The position numbers and the translations under genes are program-made. From contig NZ_JACHMZ010000001.1 of assembly GCF_014205165.1 (NCBI RefSeq), positions 868,001-932,000 on the forward strand: DNA of 64,000 nucleotides, written 5' to 3'. This document shows, piece by piece, positions 1 through 64,000 of this stretch. The number at the start of each line of letters is the position of its first letter. Position 1 is the stretch's first letter. The notes below the pieces were generated by a model, which was not told the origin of the DNA, did not search any database, and saw nothing but the letters and a program-made list of their open reading frames with translations. This stretch comes from Micromonospora carbonacea (GTDB lineage Bacteria > Actinomycetota > Actinomycetes > Mycobacteriales > Micromonosporaceae).

Positions 1-93
1 GACCCGTGGGGGCGCGGCGACCAGTGCTTCAGCCGGGTCGCCGACGAGATCGAGGAGACCGTTCACCCGCTGGCCGCCGCGCTGCTGCCCTGA
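1..93 (+). CDS. C-terminal fragment, probable low-molecular-weight protein-tyrosine phosphatase
   Basis: Only the last 30 codons of this gene lie in the window, ending at TGA 91-93. The readable tail contains DPWGRGD followed by an amphipathic helix (FSRVADEIEETVHPLAAAL). Low-molecular-weight tyrosine phosphatases end this way: a DP(W/Y) general-acid loop followed by a final helix. The catalytic C-x5-R loop would lie upstream of the window, so the call rests on a short match and is tentative. The stop codon sits inside the first copy of a 36-bp tandem repeat that probably ends transcription. A PBP gene follows on the same strand. Confidence 0.4.
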   Translation, partial: DPWGRGDQCFSRVADEIEETVHPLAAALLP

Positions 94-162
94 GCCGGCT
101 GCGGGGGACTGACCCGCCGGCTACCCTGAGCCGGCTGCGGAGGGCTGACCCGCCGGCTGCCC
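91..162 (+). repeat. Tandem 36-bp repeat with hairpin potential, probable duplicated terminator
   Basis: Two imperfect 36-bp copies (91-126 and 127-162) both start TGAGCCGGCTGCGG. Each contains the inverted repeat AGCCGGC / GCCGGCT, so each can fold into a stem-loop. The first copy supplies the stop codon of the upstream gene. This looks like a duplicated terminator. Confidence 0.55.
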
Positions 163-354
163 CGAGCGACTGTGGGGGAGTCCGCCGCGCTGGGCCCGGG
201 GCCCGGCGGCGTGCCCCTCCCCGGGAGCCGGCGGCGCGCGTCGCGTGTCTTTCTCGCGAATTTCGTACCCCTTTGGGGAAAAGCGGCGGGGTTAGCCGCC
301 GTCCGGGTCATTCTGAACGGGTCCGTACCTGACCGGCTCCTGCGGGGAGAGCTG

Positions 355-2475
355 ATGATCCGGGCCCGTCGTCTCCACAAGCTCATGACCATCGTGCTGG
401 CCGGCGTGCTCGCCGGGCTGGCGCTCGCCGTGGCGGCGCTGCCGGCCGCCCTGGTCTTCGGGATCGGCATCCGGGGCATCACCGAGCCGTGGTCGGAGCT
501 GCCGGCGTCGCTGCTCACGCCGCCCACGGCGCAACGGTCCACCCTCTACGCCAACGACGGCCGCACCCTGATCACGTCCTTCTACACCGAGGACCGCGTC
601 GACGTGCCGCTGGCCCAGGTGGCGCCGGCGATGCGCCAGGCCGTCGTCGCCGCCGAGGACGTGCGCTTCTACGAGCACAAGGGCGTGGACCCGCGCGGCG
701 TCGTCCGGGCGTTCACCGCCAACCGCCGCGACGGCGCGCCCCGGCAGGGCGCGTCGACCCTGACCATGCAGTACGTGCGCAACGTGCTTGCCGGCGACCC
801 CGCCCTCACCGAGGAGCAGCGGGCCAAGGCCACCGAGGTCACCCTCACCCGCAAGGTCAAGGAGATGCGGTACGCCCTGGCGGTGGAGCGCGAGCTGAGC
901 AAGGACCAGATCCTCGCCGGCTACCTCAACATCGCCTACTTCGGCGCCGGAGCCTACGGGGTGGGGGCCGCCAGCAAGCGCTACTTCTCGAAGTCACCGG
1001 CGAAGCTCACCCTGGCCGAGTCGGCCCTGCTGGCCGGCCTGGTCCGCTCGCCGGACACCGACGACCCGATCAACGGCGACGCCGACGCGGCGCTGGCCCG
1101 CCGGGCGTACGTGCTGGACCGGATGGTCGAGACCGGCCAGGTCGCGCCCGAGGCGGCCGAGGCGGCGAAGGCCGAGCCGCTCAAGCTGAAGCCCAGCGCC
1201 ACGCCGAACGACTGCACGGCAGTCCCGCAGGAGCACAACGACTGGGGCTTCTTCTGCGACTGGTTCACCCGCTGGTGGGGCGAGCAGCCGGCGTTCGGCG
1301 CCACCGCCGACGAGCGGCAGCGCACCCTGCGCCGGGGCGGTTTCCGGATCGTCACCTCGCTCGACCCGGCCGTGCAGCGGACCGCCACCGAGCAGGTGCT
1401 CGGCGTCTACGACGTCGACGACCCCCGCGCCGCGCCGACCGCCGTGGTGCAGCCCGGCACCGGCCGGGTGCTCGCCCTCGCGGTGAACCGCAACTACAGC
1501 GTCGAGGAGAACCCGCAAGGGTGGCGCAACCGGCCGAACACCGTCAACCAGCTCGTCGCCGGGGGCGGGGCCATCACCGGTTACCAGGCCGGGTCGACGT
1601 TCAAGATCTTCGCGGTGCTTGCGGCGCTGGAGGCGGGCCTGCCGCTGGACACCCTGTTCGACGCGCCGTCCCGCATCGTCACCCGCTTCCCGGTGACCGG
1701 CGGCACCGCCGACTGCCGGGGCCGCTGGTGCCCGGTCAACGCCGACCCGCTCGGGATGGACGGCTACCGGACCATGTGGGACGCGTTCGGCCGGTCGGTG
1801 AACACCTACTTCGCCTGGCTCACCGAGCGGGTCGGCGCGGACCGGGTGGTGGAGATGGCCGAACGGCTCGGCATCCGGCTGCGCGCCGAGCCCGACGCCA
1901 GGATGGCCCGCTACGGCGCGCGGGACTGGGGCCCGTTCACGCTGGGCGTCGCCGCGACCACCCCGCTCGACCTCGCCGGGGCGTACGCGGCGGTGGCCGC
2001 CGAGGGGATGTGGTGCGCGCCCACGCCGGTGGTGCGGATCCTTGACGCCGCCGGGCGGGAGGTCGCCGCCGGACGCCCGGACTGCCGGCAGGTGCTCGAC
2101 ACGGACGTGGCCCGGGGCGCGGCCGACGCGGCCCGGTGCCCGGTCGGCGACCAGTCGATGTACGGCGGCTGCGCCGGCGGCACCGCCCCGGACCTGCGCG
2201 CCCGGCTGGGTCGGCCGGTGGCCGGCAAGACCGGCAGCTCGGAGGGGAACGGCACGGAGACCGTCGTCGCGTTCACGCCGCAGCTCGCCGTCGCCTCGAT
2301 CGCCGCGAACCCGGACGATCCCCGCGACGCGGTCGGCCGGGCGGTCCAGGCCCAACTGGTCGACGTGGTGGGGCGCATCCTCTACGACACCCTCCAGGGC
2401 CAGCCGGTGCGTGACTTCGTCCCACCGAGCGAGTCGGTGGCCCGACACGCCACGGCCCCCCGCGCCGGCAACTGA
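355..2475 (+). CDS. Bifunctional transglycosylase/transpeptidase (class A penicillin-binding protein)
   Basis: A 706-residue class A PBP that polymerises and cross-links peptidoglycan on the outer face of the membrane. A short cytoplasmic head and one membrane segment (about residues 12-35) come first. The GT51 glycosyltransferase domain follows, with EDVRFYEHKG near residue 101 (catalytic Glu) and QGASTLTMQ near 131. The transpeptidase domain carries STFK (nucleophile Ser414), SVN at about 481 and KTG at about 625. The ATG at 355 is chosen because GGGGAGA lies just upstream and it places the membrane segment at the N terminus; the frame is open further upstream but without a signal. It is monocistronic, with a hairpin after the stop, and convergent with the SDR gene. 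Confidence 0.9.
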   Translation: MIRARRLHKLMTIVLAGVLAGLALAVAALPAALVFGIGIRGITEPWSELPASLLTPPTAQRSTLYANDGRTLITSFYTEDRVDVPLAQVAPAMRQAVVAAEDVRFYEHKGVDPRGVVRAFTANRRDGAPRQGASTLTMQYVRNVLAGDPALTEEQRAKATEVTLTRKVKEMRYALAVERELSKDQILAGYLNIAYFGAGAYGVGAASKRYFSKSPAKLTLAESALLAGLVRSPDTDDPINGDADAALARRAYVLDRMVETGQVAPEAAEAAKAEPLKLKPSATPNDCTAVPQEHNDWGFFCDWFTRWWGEQPAFGATADERQRTLRRGGFRIVTSLDPAVQRTATEQVLGVYDVDDPRAAPTAVVQPGTGRVLALAVNRNYSVEENPQGWRNRPNTVNQLVAGGGAITGYQAGSTFKIFAVLAALEAGLPLDTLFDAPSRIVTRFPVTGGTADCRGRWCPVNADPLGMDGYRTMWDAFGRSVNTYFAWLTERVGADRVVEMAERLGIRLRAEPDARMARYGARDWGPFTLGVAATTPLDLAGAYAAVAAEGMWCAPTPVVRILDAAGREVAAGRPDCRQVLDTDVARGAADAARCPVGDQSMYGGCAGGTAPDLRARLGRPVAGKTGSSEGNGTETVVAFTPQLAVASIAANPDDPRDAVGRAVQAQLVDVVGRILYDTLQGQPVRDFVPPSESVARHATAPRAGN

Positions 2476-2506
2476 CCGTGGCTCATGAACCGAGGAAATG
2501 GGGGGT

Positions 2507-2548
2507 CTTGGAAACAACGGGCCCCTCAAGGGGCCGAAATCCTCCAAG
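2507..2548. terminator. Bulged hairpin between convergent genes
   Basis: The outer stem CTTGGA / TCCAAG encloses an inner perfect stem GGCCCCT-ca-AGGGGCC. It lies between the convergent PBP and SDR genes and could act on both strands. Confidence 0.6.
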
Positions 2549-2624
2549 ATCTGCCCGACCTCCGCGCCCGGCTCCGGGGCGCGCGGCGCTGCGACGACGC
2601 GTGGGGGGTGATGTCGTGTTCGAC

Positions 2625-4124
2625 TCAGCTTCGTAGGGCGCGCGAAGGGTCGTCGGCCGCCGACGGGAGGGCTTCCGCGCCTCGGGCGATGTTCCTCGCC
2701 ATGCCGCCGAAGACGATCGCGTGGAACGGGAACACCGCGCCCCAGTAGGCGTGCCCGGGCAGGCCCCTCGGCAGGAAGACCGCGCGCTGGACGTACCGGC
2801 TGGTGCCGTCCCCGGTCGGCTCGGCGCGCATCTCCAGCCAGGCCCGGCCGGGCAGCCGCATCTCGGCGCGCAGCCGCAGCAGTTCGCCCGGGACGATCTC
2901 CTCGACCCGCCAGAAGTCCAGCGCCTCGCCGACGCGCAGCCGGTGCGGGTCGCGCCGGCCCCGGCGCAGCCCCACCCCGCCGGCCAGCCGGTCCAGCCAG
3001 CCGCGTACCGCCCAGGCCAGCGGGAACGAATACCACCCGTTCTCGCCGCCGACGCCCTCGATCACCCGCCACAGCGCGTCGGCCGGGGCGCGCACGGCCC
3101 GCTCCCGCACGTCCGTGTACGCCGTGCCGCCGGACCACTTCGGGTCGCTGGGCAGCGGCTCGGCTGGGGCGTCCGGCCCGCTGGCGGTGGACCAGCGGGT
3201 CTCCACCTGCGCGTCGCGGACCCGCGCGAGCGCCAGCTCGACCGCCCGGTCGAAGCCGGTCAGCCCGCCGGGCGGGTCCGGCACGTACGCCGCGATGTCG
3301 TGCTCGTGGGCGACCGCCTCGTGGACCAGGCTCTCCACCAGCGGCCGGGCGATCGCGTTGGGCACGGGGGTGATCAGGCCGACCCAGTGCGACGACAGCG
3401 ACGGGGTCAGCGGCCGGACCGGCAGGATGAGCCGCCGGCGCAGCCCGGCCACCCGGGCGTAGCGCTGCATCATGTCGCCGAAGGTGAGCACGTCGGGGCC
3501 GCCGATGTCGAACGTCCGGTTGACCTGCGGCGGCAGGGCGGCGCAGCCGACCAGGTAGTGCAGCACGTCCCGCACGGCGATCGGCTGGATCCGGTTGCGC
3601 ACCCAGCGCGGCGTGACCATGGCGGGCAGCCGCTCGGTGAGGTGGCGCAGCATCTCGAACGACGCCGAGCCGGACCCGATGATGATCGCCGCCCGGAGCA
3701 CCGCCGTGGGCACCCCGCTGTCGAGCAGGATCCGGCCGACCTCGGCCCGGGACCGCAGGTGCGCCGACGGGAGGCCGTCGTCGCCCTTCGGCTCGGGGCC
3801 GCCGAGGTAGACGATCCGGCGTACGCCCGCGGCGCGCGCCGCGTCGGCGAAGGCGACCGCGGCCTCCCGGTCGGCGGCCTCGAAGCCGGCCTGCCCGAGC
3901 GAGTGCACCAGGTAGTAGGCGACGTCCACGTCCGCGAACGCGGCCGGCAGGGTCTCCGGCTTGCGCAGGTCGCCCTCGGCGATCTCGGCCCGCTCCGCCC
4001 ACGGCACGTCGCGCAGCCGACCGGCGTGCCGGGCCAGGCAGCGCACCTGGTGCCCCTCGGCGAGCAGCAGGGGCGCGAGCCGCCCGCCGATGTACCCGGT
4101 CGCGCCGGTGACGAGGCATCTCAC
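2625..4124 (-). CDS. SDR-family NAD(P)-binding oxidoreductase with C-terminal DUF2867-like domain
   Basis: A 499-residue protein starting VRCLVTGATGYIGG: the TGxxGxxG dinucleotide-binding loop lies at residues 6-13, followed by an atypical short-chain dehydrogenase/NmrA-like Rossmann domain to about residue 300. The C-terminal third (rich in Trp and Arg, with WRVIEGVGGENGW) resembles the SRPBCC-like DUF2867 domain fused to such SDRs in actinobacteria. The substrate is unknown. The GTG at 4124 is the only start that keeps the first beta strand; GGAGG sits very close upstream (2 nt), which is unusual. The gene is divergent from the AtpI-like gene; the 78-bp gap holds a TAGACT -10-like hexamer at 4146-4151 facing the atp side. 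Confidence 0.8.
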   Translation of the reverse strand: MRCLVTGATGYIGGRLAPLLLAEGHQVRCLARHAGRLRDVPWAERAEIAEGDLRKPETLPAAFADVDVAYYLVHSLGQAGFEAADREAAVAFADAARAAGVRRIVYLGGPEPKGDDGLPSAHLRSRAEVGRILLDSGVPTAVLRAAIIIGSGSASFEMLRHLTERLPAMVTPRWVRNRIQPIAVRDVLHYLVGCAALPPQVNRTFDIGGPDVLTFGDMMQRYARVAGLRRRLILPVRPLTPSLSSHWVGLITPVPNAIARPLVESLVHEAVAHEHDIAAYVPDPPGGLTGFDRAVELALARVRDAQVETRWSTASGPDAPAEPLPSDPKWSGGTAYTDVRERAVRAPADALWRVIEGVGGENGWYSFPLAWAVRGWLDRLAGGVGLRRGRRDPHRLRVGEALDFWRVEEIVPGELLRLRAEMRLPGRAWLEMRAEPTGDGTSRYVQRAVFLPRGLPGHAYWGAVFPFHAIVFGGMARNIARGAEALPSAADDPSRALRS

Positions 4125-4202
4125 GGCCTCCAGTGTGCGGCTCCGTAGACTCGTTCGCTGTGGAGAACGCGAGGAGCACCTTCCGGGGGCCGGAGTGCTC
4201 CC

Positions 4203-4634
4203 GTGGCTGAGCCCGGGGTGGCCGCGGAGCCGGCGGCCGACGACCGGGGCTGGCGGCTGCGCCACCTGCCGGTGCTGCTGGCCGTCTCGGCCGCGGTGGC
4301 GGCGCTGGGCACGGCGGCCGGCGGCGTCCTCGGCGGGGCCGACGCGGCGCTCGGCGTGGCGGTCGGTGTCGCGGTCACGATGGCCAGCTACGTCCTCACC
4401 ACCGTGGTCCTGGCCTGGGCGGACGCGCGTAACCCGCAGCTCGTGCTGCCGTTCGGGGTGGGCCTGTACGTCGCGAAGTTCACCCTCCTGGGTGGCGTGA
4501 TGGTGGCGGTCGCCTCGACGGGCTGGGCGGGCGTGGTCCCGCTCTGCCTGGGCATCGCCGTCGGCGTGGTCGTCTGGACCGGCGCGCACATCTGGTGGAT
4601 CAGCACGGTGCACGCGCGCCGGAGCAGGGGCTGA
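4203..4634 (+). CDS. Small integral membrane protein, ATP synthase protein I-like
   Basis: 143 residues with four predicted membrane helices (roughly 22-40, 45-68, 82-100, 105-130) after a short charged N terminus. Its place just upstream of the atp genes, its size and its topology match the AtpI/Rv1303-type protein that heads actinobacterial ATP synthase operons, where it is thought to help c-ring assembly or Mg2+ supply. The GTG start has GGAG at 4192-4195. It is separated from the next small gene by 181 bp that contain a palindrome, so it may be transcribed separately. Confidence 0.7.
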   Translation: MAEPGVAAEPAADDRGWRLRHLPVLLAVSAAVAALGTAAGGVLGGADAALGVAVGVAVTMASYVLTTVVLAWADARNPQLVLPFGVGLYVAKFTLLGGVMVAVASTGWAGVVPLCLGIAVGVVVWTGAHIWWISTVHARRSRG

Positions 4635-4748
4635 GGTTCCAGCGTCCCACGTTTCGGTACGACGCGCGATTGTGTCCGACACCGGTCGTTCATTCGGTGG
4701 CGCAAGGGGAGTAGCGTGCCCACAGACGACGCGCCCGCCCGACGCCCA

Positions 4749-4764
4749 CACAACCACGGTTGTG
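4749..4764. promoter_or_regulatory. 16-bp perfect palindrome upstream of the atp operon
   Basis: CACAACC-AC-GGTTGTG is a perfect 7-bp inverted repeat with a 2-bp centre, 52 bp before the AtpZ-like start. Its size and position are those of a dimeric repressor or activator operator. No cognate regulator is identified in the window. Confidence 0.45.
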
Positions 4765-4815
4765 CGGGGGGTGAGGCACAGCCTCGTTTTCCCGACTGAT
4801 ATCGTTCGCCCCGTC

Positions 4816-5052
4816 ATGGCTGGTGACCAAAACCCCCGACCCAGCGGCGGCCCGGACGACATTCCGACCGGTGCCGGCCAGGGTTGGACCGCGCTCTCGT
4901 ACCTCATCGGGGGCATGCTCGTCTGGGGTTTCATCGGCTGGCTGGTCGACCAGTGGCTCGACACCGGCGGCATCGCCACCGGGATCGGCGTCGTGCTCGG
5001 CATGGCCGGGGGGATCATCCTGGTCGTCCGCCGACTCGGCACGCCTACTTAG
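4816..5052 (+). CDS. AtpZ/AtpI-family ATP synthase accessory protein
   Basis: 78 residues with a polar, Pro/Gly-rich head, then two membrane helices (about residues 27-44 and 51-70) joined by VDQWLDTGG. This two-helix hairpin (G-x-x-W-x-G-W-x-x-D-x-W-L) is typical of the AtpZ/AtpI family, associated with F-type ATPase assembly. It ends 11 bp before atpB and so opens the main operon. No clear Shine-Dalgarno precedes the ATG. Confidence 0.75.
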   Translation: MAGDQNPRPSGGPDDIPTGAGQGWTALSYLIGGMLVWGFIGWLVDQWLDTGGIATGIGVVLGMAGGIILVVRRLGTPT

Positions 5053-5063
5053 GAAGGGACGCG

Positions 5064-5861
5064 GTGTTCGGACAGGCGAACGTCCTGGCAGCGGGCCAGG
5101 CGGCATTCCCACCCAGCGTGGAGGACTTCTACCTGCCCAGCATCCTGCCCTGGGGTGCGCACGACTCCTACTGGTTCACCAAGATCACGGCCATGGTCTG
5201 GATCGCCGTCGGCGTCCTGATCATCTTCTTCCTGGCGACCTACCGGAAGCCACAGCTGGTGCCGACGAAGAAGCAGTGGCTCGCCGAGTCCATCTACGGC
5301 TTCGTGCGCAACAACATCGCCGTCGAGATGATCGGGCACGCGGGGGTGCGGTTCGCGCCGTACTTCACGACGCTGTTCTGCTTCATCCTGCTGACCAACT
5401 TCTTCGCGATCGTGCCGCTGTTCCAGATCTCGCCGAACTCGCACATCGCCTTCCCGGCCTTCCTCGCCGTGATCAGCTACGTGATGTTCATCTGGGTGGG
5501 CATCCGGCACCACGGTTTCGGCAAGTTCGTCAAGAACTCCCTGATCCCGCCGGCACCGTGGTACATCCTGCCGCTGCTGATCCCGATCGAGTTCTTCTCG
5601 ACCTTCCTGGTCCGGCCGTTCTCGCTGGCCGTCCGTCTCTTCGCGAACATGTTCGCCGGCCACATGCTCCTGCTGGTCTTCACGCTCGGCGGGTTCGCGA
5701 TGCTCAGCGCCAACGCCTGGCTGGCCCCGGTCTCGGTGCTCTCGTGGGTGATGACCATCGCGCTCACCTTCCTCGAGTTCCTGGTCATCTGCCTGCAGGC
5801 ATACGTCTTCACGGTGCTCACCGCCAGCTACGTGCAGGGCGCGCTCGCCGACGAGCACTGA
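5064..5861 (+). CDS. atpB: F0F1 ATP synthase subunit a
   Basis: The 265-residue membrane stator subunit that forms the proton half-channels against the c-ring. Several hydrophobic helices are visible. The essential arginine is in SLAVRLFANMFAGH (Arg191 counted from the GTG start). The N terminus SVEDFYLPSILPWG is typical of actinobacterial subunit a. The start is the GTG at 5064, which follows AGGAAGG by a good distance and leaves 11 bp after the AtpZ-like gene. The longer upstream reading frame overlaps that gene and is unlikely. Confidence 0.96.
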   Translation: MFGQANVLAAGQAAFPPSVEDFYLPSILPWGAHDSYWFTKITAMVWIAVGVLIIFFLATYRKPQLVPTKKQWLAESIYGFVRNNIAVEMIGHAGVRFAPYFTTLFCFILLTNFFAIVPLFQISPNSHIAFPAFLAVISYVMFIWVGIRHHGFGKFVKNSLIPPAPWYILPLLIPIEFFSTFLVRPFSLAVRLFANMFAGHMLLLVFTLGGFAMLSANAWLAPVSVLSWVMTIALTFLEFLVICLQAYVFTVLTASYVQGALADEH

Positions 5862-5928
5862 TCAACCTCGTACCACCCGTTGTCGTCCCGCGTGAGAGTC
5901 ACGCGTGATAACCAGGAGGAACCCACTA

Positions 5929-6162
5929 ATGGACTTCATCGCCGCGGTAGAGGGCAGCACCGCCGCCATCGGCTACGGTCTCGCGGCCATCGGCCCGGGC
6001 ATCGGTGTCGGCCTGGTCTTCGCCGCCTACATCCAGTCGACCGCCCGGCAGCCGGAGTCGTCCCGGATGACCCTGCCGTACGTCTGGATCGGCTTCGCCG
6101 TCATCGAGGCGCTCGCGCTGCTCGGCATCGCCTTCGGCTTCATCTGGCAGGGCCAGCTCTAA
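5929..6162 (+). CDS. atpE: F0F1 ATP synthase subunit c
   Basis: 77 residues forming the usual two-helix hairpin of the proton-translocating ring. The glycine-rich first helix (GLAAIGPGIGVGLVF) leads to the polar loop ARQPE, and the second helix carries the proton-binding Glu60 in FAVIEALALLG. It is the target class of diarylquinolines in mycobacteria. The ATG at 5929 has a strong AGGAGGA 8 nt upstream, which fits the high copy number of subunit c. It lies 67 bp after atpB. Confidence 0.97.
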   Translation: MDFIAAVEGSTAAIGYGLAAIGPGIGVGLVFAAYIQSTARQPESSRMTLPYVWIGFAVIEALALLGIAFGFIWQGQL

Positions 6163-6192
6163 ACCCGCCCCCCTTTGACCGGGAGGTCTCCC

Positions 6193-6732
6193 ATGTACCT
6201 GCTCGCCGCAGAGGGTGGTGAGTCGACGCACAACCCGATCATCCCGATCTGGCAGGAGATCGTGGTCGGTGGCATCGCCTTCATCCTGCTCTGCATCGTG
6301 CTGATGAAGTTCGTCTTCCCGCGCATGGAGCAGACGTTCCAGGCCCGGGTCGACGCGATCGAGGGTGGCATCAAGCGTGCCGAGGCCGCCCAGGCCGAGG
6401 CCAACCAGCTCCTTGAGCAATACCGTGCGCAGCTCGCCGAGGCGCGCACCGACGCCGCGAAGATCCGGGACGACGCCCGGGCCGACGCGGAGGGCATCCG
6501 GCAGGACATCCTCGCCAAGGCGCGGGAGGAGTCCGACCGCATCATCGCCGCCGGCAAGGAGCAGCTCGCCGCCGAGCGGGCCACCATCGTGCGCGAGCTG
6601 CGCACGGAGGTCGGCACGATCGCGGTCGACCTGGCCAGCAAGATCGTCGGTGAGTCGCTGGCCGACGAGGCCCGCCGCAAGGGCACCGTCGACCGCTTCC
6701 TCAGCGACCTCGAGAGCGCGGGGGCCCGCTGA
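6193..6732 (+). CDS. atpF: F0F1 ATP synthase subunit b
   Basis: 179 residues: one N-terminal membrane helix (about residues 20-40, IVVGGIAFILLCIVL) and a long alanine/glutamate-rich coiled coil that forms the peripheral stalk to delta. The ATG at 6193 is chosen because GGAGG is placed 6 nt upstream; a TTG 18 bp earlier is in frame but has no better signal. It is a plain b subunit, not the b-delta fusion seen in mycobacteria. Its stop overlaps the atpH start (TGATG), so the two are translationally coupled. Confidence 0.95.
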   Translation: MYLLAAEGGESTHNPIIPIWQEIVVGGIAFILLCIVLMKFVFPRMEQTFQARVDAIEGGIKRAEAAQAEANQLLEQYRAQLAEARTDAAKIRDDARADAEGIRQDILAKAREESDRIIAAGKEQLAAERATIVRELRTEVGTIAVDLASKIVGESLADEARRKGTVDRFLSDLESAGAR

Positions 6733-7553
6733 TGCAGGCCGCCAGCCGGGAGTCGTACCAGGCCGCGACCGAGCGCCTGGCGGCGTACGCGCGGGGTGCG
6801 GAGCCGTCGGCGGTGGCCGCCACCGCCGACGACCTGCTCGCCGTCGCCGGCCTGCTGCGGCGCGAGCCGCGGCTGCGCCGGGCGCTGTCCGACCCGGCCC
6901 GGCCGGGCGCGGACCGCGCCGGGTTGCTGGGGGACATGCTCCGGGGCAAGGTCGGCGCGGACGCGCTCGACCTGCTCACCGGGCTGGTCTCCGGCCGGTG
7001 GTCGGCGCCGTCGGAGCTGCTCGACGGTGTCGAGCGTCTCGGCGTGGAGGCGCTGCTGGCCAGCGCCGACGCGGCCGGTGACCTGGGCGAGGTCGAGGAC
7101 GAGCTGTTCCGCTTCGGTCAGGTGGTCGCCGGCCAGCCCGCGCTGTCGGCGGCGCTGTCCGACCCGGTCGGCCCGGCCGAGCGGCGGGCCGAGCTGGCCC
7201 GCGAGCTGCTCGCCGGCAAGGCCCGCCCGGTCACCGTCCGCCTCGTCGAGGTGGCGCTGAACGGGTTTGGCGGGCGCTCCTTCACCGGCTCGCTGACCCG
7301 GCTGGTCGAGCTGACCGCCGACCGGCGGGACCGGCAGGTCGCGTACGTGACCGTGGCGGCCCCGTTGAGCGACGAGGACGAGCGCCGGCTCGGTGCCCGC
7401 CTCTCCGCGATGTACGGTCGGGAGGTCTCCGTCAAGCAGACGGTCGACCCCTCGGTCCTCGGCGGCGTCAGCGTCCGGGTCGGGTCCGACCTGTACGACG
7501 GCACCGTCCTGCGCCGCCTCAACGAGACCCGCAACGCGCTCGCGAAGCGCTGA
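6732..7553 (+). CDS. atpH: F0F1 ATP synthase subunit delta
   Basis: 273 residues, longer than the roughly 180 residues of E. coli delta but usual for actinobacteria, where an extra N-terminal helical part precedes the OSCP-like domain. The C-terminal part matches the delta signature (DLYDGTVLRRLNETR near the end, preceded by VDPSVLGGVSVRVGS). It connects F1 to the b-subunit stalk. The start overlaps the atpF stop. The 103-bp gap before atpA is the largest inside the cluster. Confidence 0.94.
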   Translation: MQAASRESYQAATERLAAYARGAEPSAVAATADDLLAVAGLLRREPRLRRALSDPARPGADRAGLLGDMLRGKVGADALDLLTGLVSGRWSAPSELLDGVERLGVEALLASADAAGDLGEVEDELFRFGQVVAGQPALSAALSDPVGPAERRAELARELLAGKARPVTVRLVEVALNGFGGRSFTGSLTRLVELTADRRDRQVAYVTVAAPLSDEDERRLGARLSAMYGREVSVKQTVDPSVLGGVSVRVGSDLYDGTVLRRLNETRNALAKR

Positions 7554-7587
7554 CCGGCGTCCCGCTGGCACACCGCGAACGCCTGGA

Positions 7588-7642
7588 TTGACAGACGCCA
7601 TTCGGACCGGTCGGTACTAGGTATCCCCGGGCCCCTGATACT
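7588..7642 (+). promoter_or_regulatory. Possible internal promoter ahead of atpA
   Basis: The atpH-atpA gap holds a perfect TTGACA hexamer (7588-7593), rare in such GC-rich DNA, followed by an AT-containing stretch with candidate -10 elements (GGTACT at 7613 or GATACT at 7637). Neither spacing is ideal. It could give extra transcription of the F1 genes. Confidence 0.3.
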
Positions 7643-7656
7643 TAAGGAAGCAGAGG

Positions 7657-9297
7657 ATGGCCGAGCTGACCATCTCGACGGAGGAGATCCGCGGCGCCCT
7701 GGAGCGCTACGTCTCCTCCTACTCGCCCGACGTCTCCCGCGAGGAGGTCGGCACCGTCGCCGACACCGGCGACGGCATCGCCCACGTCGAGGGCCTGCCC
7801 TCGACCATGACCAACGAGCTCCTGGAGTTCGAGGACGGCACGCTCGGCGTGGCGCTGAATCTCGACGTCCGGGAGATCGGCGTCGTCGTTCTCGGTGACT
7901 CCGCCAAGCTCGAAGAGGGCCAGCGCGTCAAGCGCACCGGCCGGGTGCTCTCGGTGCCGGTCGGCGACGCCTTCCTCGGCCGCGTGGTCAACGCGCTCGG
8001 CCAGCCGATCGACGGCCTCGGTGACATCGCCAACGAGGGCTTCCGCGAGCTGGAGCTCCAGGCCCCGAACGTGATGGCCCGGCAGTCCGTGGACGAGCCG
8101 CTGCAGACCGGTATCAAGGCGGTCGACGCCATGACCCCGATCGGCCGGGGCCAGCGGCAGCTGATCATCGGCGACCGCAAGACCGGCAAGACCACGGTCG
8201 CCCTGGACACCATCCTCAACCAGCGGGACAACTGGCGCTCCGGCGACCCGAAGAAGCAGGTCCGCTGCATCTACGTCGCCATCGGCCAGAAGGCCTCCAC
8301 GATCGCCTCGATCAAGGGCATCCTGGAGGAGGCGGGCGCGATGGAGTACACCACCATCGTGGCCTCCCCGGCGTCCGACCCGGCCGGCTTCAAGTACCTC
8401 GCGCCCTACACCGGCTCGTCCATCGGGCAGCACTGGATGTACGGCGGCAAGCACGTCCTCATCGTCTTCGACGACCTGAGCAAGCAGGCCGAGGCGTACC
8501 GCGCCGTGTCGTTGCTGCTGCGCCGCCCGCCGGGCCGCGAGGCGTACCCGGGTGACGTCTTCTACCTGCACTCCCGCCTGCTGGAGCGCTGCGCGAAGCT
8601 CTCCGACGAGCTGGGCGGCGGCTCGATGACCGGCCTGCCGATCATCGAGACGAAGGCCAACGACATCTCGGCCTTCATCCCGACCAACGTCATCTCCATC
8701 ACCGACGGCCAGATCTTCCTGGAGACGGACCTGTTCAACCAGGGCGTCCGGCCGGCCATCAACGTCGGCACCTCGGTCTCCCGGGTCGGCGGCGCCGCCC
8801 AGGTGAAGCCGATGAAGAAGGTCGCCGGCTCGCTGCGGCTCAACCTCGCCCAGTTCCGTGAGCTGGAGGCGTTCGCCGCCTTCGCCTCCGACCTGGACAA
8901 GGCCTCCCGCGCCCAGCTGGAGCGCGGCTCCCGCCTGGTCGAGCTGCTCAAGCAGCCGAACTACTCGCCGTTCCCGGTGCAGGAGCAGGTCGTCTCCGTC
9001 TGGGCCGGCACCGAGGGCAAGCTCGACGACATCCCCGTCGGCGAGGTCCGCCGGTTCGAGTCCGAGTTCCTCCAGTACCTGCGGCACAAGCACGAGGGCA
9101 CCCTCGCGGCGATCGCCGACAACAAGTGGGACGACGAGGTGATCTCCTCCCTCGACCAGGCCATCGTGAGCTTCAAGCAGACGTTCCTGGGCAAGGAGGA
9201 CGAGCCCCGGATCAACGAGGCCCCGGCCGCCCCGCTGGAGGGCGACGTGGACCGCGAGACGGTGACCCGCTACCGCGACAACGCCGAGAAGCAGTAG
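7657..9297 (+). CDS. atpA: F0F1 ATP synthase subunit alpha
   Basis: 546 residues, the non-catalytic nucleotide-binding subunit of F1. It has the N-terminal beta-barrel, a Walker A GDRKTGKT at residues 172-179, the VFDDLSKQ Walker B region, and the alpha signature [21 protein letters not shown]. The C terminus has the actinobacterial extension ([17 protein letters not shown]). AAGGAAG 8-13 nt before the ATG serves as ribosome-binding site. It is followed 9 bp later by atpG. Confidence 0.97.
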
Positions 9298-9306
9298 GGC
9301 TGACTC

Positions 9307-11672
<2,366 letters not shown>

Positions 11673-11689
11673 ACGCACGTCACACTGTC

Positions 11690-11723
11690 GAGGGCCGTCC
11701 CGGAAACATCCGGGGCGGCCCTC
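11690..11723 (+). terminator. Strong rho-independent-type hairpin after atpD
   Basis: A 14-bp stem (GAGGGCCGTCCCGG paired with CCGGGGCGGCCCTC, one G-U pair) has a 6-nt loop and ends in GTTCATCT. It lies directly after atpD and separates it from the LCP gene. Confidence 0.85.
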
Positions 11724-11891
11724 GTTCATCTACAGGCCCTATGATCTCCGCTGTCCGGTCGCTGATCGGCGGCTCGGCCGAACGCGAGGTACCGTCGACT
11801 CACGCCGTCCCCCGGACGAGTGAACATCGTTGCAACTTTTCGGCTGCGTGCGCCCGTCTCCACTTCGTGGGCGTGACGAACGGAGATGCTC

Positions 11892-13022
11892 GTGGGTAAG
11901 GGCGGCAGGAAGAAACCGTCGGCGTGGTCCCGGGTGCCCCGCTGGGCGCGGGTGTGCACGATCTTCGGTTCCGTGCTCATGCTGCTCAGCGGCGCGGTGC
12001 TGGTCGGCTACGAGGCGCTGATGGCCCGCTACGAGGGCGCGGTGGGCAAGGGCGACCTGTTCGGCGACCAGGCCGCCGGCGCCCAGGAGCGCAAGAGCGA
12101 CATCAAGGGCCCGCTCAACATCCTGCTGGTCGGCATCGACCCGCGCGACGCGAAGACCCCGCCGCTGGCCGACTCGATCATGGTCCTGCACATCCCGAGC
12201 GAGTTGGACCGGGCCTACCTCTTCTCGCTGCCCCGGGACCTGCGGGTCGAGATCCCGAGGTTCAGCAAGGCGGACTTCAACGGCGGCACCGACAAGCTCA
12301 ACGCCGCCATGTCGTACGGCAGCCGGGTGCCGGGGCAGAATCCCGACGCGGCCCGGGGCTTCGAGCTGCTGGCCAAGACCGTGCAGCAGGTGACCGGCAT
12401 CGACCGCTTCGACGCGGGTGCGATCATCAACTTCACCGGCTTCCAGAAGATCGTCGACGCGATGGGCGGCGTCGACATGTACATCGAGCGCGAGGTGCGC
12501 TCCGAGCACCGCGAGCCGAGCGGCGTGCACCGCAAGGGCAACCCGAACGGCGAGGGCTACATCGGCCCGCAGGCGGTCTACAAGAAGGGCAACCAGCACC
12601 TCAGCGGCTGGCAGGCGCTGGACTACGTCCGGCAGCGGTACCCGAAGAACGGCGTCCCCGACGCCGACTACGGCCGGCAGCGGCACCAGCAGCAGTTCAT
12701 CAAGGCGATGGTCGACCAGGCGTTCAGCGCCGACGTGGTGACCAACCCGATCAAGCTGGACAAGGTGATCCGGGCCGCCGGGCAGTCGCTGATCTTCAAC
12801 GGCCGGGGCAACAGCGTGGTCGACTTCGCGATCGCGCTCAAGGACATCCGCTCGAACAACGTCGAGCTGATCAAGCTGCCGGGGGAGAACATCGGCACCG
12901 GGTCGGCGTACCGGGGGGAGCGGCTGCGGCCCGAGGCGGAGGACTTCTTCACCGCCCTGGAGAAGGAACAGCTCGACGCCTTCCTGCTGGAGCACCCGGA
13001 CTTCCGGAACAAGACGAAGTAG
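11892..13022 (+). CDS. LCP (LytR-CpsA-Psr) family cell-wall glycopolymer transferase
   Basis: 376 residues: a basic cytoplasmic tail, one membrane helix (about residues 22-42) and an extracytoplasmic LCP domain (LNILLVGIDPRD, SLPRDLRVEIP, KLNAAMSYG, the IVDAMGGVDMYIE stretch and VRQRYPKNGVPDADYGR). LCP enzymes attach teichoic-acid-type or arabinogalactan polymers to peptidoglycan, using pyrophosphate-lipid substrates bound by conserved Arg and Asp residues that are visible here. GTG 11892 is preferred because GGAG (11882-11885) is correctly spaced from it; an in-frame ATG at 11886 touches that site. The gene interrupts the atpD-atpC order and is bounded by terminators on both sides, so it is an independent unit. 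Confidence 0.9.
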   Translation: MGKGGRKKPSAWSRVPRWARVCTIFGSVLMLLSGAVLVGYEALMARYEGAVGKGDLFGDQAAGAQERKSDIKGPLNILLVGIDPRDAKTPPLADSIMVLHIPSELDRAYLFSLPRDLRVEIPRFSKADFNGGTDKLNAAMSYGSRVPGQNPDAARGFELLAKTVQQVTGIDRFDAGAIINFTGFQKIVDAMGGVDMYIEREVRSEHREPSGVHRKGNPNGEGYIGPQAVYKKGNQHLSGWQALDYVRQRYPKNGVPDADYGRQRHQQQFIKAMVDQAFSADVVTNPIKLDKVIRAAGQSLIFNGRGNSVVDFAIALKDIRSNNVELIKLPGENIGTGSAYRGERLRPEAEDFFTALEKEQLDAFLLEHPDFRNKTK

Positions 13023-13055
13023 CGTTTCCCCGGGCCGAACGGAGCGCTCCTCAGG

Positions 13056-13084
13056 CGCGGGTGGCGCAGCTTACGCCACCCGCG
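13056..13084 (+). terminator. Hairpin after the LCP gene
   Basis: An 11-bp perfect stem (CGCGGGTGGCG / CGCCACCCGCG) has a 7-nt loop and is followed by TTGGGGGC. It ends the LCP transcript. Confidence 0.8.
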
Positions 13085-13114
13085 TTGGGGGCCCGCGACG
13101 GGCGCGACTAGACT
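13085..13114 (+). promoter_or_regulatory. Candidate atpC promoter
   Basis: TTGGGG (13085-13090), an 18-bp spacer and TAGACT (13109-13114) lie right after the LCP terminator. They place a start site about 27 bp before atpC. This gives atpC a promoter of its own. Confidence 0.5.
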
Positions 13115-13147
13115 TTCGGCAATCCGCCGCCGCAGCAAGGAGACAGC

Positions 13148-13432
13148 GTGGCACAGCAGCTTCACGTCGAGCTCGTAGCCGTCGAGGAGAAGGTCTGGTC
13201 CGGCGAGGCCGAGATGGTCGTCGCCCGCACGACCGAGGGTGAGCTGGGTGTGCTGCCGGGGCACGCGCCCCTGCTGGGGCAGCTCGCCGAGCCCGGTCAG
13301 GTCCGCATCAAGCTTTCCGGCGGCGAGCAGGTCTCGTACGAGGTGGCCGGTGGCTTCCTCTCGGTGAGCCGCGAGGGCGTCACCGTGCTGGCCGAGAGCG
13401 CCACCCCGGTCACCGCCGCGCAGAGCCGCTGA
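13148..13432 (+). CDS. atpC: F0F1 ATP synthase subunit epsilon
   Basis: 94 residues, the short actinobacterial form of epsilon with the N-terminal beta-sandwich ([28 protein letters not shown], then [11 protein letters not shown]) and almost no C-terminal inhibitory helical hairpin. It couples gamma to the c-ring. The GTG start has AAGGAGA upstream. Unlike the usual arrangement it does not follow atpD directly but comes 1.5 kb later, after an LCP gene, a terminator and a candidate promoter. The DUF2550 gene follows 12 bp later and is probably co-transcribed. Confidence 0.95.
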
Positions 13433-13444
13433 GCCGCCCCGCCG

Positions 13445-13900
13445 ATGGAGATCGTGGAAGGGATCGGAATCGGCGTCGCCGCGGTGCTCGTGGCCCTGTT
13501 CGTCCTCTTCCTCCGGCGCGCGCTGGTCACCCGCAGCGGTGGGATCATCCGGCTCAGCGTCCGGGTGACCACCGTGCTCGACGGGCGGGGCTGGTCGCCG
13601 GGTTTCGGCCGGTTCGCCGGTGACGAACTCCGGTGGTACCGGATGTTCAGTCTCGCCCTGCGCCCCAAGCGGGTGCTCTCCCGCAAGACGCTGGTCGTGG
13701 AGCGCCGCCGGCTGCCCGAGGGGCAGGAACGCCTCTCCATGCCCGCCGACTGGGTGATCCTGCGCTGTGCCAGTCGCCACGTGCCGGTGGAGATCGCCAT
13801 GGCCCGCTCCACCGTCACGGGCTTCCTGTCCTGGCTAGAGGCCGCCCCGCCCGGGGCGGCCTCGCCGCGTCTGGCCCCCCAGGACTGGCCCGCCGCCTAA
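13445..13900 (+). CDS. DUF2550 family membrane-anchored protein
   Basis: 151 residues with one N-terminal membrane helix (about residues 5-24) and a basic cytoplasmic or peripheral domain rich in Arg and Trp. The sequence and the position directly after atpC match DUF2550 (Rv1312 in M. tuberculosis, same neighbourhood). The function is unknown. It starts 12 bp after atpC and so is probably in the same transcript. Confidence 0.85.
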   Translation: MEIVEGIGIGVAAVLVALFVLFLRRALVTRSGGIIRLSVRVTTVLDGRGWSPGFGRFAGDELRWYRMFSLALRPKRVLSRKTLVVERRRLPEGQERLSMPADWVILRCASRHVPVEIAMARSTVTGFLSWLEAAPPGAASPRLAPQDWPAA

Positions 13901-13985
13901 CCCGTCCCGCCCCCCAAGCTTTCCGGCAAGCCCCCACCCCACCCCACCCCGCTCCGCCCGCCCCGCCCGCTCCCCCCGCCCCGTG

Positions 13986-14058
13986 CGCGATCTTGCACTT
14001 TGGGCCCCGGCGAACGGGGCAAAAGGCGCATCCCGAGGGCCGCAAGTGCAAGATCGCG
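13986..14058. repeat. Long inverted repeat (dispersed REP-like element, CGATCTTGCACTT type)
   Basis: A perfect 15-bp inverted repeat, CGCGATCTTGCACTT (13986-14000) and AAGTGCAAGATCGCG (14044-14058), flanks a shorter nested stem GCCCCG / CGGGGC. It lies in the 301-bp gap between the convergent DUF2550 and adenosyltransferase genes; the rest of the gap is C-rich and empty. The shape is that of a dispersed palindromic repeat. Confidence 0.75.
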
Positions 14059-14201
14059 GTGGTCGGGGGCGTGTCGGGGGCGGGGTGGGTTTCGGTTGGG
14101 CAGGGGCGGGGACTCTGCCGGCCCGAGGTGGGCGGGCCCAGCCGACCGGGTGGGCCCGCTGGTGAGCGGCTGGCCGCCCGATCATCCGAGGGGGAGACGG
14201 G

Positions 14202-14774
14202 TCAGCGTTGGCCGCCCGGGACCCATAGCACGTCGCCCGCCGGATTCGCCGTTCTTGACAGGATGAAGAGCAGATCGGAGAGCCGGTTGAGATACTTTGC
14301 CGGGAGGGTGCTGGTCCGGTCGGGGTCGTGCGCGACCAGTGCCCACGCCGCCCGCTCGGCCCGCCGGGCGATCGTCCGTGCCACGTGCAGCAGCGCCGCT
14401 CCCGCGGTGCCGCCGGGGAGGATGAAGGAGTCGAGCTTGCCCAGGCGTGCGTTGAACTCGTCGCACCATCCTTCGAGCCGCTCCACGTACTCCTCGGTGA
14501 CCCGCAGCGGCGGATACTTCGGATCCGGCTCCACCGGCGTGGACAGGTCGGCGCCCACGTCGAACATGTCGTTCTGGATCGACCCGAGCACCGTCCGCAA
14601 CTCGTCGTCGAGCTGGCCGAGGGCGAGCGCGACCCCGATCGCGGCGTTGCACTCGTCCACGTCCGCGTACGCGGCGATCCGCGGATCGGTCTTGGGCACC
14701 TGCTCGTTGTTGCTCAGCCTGGTCATGCCGGCGTCGCCGGCCTTGGTGTAGATGCGCGTGAGGTGGACGGCCAT
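14202..14774 (-). CDS. Cob(I)alamin adenosyltransferase, PduO type
   Basis: 190 residues. The protein starts [18 protein letters not shown] after MA, the PduO-type ATP-binding motif (TKxGDxGxT), and later has DECNAAIG, the [25 protein letters not shown] helix and [13 protein letters not shown], all diagnostic. It transfers adenosyl from ATP to cobalamin, making the coenzyme needed by the Ecm and IcmA mutases encoded nearby. The same gene order (DUF2550, adenosyltransferase, murA) is found in mycobacteria. Its ATG overlaps that of the divergent murA. Confidence 0.93.
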
Positions 14775-16209
14775 GACGCACAGCCTACGGATACCGGACC
14801 TGACGATCCCCGCCCGACCGGCCCCGGCGCGCCCCGCCGGGCTCGGCCCCGGCGACGCCGGCGACCCGGCGGTCAACGACGTCGACGTCATCCGCGTCGC
14901 CGGTGACGCCCGCCTCGCCGGCACGGTGCACGTGGTCGGGGCGAAGAACTCGGCCCTCAAGCTGATGGCCGCCGCGCTGCTCGCCCCCGGCCGCACCGTG
15001 ATCACCAACGTCCCGCGCATCACCGACATCGCCATCATGGGCGAGGTGCTGCGCCGGCTGGGCTGCGGCGTCCGCTTCGACGCCGACGAGCCGGTCGATC
15101 CGATGGTGGCCCGGGGCGGCGTGGCCCGGTCCCGGTCGGTCGCCATCGACGTGCCCGAGTTGCCCGGCGCGGAGGCCGACTACGACCTCGTCCGTCGGCT
15201 GCGCGCGTCCATCTGCGTGCTGGGCCCGCTGCTGGCCCGCCGGGGGTACGTCCGGGTGGCCCACCCCGGCGGGGACGCCATCGGCTCCCGAGGGCTGGAC
15301 ATGCACGTCGCCGGGCTGACCCGGATGGGTGCGGACATCTCCGGCGAGCACGGCTTCGTCATCGCCGCCGCCCCGGACGGCCTGCACGGCGCGGACATCG
15401 TCCTCGACTTCCCCAGCGTCGGGGCCACCGAGAACCTGGTGATGGCCGCCGTGCTGGCCCAGGGCACGACGGTGATCGACAACGCGGCCCGGGAGCCGGA
15501 GATCGTCGACATCTGCTCGATGCTGATCCGGATGGGCGCGCGCATCGAGGGGGAGGGCACCTCCACCCTGCACATCGACGGGGTGCCCGAGCTGCGGCCG
15601 GTGCGGCACGCCACGGTGGGGGACCGGATCGTCGCCGGGACCTGGGCGTTCGCCGCCGCGATGACCCGGGGGGACGTCACCGTCACCGGCATCGACCCGG
15701 GCTTCCTGGAGGTCGCGCTGGACAAGCTGGTCTGCGCCGGCGGCCTGGTGGAGACCCGGGGCGACGCCTTCCGGGTACGGATGGACGAGCGGCCCACGTC
15801 CGTCGACGTGGTCACCCTGCCGTACCCGGGGTTCGCCACGGACCTGCTGCCGATGGCGATCGGCCTCGCGGCGGTGAGCGACGGCGCGTCCCTGATCACC
15901 GAGAACATCTTCGACGGCCGGTTCATGTTCGCCAACGAGATGATGCGGCTCGGCGCGGACATCAAGACCGACGGGCACCACGCCGTCGTGCGGGGCCGGG
16001 ACCGGCTCTCCGGCGCGCCCGTGCGGGCCACCGACATCCGGGCCGGCGCGGGGCTGATCATCGCCGGGCTCTGCGCGGACGGGGTCACCGAGGTCTCCCA
16101 CGTGCACCATGTCGACCGCGGCTACCCCGACTTCGTCGCCGACCTGCGGGCGCTCGGCGTGGAGGTCGAGCGGGGCAGCGTACCGGAGGAACCAGCCCTG
16201 GAGATCTGA
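14773..16209 (+). CDS. murA: UDP-N-acetylglucosamine 1-carboxyvinyltransferase, Asp-type
   Basis: 478 residues. It catalyses the first committed step of peptidoglycan synthesis, adding enolpyruvate to UDP-GlcNAc in the cytoplasm. EPSP-synthase-fold motifs are clear: [12 protein letters not shown] (residues about 54-65), the VPRITDI stretch, the catalytic loop [14 protein letters not shown] and the C-terminal [13 protein letters not shown]. The reactive Cys of E. coli MurA is replaced by Asp168, as in mycobacteria, which gives intrinsic fosfomycin insensitivity. The ATG at 14773 overlaps the start of the divergent adenosyltransferase gene; about 35 residues precede the conserved region, and no in-frame ATG or GTG lies nearer, so the true start is somewhat uncertain. 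Confidence 0.92.
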
Positions 16210-16317
16210 GCGCGCGCGGGCGGGCCCGGCGCGCGCCGCGCGGCCCGTGCCCGGCGGCCCGTGCCCCGGCGCGGGTCGGGGGGCCTCGTCCCAGCCTGTG
16301 CACCGCGTGGCCCTGGC

Positions 16318-16348
16318 CTTAGCCTTCGTTCAGTCTCGCCGCTAGGGT
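16318..16348 (+). promoter_or_regulatory. hbd promoter with acyl-CoA-type operator (site a)
   Basis: The 16-mer CTTAGCCTTCGTTCAG (16318-16333) belongs to a motif shared with three other acyl-CoA loci in this window. It contains the candidate -35 TTAGCC; TAGGGT (16343-16348) follows after 18 bp as -10. The icmA promoter has the same geometry. Confidence 0.55.
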
Positions 16349-16383
16349 GCTGACAGACACTCAATCAGGCGAGGGAGAAGCAG

Positions 16384-17232
16384 ATGGCGGGTCGACTCGC
16401 GGTCGTCGGGGCCGGGCTGATGGGCTCGGGCATCGCCCAGGTGGCGGCGCAGGCGGGATGGCAGGTGACGCTGCGGGACCTGGACGACGCGGCCACCGGC
16501 CGCGGACTGGCCGGCATCCGGAAGTCGCTGGAGAAGTTCGCCGAGAAGGGCAAGATCGAGCCGGGCGAGGTGGACGCCGCGCTCGGCCGGATCACCCCGA
16601 CGACCGACCTGGAGGCGGTGGCCGACGCGGACATCGTCGTCGAGGCGGTCTTCGAGCGGCTGGAGATCAAGCAGGAGGTCTTCCGGGCCCTGGACAAGCT
16701 CTGCAGGGCCGACGCGGTGCTCGCCACCAACACCTCCGCCATCCCGGTCACCCAGATCGCCGCCGTCACCGAGCGCCCCGAGTCGGTCGTCGGCACGCAC
16801 TTCTTCTCGCCGGTGCCGATGATGAAGCTGTGCGAGCTGGTCCGGGGCTACAAGACCAGCGACGAGACCCTGGCCACCGCGAGGGCGTTCGCCGAGGAGA
16901 TCGGCAAGACCGTCGTCGTGGTGAACCGGGACATCGCCGGCTTCGTCACCACCCGGCTGATCGCCGCGCTGGTCGTCGAGGCGGTCAAGCTGGTCGAGTC
17001 CGGCGTGGTGTCGGCCGAGGACCTGGACACCGCCTGCAAGCTCGGCTTCGGGCACGCGATGGGGCCGCTGGCGACCACCGACCTGACCGGCGTCGACGTG
17101 CTCATGCACGCCTCGAAGAACATCTACACCGACACGGCCGACGAGAAGTTCTTCCCGCCGGAGCTGCTCCAGCGGATGGTCACCGCCGGCGACCTGGGGC
17201 GCAAGACGGGCAAGGGCTTCTACACGTACTGA
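16384..17232 (+). CDS. 3-hydroxybutyryl-CoA dehydrogenase
   Basis: 282 residues, single 3-hydroxyacyl-CoA dehydrogenase module. The NAD-binding GAGLMGSG is at residues 9-16, the acidic residue after beta-2 is in LRDLDD, and the catalytic His139 lies in THFFSPVPMM with the partner Glu in the VVEAVFERLEIK region upstream. The C-terminal domain ends LGRKTGKGFYTY, typical of Hbd/PaaH/FadB2. It interconverts 3-hydroxybutyryl-CoA and acetoacetyl-CoA, fitting butyrate, polyhydroxybutyrate or ethylmalonyl-CoA-pathway metabolism. GGGAGAAG precedes the ATG. It is monocistronic with a promoter and operator of its own. Confidence 0.92.
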   Translation: MAGRLAVVGAGLMGSGIAQVAAQAGWQVTLRDLDDAATGRGLAGIRKSLEKFAEKGKIEPGEVDAALGRITPTTDLEAVADADIVVEAVFERLEIKQEVFRALDKLCRADAVLATNTSAIPVTQIAAVTERPESVVGTHFFSPVPMMKLCELVRGYKTSDETLATARAFAEEIGKTVVVVNRDIAGFVTTRLIAALVVEAVKLVESGVVSAEDLDTACKLGFGHAMGPLATTDLTGVDVLMHASKNIYTDTADEKFFPPELLQRMVTAGDLGRKTGKGFYTY

Positions 17233-17244
17233 CGGGCGCGGCGT

Positions 17245-17269
17245 GGCCCGCAGACGCACCCTGCGGGCC
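17245..17269. terminator. Hairpin between convergent hbd and esterase genes
   Basis: GGCCCGCA and TGCGGGCC form an 8-bp stem with a 9-nt loop. The segment CCCTGCGG recurs three times in the next 70 bp, so further stems are possible. Confidence 0.5.
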
Positions 17270-17365
17270 CTCCCGCCGCCCGTGCCCTGCGGGCCACGTC
17301 GCCGTCCACGCCCTGCGGCCCTCCCGCAGCCCGCTCCCGGGGACCCCGCCCGCCGCCGGTCGACG

Positions 17366-18175
17366 TCAGGGGCGGGCGAGGGCGGCGCCCAGCAGGGCGA
17401 AGGCGTCCGGGACGACCCGCCCCCAGTAGGTGAAGTCGTGCCGGCCGTCGGCGTACCCTTCCCGGACCGGGGGCTCGGGCAGGGCGCGGGCCAGCGCCTG
17501 CACGTCGTCCAGCAGCCCGTCCTGCCGGCCGCACCAGAGCCCGACCGGGGTGCCGCGCAGCCGGGCCGCGCCGGTGAAGACGGCGTCCCCGGCGTGTACG
17601 GCGGGGGAGAAGGCGGCCACCGCGCGCAGCCAGCCGGGGAAGGTCTCCGCGAGCAGCAGCGACCCGAAGCCGCCCATCGACCAGCCCCAGGCGGCGACCC
17701 GGGCGACGTCGAAGCCGCGCTCGGCGCACCAGGCCGGCACCTCCTCGCGCACCATCCGCTGTGGATCGTCGGCCCCCGACGGGCGCCAGGAGAGCCGGCC
17801 GCCGGTCGCCCCGGCGAGGACGAACGGCGGCGCGCCGCCGCGCACGGCGTCGGTGAGGAACCGGGCGAGACCGAAGCGCGCGTAGTCGCGCGGGGTGGCC
17901 GACGCGCCGTGCAACACCAGGCAGACCGGCAGCCCCCGCCCGTCGCCGTGGCCGGCGGGCACGGCCGTCCAGAAGTCGACGGTACGGCCCCGGGCCGCCG
18001 ACTCCCGCCGGAGCAGCCGCTCGTCGCCGGCCGGGGCGTCCGGCAGCGCGGGGGCCGGCCCCGGGCGGGGGCGGATCAGCTCCCGGGCCGCCACGGCACC
18101 GCCCACGGCGAGCACCGCCGCGCCGGACGCGGCCACCAGCACCCCGCGCCGACTCAGTCGTGCCACCACCGGCAC
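17366..18175 (-). CDS. Tat-exported alpha/beta hydrolase (esterase)
   Basis: 269 residues with a twin-arginine signal (RLSRRGVLVAASGAAVLAVGG, residues 6-26) and then an alpha/beta-hydrolase fold of the esterase D/antigen 85-like group. The oxyanion region is LVLHGAS, the nucleophile Ser166 is in GWSMGG, and a late His is in GRHDFTYWG. The GTG at 18175 follows GGGAG by 3 nt; later GTG codons are possible but would cut the Tat motif. The substrate is unknown. It is probably exported and membrane- or wall-associated. Confidence 0.8.
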   Translation of the reverse strand: MPVVARLSRRGVLVAASGAAVLAVGGAVAARELIRPRPGPAPALPDAPAGDERLLRRESAARGRTVDFWTAVPAGHGDGRGLPVCLVLHGASATPRDYARFGLARFLTDAVRGGAPPFVLAGATGGRLSWRPSGADDPQRMVREEVPAWCAERGFDVARVAAWGWSMGGFGSLLLAETFPGWLRAVAAFSPAVHAGDAVFTGAARLRGTPVGLWCGRQDGLLDDVQALARALPEPPVREGYADGRHDFTYWGRVVPDAFALLGAALARP

Positions 18176-18243
18176 AGTCTCCCAGCCCCGCCCCGCAGCG
18201 GCTGCCCCGCGCCCGGCGCGGGTGGGGGCCGGCGGTGAGCGGG

Positions 18244-18286
18244 GTGCCCCGCTCTACCGGATGCGTTAACAGGGGGCCCTTCCTTG
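18244..18286 (-). repeat. Composite GTTAACAGGGGGCCCTTCCTT repeat, copy A
   Basis: Contains ATGCGTTAAC and AGGGGGCCCTTCCTT. Read on the minus strand it begins AAGGAAGGGCCCC a few bases after the permease stop codon. It shares this arrangement with copies at 22086 and 38559, and more loosely 28604. Confidence 0.75.
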
Positions 18287-18293
18287 CGCCAGG

Positions 18294-19142
18294 TCAGCCG
18301 TCGCGCTTCGTGGTCCAGCGGAAGGTGGTCAGGCACAGGACCAGGCCGATCACGCACCACAGCCCCAGCACGAGGGCGACCCGGCCCAGCTCGAACGAGC
18401 CGCCCGGCTCCTGCGCGCCGAAGCCGTCGGGCAGGAAGACCGAGCGCAGGCCCTGGCACATCCACTTCAGCGGGAACAGCGCCGCCACCTGCTGCATCCA
18501 GGAGGGCAGGTTGGTGAAGACGAAGAAGACGCCGGAGATGAACTGGAGGACGAGGGCGACCGGGGTGACCACGGCCGAGCCGCTGCGCGCCGTGCGGGCC
18601 AGCGACGAGATCGCGATGCCGCACAGCGTGCACGCGGTGACCCCGAGGACGGAGACCCAGCCGAAGGTGAGCCACCTGCCGGCCGTGCCGGGCAGTTCCA
18701 GGTCGAACAGGGCGACCGAGACGGCGAGCAGCAGGGCGGTCTCGGCGACGCCGACCGCCACCACCATGATCACCTTGCCGGCGAACCACACCCACTTCGG
18801 CATCGGCGTGCCCCGGTAGCGCTTCAGCACCCCCCGGTCCCGCTCGATCGGGATCCAGATGCCCAGGTTCTGGAAGCTGACCGTCATCAGGCCGGTCGCG
18901 ATCATGCCGGTGATGAAGTACTGCGTGTAGCTCACCCCGGGGGCGATCTCGTCGCTGAAGATGGCCGCGAAGATCAGGATCATGATGATCGGGAAGCCCA
19001 TCGTGAACACGACGGACTCCCGGCTGCGCAGGAACTGGGTGATCTCCAGCCGGCCCTGGCGCAGGGCGAGCGTGCCCGCGCCCGGCCGGCGGGCGGGCGC
19101 GGCGGCGGTGGCCGGGGCCGCCGGCTTCGTCGTGGTCGTCAT
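18294..19142 (-). CDS. ABC transporter permease (ABC-2 type)
   Basis: 282 residues with six predicted membrane helices and the ABC-2 permease layout of DrrB-type exporters: an N-terminal loop with LEITQFLRSRE, helix 1 VFTMGFPIIMILIFAAI, and a long hydrophobic C-terminal half. It forms an efflux system with the ATPase encoded just upstream; the two overlap by 4 bp (ATGA), so they are translationally coupled. The substrate cannot be read from sequence; drug, lipid or polyketide export are the usual roles. A dispersed palindromic repeat follows the stop closely. Confidence 0.87.
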   Translation of the reverse strand: MTTTTKPAAPATAAAPARRPGAGTLALRQGRLEITQFLRSRESVVFTMGFPIIMILIFAAIFSDEIAPGVSYTQYFITGMIATGLMTVSFQNLGIWIPIERDRGVLKRYRGTPMPKWVWFAGKVIMVVAVGVAETALLLAVSVALFDLELPGTAGRWLTFGWVSVLGVTACTLCGIAISSLARTARSGSAVVTPVALVLQFISGVFFVFTNLPSWMQQVAALFPLKWMCQGLRSVFLPDGFGAQEPGGSFELGRVALVLGLWCVIGLVLCLTTFRWTTKRDG

Positions 19143-19987
19143 CGGTGTCCGATCATGGTCAGGTAGACGTCTTCCAGGGTCGGCCGGGTCACCGTGAGGC
19201 CGGGGACCTCACCGCCGTAGCGCGCGGCCAGCTCGGCGACCAGGGCCGTCGGCGTCGCGCTCTCCGCGCTCTCCGGCACCCCGTCGGGGGTACGCCAGGA
19301 GACCGTCGCCAGGGACTCCTGGCGGTTGCCTAGCAGCTTCGGCGGGGCCACCTCGATCACCCGTCCGGCGGCGATCACCCCGACCCGGTCGGCGAGCGCC
19401 TCGGCCTCGTCGAGGTAGTGGGTGGTCAGCACGATGGTGGTGCCGGCGGCGGCCAGGTCCCGGATCAGCTCCCAGAACTCGCGCCGCGCCTCCGGGTCGA
19501 ACCCGGTGGTCGGCTCGTCGAGGAAGAGCAGCTCGGGGCGGCCGATGATGCCCAGCGCCACGTCGAGGCGGCGCTTCTGCCCGCCCGAGAGGGTGTGCGT
19601 GCGGGCCTTCGCCTTCGCGCCGAGGCCGACCCGCTCGACGACCTTCGCCGGGTCGTCGGCGTCGGGATAGAAGCCCGAGAAGTGCCGGACCACCTCGCCG
19701 ACGGTCAGCTCGTCGAACTCGCCGGTGCCCTGGAGCACGATGCCGACCCGGGAGCGCCAGTCCGGGGCTGGGGCGGCGGGGTCGCTGCCCAGCACCCGGA
19801 CCTCGCCGGAGTCGCGCCGCCGGTAGCCCTCCAGGATCTCCACCGTGGTGGTCTTGCCCGCCCCGTTCGGGCCGAGCAGCGCGAACACCTCGCCCCGCCG
19901 GACGTCGAGGTCCACGCCCGCCACCGCGACGTTGTCGCCGTACGCCTTGCGCAGCCCCCGGACGGAGATCGCCAGCTCGTCATCCAT
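19139..19987 (-). CDS. ABC transporter ATP-binding protein, DrrA-like
   Basis: 282 residues. Walker A GPNGAGKTT is at 39-47, the Q-loop is in LQGTGEF, the signature LSGGQKRRLD and Walker B LLFLDEPT follow, and the switch His is in TTHYLDEAEALADR. The C-terminal extension of about 70 residues is typical of the DrrA family of drug or lipid exporters. The start MDDELAISVRGL at 19987 sits 96 bp from the divergent ecm gene, so both share one control region. Confidence 0.92.
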   Translation of the reverse strand: MDDELAISVRGLRKAYGDNVAVAGVDLDVRRGEVFALLGPNGAGKTTTVEILEGYRRRDSGEVRVLGSDPAAPAPDWRSRVGIVLQGTGEFDELTVGEVVRHFSGFYPDADDPAKVVERVGLGAKAKARTHTLSGGQKRRLDVALGIIGRPELLFLDEPTTGFDPEARREFWELIRDLAAAGTTIVLTTHYLDEAEALADRVGVIAAGRVIEVAPPKLLGNRQESLATVSWRTPDGVPESAESATPTALVAELAARYGGEVPGLTVTRPTLEDVYLTMIGHR

Positions 19988-20041
19988 GCCGTCAAGTGTG
20001 CGACCTGGGCGGGACGGGCGGGCAGGCGGGCCTGTGTGGTT

Positions 20042-20072
20042 TTGCACAACCCGTTCTACTGACCGGTAACTT
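20042..20072 (+). promoter_or_regulatory. ecm promoter with palindromic operator (site e)
   Basis: TTGCAC (20042-20047), a 19-bp spacer and TAACTT (20067-20072) form a candidate promoter. The near-palindrome ACTGACCGGTAACT (20058-20071) covers the -10. Its half-sites resemble those of the CTTAGCGATCGTTCAG motif found at the other acyl-CoA loci. It may also control the divergent ABC genes. Confidence 0.45.
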
Positions 20073-20083
20073 AAACTCCGGAA

Positions 20084-22087
20084 ATGGACGAGAAGGCCCC
20101 CGCCGGCCGGCTGCCCGAGCGCGACCGCCCCTGGGTGATGCGCACCTACGCCGGCCACTCCTCGGCCGCCGCGAGCAACGCCCTCTTCCACCGCAACCTG
20201 GCCAAGGGGCAGACCGGCCTGTCGGTCGCCTTCGACCTGCCCACCCAGACCGGATACGACCCCGACCACGAGCTCGCGGCCGGCGAGGTCGGCCGGGTCG
20301 GGGTGCCCGTGGCGAACCTCGGCGACATGCGGGCCCTCTTCGACAGCATCCCGCTGGCCGACACGAACACGTCCATGACGATCAACGCGCCGGCCATGTG
20401 GCTGCTCGCCCTCTACGGCACGGTCGCCGCCGAGCAGGGGGCGGAGCTGGCCCGCTGCGCCGGCACCACGCAGAACGACATCATCAAGGAGTACCTGTCC
20501 CGGGGCACGTACATCTTCCCGCCGGCGGCGTCGCTGCGGCTCACCGCCGACCTGGTCGCGTACGCGCTGCTCCGGATGCCCCGGTGGAACCCGGTGAACA
20601 TCTGCTCCTACCACCTCCAGGAGGCCGGGGCGACGCCCGTGCAGGAGGTCGGCTTCGCCCTCGCCACCGCCGTCGCCGTCCTCGACGCGGTGCGCGACTG
20701 CGGCCAGGTGCCGCCCGGGCGGATGGGCGACGTCGTCGCCCGGGTCTCGTTCTTCGTCAACGCCGGGGTGCGGTTCGTCGAGGAGACCGCCAAGATGCGC
20801 GCGTTCGGCGCGCTCTGGGACGAGATCACCCGCGACCGCTACGGCGTGACCGACCCCGGGCAGCGCCGCTTCCGGTACGGGGTGCAGGTCAACTCGCTCG
20901 GGCTGACCGAGGCCCAGCCGGAGAACAACGTCCAGCGCATCGTGCTGGAGATGCTCGGCGTCACCCTCTCCCGGGACGCCCGCGCCCGCGCCGTGCAGCT
21001 CCCGGCCTGGAACGAGGCGCTGGGCCTGCCCCGCCCCTTCGACCAGCAGTGGTCGCTGCGGATGCAGCAGGTCCTCGCGTACGAGTCCGACCTGCTGGAA
21101 TATCCGGACCTGTTCGCCGGCTCGCACGTGATGACCGCGCTGGTCGACGGGATCGTCACCGGGGCGCGGGTCGAACTGGAGAAGGTGCTGGGGATGGGCG
21201 GCGTGGTGGCCGCCGTCGAATCCGGATACCTCAAGAGCGCGCTGGTCGCCTCGCTGGCCGAGCGCCGTCGCCGGCTGGAGTCCGGCGCGGACACGGTGGT
21301 GGGCGTCAACCGGTTCACCGGGACCGAGCCGTCGCCGCTGACCGCCGCCGGCGCCGACTCCATCGAGCAGGTCGACCCGGCGGTGGAGGCGGCGGCCGTG
21401 GCCGCCGTACGCGACTGGCGGGCCGGACGCGACGGCGCGGCCGTCGACGCGGCACTGGAGCGGCTCCGCGCGGACGCCGCGACCACCGCGAACCTGATGC
21501 CCGCGACGCTGGAGTGCGTGCGGGCCGGGGTGACCACCGGCGAGTGGGCCGGCGCGCTGCGGCGGGTCTTCGGCGAGTACCGGGCGCCGACCGGGCTGGC
21601 CGGCGGCGTCGGGGCCGGCGGCGACGCGACCCTGGCCGCCGTGCGGCAGCGCGTCGCCGTGACCGGCCGGGAGTTGGGCGGCGGTCGGCTGCGGCTGCTG
21701 GTCGGCAAGCCCGGCCTCGACGGGCACTCCAACGGGGCCGAGCAGATTGCCGTGCGCGCCCGCGACGCCGGCTTCGAGGTGATCTACCAGGGGATCCGGC
21801 TGACCGCCGGCCAGATCGTCGCCGCCGCCGTGGAGGAGGACGTCGACCTCGTCGGCCTGTCCGTGCTCTCCGGCTCGCACCTGGCCGTCGTGCCGGCGGT
21901 GCTGGACGGCCTGCGCGCCGCCGGCCGGGGCGACCTGCCGGTGGTGGTCGGTGGCATCATCCCGGCCGGCGACGCCGACGCGCTGCGGGCGGCCGGCGTC
22001 GCCCGGGTCTTCACGCCGAGGGACTTCGCGCTGACCGGCATCGTCGACGAGCTGGTCACCGTGGTCCGCCACGCCAACGGCTTGTAA
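20084..22087 (+). CDS. B12-dependent acyl-CoA mutase, ethylmalonyl-CoA mutase (Ecm/MeaA) type
   Basis: 667 residues in one chain. The N-terminal TIM-barrel catalytic domain (to about 500) starts WVMRTYAGHSS and has GLSVAFDLPTQTGYDPDH. The C-terminal cobalamin domain carries DGHSNG at 546-551 with the axial His548. Tyr22 in MRTYAGH and Arg140 in IIKEYLSRGTYIF are kept, as in methylmalonyl- and ethylmalonyl-CoA mutases and unlike isobutyryl-CoA mutase. Length and fused layout match MeaA/Ecm, the mutase of the ethylmalonyl-CoA pathway for C2 assimilation, or its role in extender-unit supply. The partner crotonyl-CoA carboxylase/reductase gene is not in the window. Confidence 0.85.
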   Translation: MDEKAPAGRLPERDRPWVMRTYAGHSSAAASNALFHRNLAKGQTGLSVAFDLPTQTGYDPDHELAAGEVGRVGVPVANLGDMRALFDSIPLADTNTSMTINAPAMWLLALYGTVAAEQGAELARCAGTTQNDIIKEYLSRGTYIFPPAASLRLTADLVAYALLRMPRWNPVNICSYHLQEAGATPVQEVGFALATAVAVLDAVRDCGQVPPGRMGDVVARVSFFVNAGVRFVEETAKMRAFGALWDEITRDRYGVTDPGQRRFRYGVQVNSLGLTEAQPENNVQRIVLEMLGVTLSRDARARAVQLPAWNEALGLPRPFDQQWSLRMQQVLAYESDLLEYPDLFAGSHVMTALVDGIVTGARVELEKVLGMGGVVAAVESGYLKSALVASLAERRRRLESGADTVVGVNRFTGTEPSPLTAAGADSIEQVDPAVEAAAVAAVRDWRAGRDGAAVDAALERLRADAATTANLMPATLECVRAGVTTGEWAGALRRVFGEYRAPTGLAGGVGAGGDATLAAVRQRVAVTGRELGGGRLRLLVGKPGLDGHSNGAEQIAVRARDAGFEVIYQGIRLTAGQIVAAAVEEDVDLVGLSVLSGSHLAVVPAVLDGLRAAGRGDLPVVVGGIIPAGDADALRAAGVARVFTPRDFALTGIVDELVTVVRHANGL

Positions 22088-22140
22088 GGAAGGGCCCCCT
22101 GTTAACGCATTCCGTTGTACAAGGGGCCCCTCTTAACACC
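22086..22140 (+). repeat. Composite GTTAACAGGGGGCCCTTCCTT repeat, copy B
   Basis: AAGGAAGGGCCCCC starts inside the TAA stop codon of ecm and continues through GTTAACGCAT to a second arm AAGGGGCCCCTCTTAACACC. It is the most complete copy together with the one at 38559. It is likely to end ecm transcription. Confidence 0.75.
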
Positions 22141-22186
22141 TGCCGTGGCCGCCGCCAGCGGCGGCGGGTCGGTTGCCGGACGTGGG

Positions 22187-22483
22187 TCAGCGGCTGGCGT
22201 AGGTCATGCAGTCGGCCATGTCGTTGTCCGGCCCGACGCGGATCGCCGGGGCATGACACTCCAGGTCGGAGTTGTGCCGGCAGTCCGAGCGCTGGCATGC
22301 GCCGACCTGGGCGATCATCGTGTCGATGCCACCCCGGATCGGCATCTCGACGAAGGTGTGGCAGTGCGCGTGATCGGCGCTGCCGATCGTGATGGCGAAC
22401 GCGTGGCAGTCGCCGGTGTGGTTGTAGGCGCAGGCCGCGACCACGCATTCCTGGACGCGGGGCATCTCCATCGCCGTAGTCAT
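22187..22483 (-). CDS. DUF1540 Cys-rich protein (two repeats)
   Basis: 98 residues with two copies of a Cys-rich motif of DUF1540 type: C-V-V-A-A-C-A-Y-N-H-T-G-D-C near the N terminus and C-Q-R-S-D-C-R-H-N-S-D-L-E-C in the second half, each followed by a later Cys. Four-Cys spacing suggests metal binding, probably zinc or iron. DUF1540 proteins are small and of unknown function. The ATG at 22483 has GGAGGCC nearby upstream. It stands alone. Confidence 0.85.
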   Translation of the reverse strand: MTTAMEMPRVQECVVAACAYNHTGDCHAFAITIGSADHAHCHTFVEMPIRGGIDTMIAQVGACQRSDCRHNSDLECHAPAIRVGPDNDMADCMTYASR

Positions 22484-22625
22484 GACGGCCTCCTCTGGGC
22501 TCTCGGGTCTCCTCCCATATTAGGTTTTTGCCGGGTTTGTCGTAGCCGATCGGCCGTCCCGGCCCGCCGACCGCGATCGGGCCGCCGACCGCGATCAGGC
22601 CGCGAGCTGCGATCGGGCCACCGGG

Positions 22626-23621
22626 TCACCCGGCCGGTCTCGCCTCCAGTACCTCGGAGAGCGGGGCCGGCCGCAGGCCCAACTCGGCGAGCCCGGCCAG
22701 GATGCGCGGCAGCGCCTCGTCGGTCATGGGGGCGTTCGCCTCGGTGACGTGCAGGACGACGACCGAGCCGGGACGCACCCGGGACAGCACCGCGTCGACG
22801 ACCGGCCGCCAGGACTTCGCGAACGGGTCCCCGCTGACGACGTCCCCGTCCACCACGGTCACGCCCAGCGGGGCGAGCTCGGCCAGCGCGGTGCGGTCGT
22901 GGCACAGCCCGGGGAAACGGAAGTAGCGGGTCTGCCGGCCGCCGTACGGGGCGATCACGTCGAACGTCCTGGCCACGTCGGCGGCCATCCGCTGCCGGGG
23001 GATCGTCGGCAACTGGTAGCAGTCGGCGGTGAAGGCGAGATGGCCGTACGTGTGGTTGGCCAGCTCGAAGCGTGGATTGGCGGCCAGGCGACGGGTCACC
23101 CCGGGGTACTCCTCGACCCACTTGCCGGTCAGGAAGAAGGTGGCCGGCACCCGCTCCCGCTCCAGCAGGTCGATGATCGCCAGGTTCGCGTACGACCGCA
23201 CCGCCCCGCTGCGCAGCTGGTACCGCATGGCGTCCGTCATGTCCGCGTCGAAGGTCAACGCCACCAGATTGCCGACGCGCGGCCCGTGGTCGACCACCGG
23301 GGGCCGCCGGTCGGTGCGGCTCGCGCCCGGGTGGGCCGTGGCGGAGGGTACCGCGCCGGGCTCGTCGGCCCGCCCGTCCCGTTCCGGCCGCGAGGGGTCT
23401 CCCGGTCGCCCCGATGCCGACACCGGCGGGGTCGGGCGGTTCGTCCCCTGGCCGGGCTGGTCCTCCCCGTCGGTGGCGGGGGGTGTCGCGGACGTGGGCA
23501 CCCGGCCGATGGCGGCCCGGCCGGGGGCGTCCGACGGCGCGGGCGCGACGAGGAGGACGGCGACGCCCGCCAGGGCGGCGAGCGTCGCGATCAGTGGTAC
23601 GCGAGAGGTCTGTGCGGGCAC
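22626..23621 (-). CDS. Polysaccharide deacetylase family (CE4/NodB) exported protein
   Basis: About 331 residues from the GTG at 23621: a short basic start, a hydrophobic signal or anchor segment (IATLAALAGVAVLLVA), a Pro/Gly/Asp-rich linker, then a NodB homology domain. Motif 1 is TFDAD rather than the usual TFDDG, still with two Asp; motif 2 is HTYGH with both metal His residues; RFPGLCH and VVLHVTEAN follow. Such enzymes deacetylate GlcNAc or MurNAc in the wall or external polysaccharides. The frame stays open to 23975, but the extra residues are low-complexity and run through a dispersed repeat, so I do not count them. The exact start is uncertain. Confidence 0.75.
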   Translation of the reverse strand: MPAQTSRVPLIATLAALAGVAVLLVAPAPSDAPGRAAIGRVPTSATPPATDGEDQPGQGTNRPTPPVSASGRPGDPSRPERDGRADEPGAVPSATAHPGASRTDRRPPVVDHGPRVGNLVALTFDADMTDAMRYQLRSGAVRSYANLAIIDLLERERVPATFFLTGKWVEEYPGVTRRLAANPRFELANHTYGHLAFTADCYQLPTIPRQRMAADVARTFDVIAPYGGRQTRYFRFPGLCHDRTALAELAPLGVTVVDGDVVSGDPFAKSWRPVVDAVLSRVRPGSVVVLHVTEANAPMTDEALPRILAGLAELGLRPAPLSEVLEARPAG

Positions 23622-23768
23622 CGGGAGATGATCTCTTGGCGGGTGCCCGTCGGCTGCCCCACCCCACCGGGGCCACGCCGTCGGGCGGGGCGGGTCGGTG
23701 TCGGGCGGCGCGGGGTGGGCCGGTGCGAGGTGGGGCGTGGCGGGGTGGGTCGAGGCGGGGGCGGCCGG

Positions 23769-23834
23769 CTTGATCGACTTCATGTCGGGCAGATGGCGGT
23801 ATCCCGGCCCGCTGATACCCCCACCTGCCCGGCA
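23769..23834. repeat. Dispersed palindromic repeat, TTGATCGACTTCATGTCGG family, copy 1
   Basis: Begins CTTGATCGACTTCATGTCGG, identical over 20 bp to 38411-38430. Paired arms GGGCAG / CTGCCC and GGTATC / GATACC can fold it into a stem. It lies in the 662-bp gap 23622-24283, which otherwise holds only low-complexity C/G-rich sequence, a direct repeat and the promoter region of the next gene. Confidence 0.7.
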
Positions 23835-24003
23835 TCCCGTCACGCCCCCACCGGGATGGGCGGATTGTCCGACTTGGCGGGGTGGGTGGGGTGGGCGGGG
23901 AGTGGGTGCGGGGCGTGGGCGTCGAGGCCGGCACCGGCCCGGGCGCGGGACCGGGGGTGGGGTGGCCGGCGGCACCCGAGGGCCGGAATCTCGGCGGGGT
24001 CGG

Positions 24004-24127
24004 GGTCGTTACACCTGACGCACGACCGAAGCAGCACCCACCAGACCCCCCGACCCAGCAGCCCCCGCCCCCCCAGCGTGGTGGCCGGTCGCCGGGAATG
24101 GGGGCGGGTCGCCGGTCGTTACACCTG
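24004..24127 (+). repeat. Perfect 14-bp direct repeat upstream of the secreted hydrolase
   Basis: GGTCGTTACACCTG occurs at 24004-24017 and again at 24114-24127, 110 bp apart, both upstream of the lysozyme-like gene at 24284. It could be a paired activator site. A further inverted repeat GCACACCC / GGGTGTGC (24219-24256) lies closer to the gene. Confidence 0.45.
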
Positions 24128-24283
24128 GACCCGGCGCGGTACCGCACATGGCAGCCGGCCCGGCCCTCCCTCGTCTTTCCCCCTTTGTTCGTTGTTCGGG
24201 CGCCTCGACGTGGTGCTCGCACACCCCTGAGCCTTCCCCGGCGCAGGTGGGTGTGCCGACCCCCGGATTGGAGTCACCCCCCC

Positions 24284-24892
24284 ATGAACACGACCATCCT
24301 GCGCAAGAGCGTCCTCGGCATCGCCGGACTCGCGTTCGCCGGTGGCCTCGCCGCCGGCCCCCTCCACCACGCCACCACCGACACTGTTGACGCGCGGCCC
24401 GTCGCCGCCGTCCAGGCCGTCCAGGCCGACAAGGCCGCTGGCGTGGACGCCGGGAAGCTCATCCCCCACGGTGTGCAGGGCGCGCAGTCGCGCATCGACC
24501 TCGACCCGGAGCAGACCGCCAACGTCAAGGCCGTCATCGCCGCCACGAAGAAGGCGGGCCTGGACGAGCGCGCCGCGGTGATCTCGATCGGCACGGTGTT
24601 GCAGGAGTCGAAGCTGGAGAACCTGGGCCACCTGGGTGACCGCAACGACCACGACTCCCTCGGCCTGTTCCAGCAGCGCCCCTCCAGCGGCTGGGGTTCG
24701 CCGGAGCAGATCACCGACCCCGAGTATGCGACGACGGCGTTCCTCAAGGGCCTCAAGCAGGTCGACGGCTGGCAGGACATGGCCCTGACCGACGCCGCCC
24801 AGACGGTGCAGGTGTCGGCCTACCCCGACGCGTACGCGCAGTGGGAACAGCAGGCCGCCGACCTCGTCACCCGGCACTGGAACAACAGCTGA
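24284..24892 (+). CDS. Secreted lysozyme-like (lytic transglycosylase-type) protein
   Basis: 202 residues. The first 30 form a signal peptide (ILRKSVLGIAGLAFAGGLAAG). The mature part has a single lysozyme-like domain: AVISIGTVLQESKLENLG with the probable catalytic Glu108, DHDSLGLFQQRPSSGWG, ITDPEYATTAFLKGL, and a C terminus with QVSAYPDAYAQWEQQAADLV. This domain is common in actinobacterial wall hydrolases, often fused to NlpC/P60; here it stands alone. The ATG at 24284 follows TTGGAG. It probably remodels peptidoglycan outside the cell. A strong terminator follows. Confidence 0.78.
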   Translation: MNTTILRKSVLGIAGLAFAGGLAAGPLHHATTDTVDARPVAAVQAVQADKAAGVDAGKLIPHGVQGAQSRIDLDPEQTANVKAVIAATKKAGLDERAAVISIGTVLQESKLENLGHLGDRNDHDSLGLFQQRPSSGWGSPEQITDPEYATTAFLKGLKQVDGWQDMALTDAAQTVQVSAYPDAYAQWEQQAADLVTRHWNNS

Positions 24893-24913
24893 CACCAAAA
24901 CCAGCCACAACCA

Positions 24914-24953
24914 GCCACCGGCCGGGCCCCGATGACGGGGCCCGGCCGGTGGC
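24914..24953. terminator. 17-bp perfect hairpin between convergent genes
   Basis: A 17-bp perfect stem with the 6-nt loop GATGAC lies between the lysozyme-like gene and the DUF4126 gene. It can terminate in both directions. Confidence 0.9.
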
Positions 24954-24974
24954 GGTTGCGTGGGGCGTACCGGA

Positions 24975-25592
24975 TCAGACGCGGTAGCCGGCGGCGCGGG
25001 CGGCCTGGCGTTCGCGGCGGCGGCCCCGGCGGCGGCGCAGGAACCAGACGGTGAAGGCGGCCAGGCCGAGCAGGAAGGCCAGCACCAGCACCGGCAGGAT
25101 GATCGCCACCAGGGACATGACGACGCTGGTGGCGTCCTCGGCGGTGCTGGCGACCGGCGCGCCGAAGCCGGCGGTGGTCGCGTTGATCACCGGGCGGGCG
25201 GCGGACTTGAGCAGGTGGACGCCGAGCGCGATGAGCACGCCGGTGACCACCGGGACCCAGTCGTTGGACGAGAAGAAGCTGCCCGGGTCGCTCACGGTGA
25301 CCGTCTCGGAGGTGGCGCCCGCGCCGAAGGCCAGGCCGCCGGCGGTCGGCCGGACCACGGTCTGTACGACGTCGTTGACGTGGTCGAGCACCGGCACCTT
25401 GTCGGCGACGACCTCGACGGTGAGCAGCACCGCGAGGATGGCGACGACCCAGCCGTTGCCGAGCCACTGCCAGCCGCCGGGCAGGTCGATCAGATCGGTG
25501 TAGCGGGCGAGCAGTCCCATGGTCAGCAGGGGTATGTAGGCGTTCAGGCCGGCCGACGCGGCCAGCCCGGTACCCGTGAGGACTTCGAACAC
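24975..25592 (-). CDS. DUF4126 family membrane protein
   Basis: 205 residues from the GTG at 25592 ([30 protein letters not shown]). It has four or five hydrophobic segments, the motif GLNAYIPL near the N terminus and [29 protein letters not shown], all typical of DUF4126. It ends in a very basic tail ([14 protein letters not shown]). The function is unknown. An upstream extension to 25718 is open but not conserved in character. It is divergent from nucS with 71 bp between them. Confidence 0.82.
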
Positions 25593-25663
25593 CGTCTCAG
25601 CATGGCACCGGCGCGCCAGTGCCGCTCGGCGGTGGACGCCGGCGTCTGGGCTACCCTCTTCGG

Positions 25664-26323
25664 GTGCGGCTGGTGATTGCGAAGTGCTCGGTGGACTACG
25701 TCGGACGGCTCTCGGCACACCTGCCGTTGGCCACGCGCCTGTTGATGGTGAAGGCGGACGGGTCGGTGTCGATCCACGCCGACGACCGGGCGTACAAGCC
25801 GTTGAACTGGATGAGTCCGCCCTGCCGGCTGGAGGAGGCCCCCGGCGTGTGGCGGGTGGTCAACAAGGCCGGCGAGGAGCTGCGGATCACCCTGGAGGAG
25901 GTCTTCCAGGACACCTCGTACGAGCTGGGCGTCGACCCCGGGCTGCGCAAGGACGGCGTCGAGGCGCACCTCCAGGAGCTGCTGGCGGCCAACCCGACGG
26001 CGCTGGGCGAGGGCTACACGCTGGTGCGCCGGGAGTACATGACGGCGATCGGGCCGGTGGACCTGCTCTGCCGGGACGCCGACCTCGGCGCCGTCGCCGT
26101 CGAGGTGAAGCGGCGCGGCGAGATCGACGGGGTGGAGCAGCTCACCCGCTACCTCGAACTGATGAACCGCGACCCCCTGCTCGCCCCGGTCACCGGCGTC
26201 TTCGCCGCCCAGGAGATCAAGCCGCAGGCCCGGGTGCTGGCCACGGACCGGGGCATCCGGTGCGTGGTCGTCGACTACGACAAGCTGCGCGGGATCGAGC
26301 GCGACGAGCTGACCCTGTTCTGA
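25664..26323 (+). CDS. nucS: Endonuclease NucS (EndoMS), mismatch-specific
   Basis: 219 residues. The start [21 protein letters not shown] is the conserved NucS N terminus. The C-terminal RecB-like nuclease domain has Asp133 (GPVDLLC) and the E-x-K pair Glu147/Lys149 ([17 protein letters not shown]). NucS cuts both strands at mismatches and replaces MutS/MutL repair in most actinobacteria; it normally works with the beta clamp, and the C-terminal ELTLF fits a clamp-binding tail. TACCCT ends 6 nt before the GTG, so the transcript is probably leaderless. Confidence 0.95.
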
Positions 26324-26364
26324 GCGCTCACCGCCCGCTCGGCGGGCGTCACCCGGCGGCCGAG

Positions 26365-27867
26365 TCAGCGCCGGCGGCCGTACAGCAGCTTGGTGACCTT
26401 GACCAGGCGGGCGACGTCGGCGGGGGTGCGCTCGAAGGTCATCGCCGGCAGCAGCGACCGGGCCCGGCGGCGGGTGACGGCCTTGGGGCGGCCGAACTCG
26501 CGCAGCCCGTCCTCGCCGTGGATGCGGCCGAAGCCGGACTCGCCGACCCCGCCGAACGGCAGGGTGGACATGCCCGCGAACGTCAGGGTGGAGTTCACCG
26601 CGGCCATCCCCGAGCGCAGCCGCCGCGCGATGGCCACGGCCCGCCGCCGGCCGAAGACCGAACCCCCCAGGCCGTACGGGAGCGCGTTGGCGCGGGTGAT
26701 CGCCTCCTCGGCGTCGCGGACCCGGTTGATGGTCAGCGTCGGGCCGAAGGTCTCCTCGCGGACGGCGAGCGAGTCCTCCGGCACGTCGACCAGGATGGTC
26801 GGGCGCACGTACGGCGGCTGCACCGCGTCGGCGCCGCCGAGGACCGCCCGCCCGCCCCGGGCCAGCGCGTCGTCGATGTGCCGGCGGATCACGTCGAGCT
26901 GGCCGGGCATGGTGATCGGCCCGATGTCGGCCCCGTCGGCGCCGACGGTCAGCCGCCCGGCCCGCTCGACGACCTTGCCGACGAACGCGTCGAAGACGGG
27001 CTCGACGGCGTAGACCCGCTCGATGCCGATGCAGGTCTGGCCGGCGTTGGTGAGCCCGCCCCAGACGCACGCCTCGGCGGCGGCGTCGAGGTCGGCGTCG
27101 CTGTCGACGATCATCGCGTCCTTGCCACCGGCCTCCAGCAGGACCGGGGTGAGCGTCTCGGCGCAGGCGGCCATCACCTTCTTGGCGGTGGCCGTCGAGC
27201 CGGTGAAGGCCAGCTTGTCGACCCCGGATCGGCACAGGGCCGCGCCGACGTCGCCGAGGCCGTGCACGGCGGTGAGGACGGGCTGCTCGGGCACCACCTC
27301 GGCGAGGCTGTCGACCAGCCACTGGCCGACGACGGGGGTGTATTCGCTGGGCTTCAGCACGACCGCGTTGCCGGCGGCGAGCGCGTACGCGGCGGAGCCG
27401 ACCGGGGTGAAGACCGGGTAGTTCCACGGGCCGATGACGCCGACCACCCCGTACGGCTGGTATTCGAGGTGGCCGGTGAACTCGGCCAGGATGAGCCGGG
27501 AGCGCACGCGGCGCGGGCGCAGCACCCGGCCGGCGTTGCGGGCGGCCCAGTCGATGTGCTCGATGGCGGTGAGGACCTCGACGATCGCGTCCGGGACGGG
27601 CTTGCCGCCCTCGGCGTGCATCAGCTCGGCCAGCTCCTCGATCCGCCGGGCGAGGACACCCCGCCAGCGCAGCAGCCGCTCCCGGCGGCCGGTGAAGCCG
27701 AGCCCCGCCCACCAGCCGGCCGCCTCGCGGGCCCGCGCGACCGCGCGCGTGACGTCGTCCCCGGCGGCGACGGGCAGTCGACCGACTTCGGCCCCGGTGG
27801 CGGGGCTGGTGGAGACCAGCCGGCCGTCTGAGATGATCGGGGCACCCGGGACACGCACAGCCGTCAT
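26365..27867 (-). CDS. Aldehyde dehydrogenase family protein (succinate-semialdehyde dehydrogenase-like)
   Basis: 500 residues with the ALDH fold: GVVGVIGPWNYP (oxyanion Asn149), KPSEYTP, FTGSTATAK, the general base Glu245 in LLEAGGKD (AGG replaces the usual LGG) and nucleophile Cys279 in NAGQTC. A basic tail (TRRRARSLL, then KLLYGRRR) suggests peripheral membrane contact. It oxidises an aldehyde with NAD(P)+; succinate-semialdehyde is a common annotation, but the substrate is not determined. TACACT lies 6 nt before the ATG, so the message is probably leaderless. Two DevR-like boxes lie in the upstream intergenic region shared with the FHA gene. Confidence 0.85.
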   Translation of the reverse strand: MTAVRVPGAPIISDGRLVSTSPATGAEVGRLPVAAGDDVTRAVARAREAAGWWAGLGFTGRRERLLRWRGVLARRIEELAELMHAEGGKPVPDAIVEVLTAIEHIDWAARNAGRVLRPRRVRSRLILAEFTGHLEYQPYGVVGVIGPWNYPVFTPVGSAAYALAAGNAVVLKPSEYTPVVGQWLVDSLAEVVPEQPVLTAVHGLGDVGAALCRSGVDKLAFTGSTATAKKVMAACAETLTPVLLEAGGKDAMIVDSDADLDAAAEACVWGGLTNAGQTCIGIERVYAVEPVFDAFVGKVVERAGRLTVGADGADIGPITMPGQLDVIRRHIDDALARGGRAVLGGADAVQPPYVRPTILVDVPEDSLAVREETFGPTLTINRVRDAEEAITRANALPYGLGGSVFGRRRAVAIARRLRSGMAAVNSTLTFAGMSTLPFGGVGESGFGRIHGEDGLREFGRPKAVTRRRARSLLPAMTFERTPADVARLVKVTKLLYGRRR

Positions 27868-27936
27868 GGCGGAAGTGTAGACCCCGAAGCTACTCGTCGG
27901 TAGGTGTTCGGGTGGCCCGTACGCCGACCCCGGCGC

Positions 27937-28022
27937 GGGGCCAACGGGCCTGGTGGCGGGGCCTCCCGGGCGGGACCGGCGGACCCGGGAGTCGGTTTTC
28001 GGCACGGGACCAACGGCCCTGG
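27937..28022. promoter_or_regulatory. Two DevR/OsdR-like boxes between aldehyde dehydrogenase and FHA genes
   Basis: GGGGCCAACGGGCCTGG (27937-27953) and GGGACCAACGGCCCTGG (28006-28022) are near-identical 17-bp imperfect palindromes, 69 bp apart, in the 292-bp divergent region. Their GGG(A/C)C-n-GGCCC form resembles the boxes bound by DosR/DevR-type response regulators in mycobacteria and by OsdR in Streptomyces. No DevR gene lies in the window. Confidence 0.5.
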
Positions 28023-28159
28023 TGCGCCACCGGCGAAAGCCGAATCGGCTAACGGGAGTTGTCCGCCCGGGGACCGGGAGGTGTCCGGGCGGTGGTGGGC
28101 ATCGATGCGGTGTGCTGGCAGGCTGACGCCGGACACCGGTGGCTGGAGGCTGACCGTCC

Positions 28160-28588
28160 ATGGAGGACTTTCCGGAACTGATGCCGCTGCTGGCGGTGGC
28201 GGGTGGACCGATGCGTGGGGTGAGCTTCCGGCTCGGCCGCACGCCACAGGTGATCGGCCGTGCGACGACCGCGGAGGTCAGCGTGGACGATCCGCATCTG
28301 AGCCGCAGGCACGCCAGCGTACGGCTGTCGGGCGACGGGGTGTGGCTTGAGGATCTGGGCTCGACCAACGGCACGTGGCTCAACGACCGCCGGATCGAGT
28401 CGCCGGAGCTGCTCTCCGACGGGGACGTGATCCGGCTGGGCCGCACCGAGCTGCGCTTCTTCGACCCGGGCCTGGCCCGGACCGACCCGGTCGGGCTGCG
28501 GCTGGCCCCCCAACTGGGCCCGCAGCGCCGCGACCGCCGGCCCACCCTGCCGTTGCCCGTCGCCACCCCGCCGGCCGCCCGCGTCTGA
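28160..28588 (+). CDS. FHA-domain protein
   Basis: 142 residues, essentially one forkhead-associated domain (about residues 8-105). The phosphothreonine-binding residues are visible: GR in VIGRATTAEV, S-x-x-H in LSRRHASV and N in LGSTNGTWLNDRRI. A Pro/Arg-rich tail follows. It probably binds a partner phosphorylated by a Ser/Thr kinase; no kinase is encoded nearby. The ATG at 28160 has a weak upstream purine run. It is divergent from the aldehyde dehydrogenase, with DevR-like boxes between them. Confidence 0.85.
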   Translation: MEDFPELMPLLAVAGGPMRGVSFRLGRTPQVIGRATTAEVSVDDPHLSRRHASVRLSGDGVWLEDLGSTNGTWLNDRRIESPELLSDGDVIRLGRTELRFFDPGLARTDPVGLRLAPQLGPQRRDRRPTLPLPVATPPAARV

Positions 28589-28603
28589 CCCGTGCCGGCG
28601 GGC

Positions 28604-28655
28604 GAGAAGGGGACCCTTCTCTACCACGGGCGTTAACAGGGGGCCCCTCCTTTCA
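28604..28655. repeat. Composite GTTAACAGGGGGCCCTTCCTT repeat, copy C
   Basis: GAGAAGGG-ga-CCCTTCTC forms a compact perfect stem (28604-28621), then CTCTACCACGGGCGTTAAC and AGGGGGCCCCTCCTTTC follow. It lies just after the FHA stop but in the opposite orientation from the other copies relative to the upstream gene. A small palindrome ATGTGGGC-c-GCCCACAT comes immediately after it. Confidence 0.7.
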
Positions 28656-28707
28656 TGTGGGCCGCCCACATGGAGCCGGCCGCCGCCCCGTGGCAGCATG
28701 CCGCGGC

Positions 28708-29766
28708 ATGGAGAGCACGCAGCACACCGTGCAGGCCAACGGCATCGTCCAGCGGGTCCGGGTGGCCGGCCCGCCCGACGGCGCGCCCGTGCTGCTGGTG
28801 CACGGCAACTGCTCGTCCTCGGCGTTCTGGGAGCCGCTGCTGCGGCGGCTGCCCGACACTCTCCGGGTGGTCGCCCCGGACCTGCGCGGCTACGGCGGCA
28901 CCGAGACCGCCGCGGTGGACGCCACCCGGGGCCTGCGGGACTTCGCCGACGACGTCGCCGCCCTGCTCGACGCCCCGGGGCTCTTCGCCCCCGGCGCGCG
29001 GCCGGTGGTGGTCGGGCACTCCCTCGGCGGGGGAGTGGCGATGCGGCTGCTGGTCGACCACCCCGGCCGGGTGGCCGGGCTGCTGCTCTCCGCGCCCGTC
29101 TCCCCGTACGGCTTCGGCGGCACCCGGGACCTGGCCGGCACCCCGACCACGCCCGACTTCGCGGGCACCGGCGGCGGCACCGCGAACGGGGACTTCGTGG
29201 CCCGGCTGGTCGCGGGCGACCGGGGCGCGGACGGCCCGACCAGCCCCCGCAACGTGCTGCGGACCGCGTACGTGGCCGATCCGGCGTCGCTCGGCGACGA
29301 CGAGGAACTGCTGCTGGACAGCCTCCTGTCCACCGCCACCGGGGACGGCAACTACCCCGGCACGGCGGTCGCCTCGCCGCACTGGCCGGGCATCGCGGCC
29401 GGCGGCAGCGGCGTGCTCAACGCGCTCGCCCCGGCCCACTTCCGCATCGCCGACGACCTCGTCGCCGTCGCCGGCAAGCCCCCCGTCACCTGGGTACGCG
29501 GCGACGCCGACGTGATCGTGTCGGACACCTCGCTGTTCGACCTGGCCCACCTCGGGTCGCTCGGGGTGGTGCCCGGCTGGCCGGGGGAGCGGGACTGCCC
29601 GCCGCAGCCGATGGTCGGGCAGACCCGGGCGGTGCTCGACCGGTACGCTGCGGCCGGCGGGGCGTACCGCGAGGTGGTGTTGCCGGGGTGCGGGCACAGC
29701 CCGCACCTGGAGCGGCCGGCGGAGTTCGTCGCCGAGCTGCTGGCGCTGACCGGCCGGAGCCGCTGA
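28708..29766 (+). CDS. Alpha/beta hydrolase
   Basis: 352 residues with the alpha/beta-hydrolase fold: LLVHGNCSSSAFW (oxyanion loop), APDLRGYGG, nucleophile Ser105 in GHSLGG, an acid in WVRGDADVIV, and His in GCGHSPHLERP. The cap region (about 130-260) is long, with a GTGGGT glycine stretch. It is a soluble cytoplasmic hydrolase, lacking a signal peptide, with unknown substrate. The ATG at 28708 is chosen because the conserved strand begins shortly after; no good Shine-Dalgarno is present. Confidence 0.8.
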   Translation: MESTQHTVQANGIVQRVRVAGPPDGAPVLLVHGNCSSSAFWEPLLRRLPDTLRVVAPDLRGYGGTETAAVDATRGLRDFADDVAALLDAPGLFAPGARPVVVGHSLGGGVAMRLLVDHPGRVAGLLLSAPVSPYGFGGTRDLAGTPTTPDFAGTGGGTANGDFVARLVAGDRGADGPTSPRNVLRTAYVADPASLGDDEELLLDSLLSTATGDGNYPGTAVASPHWPGIAAGGSGVLNALAPAHFRIADDLVAVAGKPPVTWVRGDADVIVSDTSLFDLAHLGSLGVVPGWPGERDCPPQPMVGQTRAVLDRYAAAGGAYREVVLPGCGHSPHLERPAEFVAELLALTGRSR

Positions 29767-29864
29767 CAGGCCCCTGCCGGAGCCACTGAGCCGCCCGGCC
29801 GGAGCCGCCGGCACCCTCCGCGTCCCGGCGGCGGACCGTCGCGTGGCAGACTCGCGCGCAGAAC

Positions 29865-29880
29865 CTTAGTGACCGTTCAA
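29865..29880 (+). promoter_or_regulatory. Acyl-CoA-type operator (site b) upstream of double 3HCDH
   Basis: CTTAGTGACCGTTCAA matches the shared motif at 12 of 16 positions against the icmA site, with CTTA and GTTC conserved. It is 55 bp before the GTG start of the 3-hydroxyacyl-CoA dehydrogenase. Confidence 0.55.
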
Positions 29881-29935
29881 GCGGTCCCGCGGGGGTCCCG
29901 TCCCGCGGTCCCGCGCAGCATTGGGGAGGCCGGTC

Positions 29936-31606
29936 GTGGCGCGCGAGTTCACCAGCGTGGGCGTTGTGGGGCTGGGCACCATGGGTGCCGGCATCGTCGA
30001 GGTCTTCGCGCGCAACGGCATCGACGTCGTCGCGGTCGAGGTCTCCGACGCCGCCCTCGACCGTGGCCGGGCCCACCTGACCGGCTCGACCGACCGGGCC
30101 GTCGCCCGGGGCAAGCTCGCCGAGGCCGACCGGGACGCCCTGCTGGCCCGGGTCGACTTCCAGGTCGGGCTGGCCGCGCTGCACTCGGTGGACCTGGTGG
30201 TCGAGGCGGTCCCCGAGCGCCTCGACCTCAAGCGGCGGATCTTCGCCGAACTGGACCGGGTCTGCAAGCCCGAGGCGGTCCTCGCCACCAACACCTCCTC
30301 GCTGTCGGTCACCGAGGTCTCCGTCGCCACCGGCCGACCCCAGCAGGTCGTCGGCATCCACTTCTTCAACCCGGCCCCGGTGATGAGGCTGGTCGAGGTG
30401 GTCCGCACGGTGGTCACCGCCGCCGACGTGGTCGCCGACGTCGAGGCCCTCTGCGCCCGGCTCGGCAAGGTCGGCGTCACCATCGGCGACCGGGCCGGGT
30501 TCATCGCCAACGCGCTGCTCTTCGGCTACCTCAACCACGCCGTCGGCATGTTCGAGTCGCGCTACGCCAGCCGCGAGGACATCGACGCCGCCATGAAGCT
30601 CGGCGGCGGCCTGCCGATGGGGCCGCTCGCCCTGCTGGACCTCATCGGCCTCGACACCGCGTGCGAGATCCTGGACACCATGTACCGGCGCGGCGGGCGG
30701 GACCGCCGGCACGCCCCGGCGCCGCTGGTCCGGCAGATGGTCACCGCGGGCCTGCTCGGCCGCAAGTCCGGCCGGGGCTTCTACACCTACGAGAAGCCGG
30801 GCTCGGCGAAGGTCGTGCCGGACGGGTCGACCCCGCAGGAGCGGCCGGCGGCCGGCGACGGCGCGCGCCGTGTCGCCCGGGTCGGCGTCGTCGGCTCCGG
30901 GGCGACGGCCGCCGGGCTCGTCGAGGTCTTCGCCGGGGCCGGCTACGAGGTGGTCCGGGTGGCCCCGGGCGGAGACCTCGACGGCCTGGCCGAGGTCGAC
31001 CTGGTCGTCGAGGCCGTGGCCGAGGACCTCGACGTCAAGAAGGAGCTGTTCGCCAGCCTCGACGGCGTCTGCAAGCCGGGCGTCGTGCTCGCCACCACCA
31101 CCTCGTCGCTGCCGGTGATCGACATCGCGATGGCCACCGGGCGGCCCGCCGACGTGATCGGGCTGCACTTCTCCGGCCCGGTGCCGGCGCGGCCCCTGGT
31201 GGAGATCGTGCGGACCGTCCGCACCGGCGCGGAGGCCACCGAGACCGCCCGCGCCGTCTGCGCCACGCTCGACAGGACCGCCGTGGTCTGCGGCGACCGG
31301 GCCGGCTTCGTGGTCGACGCGCTGCTCTTCCCGTACCTGAACGACGCGGTGAAGATGCTGGAGGCCGGCTACGCCACCATCGACGACATCGACCACGCGA
31401 TGAAGCTCGGCTGCGGCTACCCGACGGGCCCGTTCGAGCTGCTCGACGCGGTCGGCCTGGACGTGGCGCTCGCCAGCCAGCGCGCGCTGTACCGCGAGCT
31501 GCGCGACCCCGGCCTCGCCCCGGCCCCGCTGCTGGAGCACCTCGTCACCGCCGGCTACCTGGGCCGCAGGGCCGGGCGCGGCTTCCGCGAGCACCCCGGC
31601 CGCTGA
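29936..31606 (+). CDS. Two-module 3-hydroxyacyl-CoA dehydrogenase
   Basis: 556 residues made of two 3HCDH modules in tandem. Module 1 (about 1-290) is complete: GLGTMGAG at 12-19, NTSSLSVTE, the catalytic His in GIHFFNPAP, and a full C-terminal domain ending GRKSGRGFYTYE. Module 2 (about 314-556) is shorter: it starts GVVGSGATAAG, lacks roughly 50 residues between the second strand and LVVEAVAEDLDVKK, but keeps LHFSGPVPARP and a full C-terminal domain ending RRAGRGFREH. Module 2 may be structural rather than catalytic. The GTG at 29936 is preferred over the TTG at 29921 because GGGGAGG is well placed. It probably acts in fatty-acid beta-oxidation. Confidence 0.88.
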   Translation: MAREFTSVGVVGLGTMGAGIVEVFARNGIDVVAVEVSDAALDRGRAHLTGSTDRAVARGKLAEADRDALLARVDFQVGLAALHSVDLVVEAVPERLDLKRRIFAELDRVCKPEAVLATNTSSLSVTEVSVATGRPQQVVGIHFFNPAPVMRLVEVVRTVVTAADVVADVEALCARLGKVGVTIGDRAGFIANALLFGYLNHAVGMFESRYASREDIDAAMKLGGGLPMGPLALLDLIGLDTACEILDTMYRRGGRDRRHAPAPLVRQMVTAGLLGRKSGRGFYTYEKPGSAKVVPDGSTPQERPAAGDGARRVARVGVVGSGATAAGLVEVFAGAGYEVVRVAPGGDLDGLAEVDLVVEAVAEDLDVKKELFASLDGVCKPGVVLATTTSSLPVIDIAMATGRPADVIGLHFSGPVPARPLVEIVRTVRTGAEATETARAVCATLDRTAVVCGDRAGFVVDALLFPYLNDAVKMLEAGYATIDDIDHAMKLGCGYPTGPFELLDAVGLDVALASQRALYRELRDPGLAPAPLLEHLVTAGYLGRRAGRGFREHPGR

Positions 31607-31738
31607 CGGGCCGCCCCGGCGGGTGGCCCCGGTCGCCGGCCGGGCCGCCCCCGCGCGTGCGGCACCTTCCGCCGGCCGGGCCGCGCAGCCGCGCACCTCG
31701 CCGGGCCGGGGTGGGGAACCGACCGTAACCTTGACGAG

Positions 31739-32065
31739 GTGAGCCCCCGTCGCAACCGTCCCCGCCGGGACGAGCACGCCCACCTCGACGCCGACCGGGC
31801 CCGCCACGGGGTGCCCACCGTGCAGCAGTGGCGCGACGGCGACTGGCAGGTGCGCGGGATCAGCGGCGGCGCGTCGGTCAAGACGTACCGCTGCCCGGGC
31901 TGCGACCAGGAGATCCGCCCGGGGGTGGCGCACCTGGTGGCCTGGCCGGCCGACGACCGGGGCGACCTCACCGACCGCCGGCACTGGCACAGCGGGTGCT
32001 GGCGGGCGCGGGACCGGCGCGGCCCCGGGATCCAGCGCGGGCGGGGCGCGCCCCGCTACGGCTGA
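31739..32065 (+). CDS. Small zinc-ribbon-like protein
   Basis: 108 residues, very basic at both ends. The core has YRCPGCDQEI and, about 40 residues on, HWHSGCW, a C-x2-C...H-x-H-x2-C pattern that suggests a bound zinc. Homologues in actinobacteria are often labelled ATP/GTP-binding, but I see no nucleotide motif here. TAACCT (31726-31731) ends 7 nt before the GTG, so the mRNA is probably leaderless. The function is unknown. Confidence 0.75.
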   Translation: MSPRRNRPRRDEHAHLDADRARHGVPTVQQWRDGDWQVRGISGGASVKTYRCPGCDQEIRPGVAHLVAWPADDRGDLTDRRHWHSGCWRARDRRGPGIQRGRGAPRYG

Positions 32066-32131
32066 GCGATCTGGATCACCCTGTTTCCGCCCGGGCGGGC
32101 GGTGCCGGCGCCGACGCGCGAGACTGGGACG

Positions 32132-32941
32132 GTGAGCACACCGATCCGCGCGTCCTCGATCCTGCCCGGGCACCGCGAGGACATCGAGCTGCACACCGCC
32201 GACGGCCTGACCCTCGTCGGCGAGCTGGCCCGCCCCGTGGCGAAGGAGCCGGCCGGCACGCTGGTCTGCCTGCACCCGCTGCCCACCCACGGCGGGATGA
32301 TGGACAGCCACGTCTTCCGCAAGGCCGCCTGGCGGCTGCCGGCGCTGGCCGACCTGGCCGTGCTCCGGTTCAACACGCGCGGCACCAGCAGCGTGCGGGG
32401 CACCAGCGAGGGCGCGTTCGACAACGCCGTCGGCGAGCGCTTCGACGTGGCCGCCGCCATCGAGTACGCCGAGTTCGCCGAGCTGCCGAACGTCTGGCTG
32501 GTCGGCTGGTCGTTCGGCACCGACCTGACCCTCAAGTACGGCTGCGACCCGGCGGTGGCCGGCGCGATCCTGCTCTCCCCGCCGCTGCGCTTCTCCGCCC
32601 CCGCCGATCTCGCGCACTGGGCGCAGGAGGGCAAGCCGCTGACCGCCCTGGTGCCCGAGTTCGACGACTACCTTCGCCCCGACGAGGCGCGGCGGCGCTT
32701 CGCGGCGGTGCCGCAGGCCGAGGTCGTCGGGGTGCCCGGCGCGAAGCACCTGTGGGTCGGCGACGCCGAGACCGTGCTCGACGAGATCGTCCGCCGGGTC
32801 AACCCGGCCGCCCCGCTGCCCCTGCCCCGCACCTGGGACGGCCCGATGACCACCGGCGACGTCAGCGCGTACGCCGACCGGACGGTCGCCTCGTTCGCCG
32901 ACGTCCCGGTGCCGGGCCCGAAGGCCGACGCCGCCGACTGA
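32132..32941 (+). CDS. Alpha/beta hydrolase (dienelactone-hydrolase-like)
   Basis: 269 residues. The chain shows LVCLHPLPTHGGMMDS in the oxyanion region, RFNTRGTSSVRGTSEG, nucleophile Ser in GWSFGTDL, and the later acid and His in KHLWVGD. This arrangement (HPxPxxGGxMD) is that of short CocE/YghX-like hydrolases without a large cap. No signal peptide is present. The GTG at 32132 is chosen because upstream sequence is not conserved in character. It ends 22 bp from the convergent AI-2E gene. Confidence 0.78.
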   Translation: MSTPIRASSILPGHREDIELHTADGLTLVGELARPVAKEPAGTLVCLHPLPTHGGMMDSHVFRKAAWRLPALADLAVLRFNTRGTSSVRGTSEGAFDNAVGERFDVAAAIEYAEFAELPNVWLVGWSFGTDLTLKYGCDPAVAGAILLSPPLRFSAPADLAHWAQEGKPLTALVPEFDDYLRPDEARRRFAAVPQAEVVGVPGAKHLWVGDAETVLDEIVRRVNPAAPLPLPRTWDGPMTTGDVSAYADRTVASFADVPVPGPKADAAD

Positions 32942-32963
32942 GCCCGGTCGGGGCGGGCGGCGG

Positions 32964-34274
32964 TCAGCGGGAGTCCTGGCGGGGCAGCACCACCTCGCGC
33001 AGGATGAGCTGGAGGGCGGCCACCGTCGGGATCGCGATCAGCGCGCCGACCACGCCCATCAGCGACACCCCCAGCAGCGCGGCGAGCAGGGCCGCGACCT
33101 CGTTGACCTCGACCGAGCGGCGCATCACCTTCGGGTAGATCAGATAGTTCTCCACCTGCTGGTAGACCACGAAGAACGCGACGCACGCGATCCCCACCGG
33201 CAGGTCGGTGGCGAAGCCGACGAGGCTGACCACCACCGCGCCGATGGTGGCGCCGATCTGCGGGATCAGGTCGGTCACCGCGACCACCACGGCCAGCGCG
33301 AACGGGTACGGCAGCCCGACGGCCAGCGCGAACACGAAGGTGGTCACCCCGGCCAGCACGGCGATGCTCAGCGCGCCCACCATGTACGCGCCGACCTTCG
33401 CCAGGATCTCGTCGCCGATGAGCCGCACCCGGTGCCGGCGGGAGCGGGGCACCAGCGCGTACCCGACGCGGCGCAGCCGGTCGAAGTACGCGAGGAAGTA
33501 GATCGTCAGGACCAGCACGGTGAGCGCCCGGAAGACCGTGCCGAAGATGAGCTGGGCGCCGCCGAGGACCCCGCCGAGCGCCCGCCCCACGGTGTCGGCG
33601 TTGGCCGCGGCCTGCACCTTCGCCATCACGTCGTACCGGACGACGAAGTCGTTGACGGCCTCGTTGCGGCGCAGCTCCTCGACGTAGCTGGGCAACTGCT
33701 CGACGAACTGCCCGGACTGGGTGACCACCGGCGGGACCAGCGCCACCAGGCCGCCGACGATCAGCGACAGCACGATCAGCGTCACCGCCGCGACGGCCAG
33801 CCCGTTGGGCAGGCCCCACGAGCGCAGCCGGACCACCGCCGGGTTGAGCCCGACGGCGAGGAAGAGCGCGATGACGACCAGCACCAGGATGCCGGCCGAG
33901 TTGCGGACGCCGAGGAAGACGGCGTACGCCAGCAGCACGCCGAGTGCGCCGGTGAAGCCGACGAGGAAGCTGTTGCGGCGCAGGGGCCGCCCCGGCACCC
34001 CGAAGCGGCCCGAGCCGGCGGCGAGCGCGCCGGGCGGGTCGAAGTCGCCGGGGTCCGCCCGGTCGTCGTCCGGCCGGTCGTCGTCCGGCCGGTCGTCGTC
34101 CGGCCGGTCGCCGCCGGGCGGGGGGCCGACGGGGGTGGCGCGGTCCGCCGGGTCGCCGTCCGGACCGGTGCGGGCCGGCTGCCCGTGGCCCACCGGTCCG
34201 TGGCTTACCGGTGGCTCGTGGCTCACCGGCCTGTCGTCCGGCTGCCCGCCGTGCGCCCGTGCGCCGTCCGCCAC
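32964..34274 (-). CDS. AI-2E family transporter
   Basis: 436 residues. A Pro/Asp-rich cytoplasmic head of about 95 residues contains three RPDDD repeats. Eight hydrophobic segments follow in the AI-2E/PerM order: NSAGILVLVVIALFLAVGLNP, a long soluble loop (QSGQFVEQLPSYVEEL), ALTVLVLTIYFLAYF, and the C-terminal VVYQQVENYLIYPKVMRRSVEV signature. The family exports autoinducer-2-like or other small molecules, or couples to sodium; the substrate here is unknown. GGAGGAGG precedes the GTG start. Confidence 0.9.
   Translation of the reverse strand: MADGARAHGGQPDDRPVSHEPPVSHGPVGHGQPARTGPDGDPADRATPVGPPPGGDRPDDDRPDDDRPDDDRADPGDFDPPGALAAGSGRFGVPGRPLRRNSFLVGFTGALGVLLAYAVFLGVRNSAGILVLVVIALFLAVGLNPAVVRLRSWGLPNGLAVAAVTLIVLSLIVGGLVALVPPVVTQSGQFVEQLPSYVEELRRNEAVNDFVVRYDVMAKVQAAANADTVGRALGGVLGGAQLIFGTVFRALTVLVLTIYFLAYFDRLRRVGYALVPRSRRHRVRLIGDEILAKVGAYMVGALSIAVLAGVTTFVFALAVGLPYPFALAVVVAVTDLIPQIGATIGAVVVSLVGFATDLPVGIACVAFFVVYQQVENYLIYPKVMRRSVEVNEVAALLAALLGVSLMGVVGALIAIPTVAALQLILREVVLPRQDSR
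34061..34105 (-). repeat. Three 15-bp tandem repeats inside the AI-2E gene
   Basis: GGTCGTCGTCCGGCC is repeated three times exactly, coding for RPDDD units in the cytoplasmic head. The number of units could vary between strains. Confidence 0.85.
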
Positions 34275-34400
34275 CGAGACCTCCTCCGCCCTCCGGCGGA
34301 TGCGCCCGGAGCGTCGTCGTCAGCCGCCCACGGCCCTGGCCGGGCGCGGGTCCTGCCGACAGGAGGGTAGTTGCCGGGCGGACGGCCCGGCCACCCCGGC

Positions 34401-36515
34401 TCACTCGGACTCGACGGACACCTTGCTCGGCCGGGCGCTGCGCTCGTCGGTCGTCGGCTTGGTCGGCCGCTTGCCGTTCTCGCCGGTGCTGGTGATCTTC
34501 GTGGGGGTCGCCCCCCGGCCGCCCTCGCCGGGCACCGCGGCCACCGTCGGCTCGCCGTCCACCCCGGCGCTGGCCGCGCCCCCGTCCACCGTGGTCACCG
34601 GCTCGGCCACCGGCCGGGTCCGGGCCGGGGCGGCGTCGTCGGCCGGCACGGCCTTCGCCACCCCCGCGTCGGCGGTCGCCTTGACCCGCGCGGGCTGCAC
34701 CGGCTCGCCGGACTCGGCGGCTGCCGTCGCCGACCCGGTCGCCTTCACGGGCACCGGCTCGGTGCCCTTCGGCGCGCCGGTCGCCTTCGCGGGCCCGGTC
34801 CCCTTCGGCGCGCCGGCCGTCGTCGCCGGCTCGGTCCCGTTCGGCGTGTCGCCCGCCTTCGCGGGCCCGGCCACCGGCGCGCCCGCCGTGGCCGACAGCC
34901 GGACGCCGGCCAGCTGCTGCCGCAGGTCGAGCAGCTGATGCTGGAGCTCGTCCGACTCCTGCCGGGACTGCCAGGTCTCCTGCCGCAGGTCGGCCAGCTG
35001 CTGCTGGGCCTGGGCGATCTCCAGCATCACCTGGGCGAGCTGCTGGCGGCCGGCGGCCACCTCCTGCTGGGTCGCCGCGAGGTGCTGCTGCGTGGTGGCC
35101 AGATGCTGCTGCGTGGTGGCCGCGTACTCCTCGAACTGGCGGCGGGACGCGGCGACGTGCTCGTCGGCCCGGCGTCGCTTGTCGGTCGCGTCGGCCTCGG
35201 CCCGGCCCAGCAGGTCGGCGGCCTCCTCCTCGGCCTGCCGGCGCATCGTGAGGGCGTCCTGCTCGGCGGCGCGCCGGATCTCCGCGGCACCGTCCTCGAT
35301 CTCGGCCCGCCGGGCGGTGTACTGCTGCTCCAGCTCGGTCTGCCGGGCCGTGTGCTGCCGGTCCAGCTCGTCGCGGCGCTGGGAGTGTTCCCGCTCGGCG
35401 GCCTCCTTGCGCTGGGCCAGCTCCCGGTCGGCCGCCTCGCGCCGGCCGTTGACCTCCTGCTCCACCCCGGCCCGCCAGGCGCCCAGCTCCTGCTGCGTCT
35501 GGGCGCGGGCCTGCTGCACGTACGCCTCGGTCTCGGTGCGCATCCGCTGCACGTACGCCTCGGTGTCGGCACGTTGGCGCTTGCCGGCCTCGGCCGCCTG
35601 GGCGGTGACCCGCTCGGCCTCCTGCCGGGCCCGGTCGCGGGTGGCCTTCGCGGCGCCCTCGGCGTCGTCGGTGATCCGCTTGGCCTCCTGCAACGCCTTG
35701 GCGTGGGTGGCCCGGCTGGCCTCGGTGGCGTTGTCGGTGAGCCGCTTCGCCTCCTGCTGGGCCTTGGCGTGCACCTCCTTGGCCGCCTCGCGGAGCTGGG
35801 TGGCCTCCTGCTGGGCCTTGGCGAGGGCCTCCCGGGCGGCCTCGCGCAGCTTGGTCGCCTCCTGCTGGGCCCGGGTGTGGATCTCCTTCGCGGCGTCCCG
35901 GAGCTGGGTCGCCTCCTGCTGGGCCTTCTCCAGGGCCTCCTGGGCGGCCTTGCGCAGCCGGGTCGACTCGTCCTTGGCCGCCGCGCGCAGCTGGGCGGAC
36001 TCGTCCTTGGCGGCCTTCAGCGTGGCGTCCGCCTCGGCGCGCCGGGCGGCGCCGTGCCGCTCCTCCTCGGCCCGCCGGGCGGCGAGGGCGATCTCGAAGT
36101 CCTTGAGCGCCTGGGCGGCCTGTTCCTTGGCCTCCGCGACGATGTGCTCGGCGGCGGCCCGCCGCGCCTCGATCTCCTCGTTGGCGGCGGCGAGGATGTC
36201 GTCGGCCTGCTCCTCGGCGAGGACGAGGATCTGCTCCACCCGCGGGCCGAGGTGCCGGAACGAGGCCCGGTCCACCACGCCGACCTGCTTGCGCACCTGG
36301 GCGAGGTCGCGTTGCAGCACCTCGACCTGCCCGGCCAGCTTGTGGATCTGGGTGTACGCCTGTTCCCGCTCGGCCGCCAGTGTCGCGATCTCGTGCTCCG
36401 CGCGAGCGACGTACCTGTCGACCTGTCGTTTCTCGTACCCCCGCAGGGCGGACTCGAAGCTGGGCTCCGTCGTCACATCCCCGCCGAGAGCGAACAGTTC
36501 CTCGCCGTGCGACAT
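34401..36515 (-). CDS. Large coiled-coil DivIVA-like protein, Scy-type polarity determinant
   Basis: 704 residues. An N-terminal DivIVA-like segment (SFESALRGYEKRQVDRYVARAEHEI) leads into a coiled coil of over 450 residues built of Ala/Glu/Gln/Arg heptads with repeated QQEATQLREAAKE units. The last 140 residues are a Pro/Ala/Gly/Thr-rich disordered tail. With the neighbouring FilP-like gene and the downstream mce-thiolase-meaB genes this matches the Streptomyces scy-filP region, where these proteins organise tip growth and the cytoskeleton. Scy of Streptomyces is about twice as long, so this may be a shortened version. The ATG at 36515 has a weak ribosome-binding site. Confidence 0.72.
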   Translation of the reverse strand: MSHGEELFALGGDVTTEPSFESALRGYEKRQVDRYVARAEHEIATLAAEREQAYTQIHKLAGQVEVLQRDLAQVRKQVGVVDRASFRHLGPRVEQILVLAEEQADDILAAANEEIEARRAAAEHIVAEAKEQAAQALKDFEIALAARRAEEERHGAARRAEADATLKAAKDESAQLRAAAKDESTRLRKAAQEALEKAQQEATQLRDAAKEIHTRAQQEATKLREAAREALAKAQQEATQLREAAKEVHAKAQQEAKRLTDNATEASRATHAKALQEAKRITDDAEGAAKATRDRARQEAERVTAQAAEAGKRQRADTEAYVQRMRTETEAYVQQARAQTQQELGAWRAGVEQEVNGRREAADRELAQRKEAAEREHSQRRDELDRQHTARQTELEQQYTARRAEIEDGAAEIRRAAEQDALTMRRQAEEEAADLLGRAEADATDKRRRADEHVAASRRQFEEYAATTQQHLATTQQHLAATQQEVAAGRQQLAQVMLEIAQAQQQLADLRQETWQSRQESDELQHQLLDLRQQLAGVRLSATAGAPVAGPAKAGDTPNGTEPATTAGAPKGTGPAKATGAPKGTEPVPVKATGSATAAAESGEPVQPARVKATADAGVAKAVPADDAAPARTRPVAEPVTTVDGGAASAGVDGEPTVAAVPGEGGRGATPTKITSTGENGKRPTKPTTDERSARPSKVSVESE

Positions 36516-36624
36516 GCCCCCATCCTCACACGCATCCGGCTCGGCTGGGGCGATACGGACGCCCCGGATGGGAGCTGATTCACTGCCGTTACCGACGCCC
36601 GTGCCGCGGCGCGGGAAAACGCAT

Positions 36625-36668
36625 ACGGCGCGGGGTCCCACCGGTTACCCGGTGTCACCCCGCGCCGT
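36625..36668 (-). terminator. Hairpin between the two coiled-coil genes
   Basis: Two 20-nt arms pair with only two mismatches around the loop TTAC. It lies directly after the FilP-like gene, so the two coiled-coil genes are probably separate transcripts or the second is attenuated. Confidence 0.75.
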
Positions 36669-36695
36669 GTCCATGCCCCCCGGCCGTGCGGTCGG

Positions 36696-37949
36696 TCAGC
36701 CGGCGGACTCCGCGCTCACCCGCTCGTCCTTGCCGTCCGCCTTGGCCGGCTCCGGCTTGGCCTGCGCCGGCGGCACGCCCGGCACGATGCCGGCGAGGCC
36801 CGACAGCATCTGGCCGAGCTGCGAGGTGACGGCGTCCTTCTGCCGGGTGAGGTCCTCGACCTCGCGGCGGGCGGCCTGCGTGGTCAGGTCGGCCTCGGTG
36901 CGGGCCTCCGTGAGCAGCCGCTTCGCCTCGGCCTTGGCCTCGTTGAGCGTCTTCTCGGACAGCGCCTTGGCCTTCTCGACGGTGTCGTTGGCGGTGCGCT
37001 CGGACTCGACCCGGCGGGCCTCGGCGCGCTGCTCGATCTCCTTGGCCCGCTCCTGGGCGGCCCGGGCGCGCTGCTCGGCCTCGCCGACCAGCTTCTGCGT
37101 CTGGGCGACCTGGGCGGCGTGCCGCTCGGACTCCTCGCGCTCGGCCTTCTCGCGCCGCTCGGCGAGCTGCAGCTCCAGGGCCTGGAGGTCCTTGTCGCGC
37201 TTGTCGCGGGCGTCGGTGAGGAGCTTGGTCGCCTCGGCGCGCTTCTCCTCGGCCTCCCGCGCGGCCTTCGCCCGCTGCTGGGTGATCTCCCGCTCGGCGG
37301 TGGCGCGCAGGGTGGCGACCTCACGCTCGACGGTCGACTTCAGCTCGGCGACCTCGTGCGCGGTGACGGTGCGCAGCTGCTTGGTCTCCCGCTCGGCGTC
37401 GGCGCGCAGGGTGTCGGCCTCCCGGCGGGCCTGCACGCGCACCTCGGCGGCCTCGCGCTCGGCGGCGGTGCGGACACTGCCGGCCTCGCGCTCGGCGGTG
37501 GCCTTCATCGCGGCGGCCTCGGCGCGGGCCTTGTCGGTGATCTCGCGCGCCTCCAGGCGGGCCGCGGAGAGGATGCCCTCGGACTCGCGCTTGGCCTCGT
37601 TGCGGTGGTCGTTGGCCTGCTCCTCGGCCAGCCGCAGGATCTGCTCGACGCGGGTGCCCAGGCCGGAGAGGGTCGGCCGGCTGTTCTCCTCGAGCTGCTT
37701 GTTGGTCTCGGCGAGCTTCTGCTCCAGCGCGCTCTGGCGCTGCTCGGCCTGGCGGAGCCGACGCTGGGCGTCGTTCATCCGCTGCTCGGCCTCGGCGCGG
37801 GCCTGCTCGGACTGGGTCAGCGCGGCGGTCAGCCGACCGATGAAGTCATCGACCTGCCCGACGTTGTATCCGCGCAGGCCAACGGTGAAATCTGGCTGCG
37901 AGTTCGCGTTATCGAAGAACGCAAGAGGGGAGGACTGCTGCTGGGGCAT
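36696..37949 (-). CDS. Coiled-coil DivIVA-like protein, FilP-type cytoskeletal protein
   Basis: 417 residues. The head contains DFTVGLRGYNVGQVDDFIGRL, the DivIVA-type membrane or tip-targeting segment. A nearly continuous coiled coil spans about residues 45-375, dominated by EREA, EAR and AEREI heptads. The short tail is Pro/Ala-rich. FilP of Streptomyces is an intermediate-filament-like protein that interacts with DivIVA at hyphal tips. No Shine-Dalgarno precedes the ATG, so a leaderless start is possible. High charge and alanine content make long spurious frames on the opposite strand; those are not genes. Confidence 0.72.
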   Translation of the reverse strand: MPQQQSSPLAFFDNANSQPDFTVGLRGYNVGQVDDFIGRLTAALTQSEQARAEAEQRMNDAQRRLRQAEQRQSALEQKLAETNKQLEENSRPTLSGLGTRVEQILRLAEEQANDHRNEAKRESEGILSAARLEAREITDKARAEAAAMKATAEREAGSVRTAAEREAAEVRVQARREADTLRADAERETKQLRTVTAHEVAELKSTVEREVATLRATAEREITQQRAKAAREAEEKRAEATKLLTDARDKRDKDLQALELQLAERREKAEREESERHAAQVAQTQKLVGEAEQRARAAQERAKEIEQRAEARRVESERTANDTVEKAKALSEKTLNEAKAEAKRLLTEARTEADLTTQAARREVEDLTRQKDAVTSQLGQMLSGLAGIVPGVPPAQAKPEPAKADGKDERVSAESAG

Positions 37950-38411
37950 TGGGACATACTCGCAGACCCCCCGGGGTGCTTCGCAAGAGCGGTGCGGGCC
38001 TTTCGTGTCCTGTTTACATGGTCAACTGACTGCCGTCGGGCGGGTCCGATCGGTGGGCGATCTTGGCAGCTCCCGGGCCGGTCCGGCGGCCCGGTGGGCG
38101 GATGGTCGGGCGCGCCGGAGGCGAGTGGTCGGGCGGCCGGGTGGGCGGTGGCCGGGTGGCCCGGTGGGCGGGTGTTCGGGCGCGCGGGGGCGTGCGGGAA
38201 AAGGGCCGCGGGAGCGCCCGGCGGTCCTTTGCCGGCCCGTGCCGGTTTCTTGTCGGCCGGTGCCGGCGATTTTCCCTGTCGGCCGTGCCGGCATCGCGCG
38301 AAATGGGGACCGCAGCCGGCGTCGAAAGGCAATGCCCGACCACCGCGATGCCCGACTGGGCCTCCCCGGACGACTCGCCGGCGGCCGGGGGGTCAGCGGC
38401 TGCAGGACCGC

Positions 38412-38489
38412 TTGATCGACTTCATGTCGGCCGGATGGGGGTCTCCCGTCCCGTCGACACCGCCAGGTCACCGACGTGAAGTCGATCAA
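38412..38489. repeat. Dispersed palindromic repeat, TTGATCGACTTCATGTCGG family, copy 2
   Basis: TTGATCGACTTCATGTCGG (38412-38430) pairs with CCGACGTGAAGTCGATCAA (38471-38489), 19 bp with one G-U. The left arm is identical to the copy at 23770. Confidence 0.8.
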
Positions 38490-38558
38490 CTCGGCCGCGC
38501 ACCACTGCGCTCGCGCGGGGGGCTGTGGTGGTGCCGGCGCGGGGTGGGGTGGGGGTGG

Positions 38559-38610
38559 TTAAGAAGGGGCCCCTGCTCTACAGAATGCGTTAACAGGGGG
38601 CCCTTCCTTT
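38559..38610 (-). repeat. Composite GTTAACAGGGGGCCCTTCCTT repeat, copy D
   Basis: TTAAGAAGGGGCCCCTGCTC, then ATGCGTTAACAGGGGGCCC and TTCCTTTC. Read on the minus strand it begins a few bases after the mce stop codon, as copies A and B do after their genes. Confidence 0.8.
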
Positions 38611-38616
38611 CACCTT

Positions 38617-39087
38617 TCACCGCCGGGCGGGCTCGACCAGCTCGACGAGGACGCCGCCCGCGTCCTTCGGGTGGACGAAGTTGATCCGGGAGTCGGCGGT
38701 GCCCCGGCGCGGGGTCTCGAAGAGCAGCCGCAGGCCGCGCTCGCGCAGCGCCGCGCACGCCGCGTCGATGTCGGCCACCGTGTACGCCACCTGCTGCACG
38801 CCGGGCCCCGAGCGGTCGAGGAACTTGGCGATGGTCGACTCCGGGGTGAGCGGGGCGAGCAGTTGCACGCAGCCGCCCTCGGCGGTCGGCCCGACCGTCA
38901 GCATCGCCTCGCGGACGCCCTGCTCGGTGTTGGTCTCGGTGTGCACGCAGCGCATGCCGAAGGTGCGCTGGTAGAAGTCGATCGCGGCGTCGAGGTCGGC
39001 GACGGCGATCCCGACGTGGTCGATGCGGCGCAGGCCGATGTCTGTGACGAAGTCGGCAGCGGGCTCGACGGGGGAGTTCTCAGCCAT
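38617..39087 (-). CDS. mce: Methylmalonyl-CoA epimerase
   Basis: 156 residues of the vicinal-oxygen-chelate fold: [25 protein letters not shown] in the first module with metal-binding His, GCVQLLAP, and LVELVEP with the final metal Glu in the second. It interconverts (2R)- and (2S)-methylmalonyl-CoA (and ethylmalonyl-CoA in some bacteria), linking propionyl-CoA or ethylmalonyl-CoA chemistry to the B12 mutases. It shares an 81-bp divergent region with the thiolase gene, where an acyl-CoA-type operator lies. CAGACT lies 6 nt before the ATG, compatible with a leaderless message. Confidence 0.92.
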
Positions 39088-39116
39088 GGCGTTAGTCTGA
39101 CCGAACACCCGTCCAA

Positions 39117-39132
39117 CCGAACAATCGTTAAG
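39117..39132 (-). promoter_or_regulatory. Acyl-CoA-type operator (site c) between mce and thiolase
   Basis: CCGAACAATCGTTAAG; read on the minus strand it is CTTAACGATTGTTCGG, sharing CTTA and GTTC with the other sites. It overlaps TAAGGT (39129-39134), a good -10 for the thiolase gene. Confidence 0.55.
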
Positions 39133-39168
39133 GTTCACAGCTCGGCACCCCCCTCGGAGGGCAAGCAC

Positions 39169-40365
39169 ATGGCTTCGGTGATCGTCAGCGGCGCGCGGAC
39201 CCCGATGGGTCGCCTGCTCGGCAACCTCAAGGACCTTCCCGCCACCAAGCTCGGCGGCATCGCGATCAAGGCCGCGCTGGAGCGCGCCGGGGTGCCCCCC
39301 GAGCAGGTGCAGTACGTCATCATGGGCCAGGTCCTCCAGGCCGGCACCGGGCAGATCCCGGCCCGGCAGGCCGCCGTCGAGGCGGGCATCCCGATGTCCG
39401 TGCCGGCGCTGACGATCAACAAGGTCTGCCTCTCCGGCCTGGACGCGATCGCCCTGGCCGACCAGCTCATCCGGGCCGGCGAGTTCGACGTCGTGGTGGC
39501 CGGCGGCATGGAGTCGATGACCAACGCCCCGCACCTGCTGCTCGGCCAGCGCGCCGGCTACAAGTACGGCGACGTGACGATCAAGGACCACATGGCCCTC
39601 GACGGGCTGACCGACGCCTGGGACTGCTGCTCGATGGGCGAGTCCACCGAGCGGCACGGCGCGCGGCACGGCATCACCCGCGCCGAGCAGGACGCCTTCG
39701 CCGCCGCCAGCCACCAGCGGGCCGCCGCCGCGCAGAAGAACGGCCACTTCGCCGACGAGATCACCCCGGTGGTCATCCCGCAGCGCAAGGGCGACCCGGT
39801 GGTGATCAGCGAGGACGAGGGCATCCGCCCGGACACCACCGTCGAGTCGCTGGGCCGGCTGCGCCCCGCCTTCACCTCCGACGGCACGATCACCGCCGGC
39901 AGCGCCTCGCCGATCTCCGACGGGGCCGCGGCCGTGGTCGTGATGAGCGAGGCGAAGGCCCGGGAGCTGGGGCTGACCTGGCTCGCCGAGATCGGCGCGC
40001 ACGGCAACGTGGCGGGCCCCGACAACTCGCTGCACTCGCAGCCCTCCAACGCGATCAACCACGCGCTGCGCAAGGGCGGCCTGGGGGTGGAGGACCTCGA
40101 CCTGGTCGAGATCAACGAGGCGTTCGCCGCGGTCGGCATCCAGTCCATGCGCGACCTGGGCATCGGCGACGACAAGGTCAACGTCAACGGCGGCGCGATC
40201 GCGCTGGGCCACCCGATCGGCATGTCCGGGGCCCGGCTGGTGCTCACCCTCGCCATGGAGCTGCGGCGGCGCGGCGGTGGCACCGGCGCGGCGGCGCTCT
40301 GCGGCGGCGGGGGCCAGGGCGACGCCCTGATCATCCACGTACCCGACCCCGCCGAGCAGCAGTGA
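39169..40365 (+). CDS. Acetyl-CoA C-acetyltransferase (thiolase)
   Basis: 398 residues. The acyl-accepting Cys87 is in [11 protein letters not shown], the base His348 in [11 protein letters not shown], and the second Cys378 in [10 protein letters not shown]; these are the three catalytic residues of thiolases. It makes acetoacetyl-CoA from two acetyl-CoA or cleaves it. The ATG at 39169 follows GGAGG by 8 nt. The meaB start overlaps its stop, so the two are coupled. The same pair, beside an epimerase, is found in the Streptomyces filP-scy region. Confidence 0.94.
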
Positions 40366-41366
40366 GCGGAGCCGTCGCGCAGGTCCCGGCCGGCGGCGTG
40401 CCGTCGGTGCGCCGCAGCCGGGACGTGCCGATGCTCGTGGAGCGGGCCCGCGCCGGCGACCCGCGCGCCGTGGCCCGGCTGATCACCCTGGTCGAATCCG
40501 GCGACGAGGTGTTGCCCCGGGTGGCGGCGGCCCTCGCGCCGTACGCCGGGCAGGCCCAGGTGGTCGGGCTGACCGGGTCGCCCGGGGTGGGCAAGTCGAC
40601 CACCACCAACGAGCTGGTCCGGGCGCTGCGCTCGCGCGGGCACCGGGTCGGGGTGCTGGCCGTCGACCCGTCCAGCCCGTTCACCGGCGGGGCGATCCTC
40701 GGCGACCGGGTCCGGATGCAGGACCACGCCACCGACCCGGGCGTCTACATCCGGTCGATGTCCAGCCGGGGCCACCTCGGCGGGCTGTCGGCGGCGACCC
40801 CGCAGGCGGTGCGGGTGCTGGAGGGCGCCGGCTGCGACGTGGTGCTGGTGGAGACCGTCGGCGTCGGGCAGGCCGAGGTCGAGGTCGCCTCGCTGGCCGA
40901 CACGACGCTGGTGCTGCTCGCCCCGGGCATGGGCGACGCGATCCAGGCGGTGAAGGCCGGCATCCTGGAGATCGCCGACGTCTTCGTGGTCAACAAGGCC
41001 GACCGCGACGGCGCAGACGCCACCGTCCGCGACATCCAGGGCATGATCGCCCTCGGCGAGCGGGGGCCCGGCGAGTGGCGGCCGCAGGTGGTGCGGTCGG
41101 TCGCCGCGCGGGGCGAGGGGATCGACGACGTCGCCGCCGCGATCGACAAGCACCGCGGCTGGCTGGTCGAGCACGACGAGCTGCGCCGCCGCCGCGAGAA
41201 GCGGGCCGCCGCCGAGATCGAGGCGATCACGCTGGGCGTGCTGCGGGCGCGGATCGGTTCGCTGCACGACGGTACGGAGCTGCCGGCGCTCGCCGCGAAG
41301 GTGGCCGAGGGGGCGCTCGACCCGTACGCCGCCGCCGACGAGTTGCTGGCCCAGATCGGCTCCTGA
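40362..41366 (+). CDS. meaB: MeaB-type G-protein chaperone of B12-dependent mutases
   Basis: 334 residues. The P-loop GSPGVGKST lies at 72-80, followed by [40 protein letters not shown] and the guanine-binding NKADRDGA. These are signatures of the MeaB/ArgK GTPases. MeaB loads adenosylcobalamin onto methylmalonyl-type mutases, protects them and helps exchange damaged cofactor; the IcmA and Ecm enzymes encoded nearby are the likely clients. The GTG start overlaps the thiolase stop (GTGA). Confidence 0.92.
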
Positions 41367-41395
41367 CGCGTCCACTGCGGACCCCCGGCAACGAG

Positions 41396-41434
41396 TACGC
41401 TCGCACCGCCCCACGGTCGGCGTGGGGCGGTGCG
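41396..41434 (+). promoter_or_regulatory. TACGCT -10 element fused to a 14-bp hairpin
   Basis: TACGCT (41396-41401) is directly followed by a perfect 14-bp stem with the loop GTCGG (41402-41434). The stem could end the meaB transcript or form a structured 5' leader for the Asp23 gene. Confidence 0.5.
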
Positions 41435-41454
41435 CGCGTGTTGGGGGAGAGGTC

Positions 41455-41868
41455 ATGGCTGACGAGGCGACGCAGGAGCTGTCGGTGACGCCGGACGCGG
41501 TGGCGGGCGGGACCACCCACGTCTCCGACGAGGTGGTGGAGAAGATCGCGGTGGCCGCCGCGCGGTCCGTCCCCGGGGTGGCCGACCTCGGTGGCGACGT
41601 GGCCCGGTTCTTCAACGCCGTCTTCGACCGAGTCGGGCTGGACCAGGTCGGCGATGCCCGGCGCGGCTGCTCGGCGCACGTCACGAACGGCGCGGCCGTG
41701 GTCAACCTGGTCGTCGTGCTCGACGCCGGCCGGCCGGTGCCGGAGGTGACCGACGGGGTGCGGGCGGCGGTGACCCGGGCCGTCGAGGCGTACGGGCTGC
41801 GGGTCGACGAGATCAACATCCGGGTGGACGACGTGGCGCTCGGCGACCCCGCCGCCGCGCCGGCCTGA
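41455..41868 (+). CDS. Asp23/Gls24 family protein
   Basis: 137 residues with the Asp23/DUF322 core (VSDEVVEKIAVAAARSVPGVADLGG, then VVNLVVVLDAGRPVPEVTDGVRAAV and INIRVDDV). Family members are cytoplasmic or membrane-associated and linked to envelope or alkaline stress. In place of a membrane anchor this protein has only polar ends. GGGGGAGAGG precedes the ATG. It sits between meaB and icmA without an obvious metabolic link. Confidence 0.85.
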   Translation: MADEATQELSVTPDAVAGGTTHVSDEVVEKIAVAAARSVPGVADLGGDVARFFNAVFDRVGLDQVGDARRGCSAHVTNGAAVVNLVVVLDAGRPVPEVTDGVRAAVTRAVEAYGLRVDEINIRVDDVALGDPAAAPA

Positions 41869-41894
41869 CCGGGTTACCTGCCGGTACACGACTC

Positions 41895-41925
41895 CTTAGC
41901 GATCGTTCAGGCCGGGGGCTACACT
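41895..41925 (+). promoter_or_regulatory. icmA promoter with acyl-CoA-type operator (site d)
   Basis: CTTAGCGATCGTTCAG (41895-41910) is the best version of the shared motif and is nearly palindromic about CGATCG. TTAGCG inside it can be the -35; TACACT (41920-41925) follows after 18 bp. The hbd promoter has the same geometry. Confidence 0.65.
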
Positions 41926-41962
41926 CGGTCCTCTGACGAGGACTCGAGGAGGAGCCCTGCGC

Positions 41963-43651
41963 ATGGACGCCGACGAGATCGCCGCCGGACGGGCGCGCTG
42001 GCAGGCCCGCTACGACGCCGCGCGGAAGCGGGACGCCGACTTCACCACGCTCTCCGGGATGCCCGTCGACCCGGTCTACGGGCCGCCCGAGGGCGTCGCC
42101 CACCCCGGCTTCGAGCGGATCGGCTGGCCGGGGGAGTTCCCGTACACCCGGGGGTTGTATCCCACCGGCTACCGGGGGCGGACCTGGACGATCCGGCAGT
42201 TCGCCGGCTTCGGCAACGCCCGGCAGACCAACGAGCGCTACAAGATGATCCTCGGCGCGGGCGGCGGCGGCCTCTCCGTCGCGTTCGACATGCCGACGCT
42301 GATGGGCCGCGACTCCGACGACCCGCAGGCCCTCGGCGAGGTGGGGCACTGCGGGGTGGCGGTCGACTCCGCCGCCGACATGGAGACGCTCTTCGACGGC
42401 ATCGACCTCGCCGGCGTCACCACCTCGATGACCATCTCCGGGCCGGCGGTGCCGGTGTTCTGCATGTACCTGGTCGCCGCCGAGCGGCAGGGCGCCGACG
42501 TGTCCACCCTGGACGGCACCCTCCAGACGGACATCTTCAAGGAGTACATCGCGCAGAAGGAGTGGCTCTTCGACCCCGAGCCGCACCTGCGCCTCATCGG
42601 CGACCTGATGGAATACTGCGCGCGCGAGATCCCCCGGTACAAGCCGCTCTCCGTCTCCGGCTACCACATCCGGGAGGCCGGCGCGACCGCCGCGCAGGAG
42701 CTGGCGTACACCCTCGCCGACGGCTTCGGCTACGTCGAGCTGGGGCTGTCGCGCGGGCTGGACGTGAACGTCTTCGCCCCCGGGCTCAGCTTCTTCTTCG
42801 ACTCGCACGTGGACTTCTTCGAGGAGATCGCGAAGTTCCGGGCCGCCCGCCGGATCTGGGCCCGCTGGCTGCGCGACGTCTACGGCGCGACCAGCGAGAA
42901 GGCGCAGTGGCTGCGGTTCCACACCCAGACCGCCGGGGTGTCGCTGACCGCCCAGCAGCCGGTCAACAACGTCGTACGCACCGCCGTCGAGGCGCTCGCC
43001 GCCGTGCTCGGCGGGACGAACTCGCTGCACACCAACGCCCTCGACGAGACCCTCGCGCTGCCCACCGACGAGTCCGCCGAGATCGCCCTGCGCACGCAGC
43101 AGGTGCTGATGGAGGAGACCGGCGTGGTCAACGTGGCGGATCCGCTCGGCGGCTCCTGGTACGTCGAGGCGCTGACCGACAAGATCGAGGCCGAGGCGGA
43201 GGAGATCTTCGCCCGCATCCGGCAGCTTGGCGGGGACGGGCCGCACCGGATCGGTCCGATGACCTCCGGCATCCTGCGCGGCATCGAGGACGGCTGGTTC
43301 ACCGGGCACATCGCCGAGTCCGCCTTCGTCTACCAGCAGGCCCTCGAAAAGGGCGACAAGCGCATCGTCGGCGTCAACTGCCACACCGGCACCATCGCCA
43401 AGGACCTGGAGATCCTGCGCATCTCGCACGAGGTCGAGGTGGAGCAGCGCCGGGTGCTCGCCGAGCGCAAGGCGGCCCGCGACGACACGGCGGTACGCGC
43501 GGCGGTGACCCGGATGGTCGAGGTCGGCCGCACCGGCGACAACATGATCCCGGCCATGCTCGACGCCGTCCGCGCCGAGGCGACCCTCGGCGAGATCTGC
43601 GACGCGCTGCGCGCCGAGTGGGGCACCTACCGCGAGCCGGCCCGCTTCTGA
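41963..43651 (+). CDS. icmA: Isobutyryl-CoA mutase large subunit
   Basis: 562 residues, TIM-barrel subunit of a B12 mutase with no cobalamin domain. Two residues decide substrate: Phe80 in WTIRQFAGF (Tyr in methylmalonyl-CoA mutase) and Gln198 in [10 protein letters not shown] (Arg in methylmalonyl-CoA mutase). This Phe/Gln pair is the isobutyryl-CoA mutase signature of Streptomyces IcmA, which converts isobutyryl-CoA to n-butyryl-CoA. Length (IcmA about 566) and sequence agree, as does location near filP/scy. The small B12 subunit IcmB is not in the window. GAGGAGG precedes the ATG. Confidence 0.92.
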
Positions 43652-43655
43652 CAGG

Positions 43656-43711
43656 TGCAAGGAAGGGTCCCTTCCTATCCGAAAAGCGATAGGAAGGGAC
43701 CCTTCCTTGCA
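43656..43711. terminator. 24-bp perfect hairpin after icmA
   Basis: Two 24-nt arms (43656-43679 and 43688-43711) pair without a mismatch round an 8-nt loop CGAAAAGC. The left arm starts with AAGGAAGGG 8 bases after the icmA stop, like the other stop-proximal repeats. It probably terminates icmA and may be a related dispersed element. Confidence 0.85.
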
Positions 43712-43793
43712 GGCCGGGGCGGGGGTGAGAGTCGCAACTGTCGCCGTCGCGGTTGATCTGAGTTCGGCGGGACACGTGCGAGACTAGATAACC

Positions 43794-44708
43794 ATGAGCG
43801 ACCCACGGATCACCTCGTCGATCTTCACCCGCGGCGCGGTCGACCTCAGCGGACTGCGCAACACCGCACCGCCCGCCACCCGCCCCAGCACACCGGCCCA
43901 GGCCGGTCCGTCCTCCGGGCTGCCGGCCGCCGCCGGCGGCGGCTCCGTGATCGACGTGACAGAGGCCAACCTCCAGGCCGAGGTGCTCGAACGGTCCACC
44001 ACGATGCCCGTCGTCGTCTTCTTCGGCGCGGCCGGCTACCCGGAGAGCGACCAGTTCGCCCCGCTGCTGGAGCGGCTGGCCGCCGAGGGCGGCGGCGCGT
44101 GGGCGCTGGCCCGCATCGACGTCCAGGAAAACCCGCGGATCGCTCAGATGTTCCAGGTGCAGGGGGTCCCGACGGTCTACGCGGTGGTCGGCGGCCGGCC
44201 CGTCGACGCGTTCTCGGGTGCGGTCCCCGAGGCCCAGCTGCGGCAGTGGATCGGCGCGGTGCTCAAGGCCGGCGGCGTCGACGTCGCCGCACCGGGCGAC
44301 CCCCGCCTCGACGAGGCCGACGACGCCCTGATGAGCGGCGACCTGGACGCGGCCGAGGAGGCGTACCGGAAGATCCTCGCCGAGTCGCCGGCGGACGCCG
44401 CGGCCGAGGCCGGCCTGGCCCAGGTCGGGCTGGCCCGCCGGGTCGCCGGCGCCGACCCGCGCGCGGCGCTCGCCGCCGCCGAGGCCAACCCCGGCGACGT
44501 GCCCGCCCACTTGCTCGCCGCCGACATCGAGGTGCTCAGCGGCATGGCCGAGCAGGCGTACGCCCGCCTGGTCGACCTGGTGCGCCGCACCTCCGGCGAC
44601 GACCGGGACAAGGCGCGCCAGCACCTGATCGCCCTGTTCACCGTCGCCGGCCCGGACGACCCCGCCGTCGCCTCCGCCCGCCGGGCCCTGGCCAGCGCCC
44701 TGTTCTGA
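43794..44708 (+). CDS. Thioredoxin-fold co-chaperone with TPR (CnoX/YbbN-like)
   Basis: 304 residues. After a low-complexity Pro/Ala head (residues 20-50) a thioredoxin domain runs to about 165, with VIDVTEAN, VVVFFGAAGYPESDQF and VQGVPTVYAVVGG. The usual C-x-x-C is absent: AAGYPES occupies that loop, so no redox activity is expected. The C-terminal part is TPR-like (AAEEAYRKILAESPADAAAEAGLAQVGLARR). This is the architecture of YbbN/CnoX holdases that work with GroEL/DnaK. TAGATA lies 3 nt before the ATG. Confidence 0.87.
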   Translation: MSDPRITSSIFTRGAVDLSGLRNTAPPATRPSTPAQAGPSSGLPAAAGGGSVIDVTEANLQAEVLERSTTMPVVVFFGAAGYPESDQFAPLLERLAAEGGGAWALARIDVQENPRIAQMFQVQGVPTVYAVVGGRPVDAFSGAVPEAQLRQWIGAVLKAGGVDVAAPGDPRLDEADDALMSGDLDAAEEAYRKILAESPADAAAEAGLAQVGLARRVAGADPRAALAAAEANPGDVPAHLLAADIEVLSGMAEQAYARLVDLVRRTSGDDRDKARQHLIALFTVAGPDDPAVASARRALASALF

Positions 44709-44773
44709 GTTCCGCCGTACGCCAGCGCGGGCCGGCGTTCGCCGGCCCGCCCGACCCACGAGGACGGGAGCCC

Positions 44774-46168
44774 ATGATGCGCCGGATCGCCGTCCTCGAC
44801 GCGCCGTCCAACCTCGGGCTGCGCCCGCCCACCCCCACCGCCGTCCCCGGCTGCGCCAAGGCACCGGGAGCGCTGCGCGACCAGGGCCTGCTCGCCCGGC
44901 TGCGCGCGCGCGACGCCGGCTGCCTCACCCCGCCCCGGTACGACCCGGGCGACTGGCGCCCCGGCGACGGCGTCTGCCACGCCCCGGAGATCGCCGCGTA
45001 CTCGGCGGCGCTGGCCGACCGGATCGGGGCGATCATCGACCGGGGGGAGTTCCCGCTCGTCCTCGGCGGGGACTGCTCGATCCTGCTCGGCTCGGCGCTG
45101 GCCATGCACCGCCTCGGCGAGGCGGTCGGCGGGCGGATCGGGCTCGTCTTCGTCGACGGCCACTCCGACTTCCGGCACCCCGGCAACGCCTCGTACGTCG
45201 GCGCGGCGGCCGGGGAGGACCTGGCGCTGGTCACCGGGCGGGGGCAGGCCGACCTGGCCGCGATCGAGGGGCGGCGACCCTACTTCCGCGACATCGACGT
45301 GGTGGTCCTCGGCATCCGCGCCCAGGACGAGTACCGCCTCGACCTCCAGGCCGCCGGCATCACCACCCGGCCGGTGCCGGCGCTGCGCGCCGAGGGCGCG
45401 GCCCGCACCGCCCAGTGGGCCCACGAGGAGCTGGCCGACTGCGCCGGCTACTGGGTGCACGTCGACGTCGACGTGCTCGACCCGGCGGTGATGCCGGCGG
45501 TCGACGCACCGGACGCGGGCGGGATCGCCTTCGCCGAGCTGGAGATCCTGCTCGCCGGCCTGGTCGACACCCCGCACTGCCTCGGGGTGGAGCTGACCGT
45601 CTTCGACCCCGACTACGACGTCGACGGCGCGTACGCCGCCGAGATCGTCAACACGGTGGTGGCCGGGCTCGCCCCGGTGACCGCCCCGAGCGCGGTGCCG
45701 CCCCGCCTGCTGCCGGCGGCCCCGGAGACCCGTCTGGTCCCGGCGGCCCCGGAACCCCGCCTGCCTCCCGGGTCCCGCCCGTTCCCGGCCCCGGAGCGGC
45801 TGGCGCCCGCCGGCCCGGACGGCCCGGCCGCCGACCCGCTGGCCGCTGCCGTCGACCCGCTGGCCGCCGACCTGTCGGCCGCAGCCGGTGCGCCGCCGGC
45901 CGCAGCCGGTGCGCCGACCGACCCGCCGGCCGGGCCGGACAGGACCGGGGGCGGGCCGGTGGGACCGGCTGGGCGGGTCGACGATGCCGGCCTCGTCGCG
46001 GGCTATCCACCCGGCCCGACGGGGACCGCCCCGCTGCTGGAGCCCGTCGGGCCGCCGGCCTCGGCCGGGCCGGGCCTGCTGCGCCGGGTCACCGGGGCGG
46101 CCCCGGGCGACGCCCCGCCGCCCTCCGAGGACGGTGCCCCGCCCCGGCCGGCGGCCGGCATCGCCTGA
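44774..46168 (+). CDS. Arginase/agmatinase-family protein with C-terminal extension
   Basis: 464 residues. The first 310 form a ureohydrolase fold with two-metal motifs GGDCS (98-102), DGHSD (128-132) and DVDVLDP (231-237). The first motif has Cys101 where arginases and agmatinases have His, a metal ligand. The last about 140 residues are Pro/Ala/Gly-rich with repeats such as LPAAPETRLVPAAPEPRLPP and AAGAPPAAAGAPTDPP, with no hydrophobic anchor; this tail is unusual in the family. The substrate is unclear: arginine, agmatine or formiminoglutamate are typical. The ATG at 44774 follows ACGGGAG. Confidence 0.8.
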   Translation: MMRRIAVLDAPSNLGLRPPTPTAVPGCAKAPGALRDQGLLARLRARDAGCLTPPRYDPGDWRPGDGVCHAPEIAAYSAALADRIGAIIDRGEFPLVLGGDCSILLGSALAMHRLGEAVGGRIGLVFVDGHSDFRHPGNASYVGAAAGEDLALVTGRGQADLAAIEGRRPYFRDIDVVVLGIRAQDEYRLDLQAAGITTRPVPALRAEGAARTAQWAHEELADCAGYWVHVDVDVLDPAVMPAVDAPDAGGIAFAELEILLAGLVDTPHCLGVELTVFDPDYDVDGAYAAEIVNTVVAGLAPVTAPSAVPPRLLPAAPETRLVPAAPEPRLPPGSRPFPAPERLAPAGPDGPAADPLAAAVDPLAADLSAAAGAPPAAAGAPTDPPAGPDRTGGGPVGPAGRVDDAGLVAGYPPGPTGTAPLLEPVGPPASAGPGLLRRVTGAAPGDAPPPSEDGAPPRPAAGIA

Positions 46169-46267
46169 CCGAGGGCCGCTGCTCCCCACCGCCCGCCGGT
46201 GCCGCCGCCGGTCTCGTCGTGGGCCGTCGCGGGGCTCGGGCGGGGGCGCGTGGGGCTCGGGCGTGCT

Positions 46268-46328
46268 GCCATGTCGGCGACATGGGGGCATCCCGCCGCC
46301 CCGGATACCGCTATGTCGCCGACATGGC
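46268..46328. repeat. Dispersed palindromic repeat, CATGTCGGC variant (copy 3)
   Basis: GCCATGTCGGCGACAT (46268-46283) and ATGTCGCCGACATGGC (46313-46328) form a perfect 16-bp inverted repeat; each arm is itself a small palindrome. The core ATGTCGG...ATGG.GG.ATCCC resembles the repeats at 23769 and 38412. It lies between convergent genes and may terminate both. Confidence 0.75.
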
Positions 46329-46375
46329 GGCCCGGCCCGGTGCGCGGCCCGCGCGGCGCGGCCCAGGCCGGGGCG

Positions 46376-48355
46376 TCAGGAGGCGGCCAGGGCGCGCAGG
46401 AAGCGCTCGGCGATCGGGACCGCGCTCGACCCGCTCGACCCGCCCCGCTCCACGAACACCGCGAACGCGACGTCGCCCTGCCAGCCGACGAACCAGGCGT
46501 GGGTGTGCGCCGGGTCGTCGTCGTATTCGGCGGTGCCGGTCTTGCCGTGCACGGGGCCGCCGGGAGCGTCCTTGAGGGCGGTGGCGGTGCCGGCGGTGAC
46601 CACCTCGCGCATCATCGTGCGCAGCGGCTCGACCGACTCCGGCTTGAGCTGCGGCCCGGCGGGCGCGGCCTTGGCCGGGGCCGGGTCGACGACCAGCTTC
46701 GGCTGCTCCCAGCGGCCCCGGGCGACGGCGGCGGTGGCGGCGGCCATGGCCAGCGGGCTGACCAGGGTGGTGCCCTGCCCGAACGCGGCGGCGGCCTGCT
46801 CGGCCGGTGAGCCGCCGGCGGAGACCTTGCCGGTGAACGCGTCCAGGCCGAGGTCCCACTCGGTCTCCAGGCCCAGTGCCCGGCCGGTCGCGGCGAGGCC
46901 GTCGGGCCCGAGCTTCGGGGCGAGCGCGGCGAACGCCGTGTTGCAGGACTTCGCGAAGTCGGTGCGGAACGGCACCGTGCCGAGGGCGAAGTTGTCGGAG
47001 TTCTTGAACGAGCGACCGTCCACCGTGAACGTCTTCGGGCAGGCGGCCGGGCCGTCCAGGGTGACCGCCCCCCGGTCGAGCAGGCCGAGGGCGCTGACCA
47101 TCTTGAACGTCGAGCCGGGCGGCACCTGGGCGGTGAACGCGAGGTTCTCGCCGGCGGCCCCGGGGCCGTTCGCCGCGGCCAGCACCGCACCGTCGCCGAC
47201 CCGCACCGCCACCAGCGCGGCCCGGCGCTTCTCGCCGCGCAGGGCCGCGTCGGCGGCGTTCTGGGTGGCCACGTCGAGGGTGGTCCGCACCGGCTGGCCG
47301 GGCTTCGGCTCCTGCCGGAACAGCTCCGTGCCGGTCGGCGCGACGGTGCCGTCCGGCCCGGCCCGCTCGCTGATCACGGTGAGCCCCGGGGCGCCGCGCA
47401 GCCGCTCGTCGTGCCGACCCTGGAGGCCGCCGTGGCCGACGAGGTCGCCCTGCCGGTAGCGGTCGGGGTGGGCGGCCAGGTCGTCGGCCTGGGCCTGGTC
47501 GACCGAGCCGAGCAGCGCGCGGGCGAACTCGCGGGTCGGGGCCAGGTCGAGCTTCTCGGCCCGGAACTTGGTGCCGGGCAGGTCGTAGATGCGGGACCGG
47601 ATCTGCCGGTACGCCTCTTCGCGCAGCGTCACCACCTCGACGAACGCGCCCGGGTCGGCGTCGGCGAGCCGCTTGGGCAGGTCGGCGAGGTCGACCGGCG
47701 GGGTGATGGCCGGCCGGACCGCCCGGAACGCGGCGTCGAGCTGCCGCGACACCGACTTCACGTCGGTCACCTCGCTCGGTTGCAGCCCGACGCGGACCAC
47801 GGGCCGGGGCGTGACGATCGGCTCGCCCGCGCCGTCGAGCACCCCGGCCCGGGGCGCGGCGTCGCGGCGCACCGCGATCCGGTCGCCGTCGGTGAGCTGC
47901 TCGTGCACTATCTGGGGCTCCCAGATGACCCGCCACTGCCCGTCGCCGCCGGTGGTGAGCCGCACCTGCCGGTCGTATTCCCAGGGGGTGCCCCCGGGCA
48001 GGGACCAGGCCACCCGGATCCCGGCGGTGGCGGTGTTGGCGTCGACCTTCGGGTCGCCGGTGCGCCGCAGGGCCGGCGGGGTGTCGGCCAGCTCGCCGGA
48101 GAGCTCGCGGAGCTGGCGCGTCACGTCGGCGGCGGGGACCTTCAGCCCGGCCGGGGTCACGAAGCCGACGGCCTGGAGGTCGCCCTTGCCCCAACCGGAC
48201 AGGAAGGCGTCGACGGTCGGTCCGGGGCCGTCGTCGGACGAGCAGCCGACCAACGCGCCGGCGGCCAGCACGGTGGCCGCGACCGCGGCGAGCGACCGCC
48301 GGGCGCGGCTGCGGGTGCCGGCGCTGCCGCGGCGGATCGGGCGCGTCAGGTGCAT
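46376..48355 (-). CDS. Penicillin-binding lipoprotein (class B, MecA-like N-terminal domain)
   Basis: 659 residues. The signal peptide ends in a lipobox LAAGALVGCSS with lipid-carrying Cys38. An NTF2-like domain follows (FLSGWGKGDLQAVGFVT), then a dimerisation region, and the transpeptidase domain with STFK (Ser415-Lys418), SCN at about 470-472 and KTG at 605-607. It resembles Rv2864c-type and PBP2a-type enzymes, which cross-link peptidoglycan and can have low beta-lactam affinity. AGGAGGGA precedes the ATG. It is divergent from gdh. Confidence 0.9.
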   Translation of the reverse strand: MHLTRPIRRGSAGTRSRARRSLAAVAATVLAAGALVGCSSDDGPGPTVDAFLSGWGKGDLQAVGFVTPAGLKVPAADVTRQLRELSGELADTPPALRRTGDPKVDANTATAGIRVAWSLPGGTPWEYDRQVRLTTGGDGQWRVIWEPQIVHEQLTDGDRIAVRRDAAPRAGVLDGAGEPIVTPRPVVRVGLQPSEVTDVKSVSRQLDAAFRAVRPAITPPVDLADLPKRLADADPGAFVEVVTLREEAYRQIRSRIYDLPGTKFRAEKLDLAPTREFARALLGSVDQAQADDLAAHPDRYRQGDLVGHGGLQGRHDERLRGAPGLTVISERAGPDGTVAPTGTELFRQEPKPGQPVRTTLDVATQNAADAALRGEKRRAALVAVRVGDGAVLAAANGPGAAGENLAFTAQVPPGSTFKMVSALGLLDRGAVTLDGPAACPKTFTVDGRSFKNSDNFALGTVPFRTDFAKSCNTAFAALAPKLGPDGLAATGRALGLETEWDLGLDAFTGKVSAGGSPAEQAAAAFGQGTTLVSPLAMAAATAAVARGRWEQPKLVVDPAPAKAAPAGPQLKPESVEPLRTMMREVVTAGTATALKDAPGGPVHGKTGTAEYDDDPAHTHAWFVGWQGDVAFAVFVERGGSSGSSAVPIAERFLRALAAS

Positions 48356-48555
48356 GCGGGCGGTCCCTCCTGATCTCCGACTGCCCGTCACGGTAGTACG
48401 ACCGCTCCCCGCGCACCGCCCCGCCGGGCGCGCCACGTGCGGGAAGACCTGTTCCGGGCAGGTGCATGAACATCCCGCGCGGGGTAATCCCCAGCCGGCC
48501 TACCAGGGATCTGCAACGGGTGAAAGGACGGAGTCCCGAACCGTACGTTCCGGCC

Positions 48556-48629
48556 AAGGTCGACCGAAGCACTCATCGGTAGGGCCTACCAAGGTCAACC
48601 GAAGCGCGCTCTTCGGGAGGGCCTAGGCT
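48556..48629 (+). promoter_or_regulatory. Tandem direct repeats and promoter upstream of NAD-GDH
   Basis: Two imperfect copies beginning AAGGTCGACCGAAGC and AAGGTCAACCGAAGC (48556 and 48591, period 35 bp) both end AGGGCCTA. TAGGCT (48624-48629) at the end of the second copy can be the -10. GGTAGG-g-CCTACC between the copies is a perfect palindrome. The rest of the 322-bp divergent region with the PBP gene shows nothing more that I recognise. Confidence 0.5.
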
Positions 48630-48677
48630 GGGCGGCAGAGTGACCCACAACGCGGTGGGTCGAGGGGAGTGGCACCG

Positions 48678-51600
48678 ATGGACCGGCGTCCGGCGATCAA
48701 ACCGGGACCCGACCTCCGGCAGGATGACACCGGCCGGGACGACAGTTTCGATTCGGCAACCGACGGGGACGGCTTCGGCCGACTCGACACAGGCGCGACC
48801 GGGATGACCGGTTCGAGCATCGACACCCTCTACGACCTCGGGCTGCCCGCGGAGGCGCTGGCCGACGACGTCGAGGATGCCGAGCTCGACGAGCCGGTCC
48901 CGAACGCCGAACGCCTGGTCGCCCAGGCCGTCGCGCTGGCCGGGGACGACCACGACGCGGCGACACTGGTCAGCCGCTTCTGGCGGTTCGCCCCGGACGA
49001 GGAGCTGATCGGGTTCACCGCCGAGGAGATGCTCGACGCGGCCCGCGCCCACCGGGACCTCGCCCACCAGCGGGTGCCGGGCGAGCTGAAGCTGCGCATC
49101 CACGAGCCGGACGCCGACCAGCACCACACGGTGATCGAGATCGTCACCGACGACATGCCGTTCCTGGTCGACTCGGTGACCGCGCTGCTCAACGCCCACC
49201 ACCTCGACGTGCACCTGCTGGTGCACCCGCTGGTCGTGGTGCGCCGCGAGCCGCTGGGCCGCCTCGTCGAGGTCGCCGCCGACGTGGAGCCCGACGACTC
49301 CATCGACGGGGACCTCGTCGAGAGCTGGATGCGGATCGAGGTCGACCCGGTCCGCGACGCCGCCGAGCGGGAGAAGCTGCGCCGCGAGTTGCAGCGGGTG
49401 CTCACCGACGTGCGGGAGGCCGTGGAGGACTGGCCGCGGATGCGCCAGCGCGCCCTGGCCCTGGCCGACGAGCTGGCCACCGCGCGCACCTCGGACAGCC
49501 GCCCGCCGGTGCCGGAGAAGGACATCACCGACTCGGTGGAGCTGCTGCGCTGGCTCGCCCACGACCACTTCACCTTCCTCGGCTACCGGGAGTACCGGCT
49601 GGTCGACGCCCCCGACGGCGAGGGGCCGGCGCTGGAGGCGGTGCTCGGCACGGGCCTGGGCATCCTGCGGTCGGACTCCCCGGAGGCGCGGGCGCTGTCG
49701 TCGATGACGCCCGAGGCGCACGAGAAGGTGACCGAGAAGCGCCTGCTGATCATCACGAAGGCGAACTCCCGGGCCACCGTGCACCGGTCGGCGTACCTCG
49801 ACTACATCGGCTTCAAGGTCTTCGACGACGCCGGTCAGGTGGTCGGCGAGCGGCGGTTCCTCGGCCTGTTCTCCACGGCGGCGTACCGCACGAGCGTGCG
49901 GGAGCTGCCGGTGGTGCGCCGGAAGGTGGCCGAGGTGCTGGACCGCTCCGGCCTGAGCCAGCGCAGCCATTCCGGCAAGGACCTGCTCCAGATCCTGGAG
50001 ACCTACCCGCGCGACGAGCTGTTCCAGATCAAGACCGAGGACCTCTACCACGCGGTGATCGGCGTGCTGCGGATGGCGGGCCGCCGCCAGCTGCGGGTGT
50101 TCCTGCGCCGCGACGCGTACGGGCGGTTCATCTCCTGCCTGATCTACCTGCCCCGGGACCGGTTCACTACGCAGAACCGGCTGCGCATGCAGGACATCCT
50201 GCTGCGGGAGCTGAACGGCGTCGGGGTGGACTACACCACCCGAGTCACCGAGTCGATGCTGGCCCGGGTGCACTTCATCGTGCGGACGGACCCGACCCGC
50301 CCGCCGGGTGACATCGACGCGGACCTGCTCGCCGAGGAGCTGGCCGACGCGACCCGGCTGTGGGACGACGACTACCGCCTGGTGCTGGAGCGCAAACTCG
50401 GCGACGAGCAGGCCAAGCACCTGTTCAGCCGGTACGCCGACGCGTTCCCGGAGGGCTACAAGGACGGGCACACGCCGTACGAGGCGATGAAGGACCTGGC
50501 GAAGCTGGAGCTGCTGGAGGAGCCCGGCCAGCTGGAGATGCACCTGTTCCGCAAGCAGCTCGCGCCGCGCGCGGGCGTCGCCCGGGACGCCGACGTCGAC
50601 GAGACGATGGACGTGCGGTTCAAGGTCTACCGCTACGGCGAGCCGATGATGCTCTCGGCGGTGCTGCCGGTGCTGCACTCGCTCGGCGTGAAGGTGGTCG
50701 ACGAGCACCCGTACGAGGTGGAGCGGGTCGACGGGCGGATCTGGCTGTACGACTTCGGGCTGCGGCTGCCCGAGGGTCACCAGGAGCTGGCCGAGGTGCG
50801 CCCGCACGTGGAGAACGCCTTCGCGGCGGCGTGGCGGGGCGAGGCCGAGGTGGACGGCTTCAACGAGCTGGTGCTGCGCGGCGGGCTCACCTGGCGGCAG
50901 GTGGTGGTGCTGCGGGCGTACGCGAAGTACCTGCGGCAGACCGGGACGGTCTTCTCGCAGGACTACATGGAGCAGACGTTCATCGCGTACCCGAGGATCG
51001 CCGCGCTGCTGGTGGAGCTGTTCGAGGTGCGGTTCGCCCCCGGCGAGGCGAGCGTCGAGCAGCGCCGCGAGCGCGGCGGCGAGCTGGTGGCGGCGGTCAA
51101 GGCGGCGCTGGACGACGTGGCCAGCCTCGACCAGGACCGCATCCTGCGCTCCTACCTCACCCTGATCCAGGCCACCCTGCGCACCAGCTTCTACGCCAAG
51201 CCGGTCGGCGGCCGGCCGAAGCCGTACGTGGCGTTCAAGCTGGACCCGCAGGCCATCCCGGACCTGCCGGCCCCGCGCCCCCGGTTCGAGATCTTCGTCT
51301 ACTCGCCCCGGTTCGAGGGCGTGCACCTGCGCTACGGGCCGGTGGCCCGGGGCGGGCTGCGCTGGTCCGACCGGCGGGAGGACTTCCGCACGGAGGTGCT
51401 CGGCCTGGTCAAGGCGCAGATGGTGAAGAACGCTGTGATCGTGCCGGTGGGCGCGAAGGGCGGCTTCGTGCTCAAGCAGAAGCCGGGGGACCGGGACGAG
51501 GCGGTCGCCTGCTACCAGGAGTTCGTCGGCGCGATGCTCGACGTCACCGACAACATCGTCGCCGGTGAGATCGTGCCGCCAGAGGACGTGGTCCGGCACG

Positions 51601-53732
51601 ACGCGGACGACCCGTACCTGGTGGTGGCGGCGGACAAGGGCACCGCCACGTTCTCCGACATCGCCAACGAGATCTCGGCGGGGCACCAGTTCTGGCTGGG
51701 CGACGCGTTCGCCTCGGGCGGCTCCGCCGGGTACGACCACAAGAAGATGGGCATCACCGCCCGGGGCGCCTGGGAGTCGGTGAAGCGGCACTTCCGGGAG
51801 CTGGGGCACGACACCCAGACCCGGGACTTCACGGTGGTCGGCGTCGGCGACATGTCGGGCGACGTGTTCGGCAACGGGATGCTGCTCAGCGAGCACATCC
51901 GGCTGGTGGCCGCGTTCGACCACCGGCACATCTTCCTCGACCCGGACCCGGACGCCGCCACCTCGTACGCCGAGCGGAAGCGGCTGTTCGACCTGCCCCG
52001 GTCGTCGTGGGAGGACTACGACGAGAAGCTGATCTCCGCCGGCGGCGGGGTGTACCCGCGCGCCGCGAAGTCGGTGCCGGTGTCGCCGCAGGTCCGCGCG
52101 GTGCTCGGGCTGGACGACGACGTCGACCAGCTCTCGCCGCAGGAGCTGATGAAGGCGATCCTGACGGCCCCGGTGGACCTGTTCTGGAACGGCGGCATCG
52201 GCACCTACGTCAAGGGGTCGGCGGAGACCAACGCGCAGGTGGGCGACAAGTCCAACGACGCGATCCGGGTCGACGGCCGCAGCCTGCGCTGCCGGGTGGT
52301 CGGTGAGGGCGGCAACCTGGGCTGCACCCAGCTCGGCCGGATCGAGTACGCCCTCGCGGGCGGGCGGATCTACACCGACTTCATCGACAACGCGGCCGGG
52401 GTGGACTGCTCCGACCACGAGGTGAACATCAAGATCCTGCTCAACACGGCGGTCGCCGACGGGGAACTGACCGTGCCGGAGCGCGACGAGCTGCTGTCCG
52501 GGATGACCGACGAGGTCGCCGAGCTGGTGCTGCGCGACAACTACGACCAGGCCCGCGCGATCAACAACTCGCAGGCGCAGGCCGCCTCGCTGCTCCCGGT
52601 GCACCGGCGGATGATCAACGAGCTGGAGCGCTCGGGCGCGCTGAACCGGGCGCTGGAGGCGCTGCCGCCGGACGAGGAGCTGGCGGCCCGCACCGAGACC
52701 GGGCTGACCGCGCCGGAGTTCGCGGTGCTGCTCGCGTACACGAAGATCGTGCTGGAGCGGGAGATCCTGGCCGAGGGTCTCGCGGACGAGGAGTGGACGA
52801 CCGACGTCCTGGTCAACTACTTCCCGACGCCCATGCGCGAGCGGTTCGCCGACCGGATGGGTCAGCACCGGCTGCGCCGCGACATCGTCACCACCGTGCT
52901 GGTGAACGAGGCGATCAACCGGGGCGGCATCACGTTCGTCTTCCGGGTGGTCGAGGAGACGGCGGCGTCGGCGGCGGACGTGATCCGGGCGTACGTGGTG
53001 GTCCGCGAGGTGTTCGGGCTGCGCGAGCTGTGGGACGCCGTCGAGGCGCTGGACAACAAGGTCGACCCGGAGTTGCAGACGGCGGTCTACCTGGACACCC
53101 GGCGGCTGCTCGACCGGGCGGTGCGCTGGCTGGTGACCAACCGGCGCTCGCCGCTGGACGTGCCGGCGGAGATCGCCCGGCTGCGCGACGGGGTGGCCCG
53201 GCTGCTGCCCGGCCTGGAGAACCTCTTCTACGGCAGCGAGCGGGAGGCCATCGCCGCCCACATCGACGCGATGACCTCGCGGGGGCTGCCGCGCGGGCTG
53301 GCCGAGCAGGCGACAAGGCTGATGTACAGCTTCGGCCTGCTGGACGTGGTGGAGACGACGGCGACGAGCGGGCGGGACGTCGGCGAGGTGGCCTCGGTCT
53401 ACTTCGTGCTCTCCGACCGGTTCCGGGTCGACTCGCTGCTGTCGAAGATCTCCCTACTGCCCCGGGCGGACCGCTGGCAGACCCTGGCCCGGATGGCGCT
53501 GCGCTACGACCTGTACGCCGCGCTGGCCGCGCTCACCGCGGAGGTGCTCGGCTCCACGCCGGACTCGCTGCCGCCGCTGGAGCGGGTGGAGCAGTGGGAG
53601 CAGGCCAACGCGACGTCGATCCACCGGGCCCGGCGGGCGATGGGGGAGTTCGACGAGTCGCGGGCGGACCTCGCCGCGCTGTCGGTGCTGCTGCGCCAGA
53701 TCCGCACGCTGGTGCGCACCTCGGCGGCCTGA
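48678..53732 (+). CDS. NAD-specific glutamate dehydrogenase (large, L_180 type)
   Basis: 1684 residues, one of the longest actinobacterial enzymes. The N-terminal half carries ACT-like regulatory parts; the catalytic domain lies at about residues 830-1250, with LRWSDRREDFRTEVLGLVKAQ and the lysines around MVKNAVIVPVGAKGGF (Lys917, Lys927), then GVGDMSGDVFGNG for NAD binding. It oxidises glutamate to 2-oxoglutarate, feeding carbon catabolism; the M. tuberculosis homologue Rv2476c is controlled by the FHA protein GarA. The ATG at 48678 is preferred over the GTG at 48669 because AGGGGAG is 8 nt upstream. A 19-bp hairpin follows. Confidence 0.93.
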   Translation: MDRRPAIKPGPDLRQDDTGRDDSFDSATDGDGFGRLDTGATGMTGSSIDTLYDLGLPAEALADDVEDAELDEPVPNAERLVAQAVALAGDDHDAATLVSRFWRFAPDEELIGFTAEEMLDAARAHRDLAHQRVPGELKLRIHEPDADQHHTVIEIVTDDMPFLVDSVTALLNAHHLDVHLLVHPLVVVRREPLGRLVEVAADVEPDDSIDGDLVESWMRIEVDPVRDAAEREKLRRELQRVLTDVREAVEDWPRMRQRALALADELATARTSDSRPPVPEKDITDSVELLRWLAHDHFTFLGYREYRLVDAPDGEGPALEAVLGTGLGILRSDSPEARALSSMTPEAHEKVTEKRLLIITKANSRATVHRSAYLDYIGFKVFDDAGQVVGERRFLGLFSTAAYRTSVRELPVVRRKVAEVLDRSGLSQRSHSGKDLLQILETYPRDELFQIKTEDLYHAVIGVLRMAGRRQLRVFLRRDAYGRFISCLIYLPRDRFTTQNRLRMQDILLRELNGVGVDYTTRVTESMLARVHFIVRTDPTRPPGDIDADLLAEELADATRLWDDDYRLVLERKLGDEQAKHLFSRYADAFPEGYKDGHTPYEAMKDLAKLELLEEPGQLEMHLFRKQLAPRAGVARDADVDETMDVRFKVYRYGEPMMLSAVLPVLHSLGVKVVDEHPYEVERVDGRIWLYDFGLRLPEGHQELAEVRPHVENAFAAAWRGEAEVDGFNELVLRGGLTWRQVVVLRAYAKYLRQTGTVFSQDYMEQTFIAYPRIAALLVELFEVRFAPGEASVEQRRERGGELVAAVKAALDDVASLDQDRILRSYLTLIQATLRTSFYAKPVGGRPKPYVAFKLDPQAIPDLPAPRPRFEIFVYSPRFEGVHLRYGPVARGGLRWSDRREDFRTEVLGLVKAQMVKNAVIVPVGAKGGFVLKQKPGDRDEAVACYQEFVGAMLDVTDNIVAGEIVPPEDVVRHDADDPYLVVAADKGTATFSDIANEISAGHQFWLGDAFASGGSAGYDHKKMGITARGAWESVKRHFRELGHDTQTRDFTVVGVGDMSGDVFGNGMLLSEHIRLVAAFDHRHIFLDPDPDAATSYAERKRLFDLPRSSWEDYDEKLISAGGGVYPRAAKSVPVSPQVRAVLGLDDDVDQLSPQELMKAILTAPVDLFWNGGIGTYVKGSAETNAQVGDKSNDAIRVDGRSLRCRVVGEGGNLGCTQLGRIEYALAGGRIYTDFIDNAAGVDCSDHEVNIKILLNTAVADGELTVPERDELLSGMTDEVAELVLRDNYDQARAINNSQAQAASLLPVHRRMINELERSGALNRALEALPPDEELAARTETGLTAPEFAVLLAYTKIVLEREILAEGLADEEWTTDVLVNYFPTPMRERFADRMGQHRLRRDIVTTVLVNEAINRGGITFVFRVVEETAASAADVIRAYVVVREVFGLRELWDAVEALDNKVDPELQTAVYLDTRRLLDRAVRWLVTNRRSPLDVPAEIARLRDGVARLLPGLENLFYGSEREAIAAHIDAMTSRGLPRGLAEQATRLMYSFGLLDVVETTATSGRDVGEVASVYFVLSDRFRVDSLLSKISLLPRADRWQTLARMALRYDLYAALAALTAEVLGSTPDSLPPLERVEQWEQANATSIHRARRAMGEFDESRADLAALSVLLRQIRTLVRTSAA

Positions 53733-53745
53733 CGCCGGACGCGGT

Positions 53746-53787
53746 GCGGGGCGCGGCCGGTCGGATGCCCGACCGGCCGCGCCCCGC
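53746..53787. terminator. 19-bp perfect hairpin between gdh and sortase genes
   Basis: A 19-bp perfect GC-rich stem with the loop ATGC. It can terminate the two convergent genes. Confidence 0.9.
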
Positions 53788-53804
53788 CTGCCCGCTCCGG
53801 CCGG

Positions 53805-54548
53805 TCAGCCGGTCATCGTGGCGAACACGATGACGTTGTCCACGTAGCTGCCCGCCGCCTGGTCGAACTGGCCGCCGCAGGTGACGACCCGCAGGCCGGC
53901 CCGGTCGTTCGGTCCGTAGACCAGCTCGGTGGGGAAAGCGGCCTTCGGGTACGCCCGCACCTCGTCGACGGTGAAGGTGACGCGGCTGCCGTCGTCCCGG
54001 GCCACCTCGACGGTGTCGCCGGGCTGGAGCGCGCCGAGGGAGTAGAACACGGCGGGGCCGCCGACCTTCGCCGAGTCGACGTGGCCCACGACGACGGCGT
54101 TGCCGATCTCGCCGGGGCTCGCGCCCGGGGAGTACCACCCGGCGCTCAACGCCTGCTCCAGCGGGGGGACCTGGACGGTGCCGTCCGGGTTGGTGCCGAG
54201 CGTCATGATCGGGGCGTCGACGCCGATGCGGGGGATCCTGATGGTGGTCGGGGTGGCCCGGGCCAGGCCGGTCGCCGACCGCTCCCCGTCCGCCGCCCCC
54301 GGGCCGGCGTCGAGGGGCCCCTGACCGGCGACGTTCCCGCCGTCGTCCGTGGTCCCGCCGACGCGGTCGGGACCGGCCTGGGTGACCGGCTGGGGCGGGC
54401 GGGGGGTGGGCGCGGCGCGCATGGAGGCGCCGACCATCCCGGCGCCCACCATGGCGAGCAGGACGACGACGGCCGCGCCGGCGGCGCGCCACGGTGTCCC
54501 GTGACGGCCGCCGGCCGGTGTCGCCGTCACGTCAGGCGAGGGACCCAT
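53805..54548 (-). CDS. Class F sortase
   Basis: 247 residues: an N-terminal membrane helix (about 22-42), a Pro/Gly/Asp-rich spacer, then a sortase domain with His156 in VVVGHVDSA and Cys224 in RVVTCGGQFD. It would cleave a sorting signal at the outer membrane face and attach the protein to the wall. The position where many class F enzymes carry the catalytic Arg reads SYVDNV, so the Arg should be checked. The ATG at 54548 overlaps the end of the upstream LATTG-protein gene by 17 bp; a GTG at 54530 just after that stop (TGACGTG) is an equally likely start. It is the probable processing enzyme of the protein encoded upstream. Confidence 0.87.
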   Translation of the reverse strand: MGPSPDVTATPAGGRHGTPWRAAGAAVVVLLAMVGAGMVGASMRAAPTPRPPQPVTQAGPDRVGGTTDDGGNVAGQGPLDAGPGAADGERSATGLARATPTTIRIPRIGVDAPIMTLGTNPDGTVQVPPLEQALSAGWYSPGASPGEIGNAVVVGHVDSAKVGGPAVFYSLGALQPGDTVEVARDDGSRVTFTVDEVRAYPKAAFPTELVYGPNDRAGLRVVTCGGQFDQAAGSYVDNVIVFATMTG

Positions 54549-55536
54549 TGGCCCGACGCCGCCGCATCAGCACGAGGCCGCCGAGCGCCGCGGCGCCCAG
54601 CATGCTCGCCCCGGTGGTGGCGAGCCCACGGTCGGTGCCGCCGGCCGCGCCGCCGTCACCGCCCTCGACGTGGCCGCGCGGGAGCACGACCAGCTCGCCC
54701 TCGCCGCAGGAGCCCTTCAGCTCGTAGCGGCCCGGAGCGGCGTCCTCGGCGACCTCCGCCTCGCCGTAGTAGACGAAGTCCTTCTTGTGCTCCCAGGACT
54801 TCTCCTCGCCGTAGCCGGAGTCCTCGCCGTAGCCCTTGTCTCCGCCGTAGCTGGAGTCCTCGCCGTAGCTCTTGTCCTCGCCGTAGCTGGAGTCCTCGCC
54901 GTAGCTCTTGTCCTCGCCGTGGCTGGAGTCCTTGCCGTAGCTCTTGTCCTCGCCGTGGCTGGAGTCCTTGCCGTAGTTCTTGTCCTCGCCGTGGCCGGAG
55001 TCCTCGCTCGACCAGTCCTTCTCGGCCTTCTTCTCGGACTTGTCCCCGTAGCCCTTCTCGGCCTCCTGGTCGTGCTCGTAGCCGCTCCACTCGCCGGAGT
55101 CGTCGGCGGCGCCGCCGCCCTTGCCGCCCTTGGTCTTTTCGTCCTCCTTGGCCTTGGACTTCTCGTCCTCCTTGGCCTTCTCGTCTTCCTTGGCCCCGCC
55201 GTGCTCCTCGCCGGCCTTCTCGTCGCCGGCCTTCTCCTCGGCCCAGGCGCCCTCTTCCTCGCCCTGGTACCCGCGGTCCTCGTCCGCCGGGTGCAGCTTG
55301 ACCTTGCCGGTCACCTCGGACCAGACGGCGGCGTGCTCCTGGGCCTCCGGGCAGATCTCCAGGATCTTGACCTTCTCGCCGGGCTTGACGACGTGCGGCT
55401 TGGCGTAGACCTTGCCGTCGCGGGTCTCGCCGTCGTAGTGGCCGTCCGCGAACGCGATCCCCGGCGTGAACACCAGCAGGGACGCGCCGCCGAGCGCGGC
55501 TCCCGCAACGACCTTCCCGAGCATCTTGTTTGCCAT
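54532..55536 (-). CDS. Sortase-anchored, repeat-rich surface protein
   Basis: 334 residues. A signal peptide (MLGKVVAGAALGGASLLVFTPGIAFA) is followed by a small domain with HVVKPGEKVKILEICP, a Lys/Glu-rich stretch, a repeat block of about 65 residues made of SS(Y/H)GEDKSYG(E/K)D units, then VYYGEAEVAEDAAPGRYELKGSCGEGELVVLP. It ends with the sorting signal LATTG, a hydrophobic stretch (AAALGGLVLM) and RRRR. The adjacent sortase is its probable partner. The ATG at 55536 gives the signal peptide directly. The role is unknown; the charged Tyr/Gly/Asp/Lys repeats suggest a flexible wall-surface protein. Confidence 0.82.
   Translation of the reverse strand: MANKMLGKVVAGAALGGASLLVFTPGIAFADGHYDGETRDGKVYAKPHVVKPGEKVKILEICPEAQEHAAVWSEVTGKVKLHPADEDRGYQGEEEGAWAEEKAGDEKAGEEHGGAKEDEKAKEDEKSKAKEDEKTKGGKGGGAADDSGEWSGYEHDQEAEKGYGDKSEKKAEKDWSSEDSGHGEDKNYGKDSSHGEDKSYGKDSSHGEDKSYGEDSSYGEDKSYGEDSSYGGDKGYGEDSGYGEEKSWEHKKDFVYYGEAEVAEDAAPGRYELKGSCGEGELVVLPRGHVEGGDGGAAGGTDRGLATTGASMLGAAALGGLVLMRRRRANGSLA
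54812..55007 (-). repeat. 36-bp tandem repeats inside the surface-protein gene
   Basis: Five or more imperfect copies of a unit of about 36 bp (CTGGAGTCCTCGCCGTAG plus CTCTTGTCCTCGCCGTAG on the plus strand) encode the SSYGEDKSYGED repeats. Copy number is likely to vary between strains. Confidence 0.85.
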
Positions 55537-56125
55537 GACCTGCGTCACTCCATCCCTCTTCGTCCTGAGCCCGACGTCAGCCGAGCTACCCACGACGTTA
55601 GCCCCGTTCGCGAGCTATCAGGGGAAAGATTCGTGTTTTACAGTTTGCCGGGCGATGAGGTGAAGAAGGCTTTAGAGGTATTGATGCCATGTGTCGGATT
55701 GTTCGGGGTGGTCGACGGGGTTGCGACCCGCCGGGCGTTCCCGCACTCTTTCGAGTGGGGCGGGGTGCCCGCGTGCGGCGTCCCGGTCGACACCTTCGGT
55801 GCTCAGCCGCCCCGACCGGGGCGCTCGTCCCCGGTGGGCGGGGTCGCCCGACATCGAACCATTGCCATGGAAGCGCTCCCATGCAAGAATTCCCTCACGC
55901 GGTACGGGGAGCCACACCGCGCAAGGCAGATGTCGAGGGCACCGGTTCCACCGGACGACGTCCGCCGCCCGGCCGGCCATGCAAGCGCCGGCCGCGCACC
56001 ACCACCAAACTGCCCGTCCGGGTCGGGCACCCCCGAAATCCCCCGTGGCGCCGTCGACGTCCGTTCGATGTCGCGCGCCGTTCCGCCGGGCCGCGAGTCC
56101 GGTCTCGCCCAAGGAGATCAGTGGC
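55537..56125. other. 589-bp intergenic region upstream of the cellulase
   Basis: No credible gene is present. The part near 55615-55690 is clearly more AT-rich than its surroundings (GGGGAAAGATTCGTGTTTT). It is followed by ordinary GC-rich DNA with the CebR-type operator at 55868. The cellulase promoter must lie between that box and 56126. Confidence 0.7.
55868..55881 (+). promoter_or_regulatory. CebR/CelR-type operator of the cellulase gene
   Basis: TGGAAGCGCTCCCA differs at one base from the 14-bp palindrome TGGGAGCGCTCCCA bound by the LacI-family cellulose repressors CelR of Thermobifida and CebR of Streptomyces. It is 244 bp before the GH6 start. Release by cellobiose would be expected. 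Confidence 0.8.
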
Positions 56126-57931
56126 ATGAGTATGAGGAAGAGACTGTCCGGCCGCCGCCGGGCGCTCGCACTGACCGGTGCGGGCGCGCTGGTCGCCGGC
56201 GGTCTGGTGACCATCCCGGTCACCGCGGCCCAGGCCGCGACCCAGTGCAGCGTCGACTACACCACCAACGACTGGGCCGGCGGCTTCACCGGCAGCGTCA
56301 CCATCAAGAACATCGGCGACGCCGTCTCGTCCTGGAACCTCGGCTTCACCTTCCCGAACAGCAGCCAGAAGGTCGTGCAGGGCTGGTCGGCGAAGTGGAG
56401 CCAGAGCGGGCAGAACGTCACCGCCGCGAACGAGGCCTACAACGGCTCGATCTCCAGCGGTGGCAGCGTGACCCTCGGCTTCAACGGCTCGTGGAGCGGC
56501 AGCAACCCGAAGCCCACCTCGTTCACCCTGAACGGCGTGGTCTGCAACGGCGGCACCACCAACCCCACGACGCCGCCGCCCACCACCCCTCCGCCGACGA
56601 CGCCGCCGCCGACCACCCCTCCGCCGACGACGCCCCCGCCGACCACCCCTCCGCCGACGACTCCGCCGGGGCAGAAGGTGGACAACCCGTACCTGAACGC
56701 CAAGGGGTACGTGAACCCGGAGTGGAAGGCCAAGGCCGAGTCCGTCGCGGGCGGCAACCGGGTGTCCAACACCCCCACCGCCGTGTGGATCGACCGGATC
56801 GCCGCCATCAACGGCACCCCGGACAGCAGCTCCAACGGGGCCATGGGCGTGCGTGACCACCTGGACGCCGCGCTCGCCCAGGGCGCGAACTACATCCAGT
56901 TCGTCATCTACAACCTGCCCGGCCGCGACTGCTCCGCCCTCGCCTCCAACGGCGAGCTGAAGCCGGACGAGCTGCCCCGCTACAAGTCGGAGTACATCGA
57001 CCCGATCGCCGCGATCCAGGGCGACTCGAAGTACGCCAGCCTGCGGATCATCAACATCGTCGAGATCGACTCGCTGCCGAACCTGATCACCAACACCTCG
57101 GACAAGCCGGGCGGCACCGCGACGTGCGACACGATGAAGGCCAACGGCGGGTACGTCAACGGCGTGGGCTACGCCCTGGCGAAGCTGGGCGCGATCGGCA
57201 ACGTCTACAACTACATCGACGCCGGCCACCACGGCTGGCTGGGCTGGGACAGCAACTTCAGCCCGAGCGCCGCGATCCTGCGTGAGGCCGCCGGCGCGTC
57301 CGGCAGCACCCCGGCCAACGTGCACGGCTTCATCGTCAACACCGCGAACTACTCGGCCCTCAAGGAGCCGTACTTCAAGGTGACCGACACCGTGAACGGC
57401 CAGACCGTACGCCAGTCCAAGTGGGTCGACTGGAACTACTACGTCGACGAGCTCTCCTTCGCCCAGGCGTTCCGCAACGAGCTGGTCTCCAAGGGCTTCA
57501 GCAGCAACATCGGCATGCTGATCGACACCTCCCGCAACGGCTGGGGCGGCTCCGCCCGGCCCACCGGCGCGGGCCCGATGACCAGCGTGGACGCCTACGT
57601 CAACGGCGGTCGGGTCGACCGGCGCTTCCACACCGGCAACTGGTGCAACCAGGCCGGCGCGGGCCTCGGCGAGCGTCCCAAGGCCGCTCCGGAGCCGGGC
57701 ATCGACGCCTACGTCTGGGTGAAGCCCCCGGGTGAGTCGGACGGCTCCAGCACCGAGATCCCGAACAACGAGGGCAAGGGCTTCGACCGGATGTGCGACC
57801 CGACCTACACCGGTAACGCCCGCAACGGCAACAACATGAGTGGCGCGCTGTCGGGCGCCCCGATCTCGGGTGCCTGGTTCCCGGCGCAGTTCACCCAGCT
57901 GATGCAGAACGCCTACCCGCCGCTCTCCTGA
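56126..57931 (+). CDS. Secreted GH6 1,4-beta-cellobiohydrolase with N-terminal CBM2
   Basis: 601 residues. A Tat-like basic signal (MRKRLSGRRRALALTGAGALVAGG) ends at AQAA. A CBM2 cellulose-binding domain follows at about 38-140 (CSVDYTTNDWAGGFTGSVTI, SWNLGFTFPNSSQ), then a Thr/Pro linker of about 40 residues with TTPPP repeats. The GH6 catalytic domain holds YNLPGRDCSALASNGE, the catalytic region INIVEIDSLPNL, DAGHHGWLGW and DTSRNGWGG. The enzyme releases cellobiose from cellulose ends. AGGAG is 9 nt before the ATG. The upstream operator indicates cellobiose-induced expression. Confidence 0.95.
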   Translation: MSMRKRLSGRRRALALTGAGALVAGGLVTIPVTAAQAATQCSVDYTTNDWAGGFTGSVTIKNIGDAVSSWNLGFTFPNSSQKVVQGWSAKWSQSGQNVTAANEAYNGSISSGGSVTLGFNGSWSGSNPKPTSFTLNGVVCNGGTTNPTTPPPTTPPPTTPPPTTPPPTTPPPTTPPPTTPPGQKVDNPYLNAKGYVNPEWKAKAESVAGGNRVSNTPTAVWIDRIAAINGTPDSSSNGAMGVRDHLDAALAQGANYIQFVIYNLPGRDCSALASNGELKPDELPRYKSEYIDPIAAIQGDSKYASLRIINIVEIDSLPNLITNTSDKPGGTATCDTMKANGGYVNGVGYALAKLGAIGNVYNYIDAGHHGWLGWDSNFSPSAAILREAAGASGSTPANVHGFIVNTANYSALKEPYFKVTDTVNGQTVRQSKWVDWNYYVDELSFAQAFRNELVSKGFSSNIGMLIDTSRNGWGGSARPTGAGPMTSVDAYVNGGRVDRRFHTGNWCNQAGAGLGERPKAAPEPGIDAYVWVKPPGESDGSSTEIPNNEGKGFDRMCDPTYTGNARNGNNMSGALSGAPISGAWFPAQFTQLMQNAYPPLS

Positions 57932-57990
57932 TCCGGCGGAAGGCCTACCGGCCGCCGCGGGAGTGAGGCACCGCGCCGGCAGGTTCCCCC

Positions 57991-58029
57991 GGCCCCTGGT
58001 CCGACCGTCCACCGGTCGGGCCAGGGGCC
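57991..58029. terminator. Hairpin after the cellulase gene
   Basis: A 16-bp stem with one G-U pair and a 7-nt loop lies 60 bp after the GH6 stop, between convergent genes. Confidence 0.8.
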
Positions 58030-58093
58030 CCCGCCTGTTCCGGGCCGGCCCGCCCCTGGTCCGTCAGCCCCGGACCGGCCGGCCCCGGGCGGG

Positions 58094-58459
58094 TCAGGGC
58101 ACCGTCCGTTCCACCGCCGCCCGGCCCTGCTCGGCCAGGTCCCGGCGGGCCCGCTCGACGTTCTCCGGCGTCGGGTCCTGGCCCCGCGCCAGCACCATGT
58201 CCTCCGGGTCCCACGGCTGCTCCGCGCCGGTGCGGATGGTGTCCCCGCCGGCGCCCGTGCCCCCGCCGTACGGGTCGCCGAGCAGGTCCTCGGTCGAACC
58301 GGCCCCCTCGACGACCTCCCCCGGCCCGGCGAAGGACGGGTCGGCCCGGTCCGCACCGCCGGTACGCAGCTGCGGCACCGTGCTCTCGTCGTCCACCGCC
58401 GCCGCCACCTCGGGGGTCTCCTCCAGCGGTCGCCCCGCGTTCGGCTCGCGCTCCGTCAT
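58094..58459 (-). CDS. Conserved hypothetical acidic protein
   Basis: 121 residues, acidic, mostly disordered: MTEREPNAGRPLEETPEVAAAVDDEST, a Gly-rich stretch (GDPYGGGTGAGGDT), then a short helical end (PENVERARRDLAEQGRAAVERTVP). No known domain, signal or membrane segment. AGGAGGG before the ATG and a reading frame with normal codon bias support it as a real gene. The function is unknown. Confidence 0.65.
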   Translation of the reverse strand: MTEREPNAGRPLEETPEVAAAVDDESTVPQLRTGGADRADPSFAGPGEVVEGAGSTEDLLGDPYGGGTGAGGDTIRTGAEQPWDPEDMVLARGQDPTPENVERARRDLAEQGRAAVERTVP

Positions 58460-58531
58460 CCTGCTGCCCTCCTGTGCGCCCAGGTGCTGCCTGATCCCCC
58501 CGGCGTACCCCGAAGGGCGGAGGGCATGCCG

Positions 58532-58561
58532 ACGGCGCCGGACCCTGCGGTCCGGCGCCGT
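58532..58561 (-). terminator. 13-bp hairpin after the small membrane-protein gene
   Basis: A perfect 13-bp stem with the loop CTGC lies 48 bp downstream of the 58609-58872 gene on the minus strand. Confidence 0.8.
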
Positions 58562-58608
58562 GGAATCGACCTCCTGAGCCGTGGCGGCTGGATCGTCCGT
58601 GCCGCCCG

Positions 58609-58872
58609 CTACGGGTGAACCGATCGGCGGCGACGCTCCGCCGCCTTCTCGTTGAACACCACCCGGGGCTCCGGACGGCCCCGGGCCAGCCAGAGCCCGA
58701 GGGTGATCGGCCAGAACAGGCTGGCGGACAAGGCGGTCAGAAACCAGCCCAGCCCGAATCCGTCGGACCCGAGGATCTTTATCGGGCCCTGGCCGACGCC
58801 GGCCCGCGACCGGACGACGATGGTGGCCACGAGAATTCCGAGAAGATAGACGATGCCGGGCACCGCTTCCAT
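58609..58872 (-). CDS. Small two-helix membrane protein
   Basis: 87 residues with two hydrophobic segments (about 5-21, IVYLLGILVATIVV, and 42-62, GWFLTALSASLFWPITLGLWL) and a basic C terminus (EKAAERRRRSVHP). I do not recognise the family. It follows the small Cys-rich gene by 33 bp on the same strand, so the two are probably co-transcribed and perhaps act together. A hairpin ends the unit. Confidence 0.65.
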   Translation of the reverse strand: MEAVPGIVYLLGILVATIVVRSRAGVGQGPIKILGSDGFGLGWFLTALSASLFWPITLGLWLARGRPEPRVVFNEKAAERRRRSVHP

Positions 58873-58905
58873 GACACTGTCCCCCTACAGCCGTTCGGTC
58901 CGTGG

Positions 58906-59079
58906 TCAGCGCGTTTCGACGAACGCCTTCTCGGTCATGCGGCAGCGCCCGTTGCCGCACTTCGGGCAGTGCAGCGTCTTGCACTCGAACACCGCCCAGT
59001 AGCCGGCGGGTCCCGCTCCACTCTTCGAGCCCGGTCGTGCGTACATCGGAACGCCGCAGTGACAGGTGGGCCTGCTCAT
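58906..59079 (-). CDS. Small zinc-ribbon-like protein
   Basis: 57 residues: MSRPTCHCGVPMYARPG near the start and ECKTLHCPKCGNGRCR near the end. The Cys pattern (C-x-C and C-x4-C-x2-C-x4-C) suggests one or two bound metals. The ATG at 59079 has GGAGGT placed 6 nt upstream; an ATG 15 bp earlier has none. The function is unknown. It is first in a probable two-gene unit with the membrane protein. Confidence 0.65.
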   Translation of the reverse strand: MSRPTCHCGVPMYARPGSKSGAGPAGYWAVFECKTLHCPKCGNGRCRMTEKAFVETR

Positions 59080-59541
59080 GCCTGCTACCTCCATCGATCA
59101 GTTGACAGAAGACCGTCGCCGACCGCTGTCGGTGTCGCCGCCACCGGGGTCGAAGGTGAGGCCGAGGCACAGGGCGAGGTCCACGATGCTCTCCAGATCC
59201 GGTGACGAATGCGTTCGGCGGGTGGTGGCGGTACCGGATCGACGCGTTGATCCGGCGGGCTCGGGGCTGATTCGGCTGGCTCAGGAATGGGTGATCGGCG
59301 GGAACGCCCGACCGCCCGCCGGACGTCCACTTGTCCGACTGCTGCGCCCGGCTGCCGCTCGGCCCGGTGGTCCGCCGGAAAGACGGTCGCGTAACGGGGC
59401 CGGCGAGGACAAGCATGTCGGCAGAAGACCGGAAAACCCCGGCTCGTTGTCCGGTACCCCACTGTTGTCCGACCTGGACAGACGCCGGGATGCCTACGGA
59501 AAATCACCACGAAGATCCGGATAATCGTCGGAGGCTCGGCA
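59080..59541. other. 462-bp divergent intergenic region
   Basis: No credible gene; the open frames here are unsupported by start signals or codon pattern. It is less GC-rich than average in its last 60 bp (GGAAAATCACCACGAAGATCCGGATAATCG written in parts), which is where the promoter of the XRE gene is likely to lie. Confidence 0.6.
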
Positions 59542-60504
59542 GTGGGACGTCCTGAAGGCTCTCTCGATCGTGACGGATCGCTGGCCACGGAATTCGCGTA
59601 CTGGTTGCGCGATCTGCGCAACCGGTCGGGTCTGACGTACGAACAGCTCTCCCGGCGGACCGGATACGGCAAGAGCACCCTGCAGGAAGCCGCGGCGGGA
59701 CGCCGGCTGCCCACCCTCGACGTCACCCTCGCCTTCGTCAAGGCCTGCGACGGCGACGAGGACGCCTGGCGGGACTACTGGACCCGGCTGAAGCGCGCAT
59801 CCGGCCAGGGGCGACCCTCAGGCGCGCCGGAGGGCCTCGACCTGACTCCTCCGTGGGCCGCCGCCGCCCGTCCGCCGCCGCCCGAGCGCCGCCGGGCGCA
59901 GACGGAACGGGAGCCGGCGGAACGGGAGCCGGCGGAACCGGCGTACGCCGACGCCCCGAGCCGGACCGGCGACGAGCCGGCGGCCGGCGGTGTCGAGGGG
60001 CGCGCTCCGGCGTCCCGGCGGCGGTTGCCCGCCCGGTGGTGGATCGGGGCGACCGCCACGGCGGTGCTGGTGGTGTCCGTCGCCGTGGTCGGGTTCGTCG
60101 CGTTCGCCGACGCCGACGACCGGCCGCCCCCGGCGCAGGCCACCAGCGCGACGCCGAAGGCGCTGCTCGTCCAGAACAAGGTGGCGATCGGTCCGTCCGA
60201 CCTGGTGGAGGACCGCACCCCCGCCTACCTGTCGGCGGAGCCGGCGGCCCGCTGCGCGGCGCGCGGCTGCAAGCTCGACGACACGGAGATGTGGAGCGGA
60301 ACCCTCGTCCCCGTCACCTGCTGGGTCACCGGCACGGAGGTCACGAACCGGGACACCACGTCGGCGGGGATCGCGCAGAACCCGAACGGCGTCACCTCCC
60401 GGCTGTGGTACCGGGTGGTGTGGCCGGACGGCCGGGCCGGATTCCTCGCGGAGATATACGTGGCGCCCGAGTACCGCGGCGGACTCGCCCTGCCGGCGTG
60501 TTGA
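59542..60504 (+). CDS. Transmembrane XRE-family regulator
   Basis: 320 residues. An N-terminal XRE helix-turn-helix (about 15-75: FAYWLRDLRNRSGLTYEQLSRRTGYGKSTLQEAAAGRRLPT) is followed by a Pro/Arg/Glu-rich linker, one membrane helix near 172-192 (WWIGATATAVLVVSVAVVGFVAF), and an outer domain of about 110 residues with four Cys (AARCAARGCK, VTCWVTG, LPAC) and an SH3-like end (LWYRVVWPDGRAGFLAEIYV). This layout suggests a one-component membrane sensor that binds DNA. The GTG start has GGAGG 7 nt upstream. Targets are unknown. Confidence 0.8.
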   Translation: MGRPEGSLDRDGSLATEFAYWLRDLRNRSGLTYEQLSRRTGYGKSTLQEAAAGRRLPTLDVTLAFVKACDGDEDAWRDYWTRLKRASGQGRPSGAPEGLDLTPPWAAAARPPPPERRRAQTEREPAEREPAEPAYADAPSRTGDEPAAGGVEGRAPASRRRLPARWWIGATATAVLVVSVAVVGFVAFADADDRPPPAQATSATPKALLVQNKVAIGPSDLVEDRTPAYLSAEPAARCAARGCKLDDTEMWSGTLVPVTCWVTGTEVTNRDTTSAGIAQNPNGVTSRLWYRVVWPDGRAGFLAEIYVAPEYRGGLALPAC

Positions 60505-60560
60505 CCCGCCCGCGCGGCGGCCTCCGTCGCCTGGCCCGCAGGCGGGGAACGGGGCGCGAC

Positions 60561-60592
60561 GCGCGCCCCGGCCGTGGTCGGCCGGGGCGCGC
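60561..60592. terminator. 14-bp perfect hairpin between convergent genes
   Basis: GCGCGCCCCGGCCG and its complement are separated by TGGT. It follows the XRE gene and precedes, on the other strand, the end of the 60606 gene. Confidence 0.85.
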
Positions 60593-60605
60593 GGGGCGGG
60601 GACGG

Positions 60606-61604
60606 TCAGCGGCCGAGCACCCGGTCCAGGAAGTCGCGGTACCCGCGCACCGCGATCCGGAGCTGCTCGGTGTCGTCGCCGGTCTGCTGCCAGTCGCCCA
60701 GCTTGTTCTTCTGCTCCGCGAGCGCGGCGGCCAGCGCCTCGATCGCCTCCCCGACCAGCGACTCGGCTTGGCCGGCGGCGGCCCTGGGGTCGTCGACGAA
60801 GCGGAGCTGGACGTCGCGCCAGCGGTCCCGGAAGCCCTGCGCCGTGCCGGGCTCGAAGAGGGTGGCGGCGTCCTCGGGCACCGCGCCCGCAGTGGGCCGG
60901 GCCGCCGCCGTGACCGCGCCGACGCCGTGGGCCGACGGGGCGTCGTCCCGCGCGTCCGGGTCGATCATGCCGGGCTCGGGCCGGCCGTACCCGGCCGCGC
61001 CGGCGGCCACCGCGTCCTCCTGGCTGCGGTCCGCCCCGACCCGCCCGTCGACCGGGTGCCGGCCGTCGGGTTCGTGCCGGGTGTCGTGCTCGTGCCGGGT
61101 GTCGTCGACGTGCCGGTGTTCCGCGTGGCGGCCCTCGCCGCGCTCGTCGTCCGGTCCGCCGTCCGCCCACCGGGACCGGTCGTGCAGCCGGTCGGCGGCG
61201 GTCGGGTCGGCCCGCTCGTCGTCGAACGCGTCCGTCCTGCCCGGCGCGCCGTCGCCCGGCCGGGCGGTGTCCTCGGCGCGCGGGTCCCGCTCGTCCTCCG
61301 GGCGGCCGCTGGCCATCGCCGAGGCGGCGACCGCGCCGCCGACCGTCGTGGCCCCGAACGCGGTCGGCAACGGGGCGGGCTCGTGGAACTCGGGCTCGCC
61401 GTCGCCGCGCCCGTCGGCCACGGTCGGGTCGTCGAAGGTGCCCCGGTCGTCCAGCACGTCCTCGGGCACCTCGGCGCGGCCCTCGACGTCCCGGCCCCGG
61501 CGCGCCGCCGCGTCGCCGGTCGCCCGGCCCGGGGGCGGCACCGGCACCGGCGCGGACCGGACGGCCTCGGGGTGGTCGCTGCTCACCTGCTGCTCCTGGC
61601 GCAT
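60606..61604 (-). CDS. Hypothetical protein with C-terminal domain shared with its neighbour
   Basis: 332 residues. The first 230 are disordered and rich in Asp, Arg, His and Gly (many RHEHDTRHEPDGRH-like stretches). The last about 95 residues form a helical domain: RWRDVQLRFVDDPRAAAGQAESLVGEAIEALAAAL, then DDTEQLRIAVRGYRDFLDRVLGR. The same domain occurs in the upstream gene (WEELQVRFVDSP to ELRQAVVHYRALFADLLGG). It starts 10 bp after that gene with GAGGAGA before its ATG, so both form an operon. No membrane segment. The function is unknown. Confidence 0.7.
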   Translation of the reverse strand: MRQEQQVSSDHPEAVRSAPVPVPPPGRATGDAAARRGRDVEGRAEVPEDVLDDRGTFDDPTVADGRGDGEPEFHEPAPLPTAFGATTVGGAVAASAMASGRPEDERDPRAEDTARPGDGAPGRTDAFDDERADPTAADRLHDRSRWADGGPDDERGEGRHAEHRHVDDTRHEHDTRHEPDGRHPVDGRVGADRSQEDAVAAGAAGYGRPEPGMIDPDARDDAPSAHGVGAVTAAARPTAGAVPEDAATLFEPGTAQGFRDRWRDVQLRFVDDPRAAAGQAESLVGEAIEALAAALAEQKNKLGDWQQTGDDTEQLRIAVRGYRDFLDRVLGR

Positions 61605-61614
61605 CTGGCTCTCC

Positions 61615-62310
61615 TCAACGGCTCGTGACGTCGTGCGGACGGTCGACCGGCGTCTCCTGCGCCTCCCGGGATGCGTGCTCCGGGTGGCGCTCCTCGGGCC
61701 GGTGGTGCTGCTCGGGCCGGTGGTGCTCCGGGTGGTGCTGGTCCGGGTCGCGCTGGTCGGGGACGCGGGCGTCCAGCGGATCCCCGCCGAGCAGGTCGGC
61801 GAAGAGGGCCCGGTAGTGGACGACGGCCTGGCGCAGCTCCTCGGTGCCGGCCTCGCCGCGCTCGTTGCGCAGCCGGATCTCGTGGGCGTCCCGGTAGTGC
61901 GAGAGCGTCCGGGCGTGCTCGACGGAGAGCTGGGCGATCTGGTCGGAGAAGTCCCCGGTCGGATACCCGCGCTCGGCGACGAGCCGGCCGACCAGCTCGT
62001 CGGCGTCGCTCACCGTCTCGGCGGGGGAGTCGACGAAGCGGACCTGGAGCTCCTCCCACGCCGCCGCGTACCGGGCCCGGGACTCGGGGGTGAGCGGGGT
62101 GAGCGTCAGCTCCGCGTGCCGGCGTTCCCGCTCCCGCAACTCCTGCTCGGCGTCGGCGCGGCTGTCCCGTTCGGCGACGACCCGGTCGTATTCGGGCCCG
62201 AACCGAGACCGCAGCGCGCGGCGGCGGGCCGCCTGCCGGGCGACGACGGCCAGGACCGCGGCCACCACCAGCACGACGAGAACTATGACGATTACCTGCG
62301 TGGGCGACAT
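61615..62310 (-). CDS. Membrane-anchored hypothetical protein, paralogue of its neighbour
   Basis: 231 residues. One N-terminal membrane helix (VIVIVLVVLVVAAVLAVVA), a charged coiled-coil-like part (AERDSRADAEQELRERERRHAEL), the shared helical domain (WEELQVRFVDSPAETVSDADELVGRLV through VVHYRALFADLLGG) and a His/Pro/Glu-rich tail (DQHHPEHHRPEQHHRPEERHPEH). AAGGAGGAG stands directly before the ATG. It may form a membrane-bound complex with the neighbouring paralogue. It is divergent from the histidine kinase gene. The function is unknown. Confidence 0.72.
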   Translation of the reverse strand: MSPTQVIVIVLVVLVVAAVLAVVARQAARRRALRSRFGPEYDRVVAERDSRADAEQELRERERRHAELTLTPLTPESRARYAAAWEELQVRFVDSPAETVSDADELVGRLVAERGYPTGDFSDQIAQLSVEHARTLSHYRDAHEIRLRNERGEAGTEELRQAVVHYRALFADLLGGDPLDARVPDQRDPDQHHPEHHRPEQHHRPEERHPEHASREAQETPVDRPHDVTSR

Positions 62311-62510
62311 GGCTCCTCCTTCGTCCCTCCGGTATTCCCTCCGGTCGCTGATCGCCAATCCCGATCCGGGCGACTTTCCTGGGCGATCGGCGGGTGCCGG
62401 GTGCCGAACGGGGGGTTCCCGCCCTGATGGGCCGGGACTCCGGTACAGCGGAGCGTGCCGGGGCGAGCGCACCGGGCGAGAGGCCGGTACCGCATCCGCC
62501 GACGATTACG

Positions 62511-62516
62511 TATCCT
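62511..62516 (+). promoter_or_regulatory. TATCCT -10-like element before the histidine kinase
   Basis: TATCCT in an AT-richer spot (GATTACGTATCCT) of the 300-bp divergent region, 94 bp before the kinase ATG. No clear -35 is seen. The rest of the region shows nothing else I recognise. Confidence 0.35.
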
Positions 62517-62610
62517 GCCCAAGGCGCCCGTGCCGGTGCCCCGGTGCCGTGGCGGCGAAGCCTGGCCGGCGCCGGTGCCACCCGCTGCCACACGTTCCGG
62601 GCGAGGTCTG

Positions 62611-64000
62611 ATGAACACCCGCGACTGGCCGATCCGCTCGAAGCTGACGGCCCTGGTCGTAGCGCCGGTCAGCGCGCTGCTGGCCCTGTGGATCTTCGCC
62701 ACCACGCTCGCCTTCGGTCCCGCCCTGGACCTGCTCTCCGCGGGCACCCTCCTCTACGACTTCGGCCGGCCCGGTGAGACGGTCGTCGCCGAGCTGCAAC
62801 GCGAGCGCCGGCTGACCGTGGTGCAGCTCGCCGGCGCCGCCGAGTTGCCGGAGCTGGCCGAGCAGCGGCGGCGCACCGACGTCGCGGTCGCCGAACTGCG
62901 TCGCCGGGTCAACGGCGAGCGCCTGCGGGACGCCGCCGGCGACCTGCTCGACGCCCGGCTCGACCGGCTGCTCGGCGCGCTGGACGCGCTGCCCGCCGGC
63001 CGGGGTTTCATCGACCGCCGCGAGGTGGACCGGACGGGCGCGATCGGGCTCTACAGCGGCATGGTGGGCGCGGCCTTCCAGGCGTTCACCGCGCTGGCCG
63101 CCCTGCCCGACAACGACCTCAACCGGCAGGCGCTGGCGCTGACCGCGCTCGGCCGGTCCCGGGAGCTGCTCGGGCAGGCCGACGCGCTGCTCGCCGGGGT
63201 GCTGGTCACCGGGCGCTACGCCCCGGGCGAGCACACCCAGCTCGTCCAGGTCATCGGCAACCAGCGCTTCCTGACCGAGACGGCGGTCGCCGACCTACCG
63301 GCGGACGACCGGGCGGCCTACCAGCGGCTCGCCGAGAGCGAGGCGTTCGTCCGGCTGCGCACCCTCCAGGACGAGCTGGTACGGGCCGATCCCGGCCGGA
63401 CGCCGCAGCTCGACGCCCGGGCCTGGGAGACCAGCCAGGAGGCGGTCCAACGGGGACTGCGCGACTTCGAGCTCACCCAGGCCGACGCGATCGCCGACCG
63501 GACGGTGCCGGTGGCGGTCGGCATCCTGGCCCGGCTCGGCGTCGCCGGGGTGCTCGGGCTCGCCGCGATCGTGGCGTCGGTGCTGGTGTCGCTGCGGGTC
63601 GGCCGGTCGCTGGCGCGCCGGCTCACCGCCGTGCGCGACGCGGCGCTGGAGATGGCCGAGCGCCGGCTGCCGGACGTGGTCACCCGGCTGCGTCGCGGCG
63701 AGGACGTCGACGTGGCCCGGGAAGCCCCGCTGCTGCAACACGGCGAGGACGAGATTGGCCAGGTGGGGCGCGCGTTCACCGAGGTGGGCCGGACGGCCGT
63801 CCGGTCCGCGGTGGACGAGGTGACCCTCCGGCGCGGGCTCAACGAGGTCTTCCTCAACATCGCCCGGCGCAGTCAGGGGCTGGTGCACCGGCAGCTCGCC
63901 CTGCTCGACCGGATGGAGCGCCGGGTCGAGGACCCGGATGAGCTGGCCGAGCTGTTCCGGGTGGACCACCTGGCGACCCGGCTGCGCCGGCACGCCGAGG
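62611..64000 (+). CDS. Sensor histidine kinase with nitrate/nitrite-sensing (NIT) domain, partial
   Basis: 463 codons in the window, no stop before the end. A first membrane helix (about 12-32, LTALVVAPVSALLALWIFA) leads to an extracytoplasmic helical NIT-type domain (about 45-310). A second helix follows (IVASVLVSLRV in the 310-335 region), then a HAMP-like linker and FLNIARRSQGLVHRQLALLDRMERR, the atypical dimerisation region of this kinase group. Such kinases are the first gene (cvnA) of actinobacterial conservons, followed by a Roadblock protein, DUF742 and a small GTPase; that part is outside the window. The ATG at 62611 follows GCGAGG. Confidence 0.85.
   Translation, partial: MNTRDWPIRSKLTALVVAPVSALLALWIFATTLAFGPALDLLSAGTLLYDFGRPGETVVAELQRERRLTVVQLAGAAELPELAEQRRRTDVAVAELRRRVNGERLRDAAGDLLDARLDRLLGALDALPAGRGFIDRREVDRTGAIGLYSGMVGAAFQAFTALAALPDNDLNRQALALTALGRSRELLGQADALLAGVLVTGRYAPGEHTQLVQVIGNQRFLTETAVADLPADDRAAYQRLAESEAFVRLRTLQDELVRADPGRTPQLDARAWETSQEAVQRGLRDFELTQADAIADRTVPVAVGILARLGVAGVLGLAAIVASVLVSLRVGRSLARRLTAVRDAALEMAERRLPDVVTRLRRGEDVDVAREAPLLQHGEDEIGQVGRAFTEVGRTAVRSAVDEVTLRRGLNEVFLNIARRSQGLVHRQLALLDRMERRVEDPDELAELFRVDHLATRLRRHAE

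Follow-up and report, generated by a model that had tools for sequence, protein, structure and literature searches.

A 16-bp inverted repeat recurs upstream of acyl-CoA genes in the window (the whole 64-kb stretch of Micromonospora carbonacea DNA that was analysed) and elsewhere in the genome. These sites quite probably belong to a single regulon for the breakdown of short-chain acyl-CoAs, propionyl-CoA and branched-chain amino acids, run by a TetR protein encoded at 7,045,586-7,046,215 of the genome, an AccR/BkaR ortholog whose operator would have moved from GTTAA...TTAAC to CTTAA...TTAAG. A first-pass annotation of the same DNA had proposed that genes of short-chain acyl-CoA metabolism share one regulator acting in trans, probably of the TetR type. 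This proposal is now well supported by inference, since the sites are conserved across genera and in a second family, further acyl-CoA genes carry them, and the TetR gene has a like site in several relatives.

In the proposed mechanism, a TetR dimer would sit on the 16-bp dyad (approximately CTTAACGATCGTTAAG), covering the -35 element or the transcription start and thereby blocking the promoter, and acyl-CoA building up when substrates are plentiful would release it from the operator. Relative to AccR/BkaR of other lineages, the core TTAACGnnCGTTAA is kept, the outer operator bases have changed from G...C to C...G and the recognition-helix Arg to His, and the gene set also includes the mutase, the epimerase, hbd and the thiolase. 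We infer from sequence that the candidate TetR binds these C-type sites, represses from them and senses acyl-CoA. Short-chain acyl-CoAs are the feedstock for polyketide antibiotics, of which these actinomycetes are important producers, and a named repressor and operator for acyl-CoA breakdown would offer a direct target to raise precursor supply.

Putative Operator Sites in the Window

The pattern CTTA-N6-GTTC (CTTANNNNNNGTTC) has four matches in the 64-kb window against 0.16 expected, and none of 100 shuffles gave at least four; since the pattern was derived from the window sites, this count alone overstates the significance, and the independent test is conservation. The four 16-mers reported in the first-pass annotation are all present at the positions and on the strands given there. 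They are the only matches to the pattern, with CTTA and GTTC kept in every copy, and an acyl-CoA gene follows immediately downstream of each, with the gene identities as first assigned.

The first copy, CTTAGCCTTCGTTCAG (16318-16333, + strand), lies upstream of hbd, a 3-hydroxybutyryl-CoA dehydrogenase gene according to NCBIfam (16384-17232, +), and the second, CTTAGTGACCGTTCAA (29865-29880, +), upstream of the gene for a double-domain 3-hydroxyacyl-CoA dehydrogenase (29936-31606, +; two NCBIfam matches per protein). The third, CTTAACGATTGTTCGG (39117-39132, -), is found in the divergent promoter between mce, encoding methylmalonyl-CoA epimerase (38617-39087, -; TIGR03081, above cut-off), and the gene for an acetyl-CoA C-acetyltransferase (thiolase; 39169-40365, +). 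Because its reading frame overlaps that of meaB, which encodes a mutase-associated GTPase (40362-41366, +; TIGR00750), the thiolase gene possibly shares one transcript with it. The fourth, CTTAGCGATCGTTCAG (41895-41910, +), is upstream of the gene for an icmA-like acyl-CoA mutase large subunit (41963-43651, +; TIGR00641). It is the best copy in the window, described in the first-pass annotation as nearly palindromic, and the most symmetric of the four, with symmetry at 6 of 8 half-site positions compared to 3, 4 and 5 in the other three. The other mutase gene of the window (667 aa, 20084-22087) has no operator site.

At two of these promoters the motif overlaps a likely -35 element, as had also been noted. 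The putative -35 TTAGCC of hbd (16319-16324) is followed after exactly 18 bases by TAGGGT (16343-16348, +), and that of icmA, TTAGCG (41896-41901), again after exactly 18 bases by TACACT (41920-41925, +). Both hexamers have the form TAnnnT and are predicted as -10 elements.

Sites Elsewhere in the Genome

The 7.53 Mb genome holds 20 matches to CTTANNNNNNGTTC, compared to 12 with the reversed pattern, and 4 of the 20 fall inside one 26-kb stretch. Among the 16 outside the window, 4 are identical 14-mers in near-identical 2.2-kb repeats, which we take to be 23S rRNA. When dyads are scored on both strands with the pattern taken from the window sites, the relaxed motif (at most 3 mismatches) gives 224 strand hits genome-wide versus 82 with the pattern reversed as a control. 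The listing of places with 3 mismatches extends to about 2.67 Mb.

A limit of 2 mismatches leaves 23 distinct places. Of these, 11 precede acyl-CoA or linked carbon genes. The other 12 show no such relation; two of them form a tandem pair upstream of an MMPL-exporter TetR gene, and most of the others lie within predicted genes. Outside the window the ratio is 7 of 19, the seven targets being genes for an HpcH lyase, accD1/pccB, ppdK, ilvE, etfB, a biotin carboxylase and an acyl-CoA dehydrogenase. Two additional sites, not part of the matrix, are located at 6124289, upstream of a MaoC hydratase gene, and at 623311, upstream of a B12-binding mutase subunit gene with sucCD behind it; the latter locus also has a site in G040, a genome of another family.

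A regulon of the ethylmalonyl-CoA pathway was also considered, prompted by the stretch with the HpcH, MaoC and acyl-CoA dehydrogenase genes together with the mutases. It is weakened by the lack of an operator site at the single ccr gene of the genome and at the 667-aa mutase, and the HpcH and MaoC proteins also score below the cut-offs of their matched families.

Conservation in Related Genomes

The sites are kept at 33 of the 41 orthologous or best-match promoters scanned, namely at 11 of the 13 for hbd orthologs, at 10 of the 14 for best matches of the double 3-hydroxyacyl-CoA dehydrogenase and at 12 of the 14 for thiolase matches. The thiolase promoter of G055, near a contig end, has a site scoring 22.3. 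Of the 79 own-family genomes, 64 contain the strict palindrome, as do 3 of 3 genomes of family f5 and 9 of 315 from the other families. Its context was looked at in f1 and f5, plus the loci L089 and L091, and 16 of the 26 strict-palindrome loci L089-L114 are icmA promoters, from three genera. The places that fit the regulon number 4 of 9 in G135 and 5 of 12 in G040. Five genomes of family f15, which were expected to be G-type, also hold the strict C-type palindrome.

The Candidate Regulator

The candidate TetR regulator (209 aa, - strand) is encoded outside the window, near accA1-hmgL-accD1-acd. In the own genome the TetR gene and these four genes all lie within 11 kb, though interrupted. In G371 the order is contiguous, TetR-accA1-hmgL followed by accD1-acd, with one site upstream of TetR and another upstream of accD1. 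The protein has a TetR_N domain (PF00440, 63.1 bits), and its best PDB matches are 4g12 (E 3.5e-43 across residues 20-203), 6yj2 and 6yl2, presumably structures of BkaR; the PDB sequence has YRHF in the helix. The only NCBIfam match is the SACE_7040 family transcriptional regulator (NF050111), with 230.9 bits, under the curated 250, and we group the protein with AccR/BkaR because of its descent and gene neighbourhood.

The first-pass annotation had further suggested looking for the site before a TetR gene. An operator-like site lies upstream of the TetR ortholog gene in 5 of 18 loci of the own family and f5 (G097, G371, G263, G367 and G387); the one in G097 is equally near the G-type and the C-type, and that in G263 has 2 mismatches to the C-type. 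Sites between TetR and accA1 are found in G055 (weaker) and G186. However, 11 of these 18 loci (L189-L206) have no site scoring >11 in the locus, a count that rises to 12 of 19 if the incomplete locus L213 is included, and within the own genus (own gene, G002 and G003) there is none upstream of the TetR gene. A scan of 52 TetR regions and the one at 839.7 kb gave no TetR gene of the own genome with a convincing site of the acyl-CoA regulon; similar sites are present only upstream of TetR genes adjoining exporters, and three TetR genes other than the candidate have them. Of the 217 first-look candidates PF00440 scored 150, and the scan may therefore lack some TetR genes of the own genome.

Apparent Joint Change of Operator and Recognition Helix

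In other lineages, GTTAA-N6-TTAAC (at most 2 mismatches) is found within 250 bp upstream of the orthologous TetR gene at 80 of 80 loci (shuffled control: mean 2.1, maximum 5 of 80), while the C-type operator (at most 1 mismatch) is found upstream of TetR at none of the 80. All but one of these loci (79/80) adjoin accD1, accA1, hmgL or acd homologs. Upstream of the own TetR gene there is no GTTAA-N6-TTAAC within 2 mismatches, the best having 5, and the 5 places with GTTAR-N6-YTAAC in the own genome all lack the inner CG...CG typical of AccR sites.

The recognition helix reads LYHHF in 20 of 20 TetR sequences of the own family and f5, as compared to LYRHF in all 83 others; the His that replaces Arg is His61 in the own protein. 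In the tree of TetR orthologs (68 of 103 rows), these 20 sequences are on one side of a branch with a support of 99. The Arg/His difference is confounded with phylogeny, being a single branch. The operator letters and the DNA-reading residues of the repressor appear to have changed together in Micromonosporaceae. We lean slightly toward a wider reading, in which specificity switched jointly in the AccR/BkaR repressor and in its operators, at some dozen promoters, in the own and one neighbouring family (G...C to C...G, Arg to His). On this reading the regulon came to control the flow of propionyl-CoA, methylmalonyl-CoA and branched-chain acyl-CoAs broadly, with both B12-dependent mutase subunits, encoded at separate loci, among its targets. 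Such a lineage-wide operator change with a matching helix change would be a natural test case of a repressor and many sites shifting specificity jointly with control retained.

Alternative Explanations

A single regulon could instead be run by a different TetR, such as the MMPL-linked one at 839.7 kb or the one at 5,160.0 kb, which we consider unlikely. Upstream of the former gene stand two copies of CTGACCGATCGGTCAG and upstream of the latter CTCACCGACCGTTAAG, scoring 20.3 and 16.4, respectively, with the regulon matrix; the tandem pair at 839.7 kb is found again in most same-genus genomes among those listed, and the half-sites CTGACCG and CTGAACG are one base apart. However, both TetRs adjoin MMPL-type exporter genes, the usual arrangement for a local efflux repressor, and the 839.7-kb sites have a C at position 5 that is matched by one left half and one right half among the 12 regulon sites. 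It is the AccR/BkaR ortholog, not the exporter-linked TetRs, that regulon genes adjoin and that has sites in relatives of several genera.

Slightly less probable still is that several local regulators use look-alike palindromes at separate sites, with no single regulon. TetR operators of 16-bp size frequently look alike, and a PadR-family gene adjoins the biotin carboxylase site both in the own genome and in G135. Against this, one dyad is found at roughly twelve acyl-CoA loci that are not linked to each other, few of them with an adjacent regulator gene, and its position is kept across genera. That the motif is a promoter element, the -35 of one sigma factor class, would fit the 18-bp spacing to TAnnnT at hbd and icmA but is very improbable, as both halves of the dyad are conserved, its distance from the start codon and from the likely -10 varies (TAGTAT directly follows the motif at icmA of G278, L098), and in other lineages a dyad of equal spacing sits upstream of AccR-type genes.

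Comparison with Known Systems

The preferred regulator, the AccR/BkaR ortholog, can be compared to two described repressors. AccR, a TetR protein of Streptomyces avermitilis, uses the operator GTTAA-N6-TTAAC and, according to a review, represses accD1A1-hmgL-fadE4, echA8, echA9 and fadE2 (PMC10933834); its ligands are given as methylcrotonyl-, propionyl- and acetyl-CoA (PMC8546615). For BkaR of mycobacteria (Rv2506/MSMEG_4718), the operator core is GTTAnTn4AnTAAC, and the accD1...bkdC operon is described (PMC3920632). The published motifs of SAV7471, PccD, SAV151, FasR and PaaR (PMC10933834) and of Rv0158 (PMC10501769) do not match the operator.

No description of an acyl-CoA regulon with AACGATCGTT was found in the open-licence literature. 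The term undescribed regulon, used in the first-pass annotation, needs to be narrowed in this light: the TetR belongs to the known AccR/BkaR family, while the changed operator and gene set in Micromonosporaceae seem to be unreported. Within the SACE_7040 family (NF050111, cut-off 250), an f15 ortholog scores 276.4 versus 230.9 for the own TetR.

As with AccR, the TetR gene lies near accD1, accA1, hmgL and acd, acyl-CoA genes are the presumed targets, and the 16-bp dyad has equal spacing and core; unlike in AccR, the outer operator bases are C...G rather than G...C and the helix has His rather than Arg. Compared to the AccR target list in the excerpt at hand, sites are here also present at the mutase subunits, epimerase-thiolase, hbd, the 3-hydroxyacyl-CoA dehydrogenase, etfB, ppdK and ilvE. 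The dyad is of equal length to that of BkaR, which, going by the excerpted source, is an autoregulated TetR adjoining branched-chain keto-acid genes and differs in the outer operator bases, in having Arg in the helix and in its smaller regulon of about 10-12 genes.

Putative operator sites in the window and in the genome

The four copies of the 16-bp operator that the first-pass annotation had reported at acyl-CoA loci were re-read in the sequence, and all of them were found in place, namely before hbd (16318), before the double 3HCDH gene (29865), between mce and the thiolase gene (39117-39132, minus strand) and before icmA (41895). The promoter geometry proposed for hbd and icmA, with 18 bp from TTAGCC/TTAGCG to TAnnnT, is also correct by sequence. 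CTTA-N6-GTTC has 4 matches in the window against 0.16 expected, and genome-wide there are 20, compared to 12 for the reversed pattern. Four of the 20 fall inside near-identical repeats, which we take to be 23S rRNA. It is important to point out that the pattern was picked from the same four sites, and proof of the motif must therefore come from outside the window count. Unlike icmA, the second acyl-CoA mutase of the window (20084-22087, 667 aa, with a B12 domain) is without the operator. An Asp23-family protein gene lies between meaB and icmA (41422-41868) and is retained in several same-genus loci.

With the relaxed pattern CTKARYGAYCGTTCAG, the own genome gives 224 strand matches at up to three mismatches, versus 82 for the reversed pattern. 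At up to two mismatches there are 23 distinct places, and 11 of these stand directly before acyl-CoA or linked carbon genes. In addition to the four in the window, they are found at ppdK (1194264), ilvE (5279556), etfB with etfA behind (5366916), a biotin carboxylase (5973636), an acyl-CoA dehydrogenase (6130191), an HpcH/HpaI lyase (6133416), and accD1/pccB with an acyl-CoA dehydrogenase downstream (7040013). The remaining 12 places are a tandem pair upstream of an MMPL-linked TetR gene and ten scattered ones, mostly within predicted genes. At the biotin carboxylase site there is also an adjoining PadR-family regulator gene, divergent in the own genome (L039) and in the same direction in the relative G135 (L171).

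A matrix built from the 11 regulon sites led to two sites outside that set: one ca 45 bases upstream of the ATG of a MaoC hydratase gene (6124289, score 16.8), and one before a B12-binding acyl-CoA mutase subunit gene followed by sucC and sucD (G000:C1:623311-623326, L412, score 17.9). The latter has the top score of the 39 three-mismatch places scored, among the matches listed, and the relative G040 has the same arrangement of B12-binding subunit, sucC and site (L222). The operator is thus common to the two mutase subunits, the large one being icmA of the window and the small B12 subunit being encoded elsewhere. As a control, 248 upstream stretches of fetched DNA, picked partly for containing sites, were scored; 18 reach at least 15, of which 14 belong to regulon sites and the other four to two TetR/exporter intergenic regions.

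Conservation in relatives

The best matches of the thiolase, 3HCDH and hbd were collected from 14 genomes of 8 genera, two of the genomes coming from another family, and for each promoter the top matrix score within 300 bp upstream was compared with 200 first-order shuffles of that stretch. A site at p ≤ 0.015 is present in 11/14 thiolase, 10/14 3HCDH and 11/13 hbd promoters (G040 was omitted for hbd, its best match being the 3HCDH protein). Counting also, by its matrix score of 22.3, the thiolase promoter of G055, 33 of the 41 best-match promoters carry a site. Those without it are mostly distant matches (40-68% identity); the 3HCDH of G040, at 70% identity, also has no site upstream. The dyad persists amid diverged flanking sequence, at a similar distance to the start codon.

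Of 397 genomes in the order, 76 contain the strict palindrome CTKARCGATCGYTMAG: 64/79 in the own family, 3/3 in family f5 and 9/315 in the others, five of the nine being in f15. The 26 loci fetched by it (L089-L114) comprise 16 icmA promoters, 7 accD1/pccB promoters, one acyl-CoA dehydrogenase promoter and two loci of another kind. With CTTAACGATCGTTAAG at up to three mismatches, the regulon fits 4 of 9 places in G135 and 5 of 12 in G040 (reversed pattern: 0 and 7, respectively). In a genome of family f2, CTTAGCGATCGCTAAG stands in the interval that separates a TetR gene from a divergent SDR gene (G074:C4:333343-333358, L091).

Candidate regulator

When 52 fetched TetR regions of the own genome and the one at 839.7 kb were scanned, similar upstream sites were seen solely at genes adjoining exporters. 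In one such case, at G000:C1:839877-839911 outside the window (L027, L088), the perfect palindrome CTGACCGATCGGTCAG stands twice in tandem upstream of a TetR gene that is followed by an MMPL exporter gene, and the pair recurs in most same-genus genomes among the matches listed. Its likeness to the regulon operator is enough to make cross-talk possible.

The candidate regulator of the acyl-CoA sites is instead a TetR protein encoded near the own accD1/pccB site (7,045,586-7,046,215, minus strand), with orthologs in 22/22 genomes searched. A site stands ca 47 bases before the TetR gene in five relatives (G097, G371, G263, G367 and G387; scores 18.5-26.2), and the TetR-accA1 interval holds one in G055 (25.7) and G186 (28.0). 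At the remaining 11 of the 18 loci L189-L206, own genus included, no site scores above 11 at the TetR locus. G371 has the whole cluster TetR-accA1-hmgL-accD1-acd, with sites before TetR and accD1. In G040, 6 kb separate the TetR gene and an acyl-CoA dehydrogenase that has a perfect CTTAACGATCGTTAAG. Against the NCBIfam SACE_7040 family the own protein reaches 230.9, below the cut-off of 250; in the PDB it matches 4g12, 6yj2 and 6yl2 best.

Proposed mechanism

We infer that the TetR dimer would occupy the dyad, over the -35 at hbd and icmA or near the transcription start, and block the promoters, and that accumulating acyl-CoA would release it. For AccR, the published passages give methylcrotonyl-, propionyl- and acetyl-CoA as ligands (PMC8546615). 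The gene set could form one route from branched-chain amino acids and odd-chain acids to succinyl-CoA, in which acyl-CoA dehydrogenases (with ETF), carboxylases, an epimerase and the B12 mutase would act, with the thiolase and hbd handling C4 units and ppdK returning carbon toward sugars.

Comparison with AccR and BkaR

Named genomes were scanned with an alignment headed by more distant orthologs, which yielded 80 loci (the best 80 of 573) belonging to Streptomyces, Amycolatopsis, Saccharopolyspora, Lentzea and others. Homologs of accD1, accA1, hmgL or acd adjoin TetR in 79 of them. The G-type operator GTTAA-N6-TTAAC, at up to two mismatches and within 250 bp before TetR, is found in 80/80 (shuffled mean 2.1, maximum 5), and the C-type operator (CTTAA...TTAAG, with outer bases C...G), at up to one mismatch in the same interval, in 0/80 (shuffled mean 3.3). 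Most GTTAR-N6-YTAAC matches in own-family genomes are GTTAGG...CCTAAC, unlike AccR sites, and resemble iron boxes of the DtxR/IdeR type.

The recognition helix differs as well, being VTGPALYHHF or a close variant in the own family and f5 and ISGP(A/G)LYRHF in the others. Position 61 is His in 20/20 of the former and Arg in 83/83 of the latter, and Thr/Ser 55 and Ala/Val 52 split nearly as cleanly. A tree was built from 68 rows, namely all 20 and 48 of the 83, and in it the 20 proteins fall together on one side of a branch supported at 99. Operator type and helix thus differ together, but with only one such change on the tree this is a correlation. Intermediates exist among the relatives, the site before TetR in G097 being as close to one operator type as to the other.

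The layout and operator of the 80 loci are as reported for AccR (PMC10933834) and near those of BkaR (PMC3920632). Compared with the AccR targets listed in such published passages, the regulon described here would be an expanded one.
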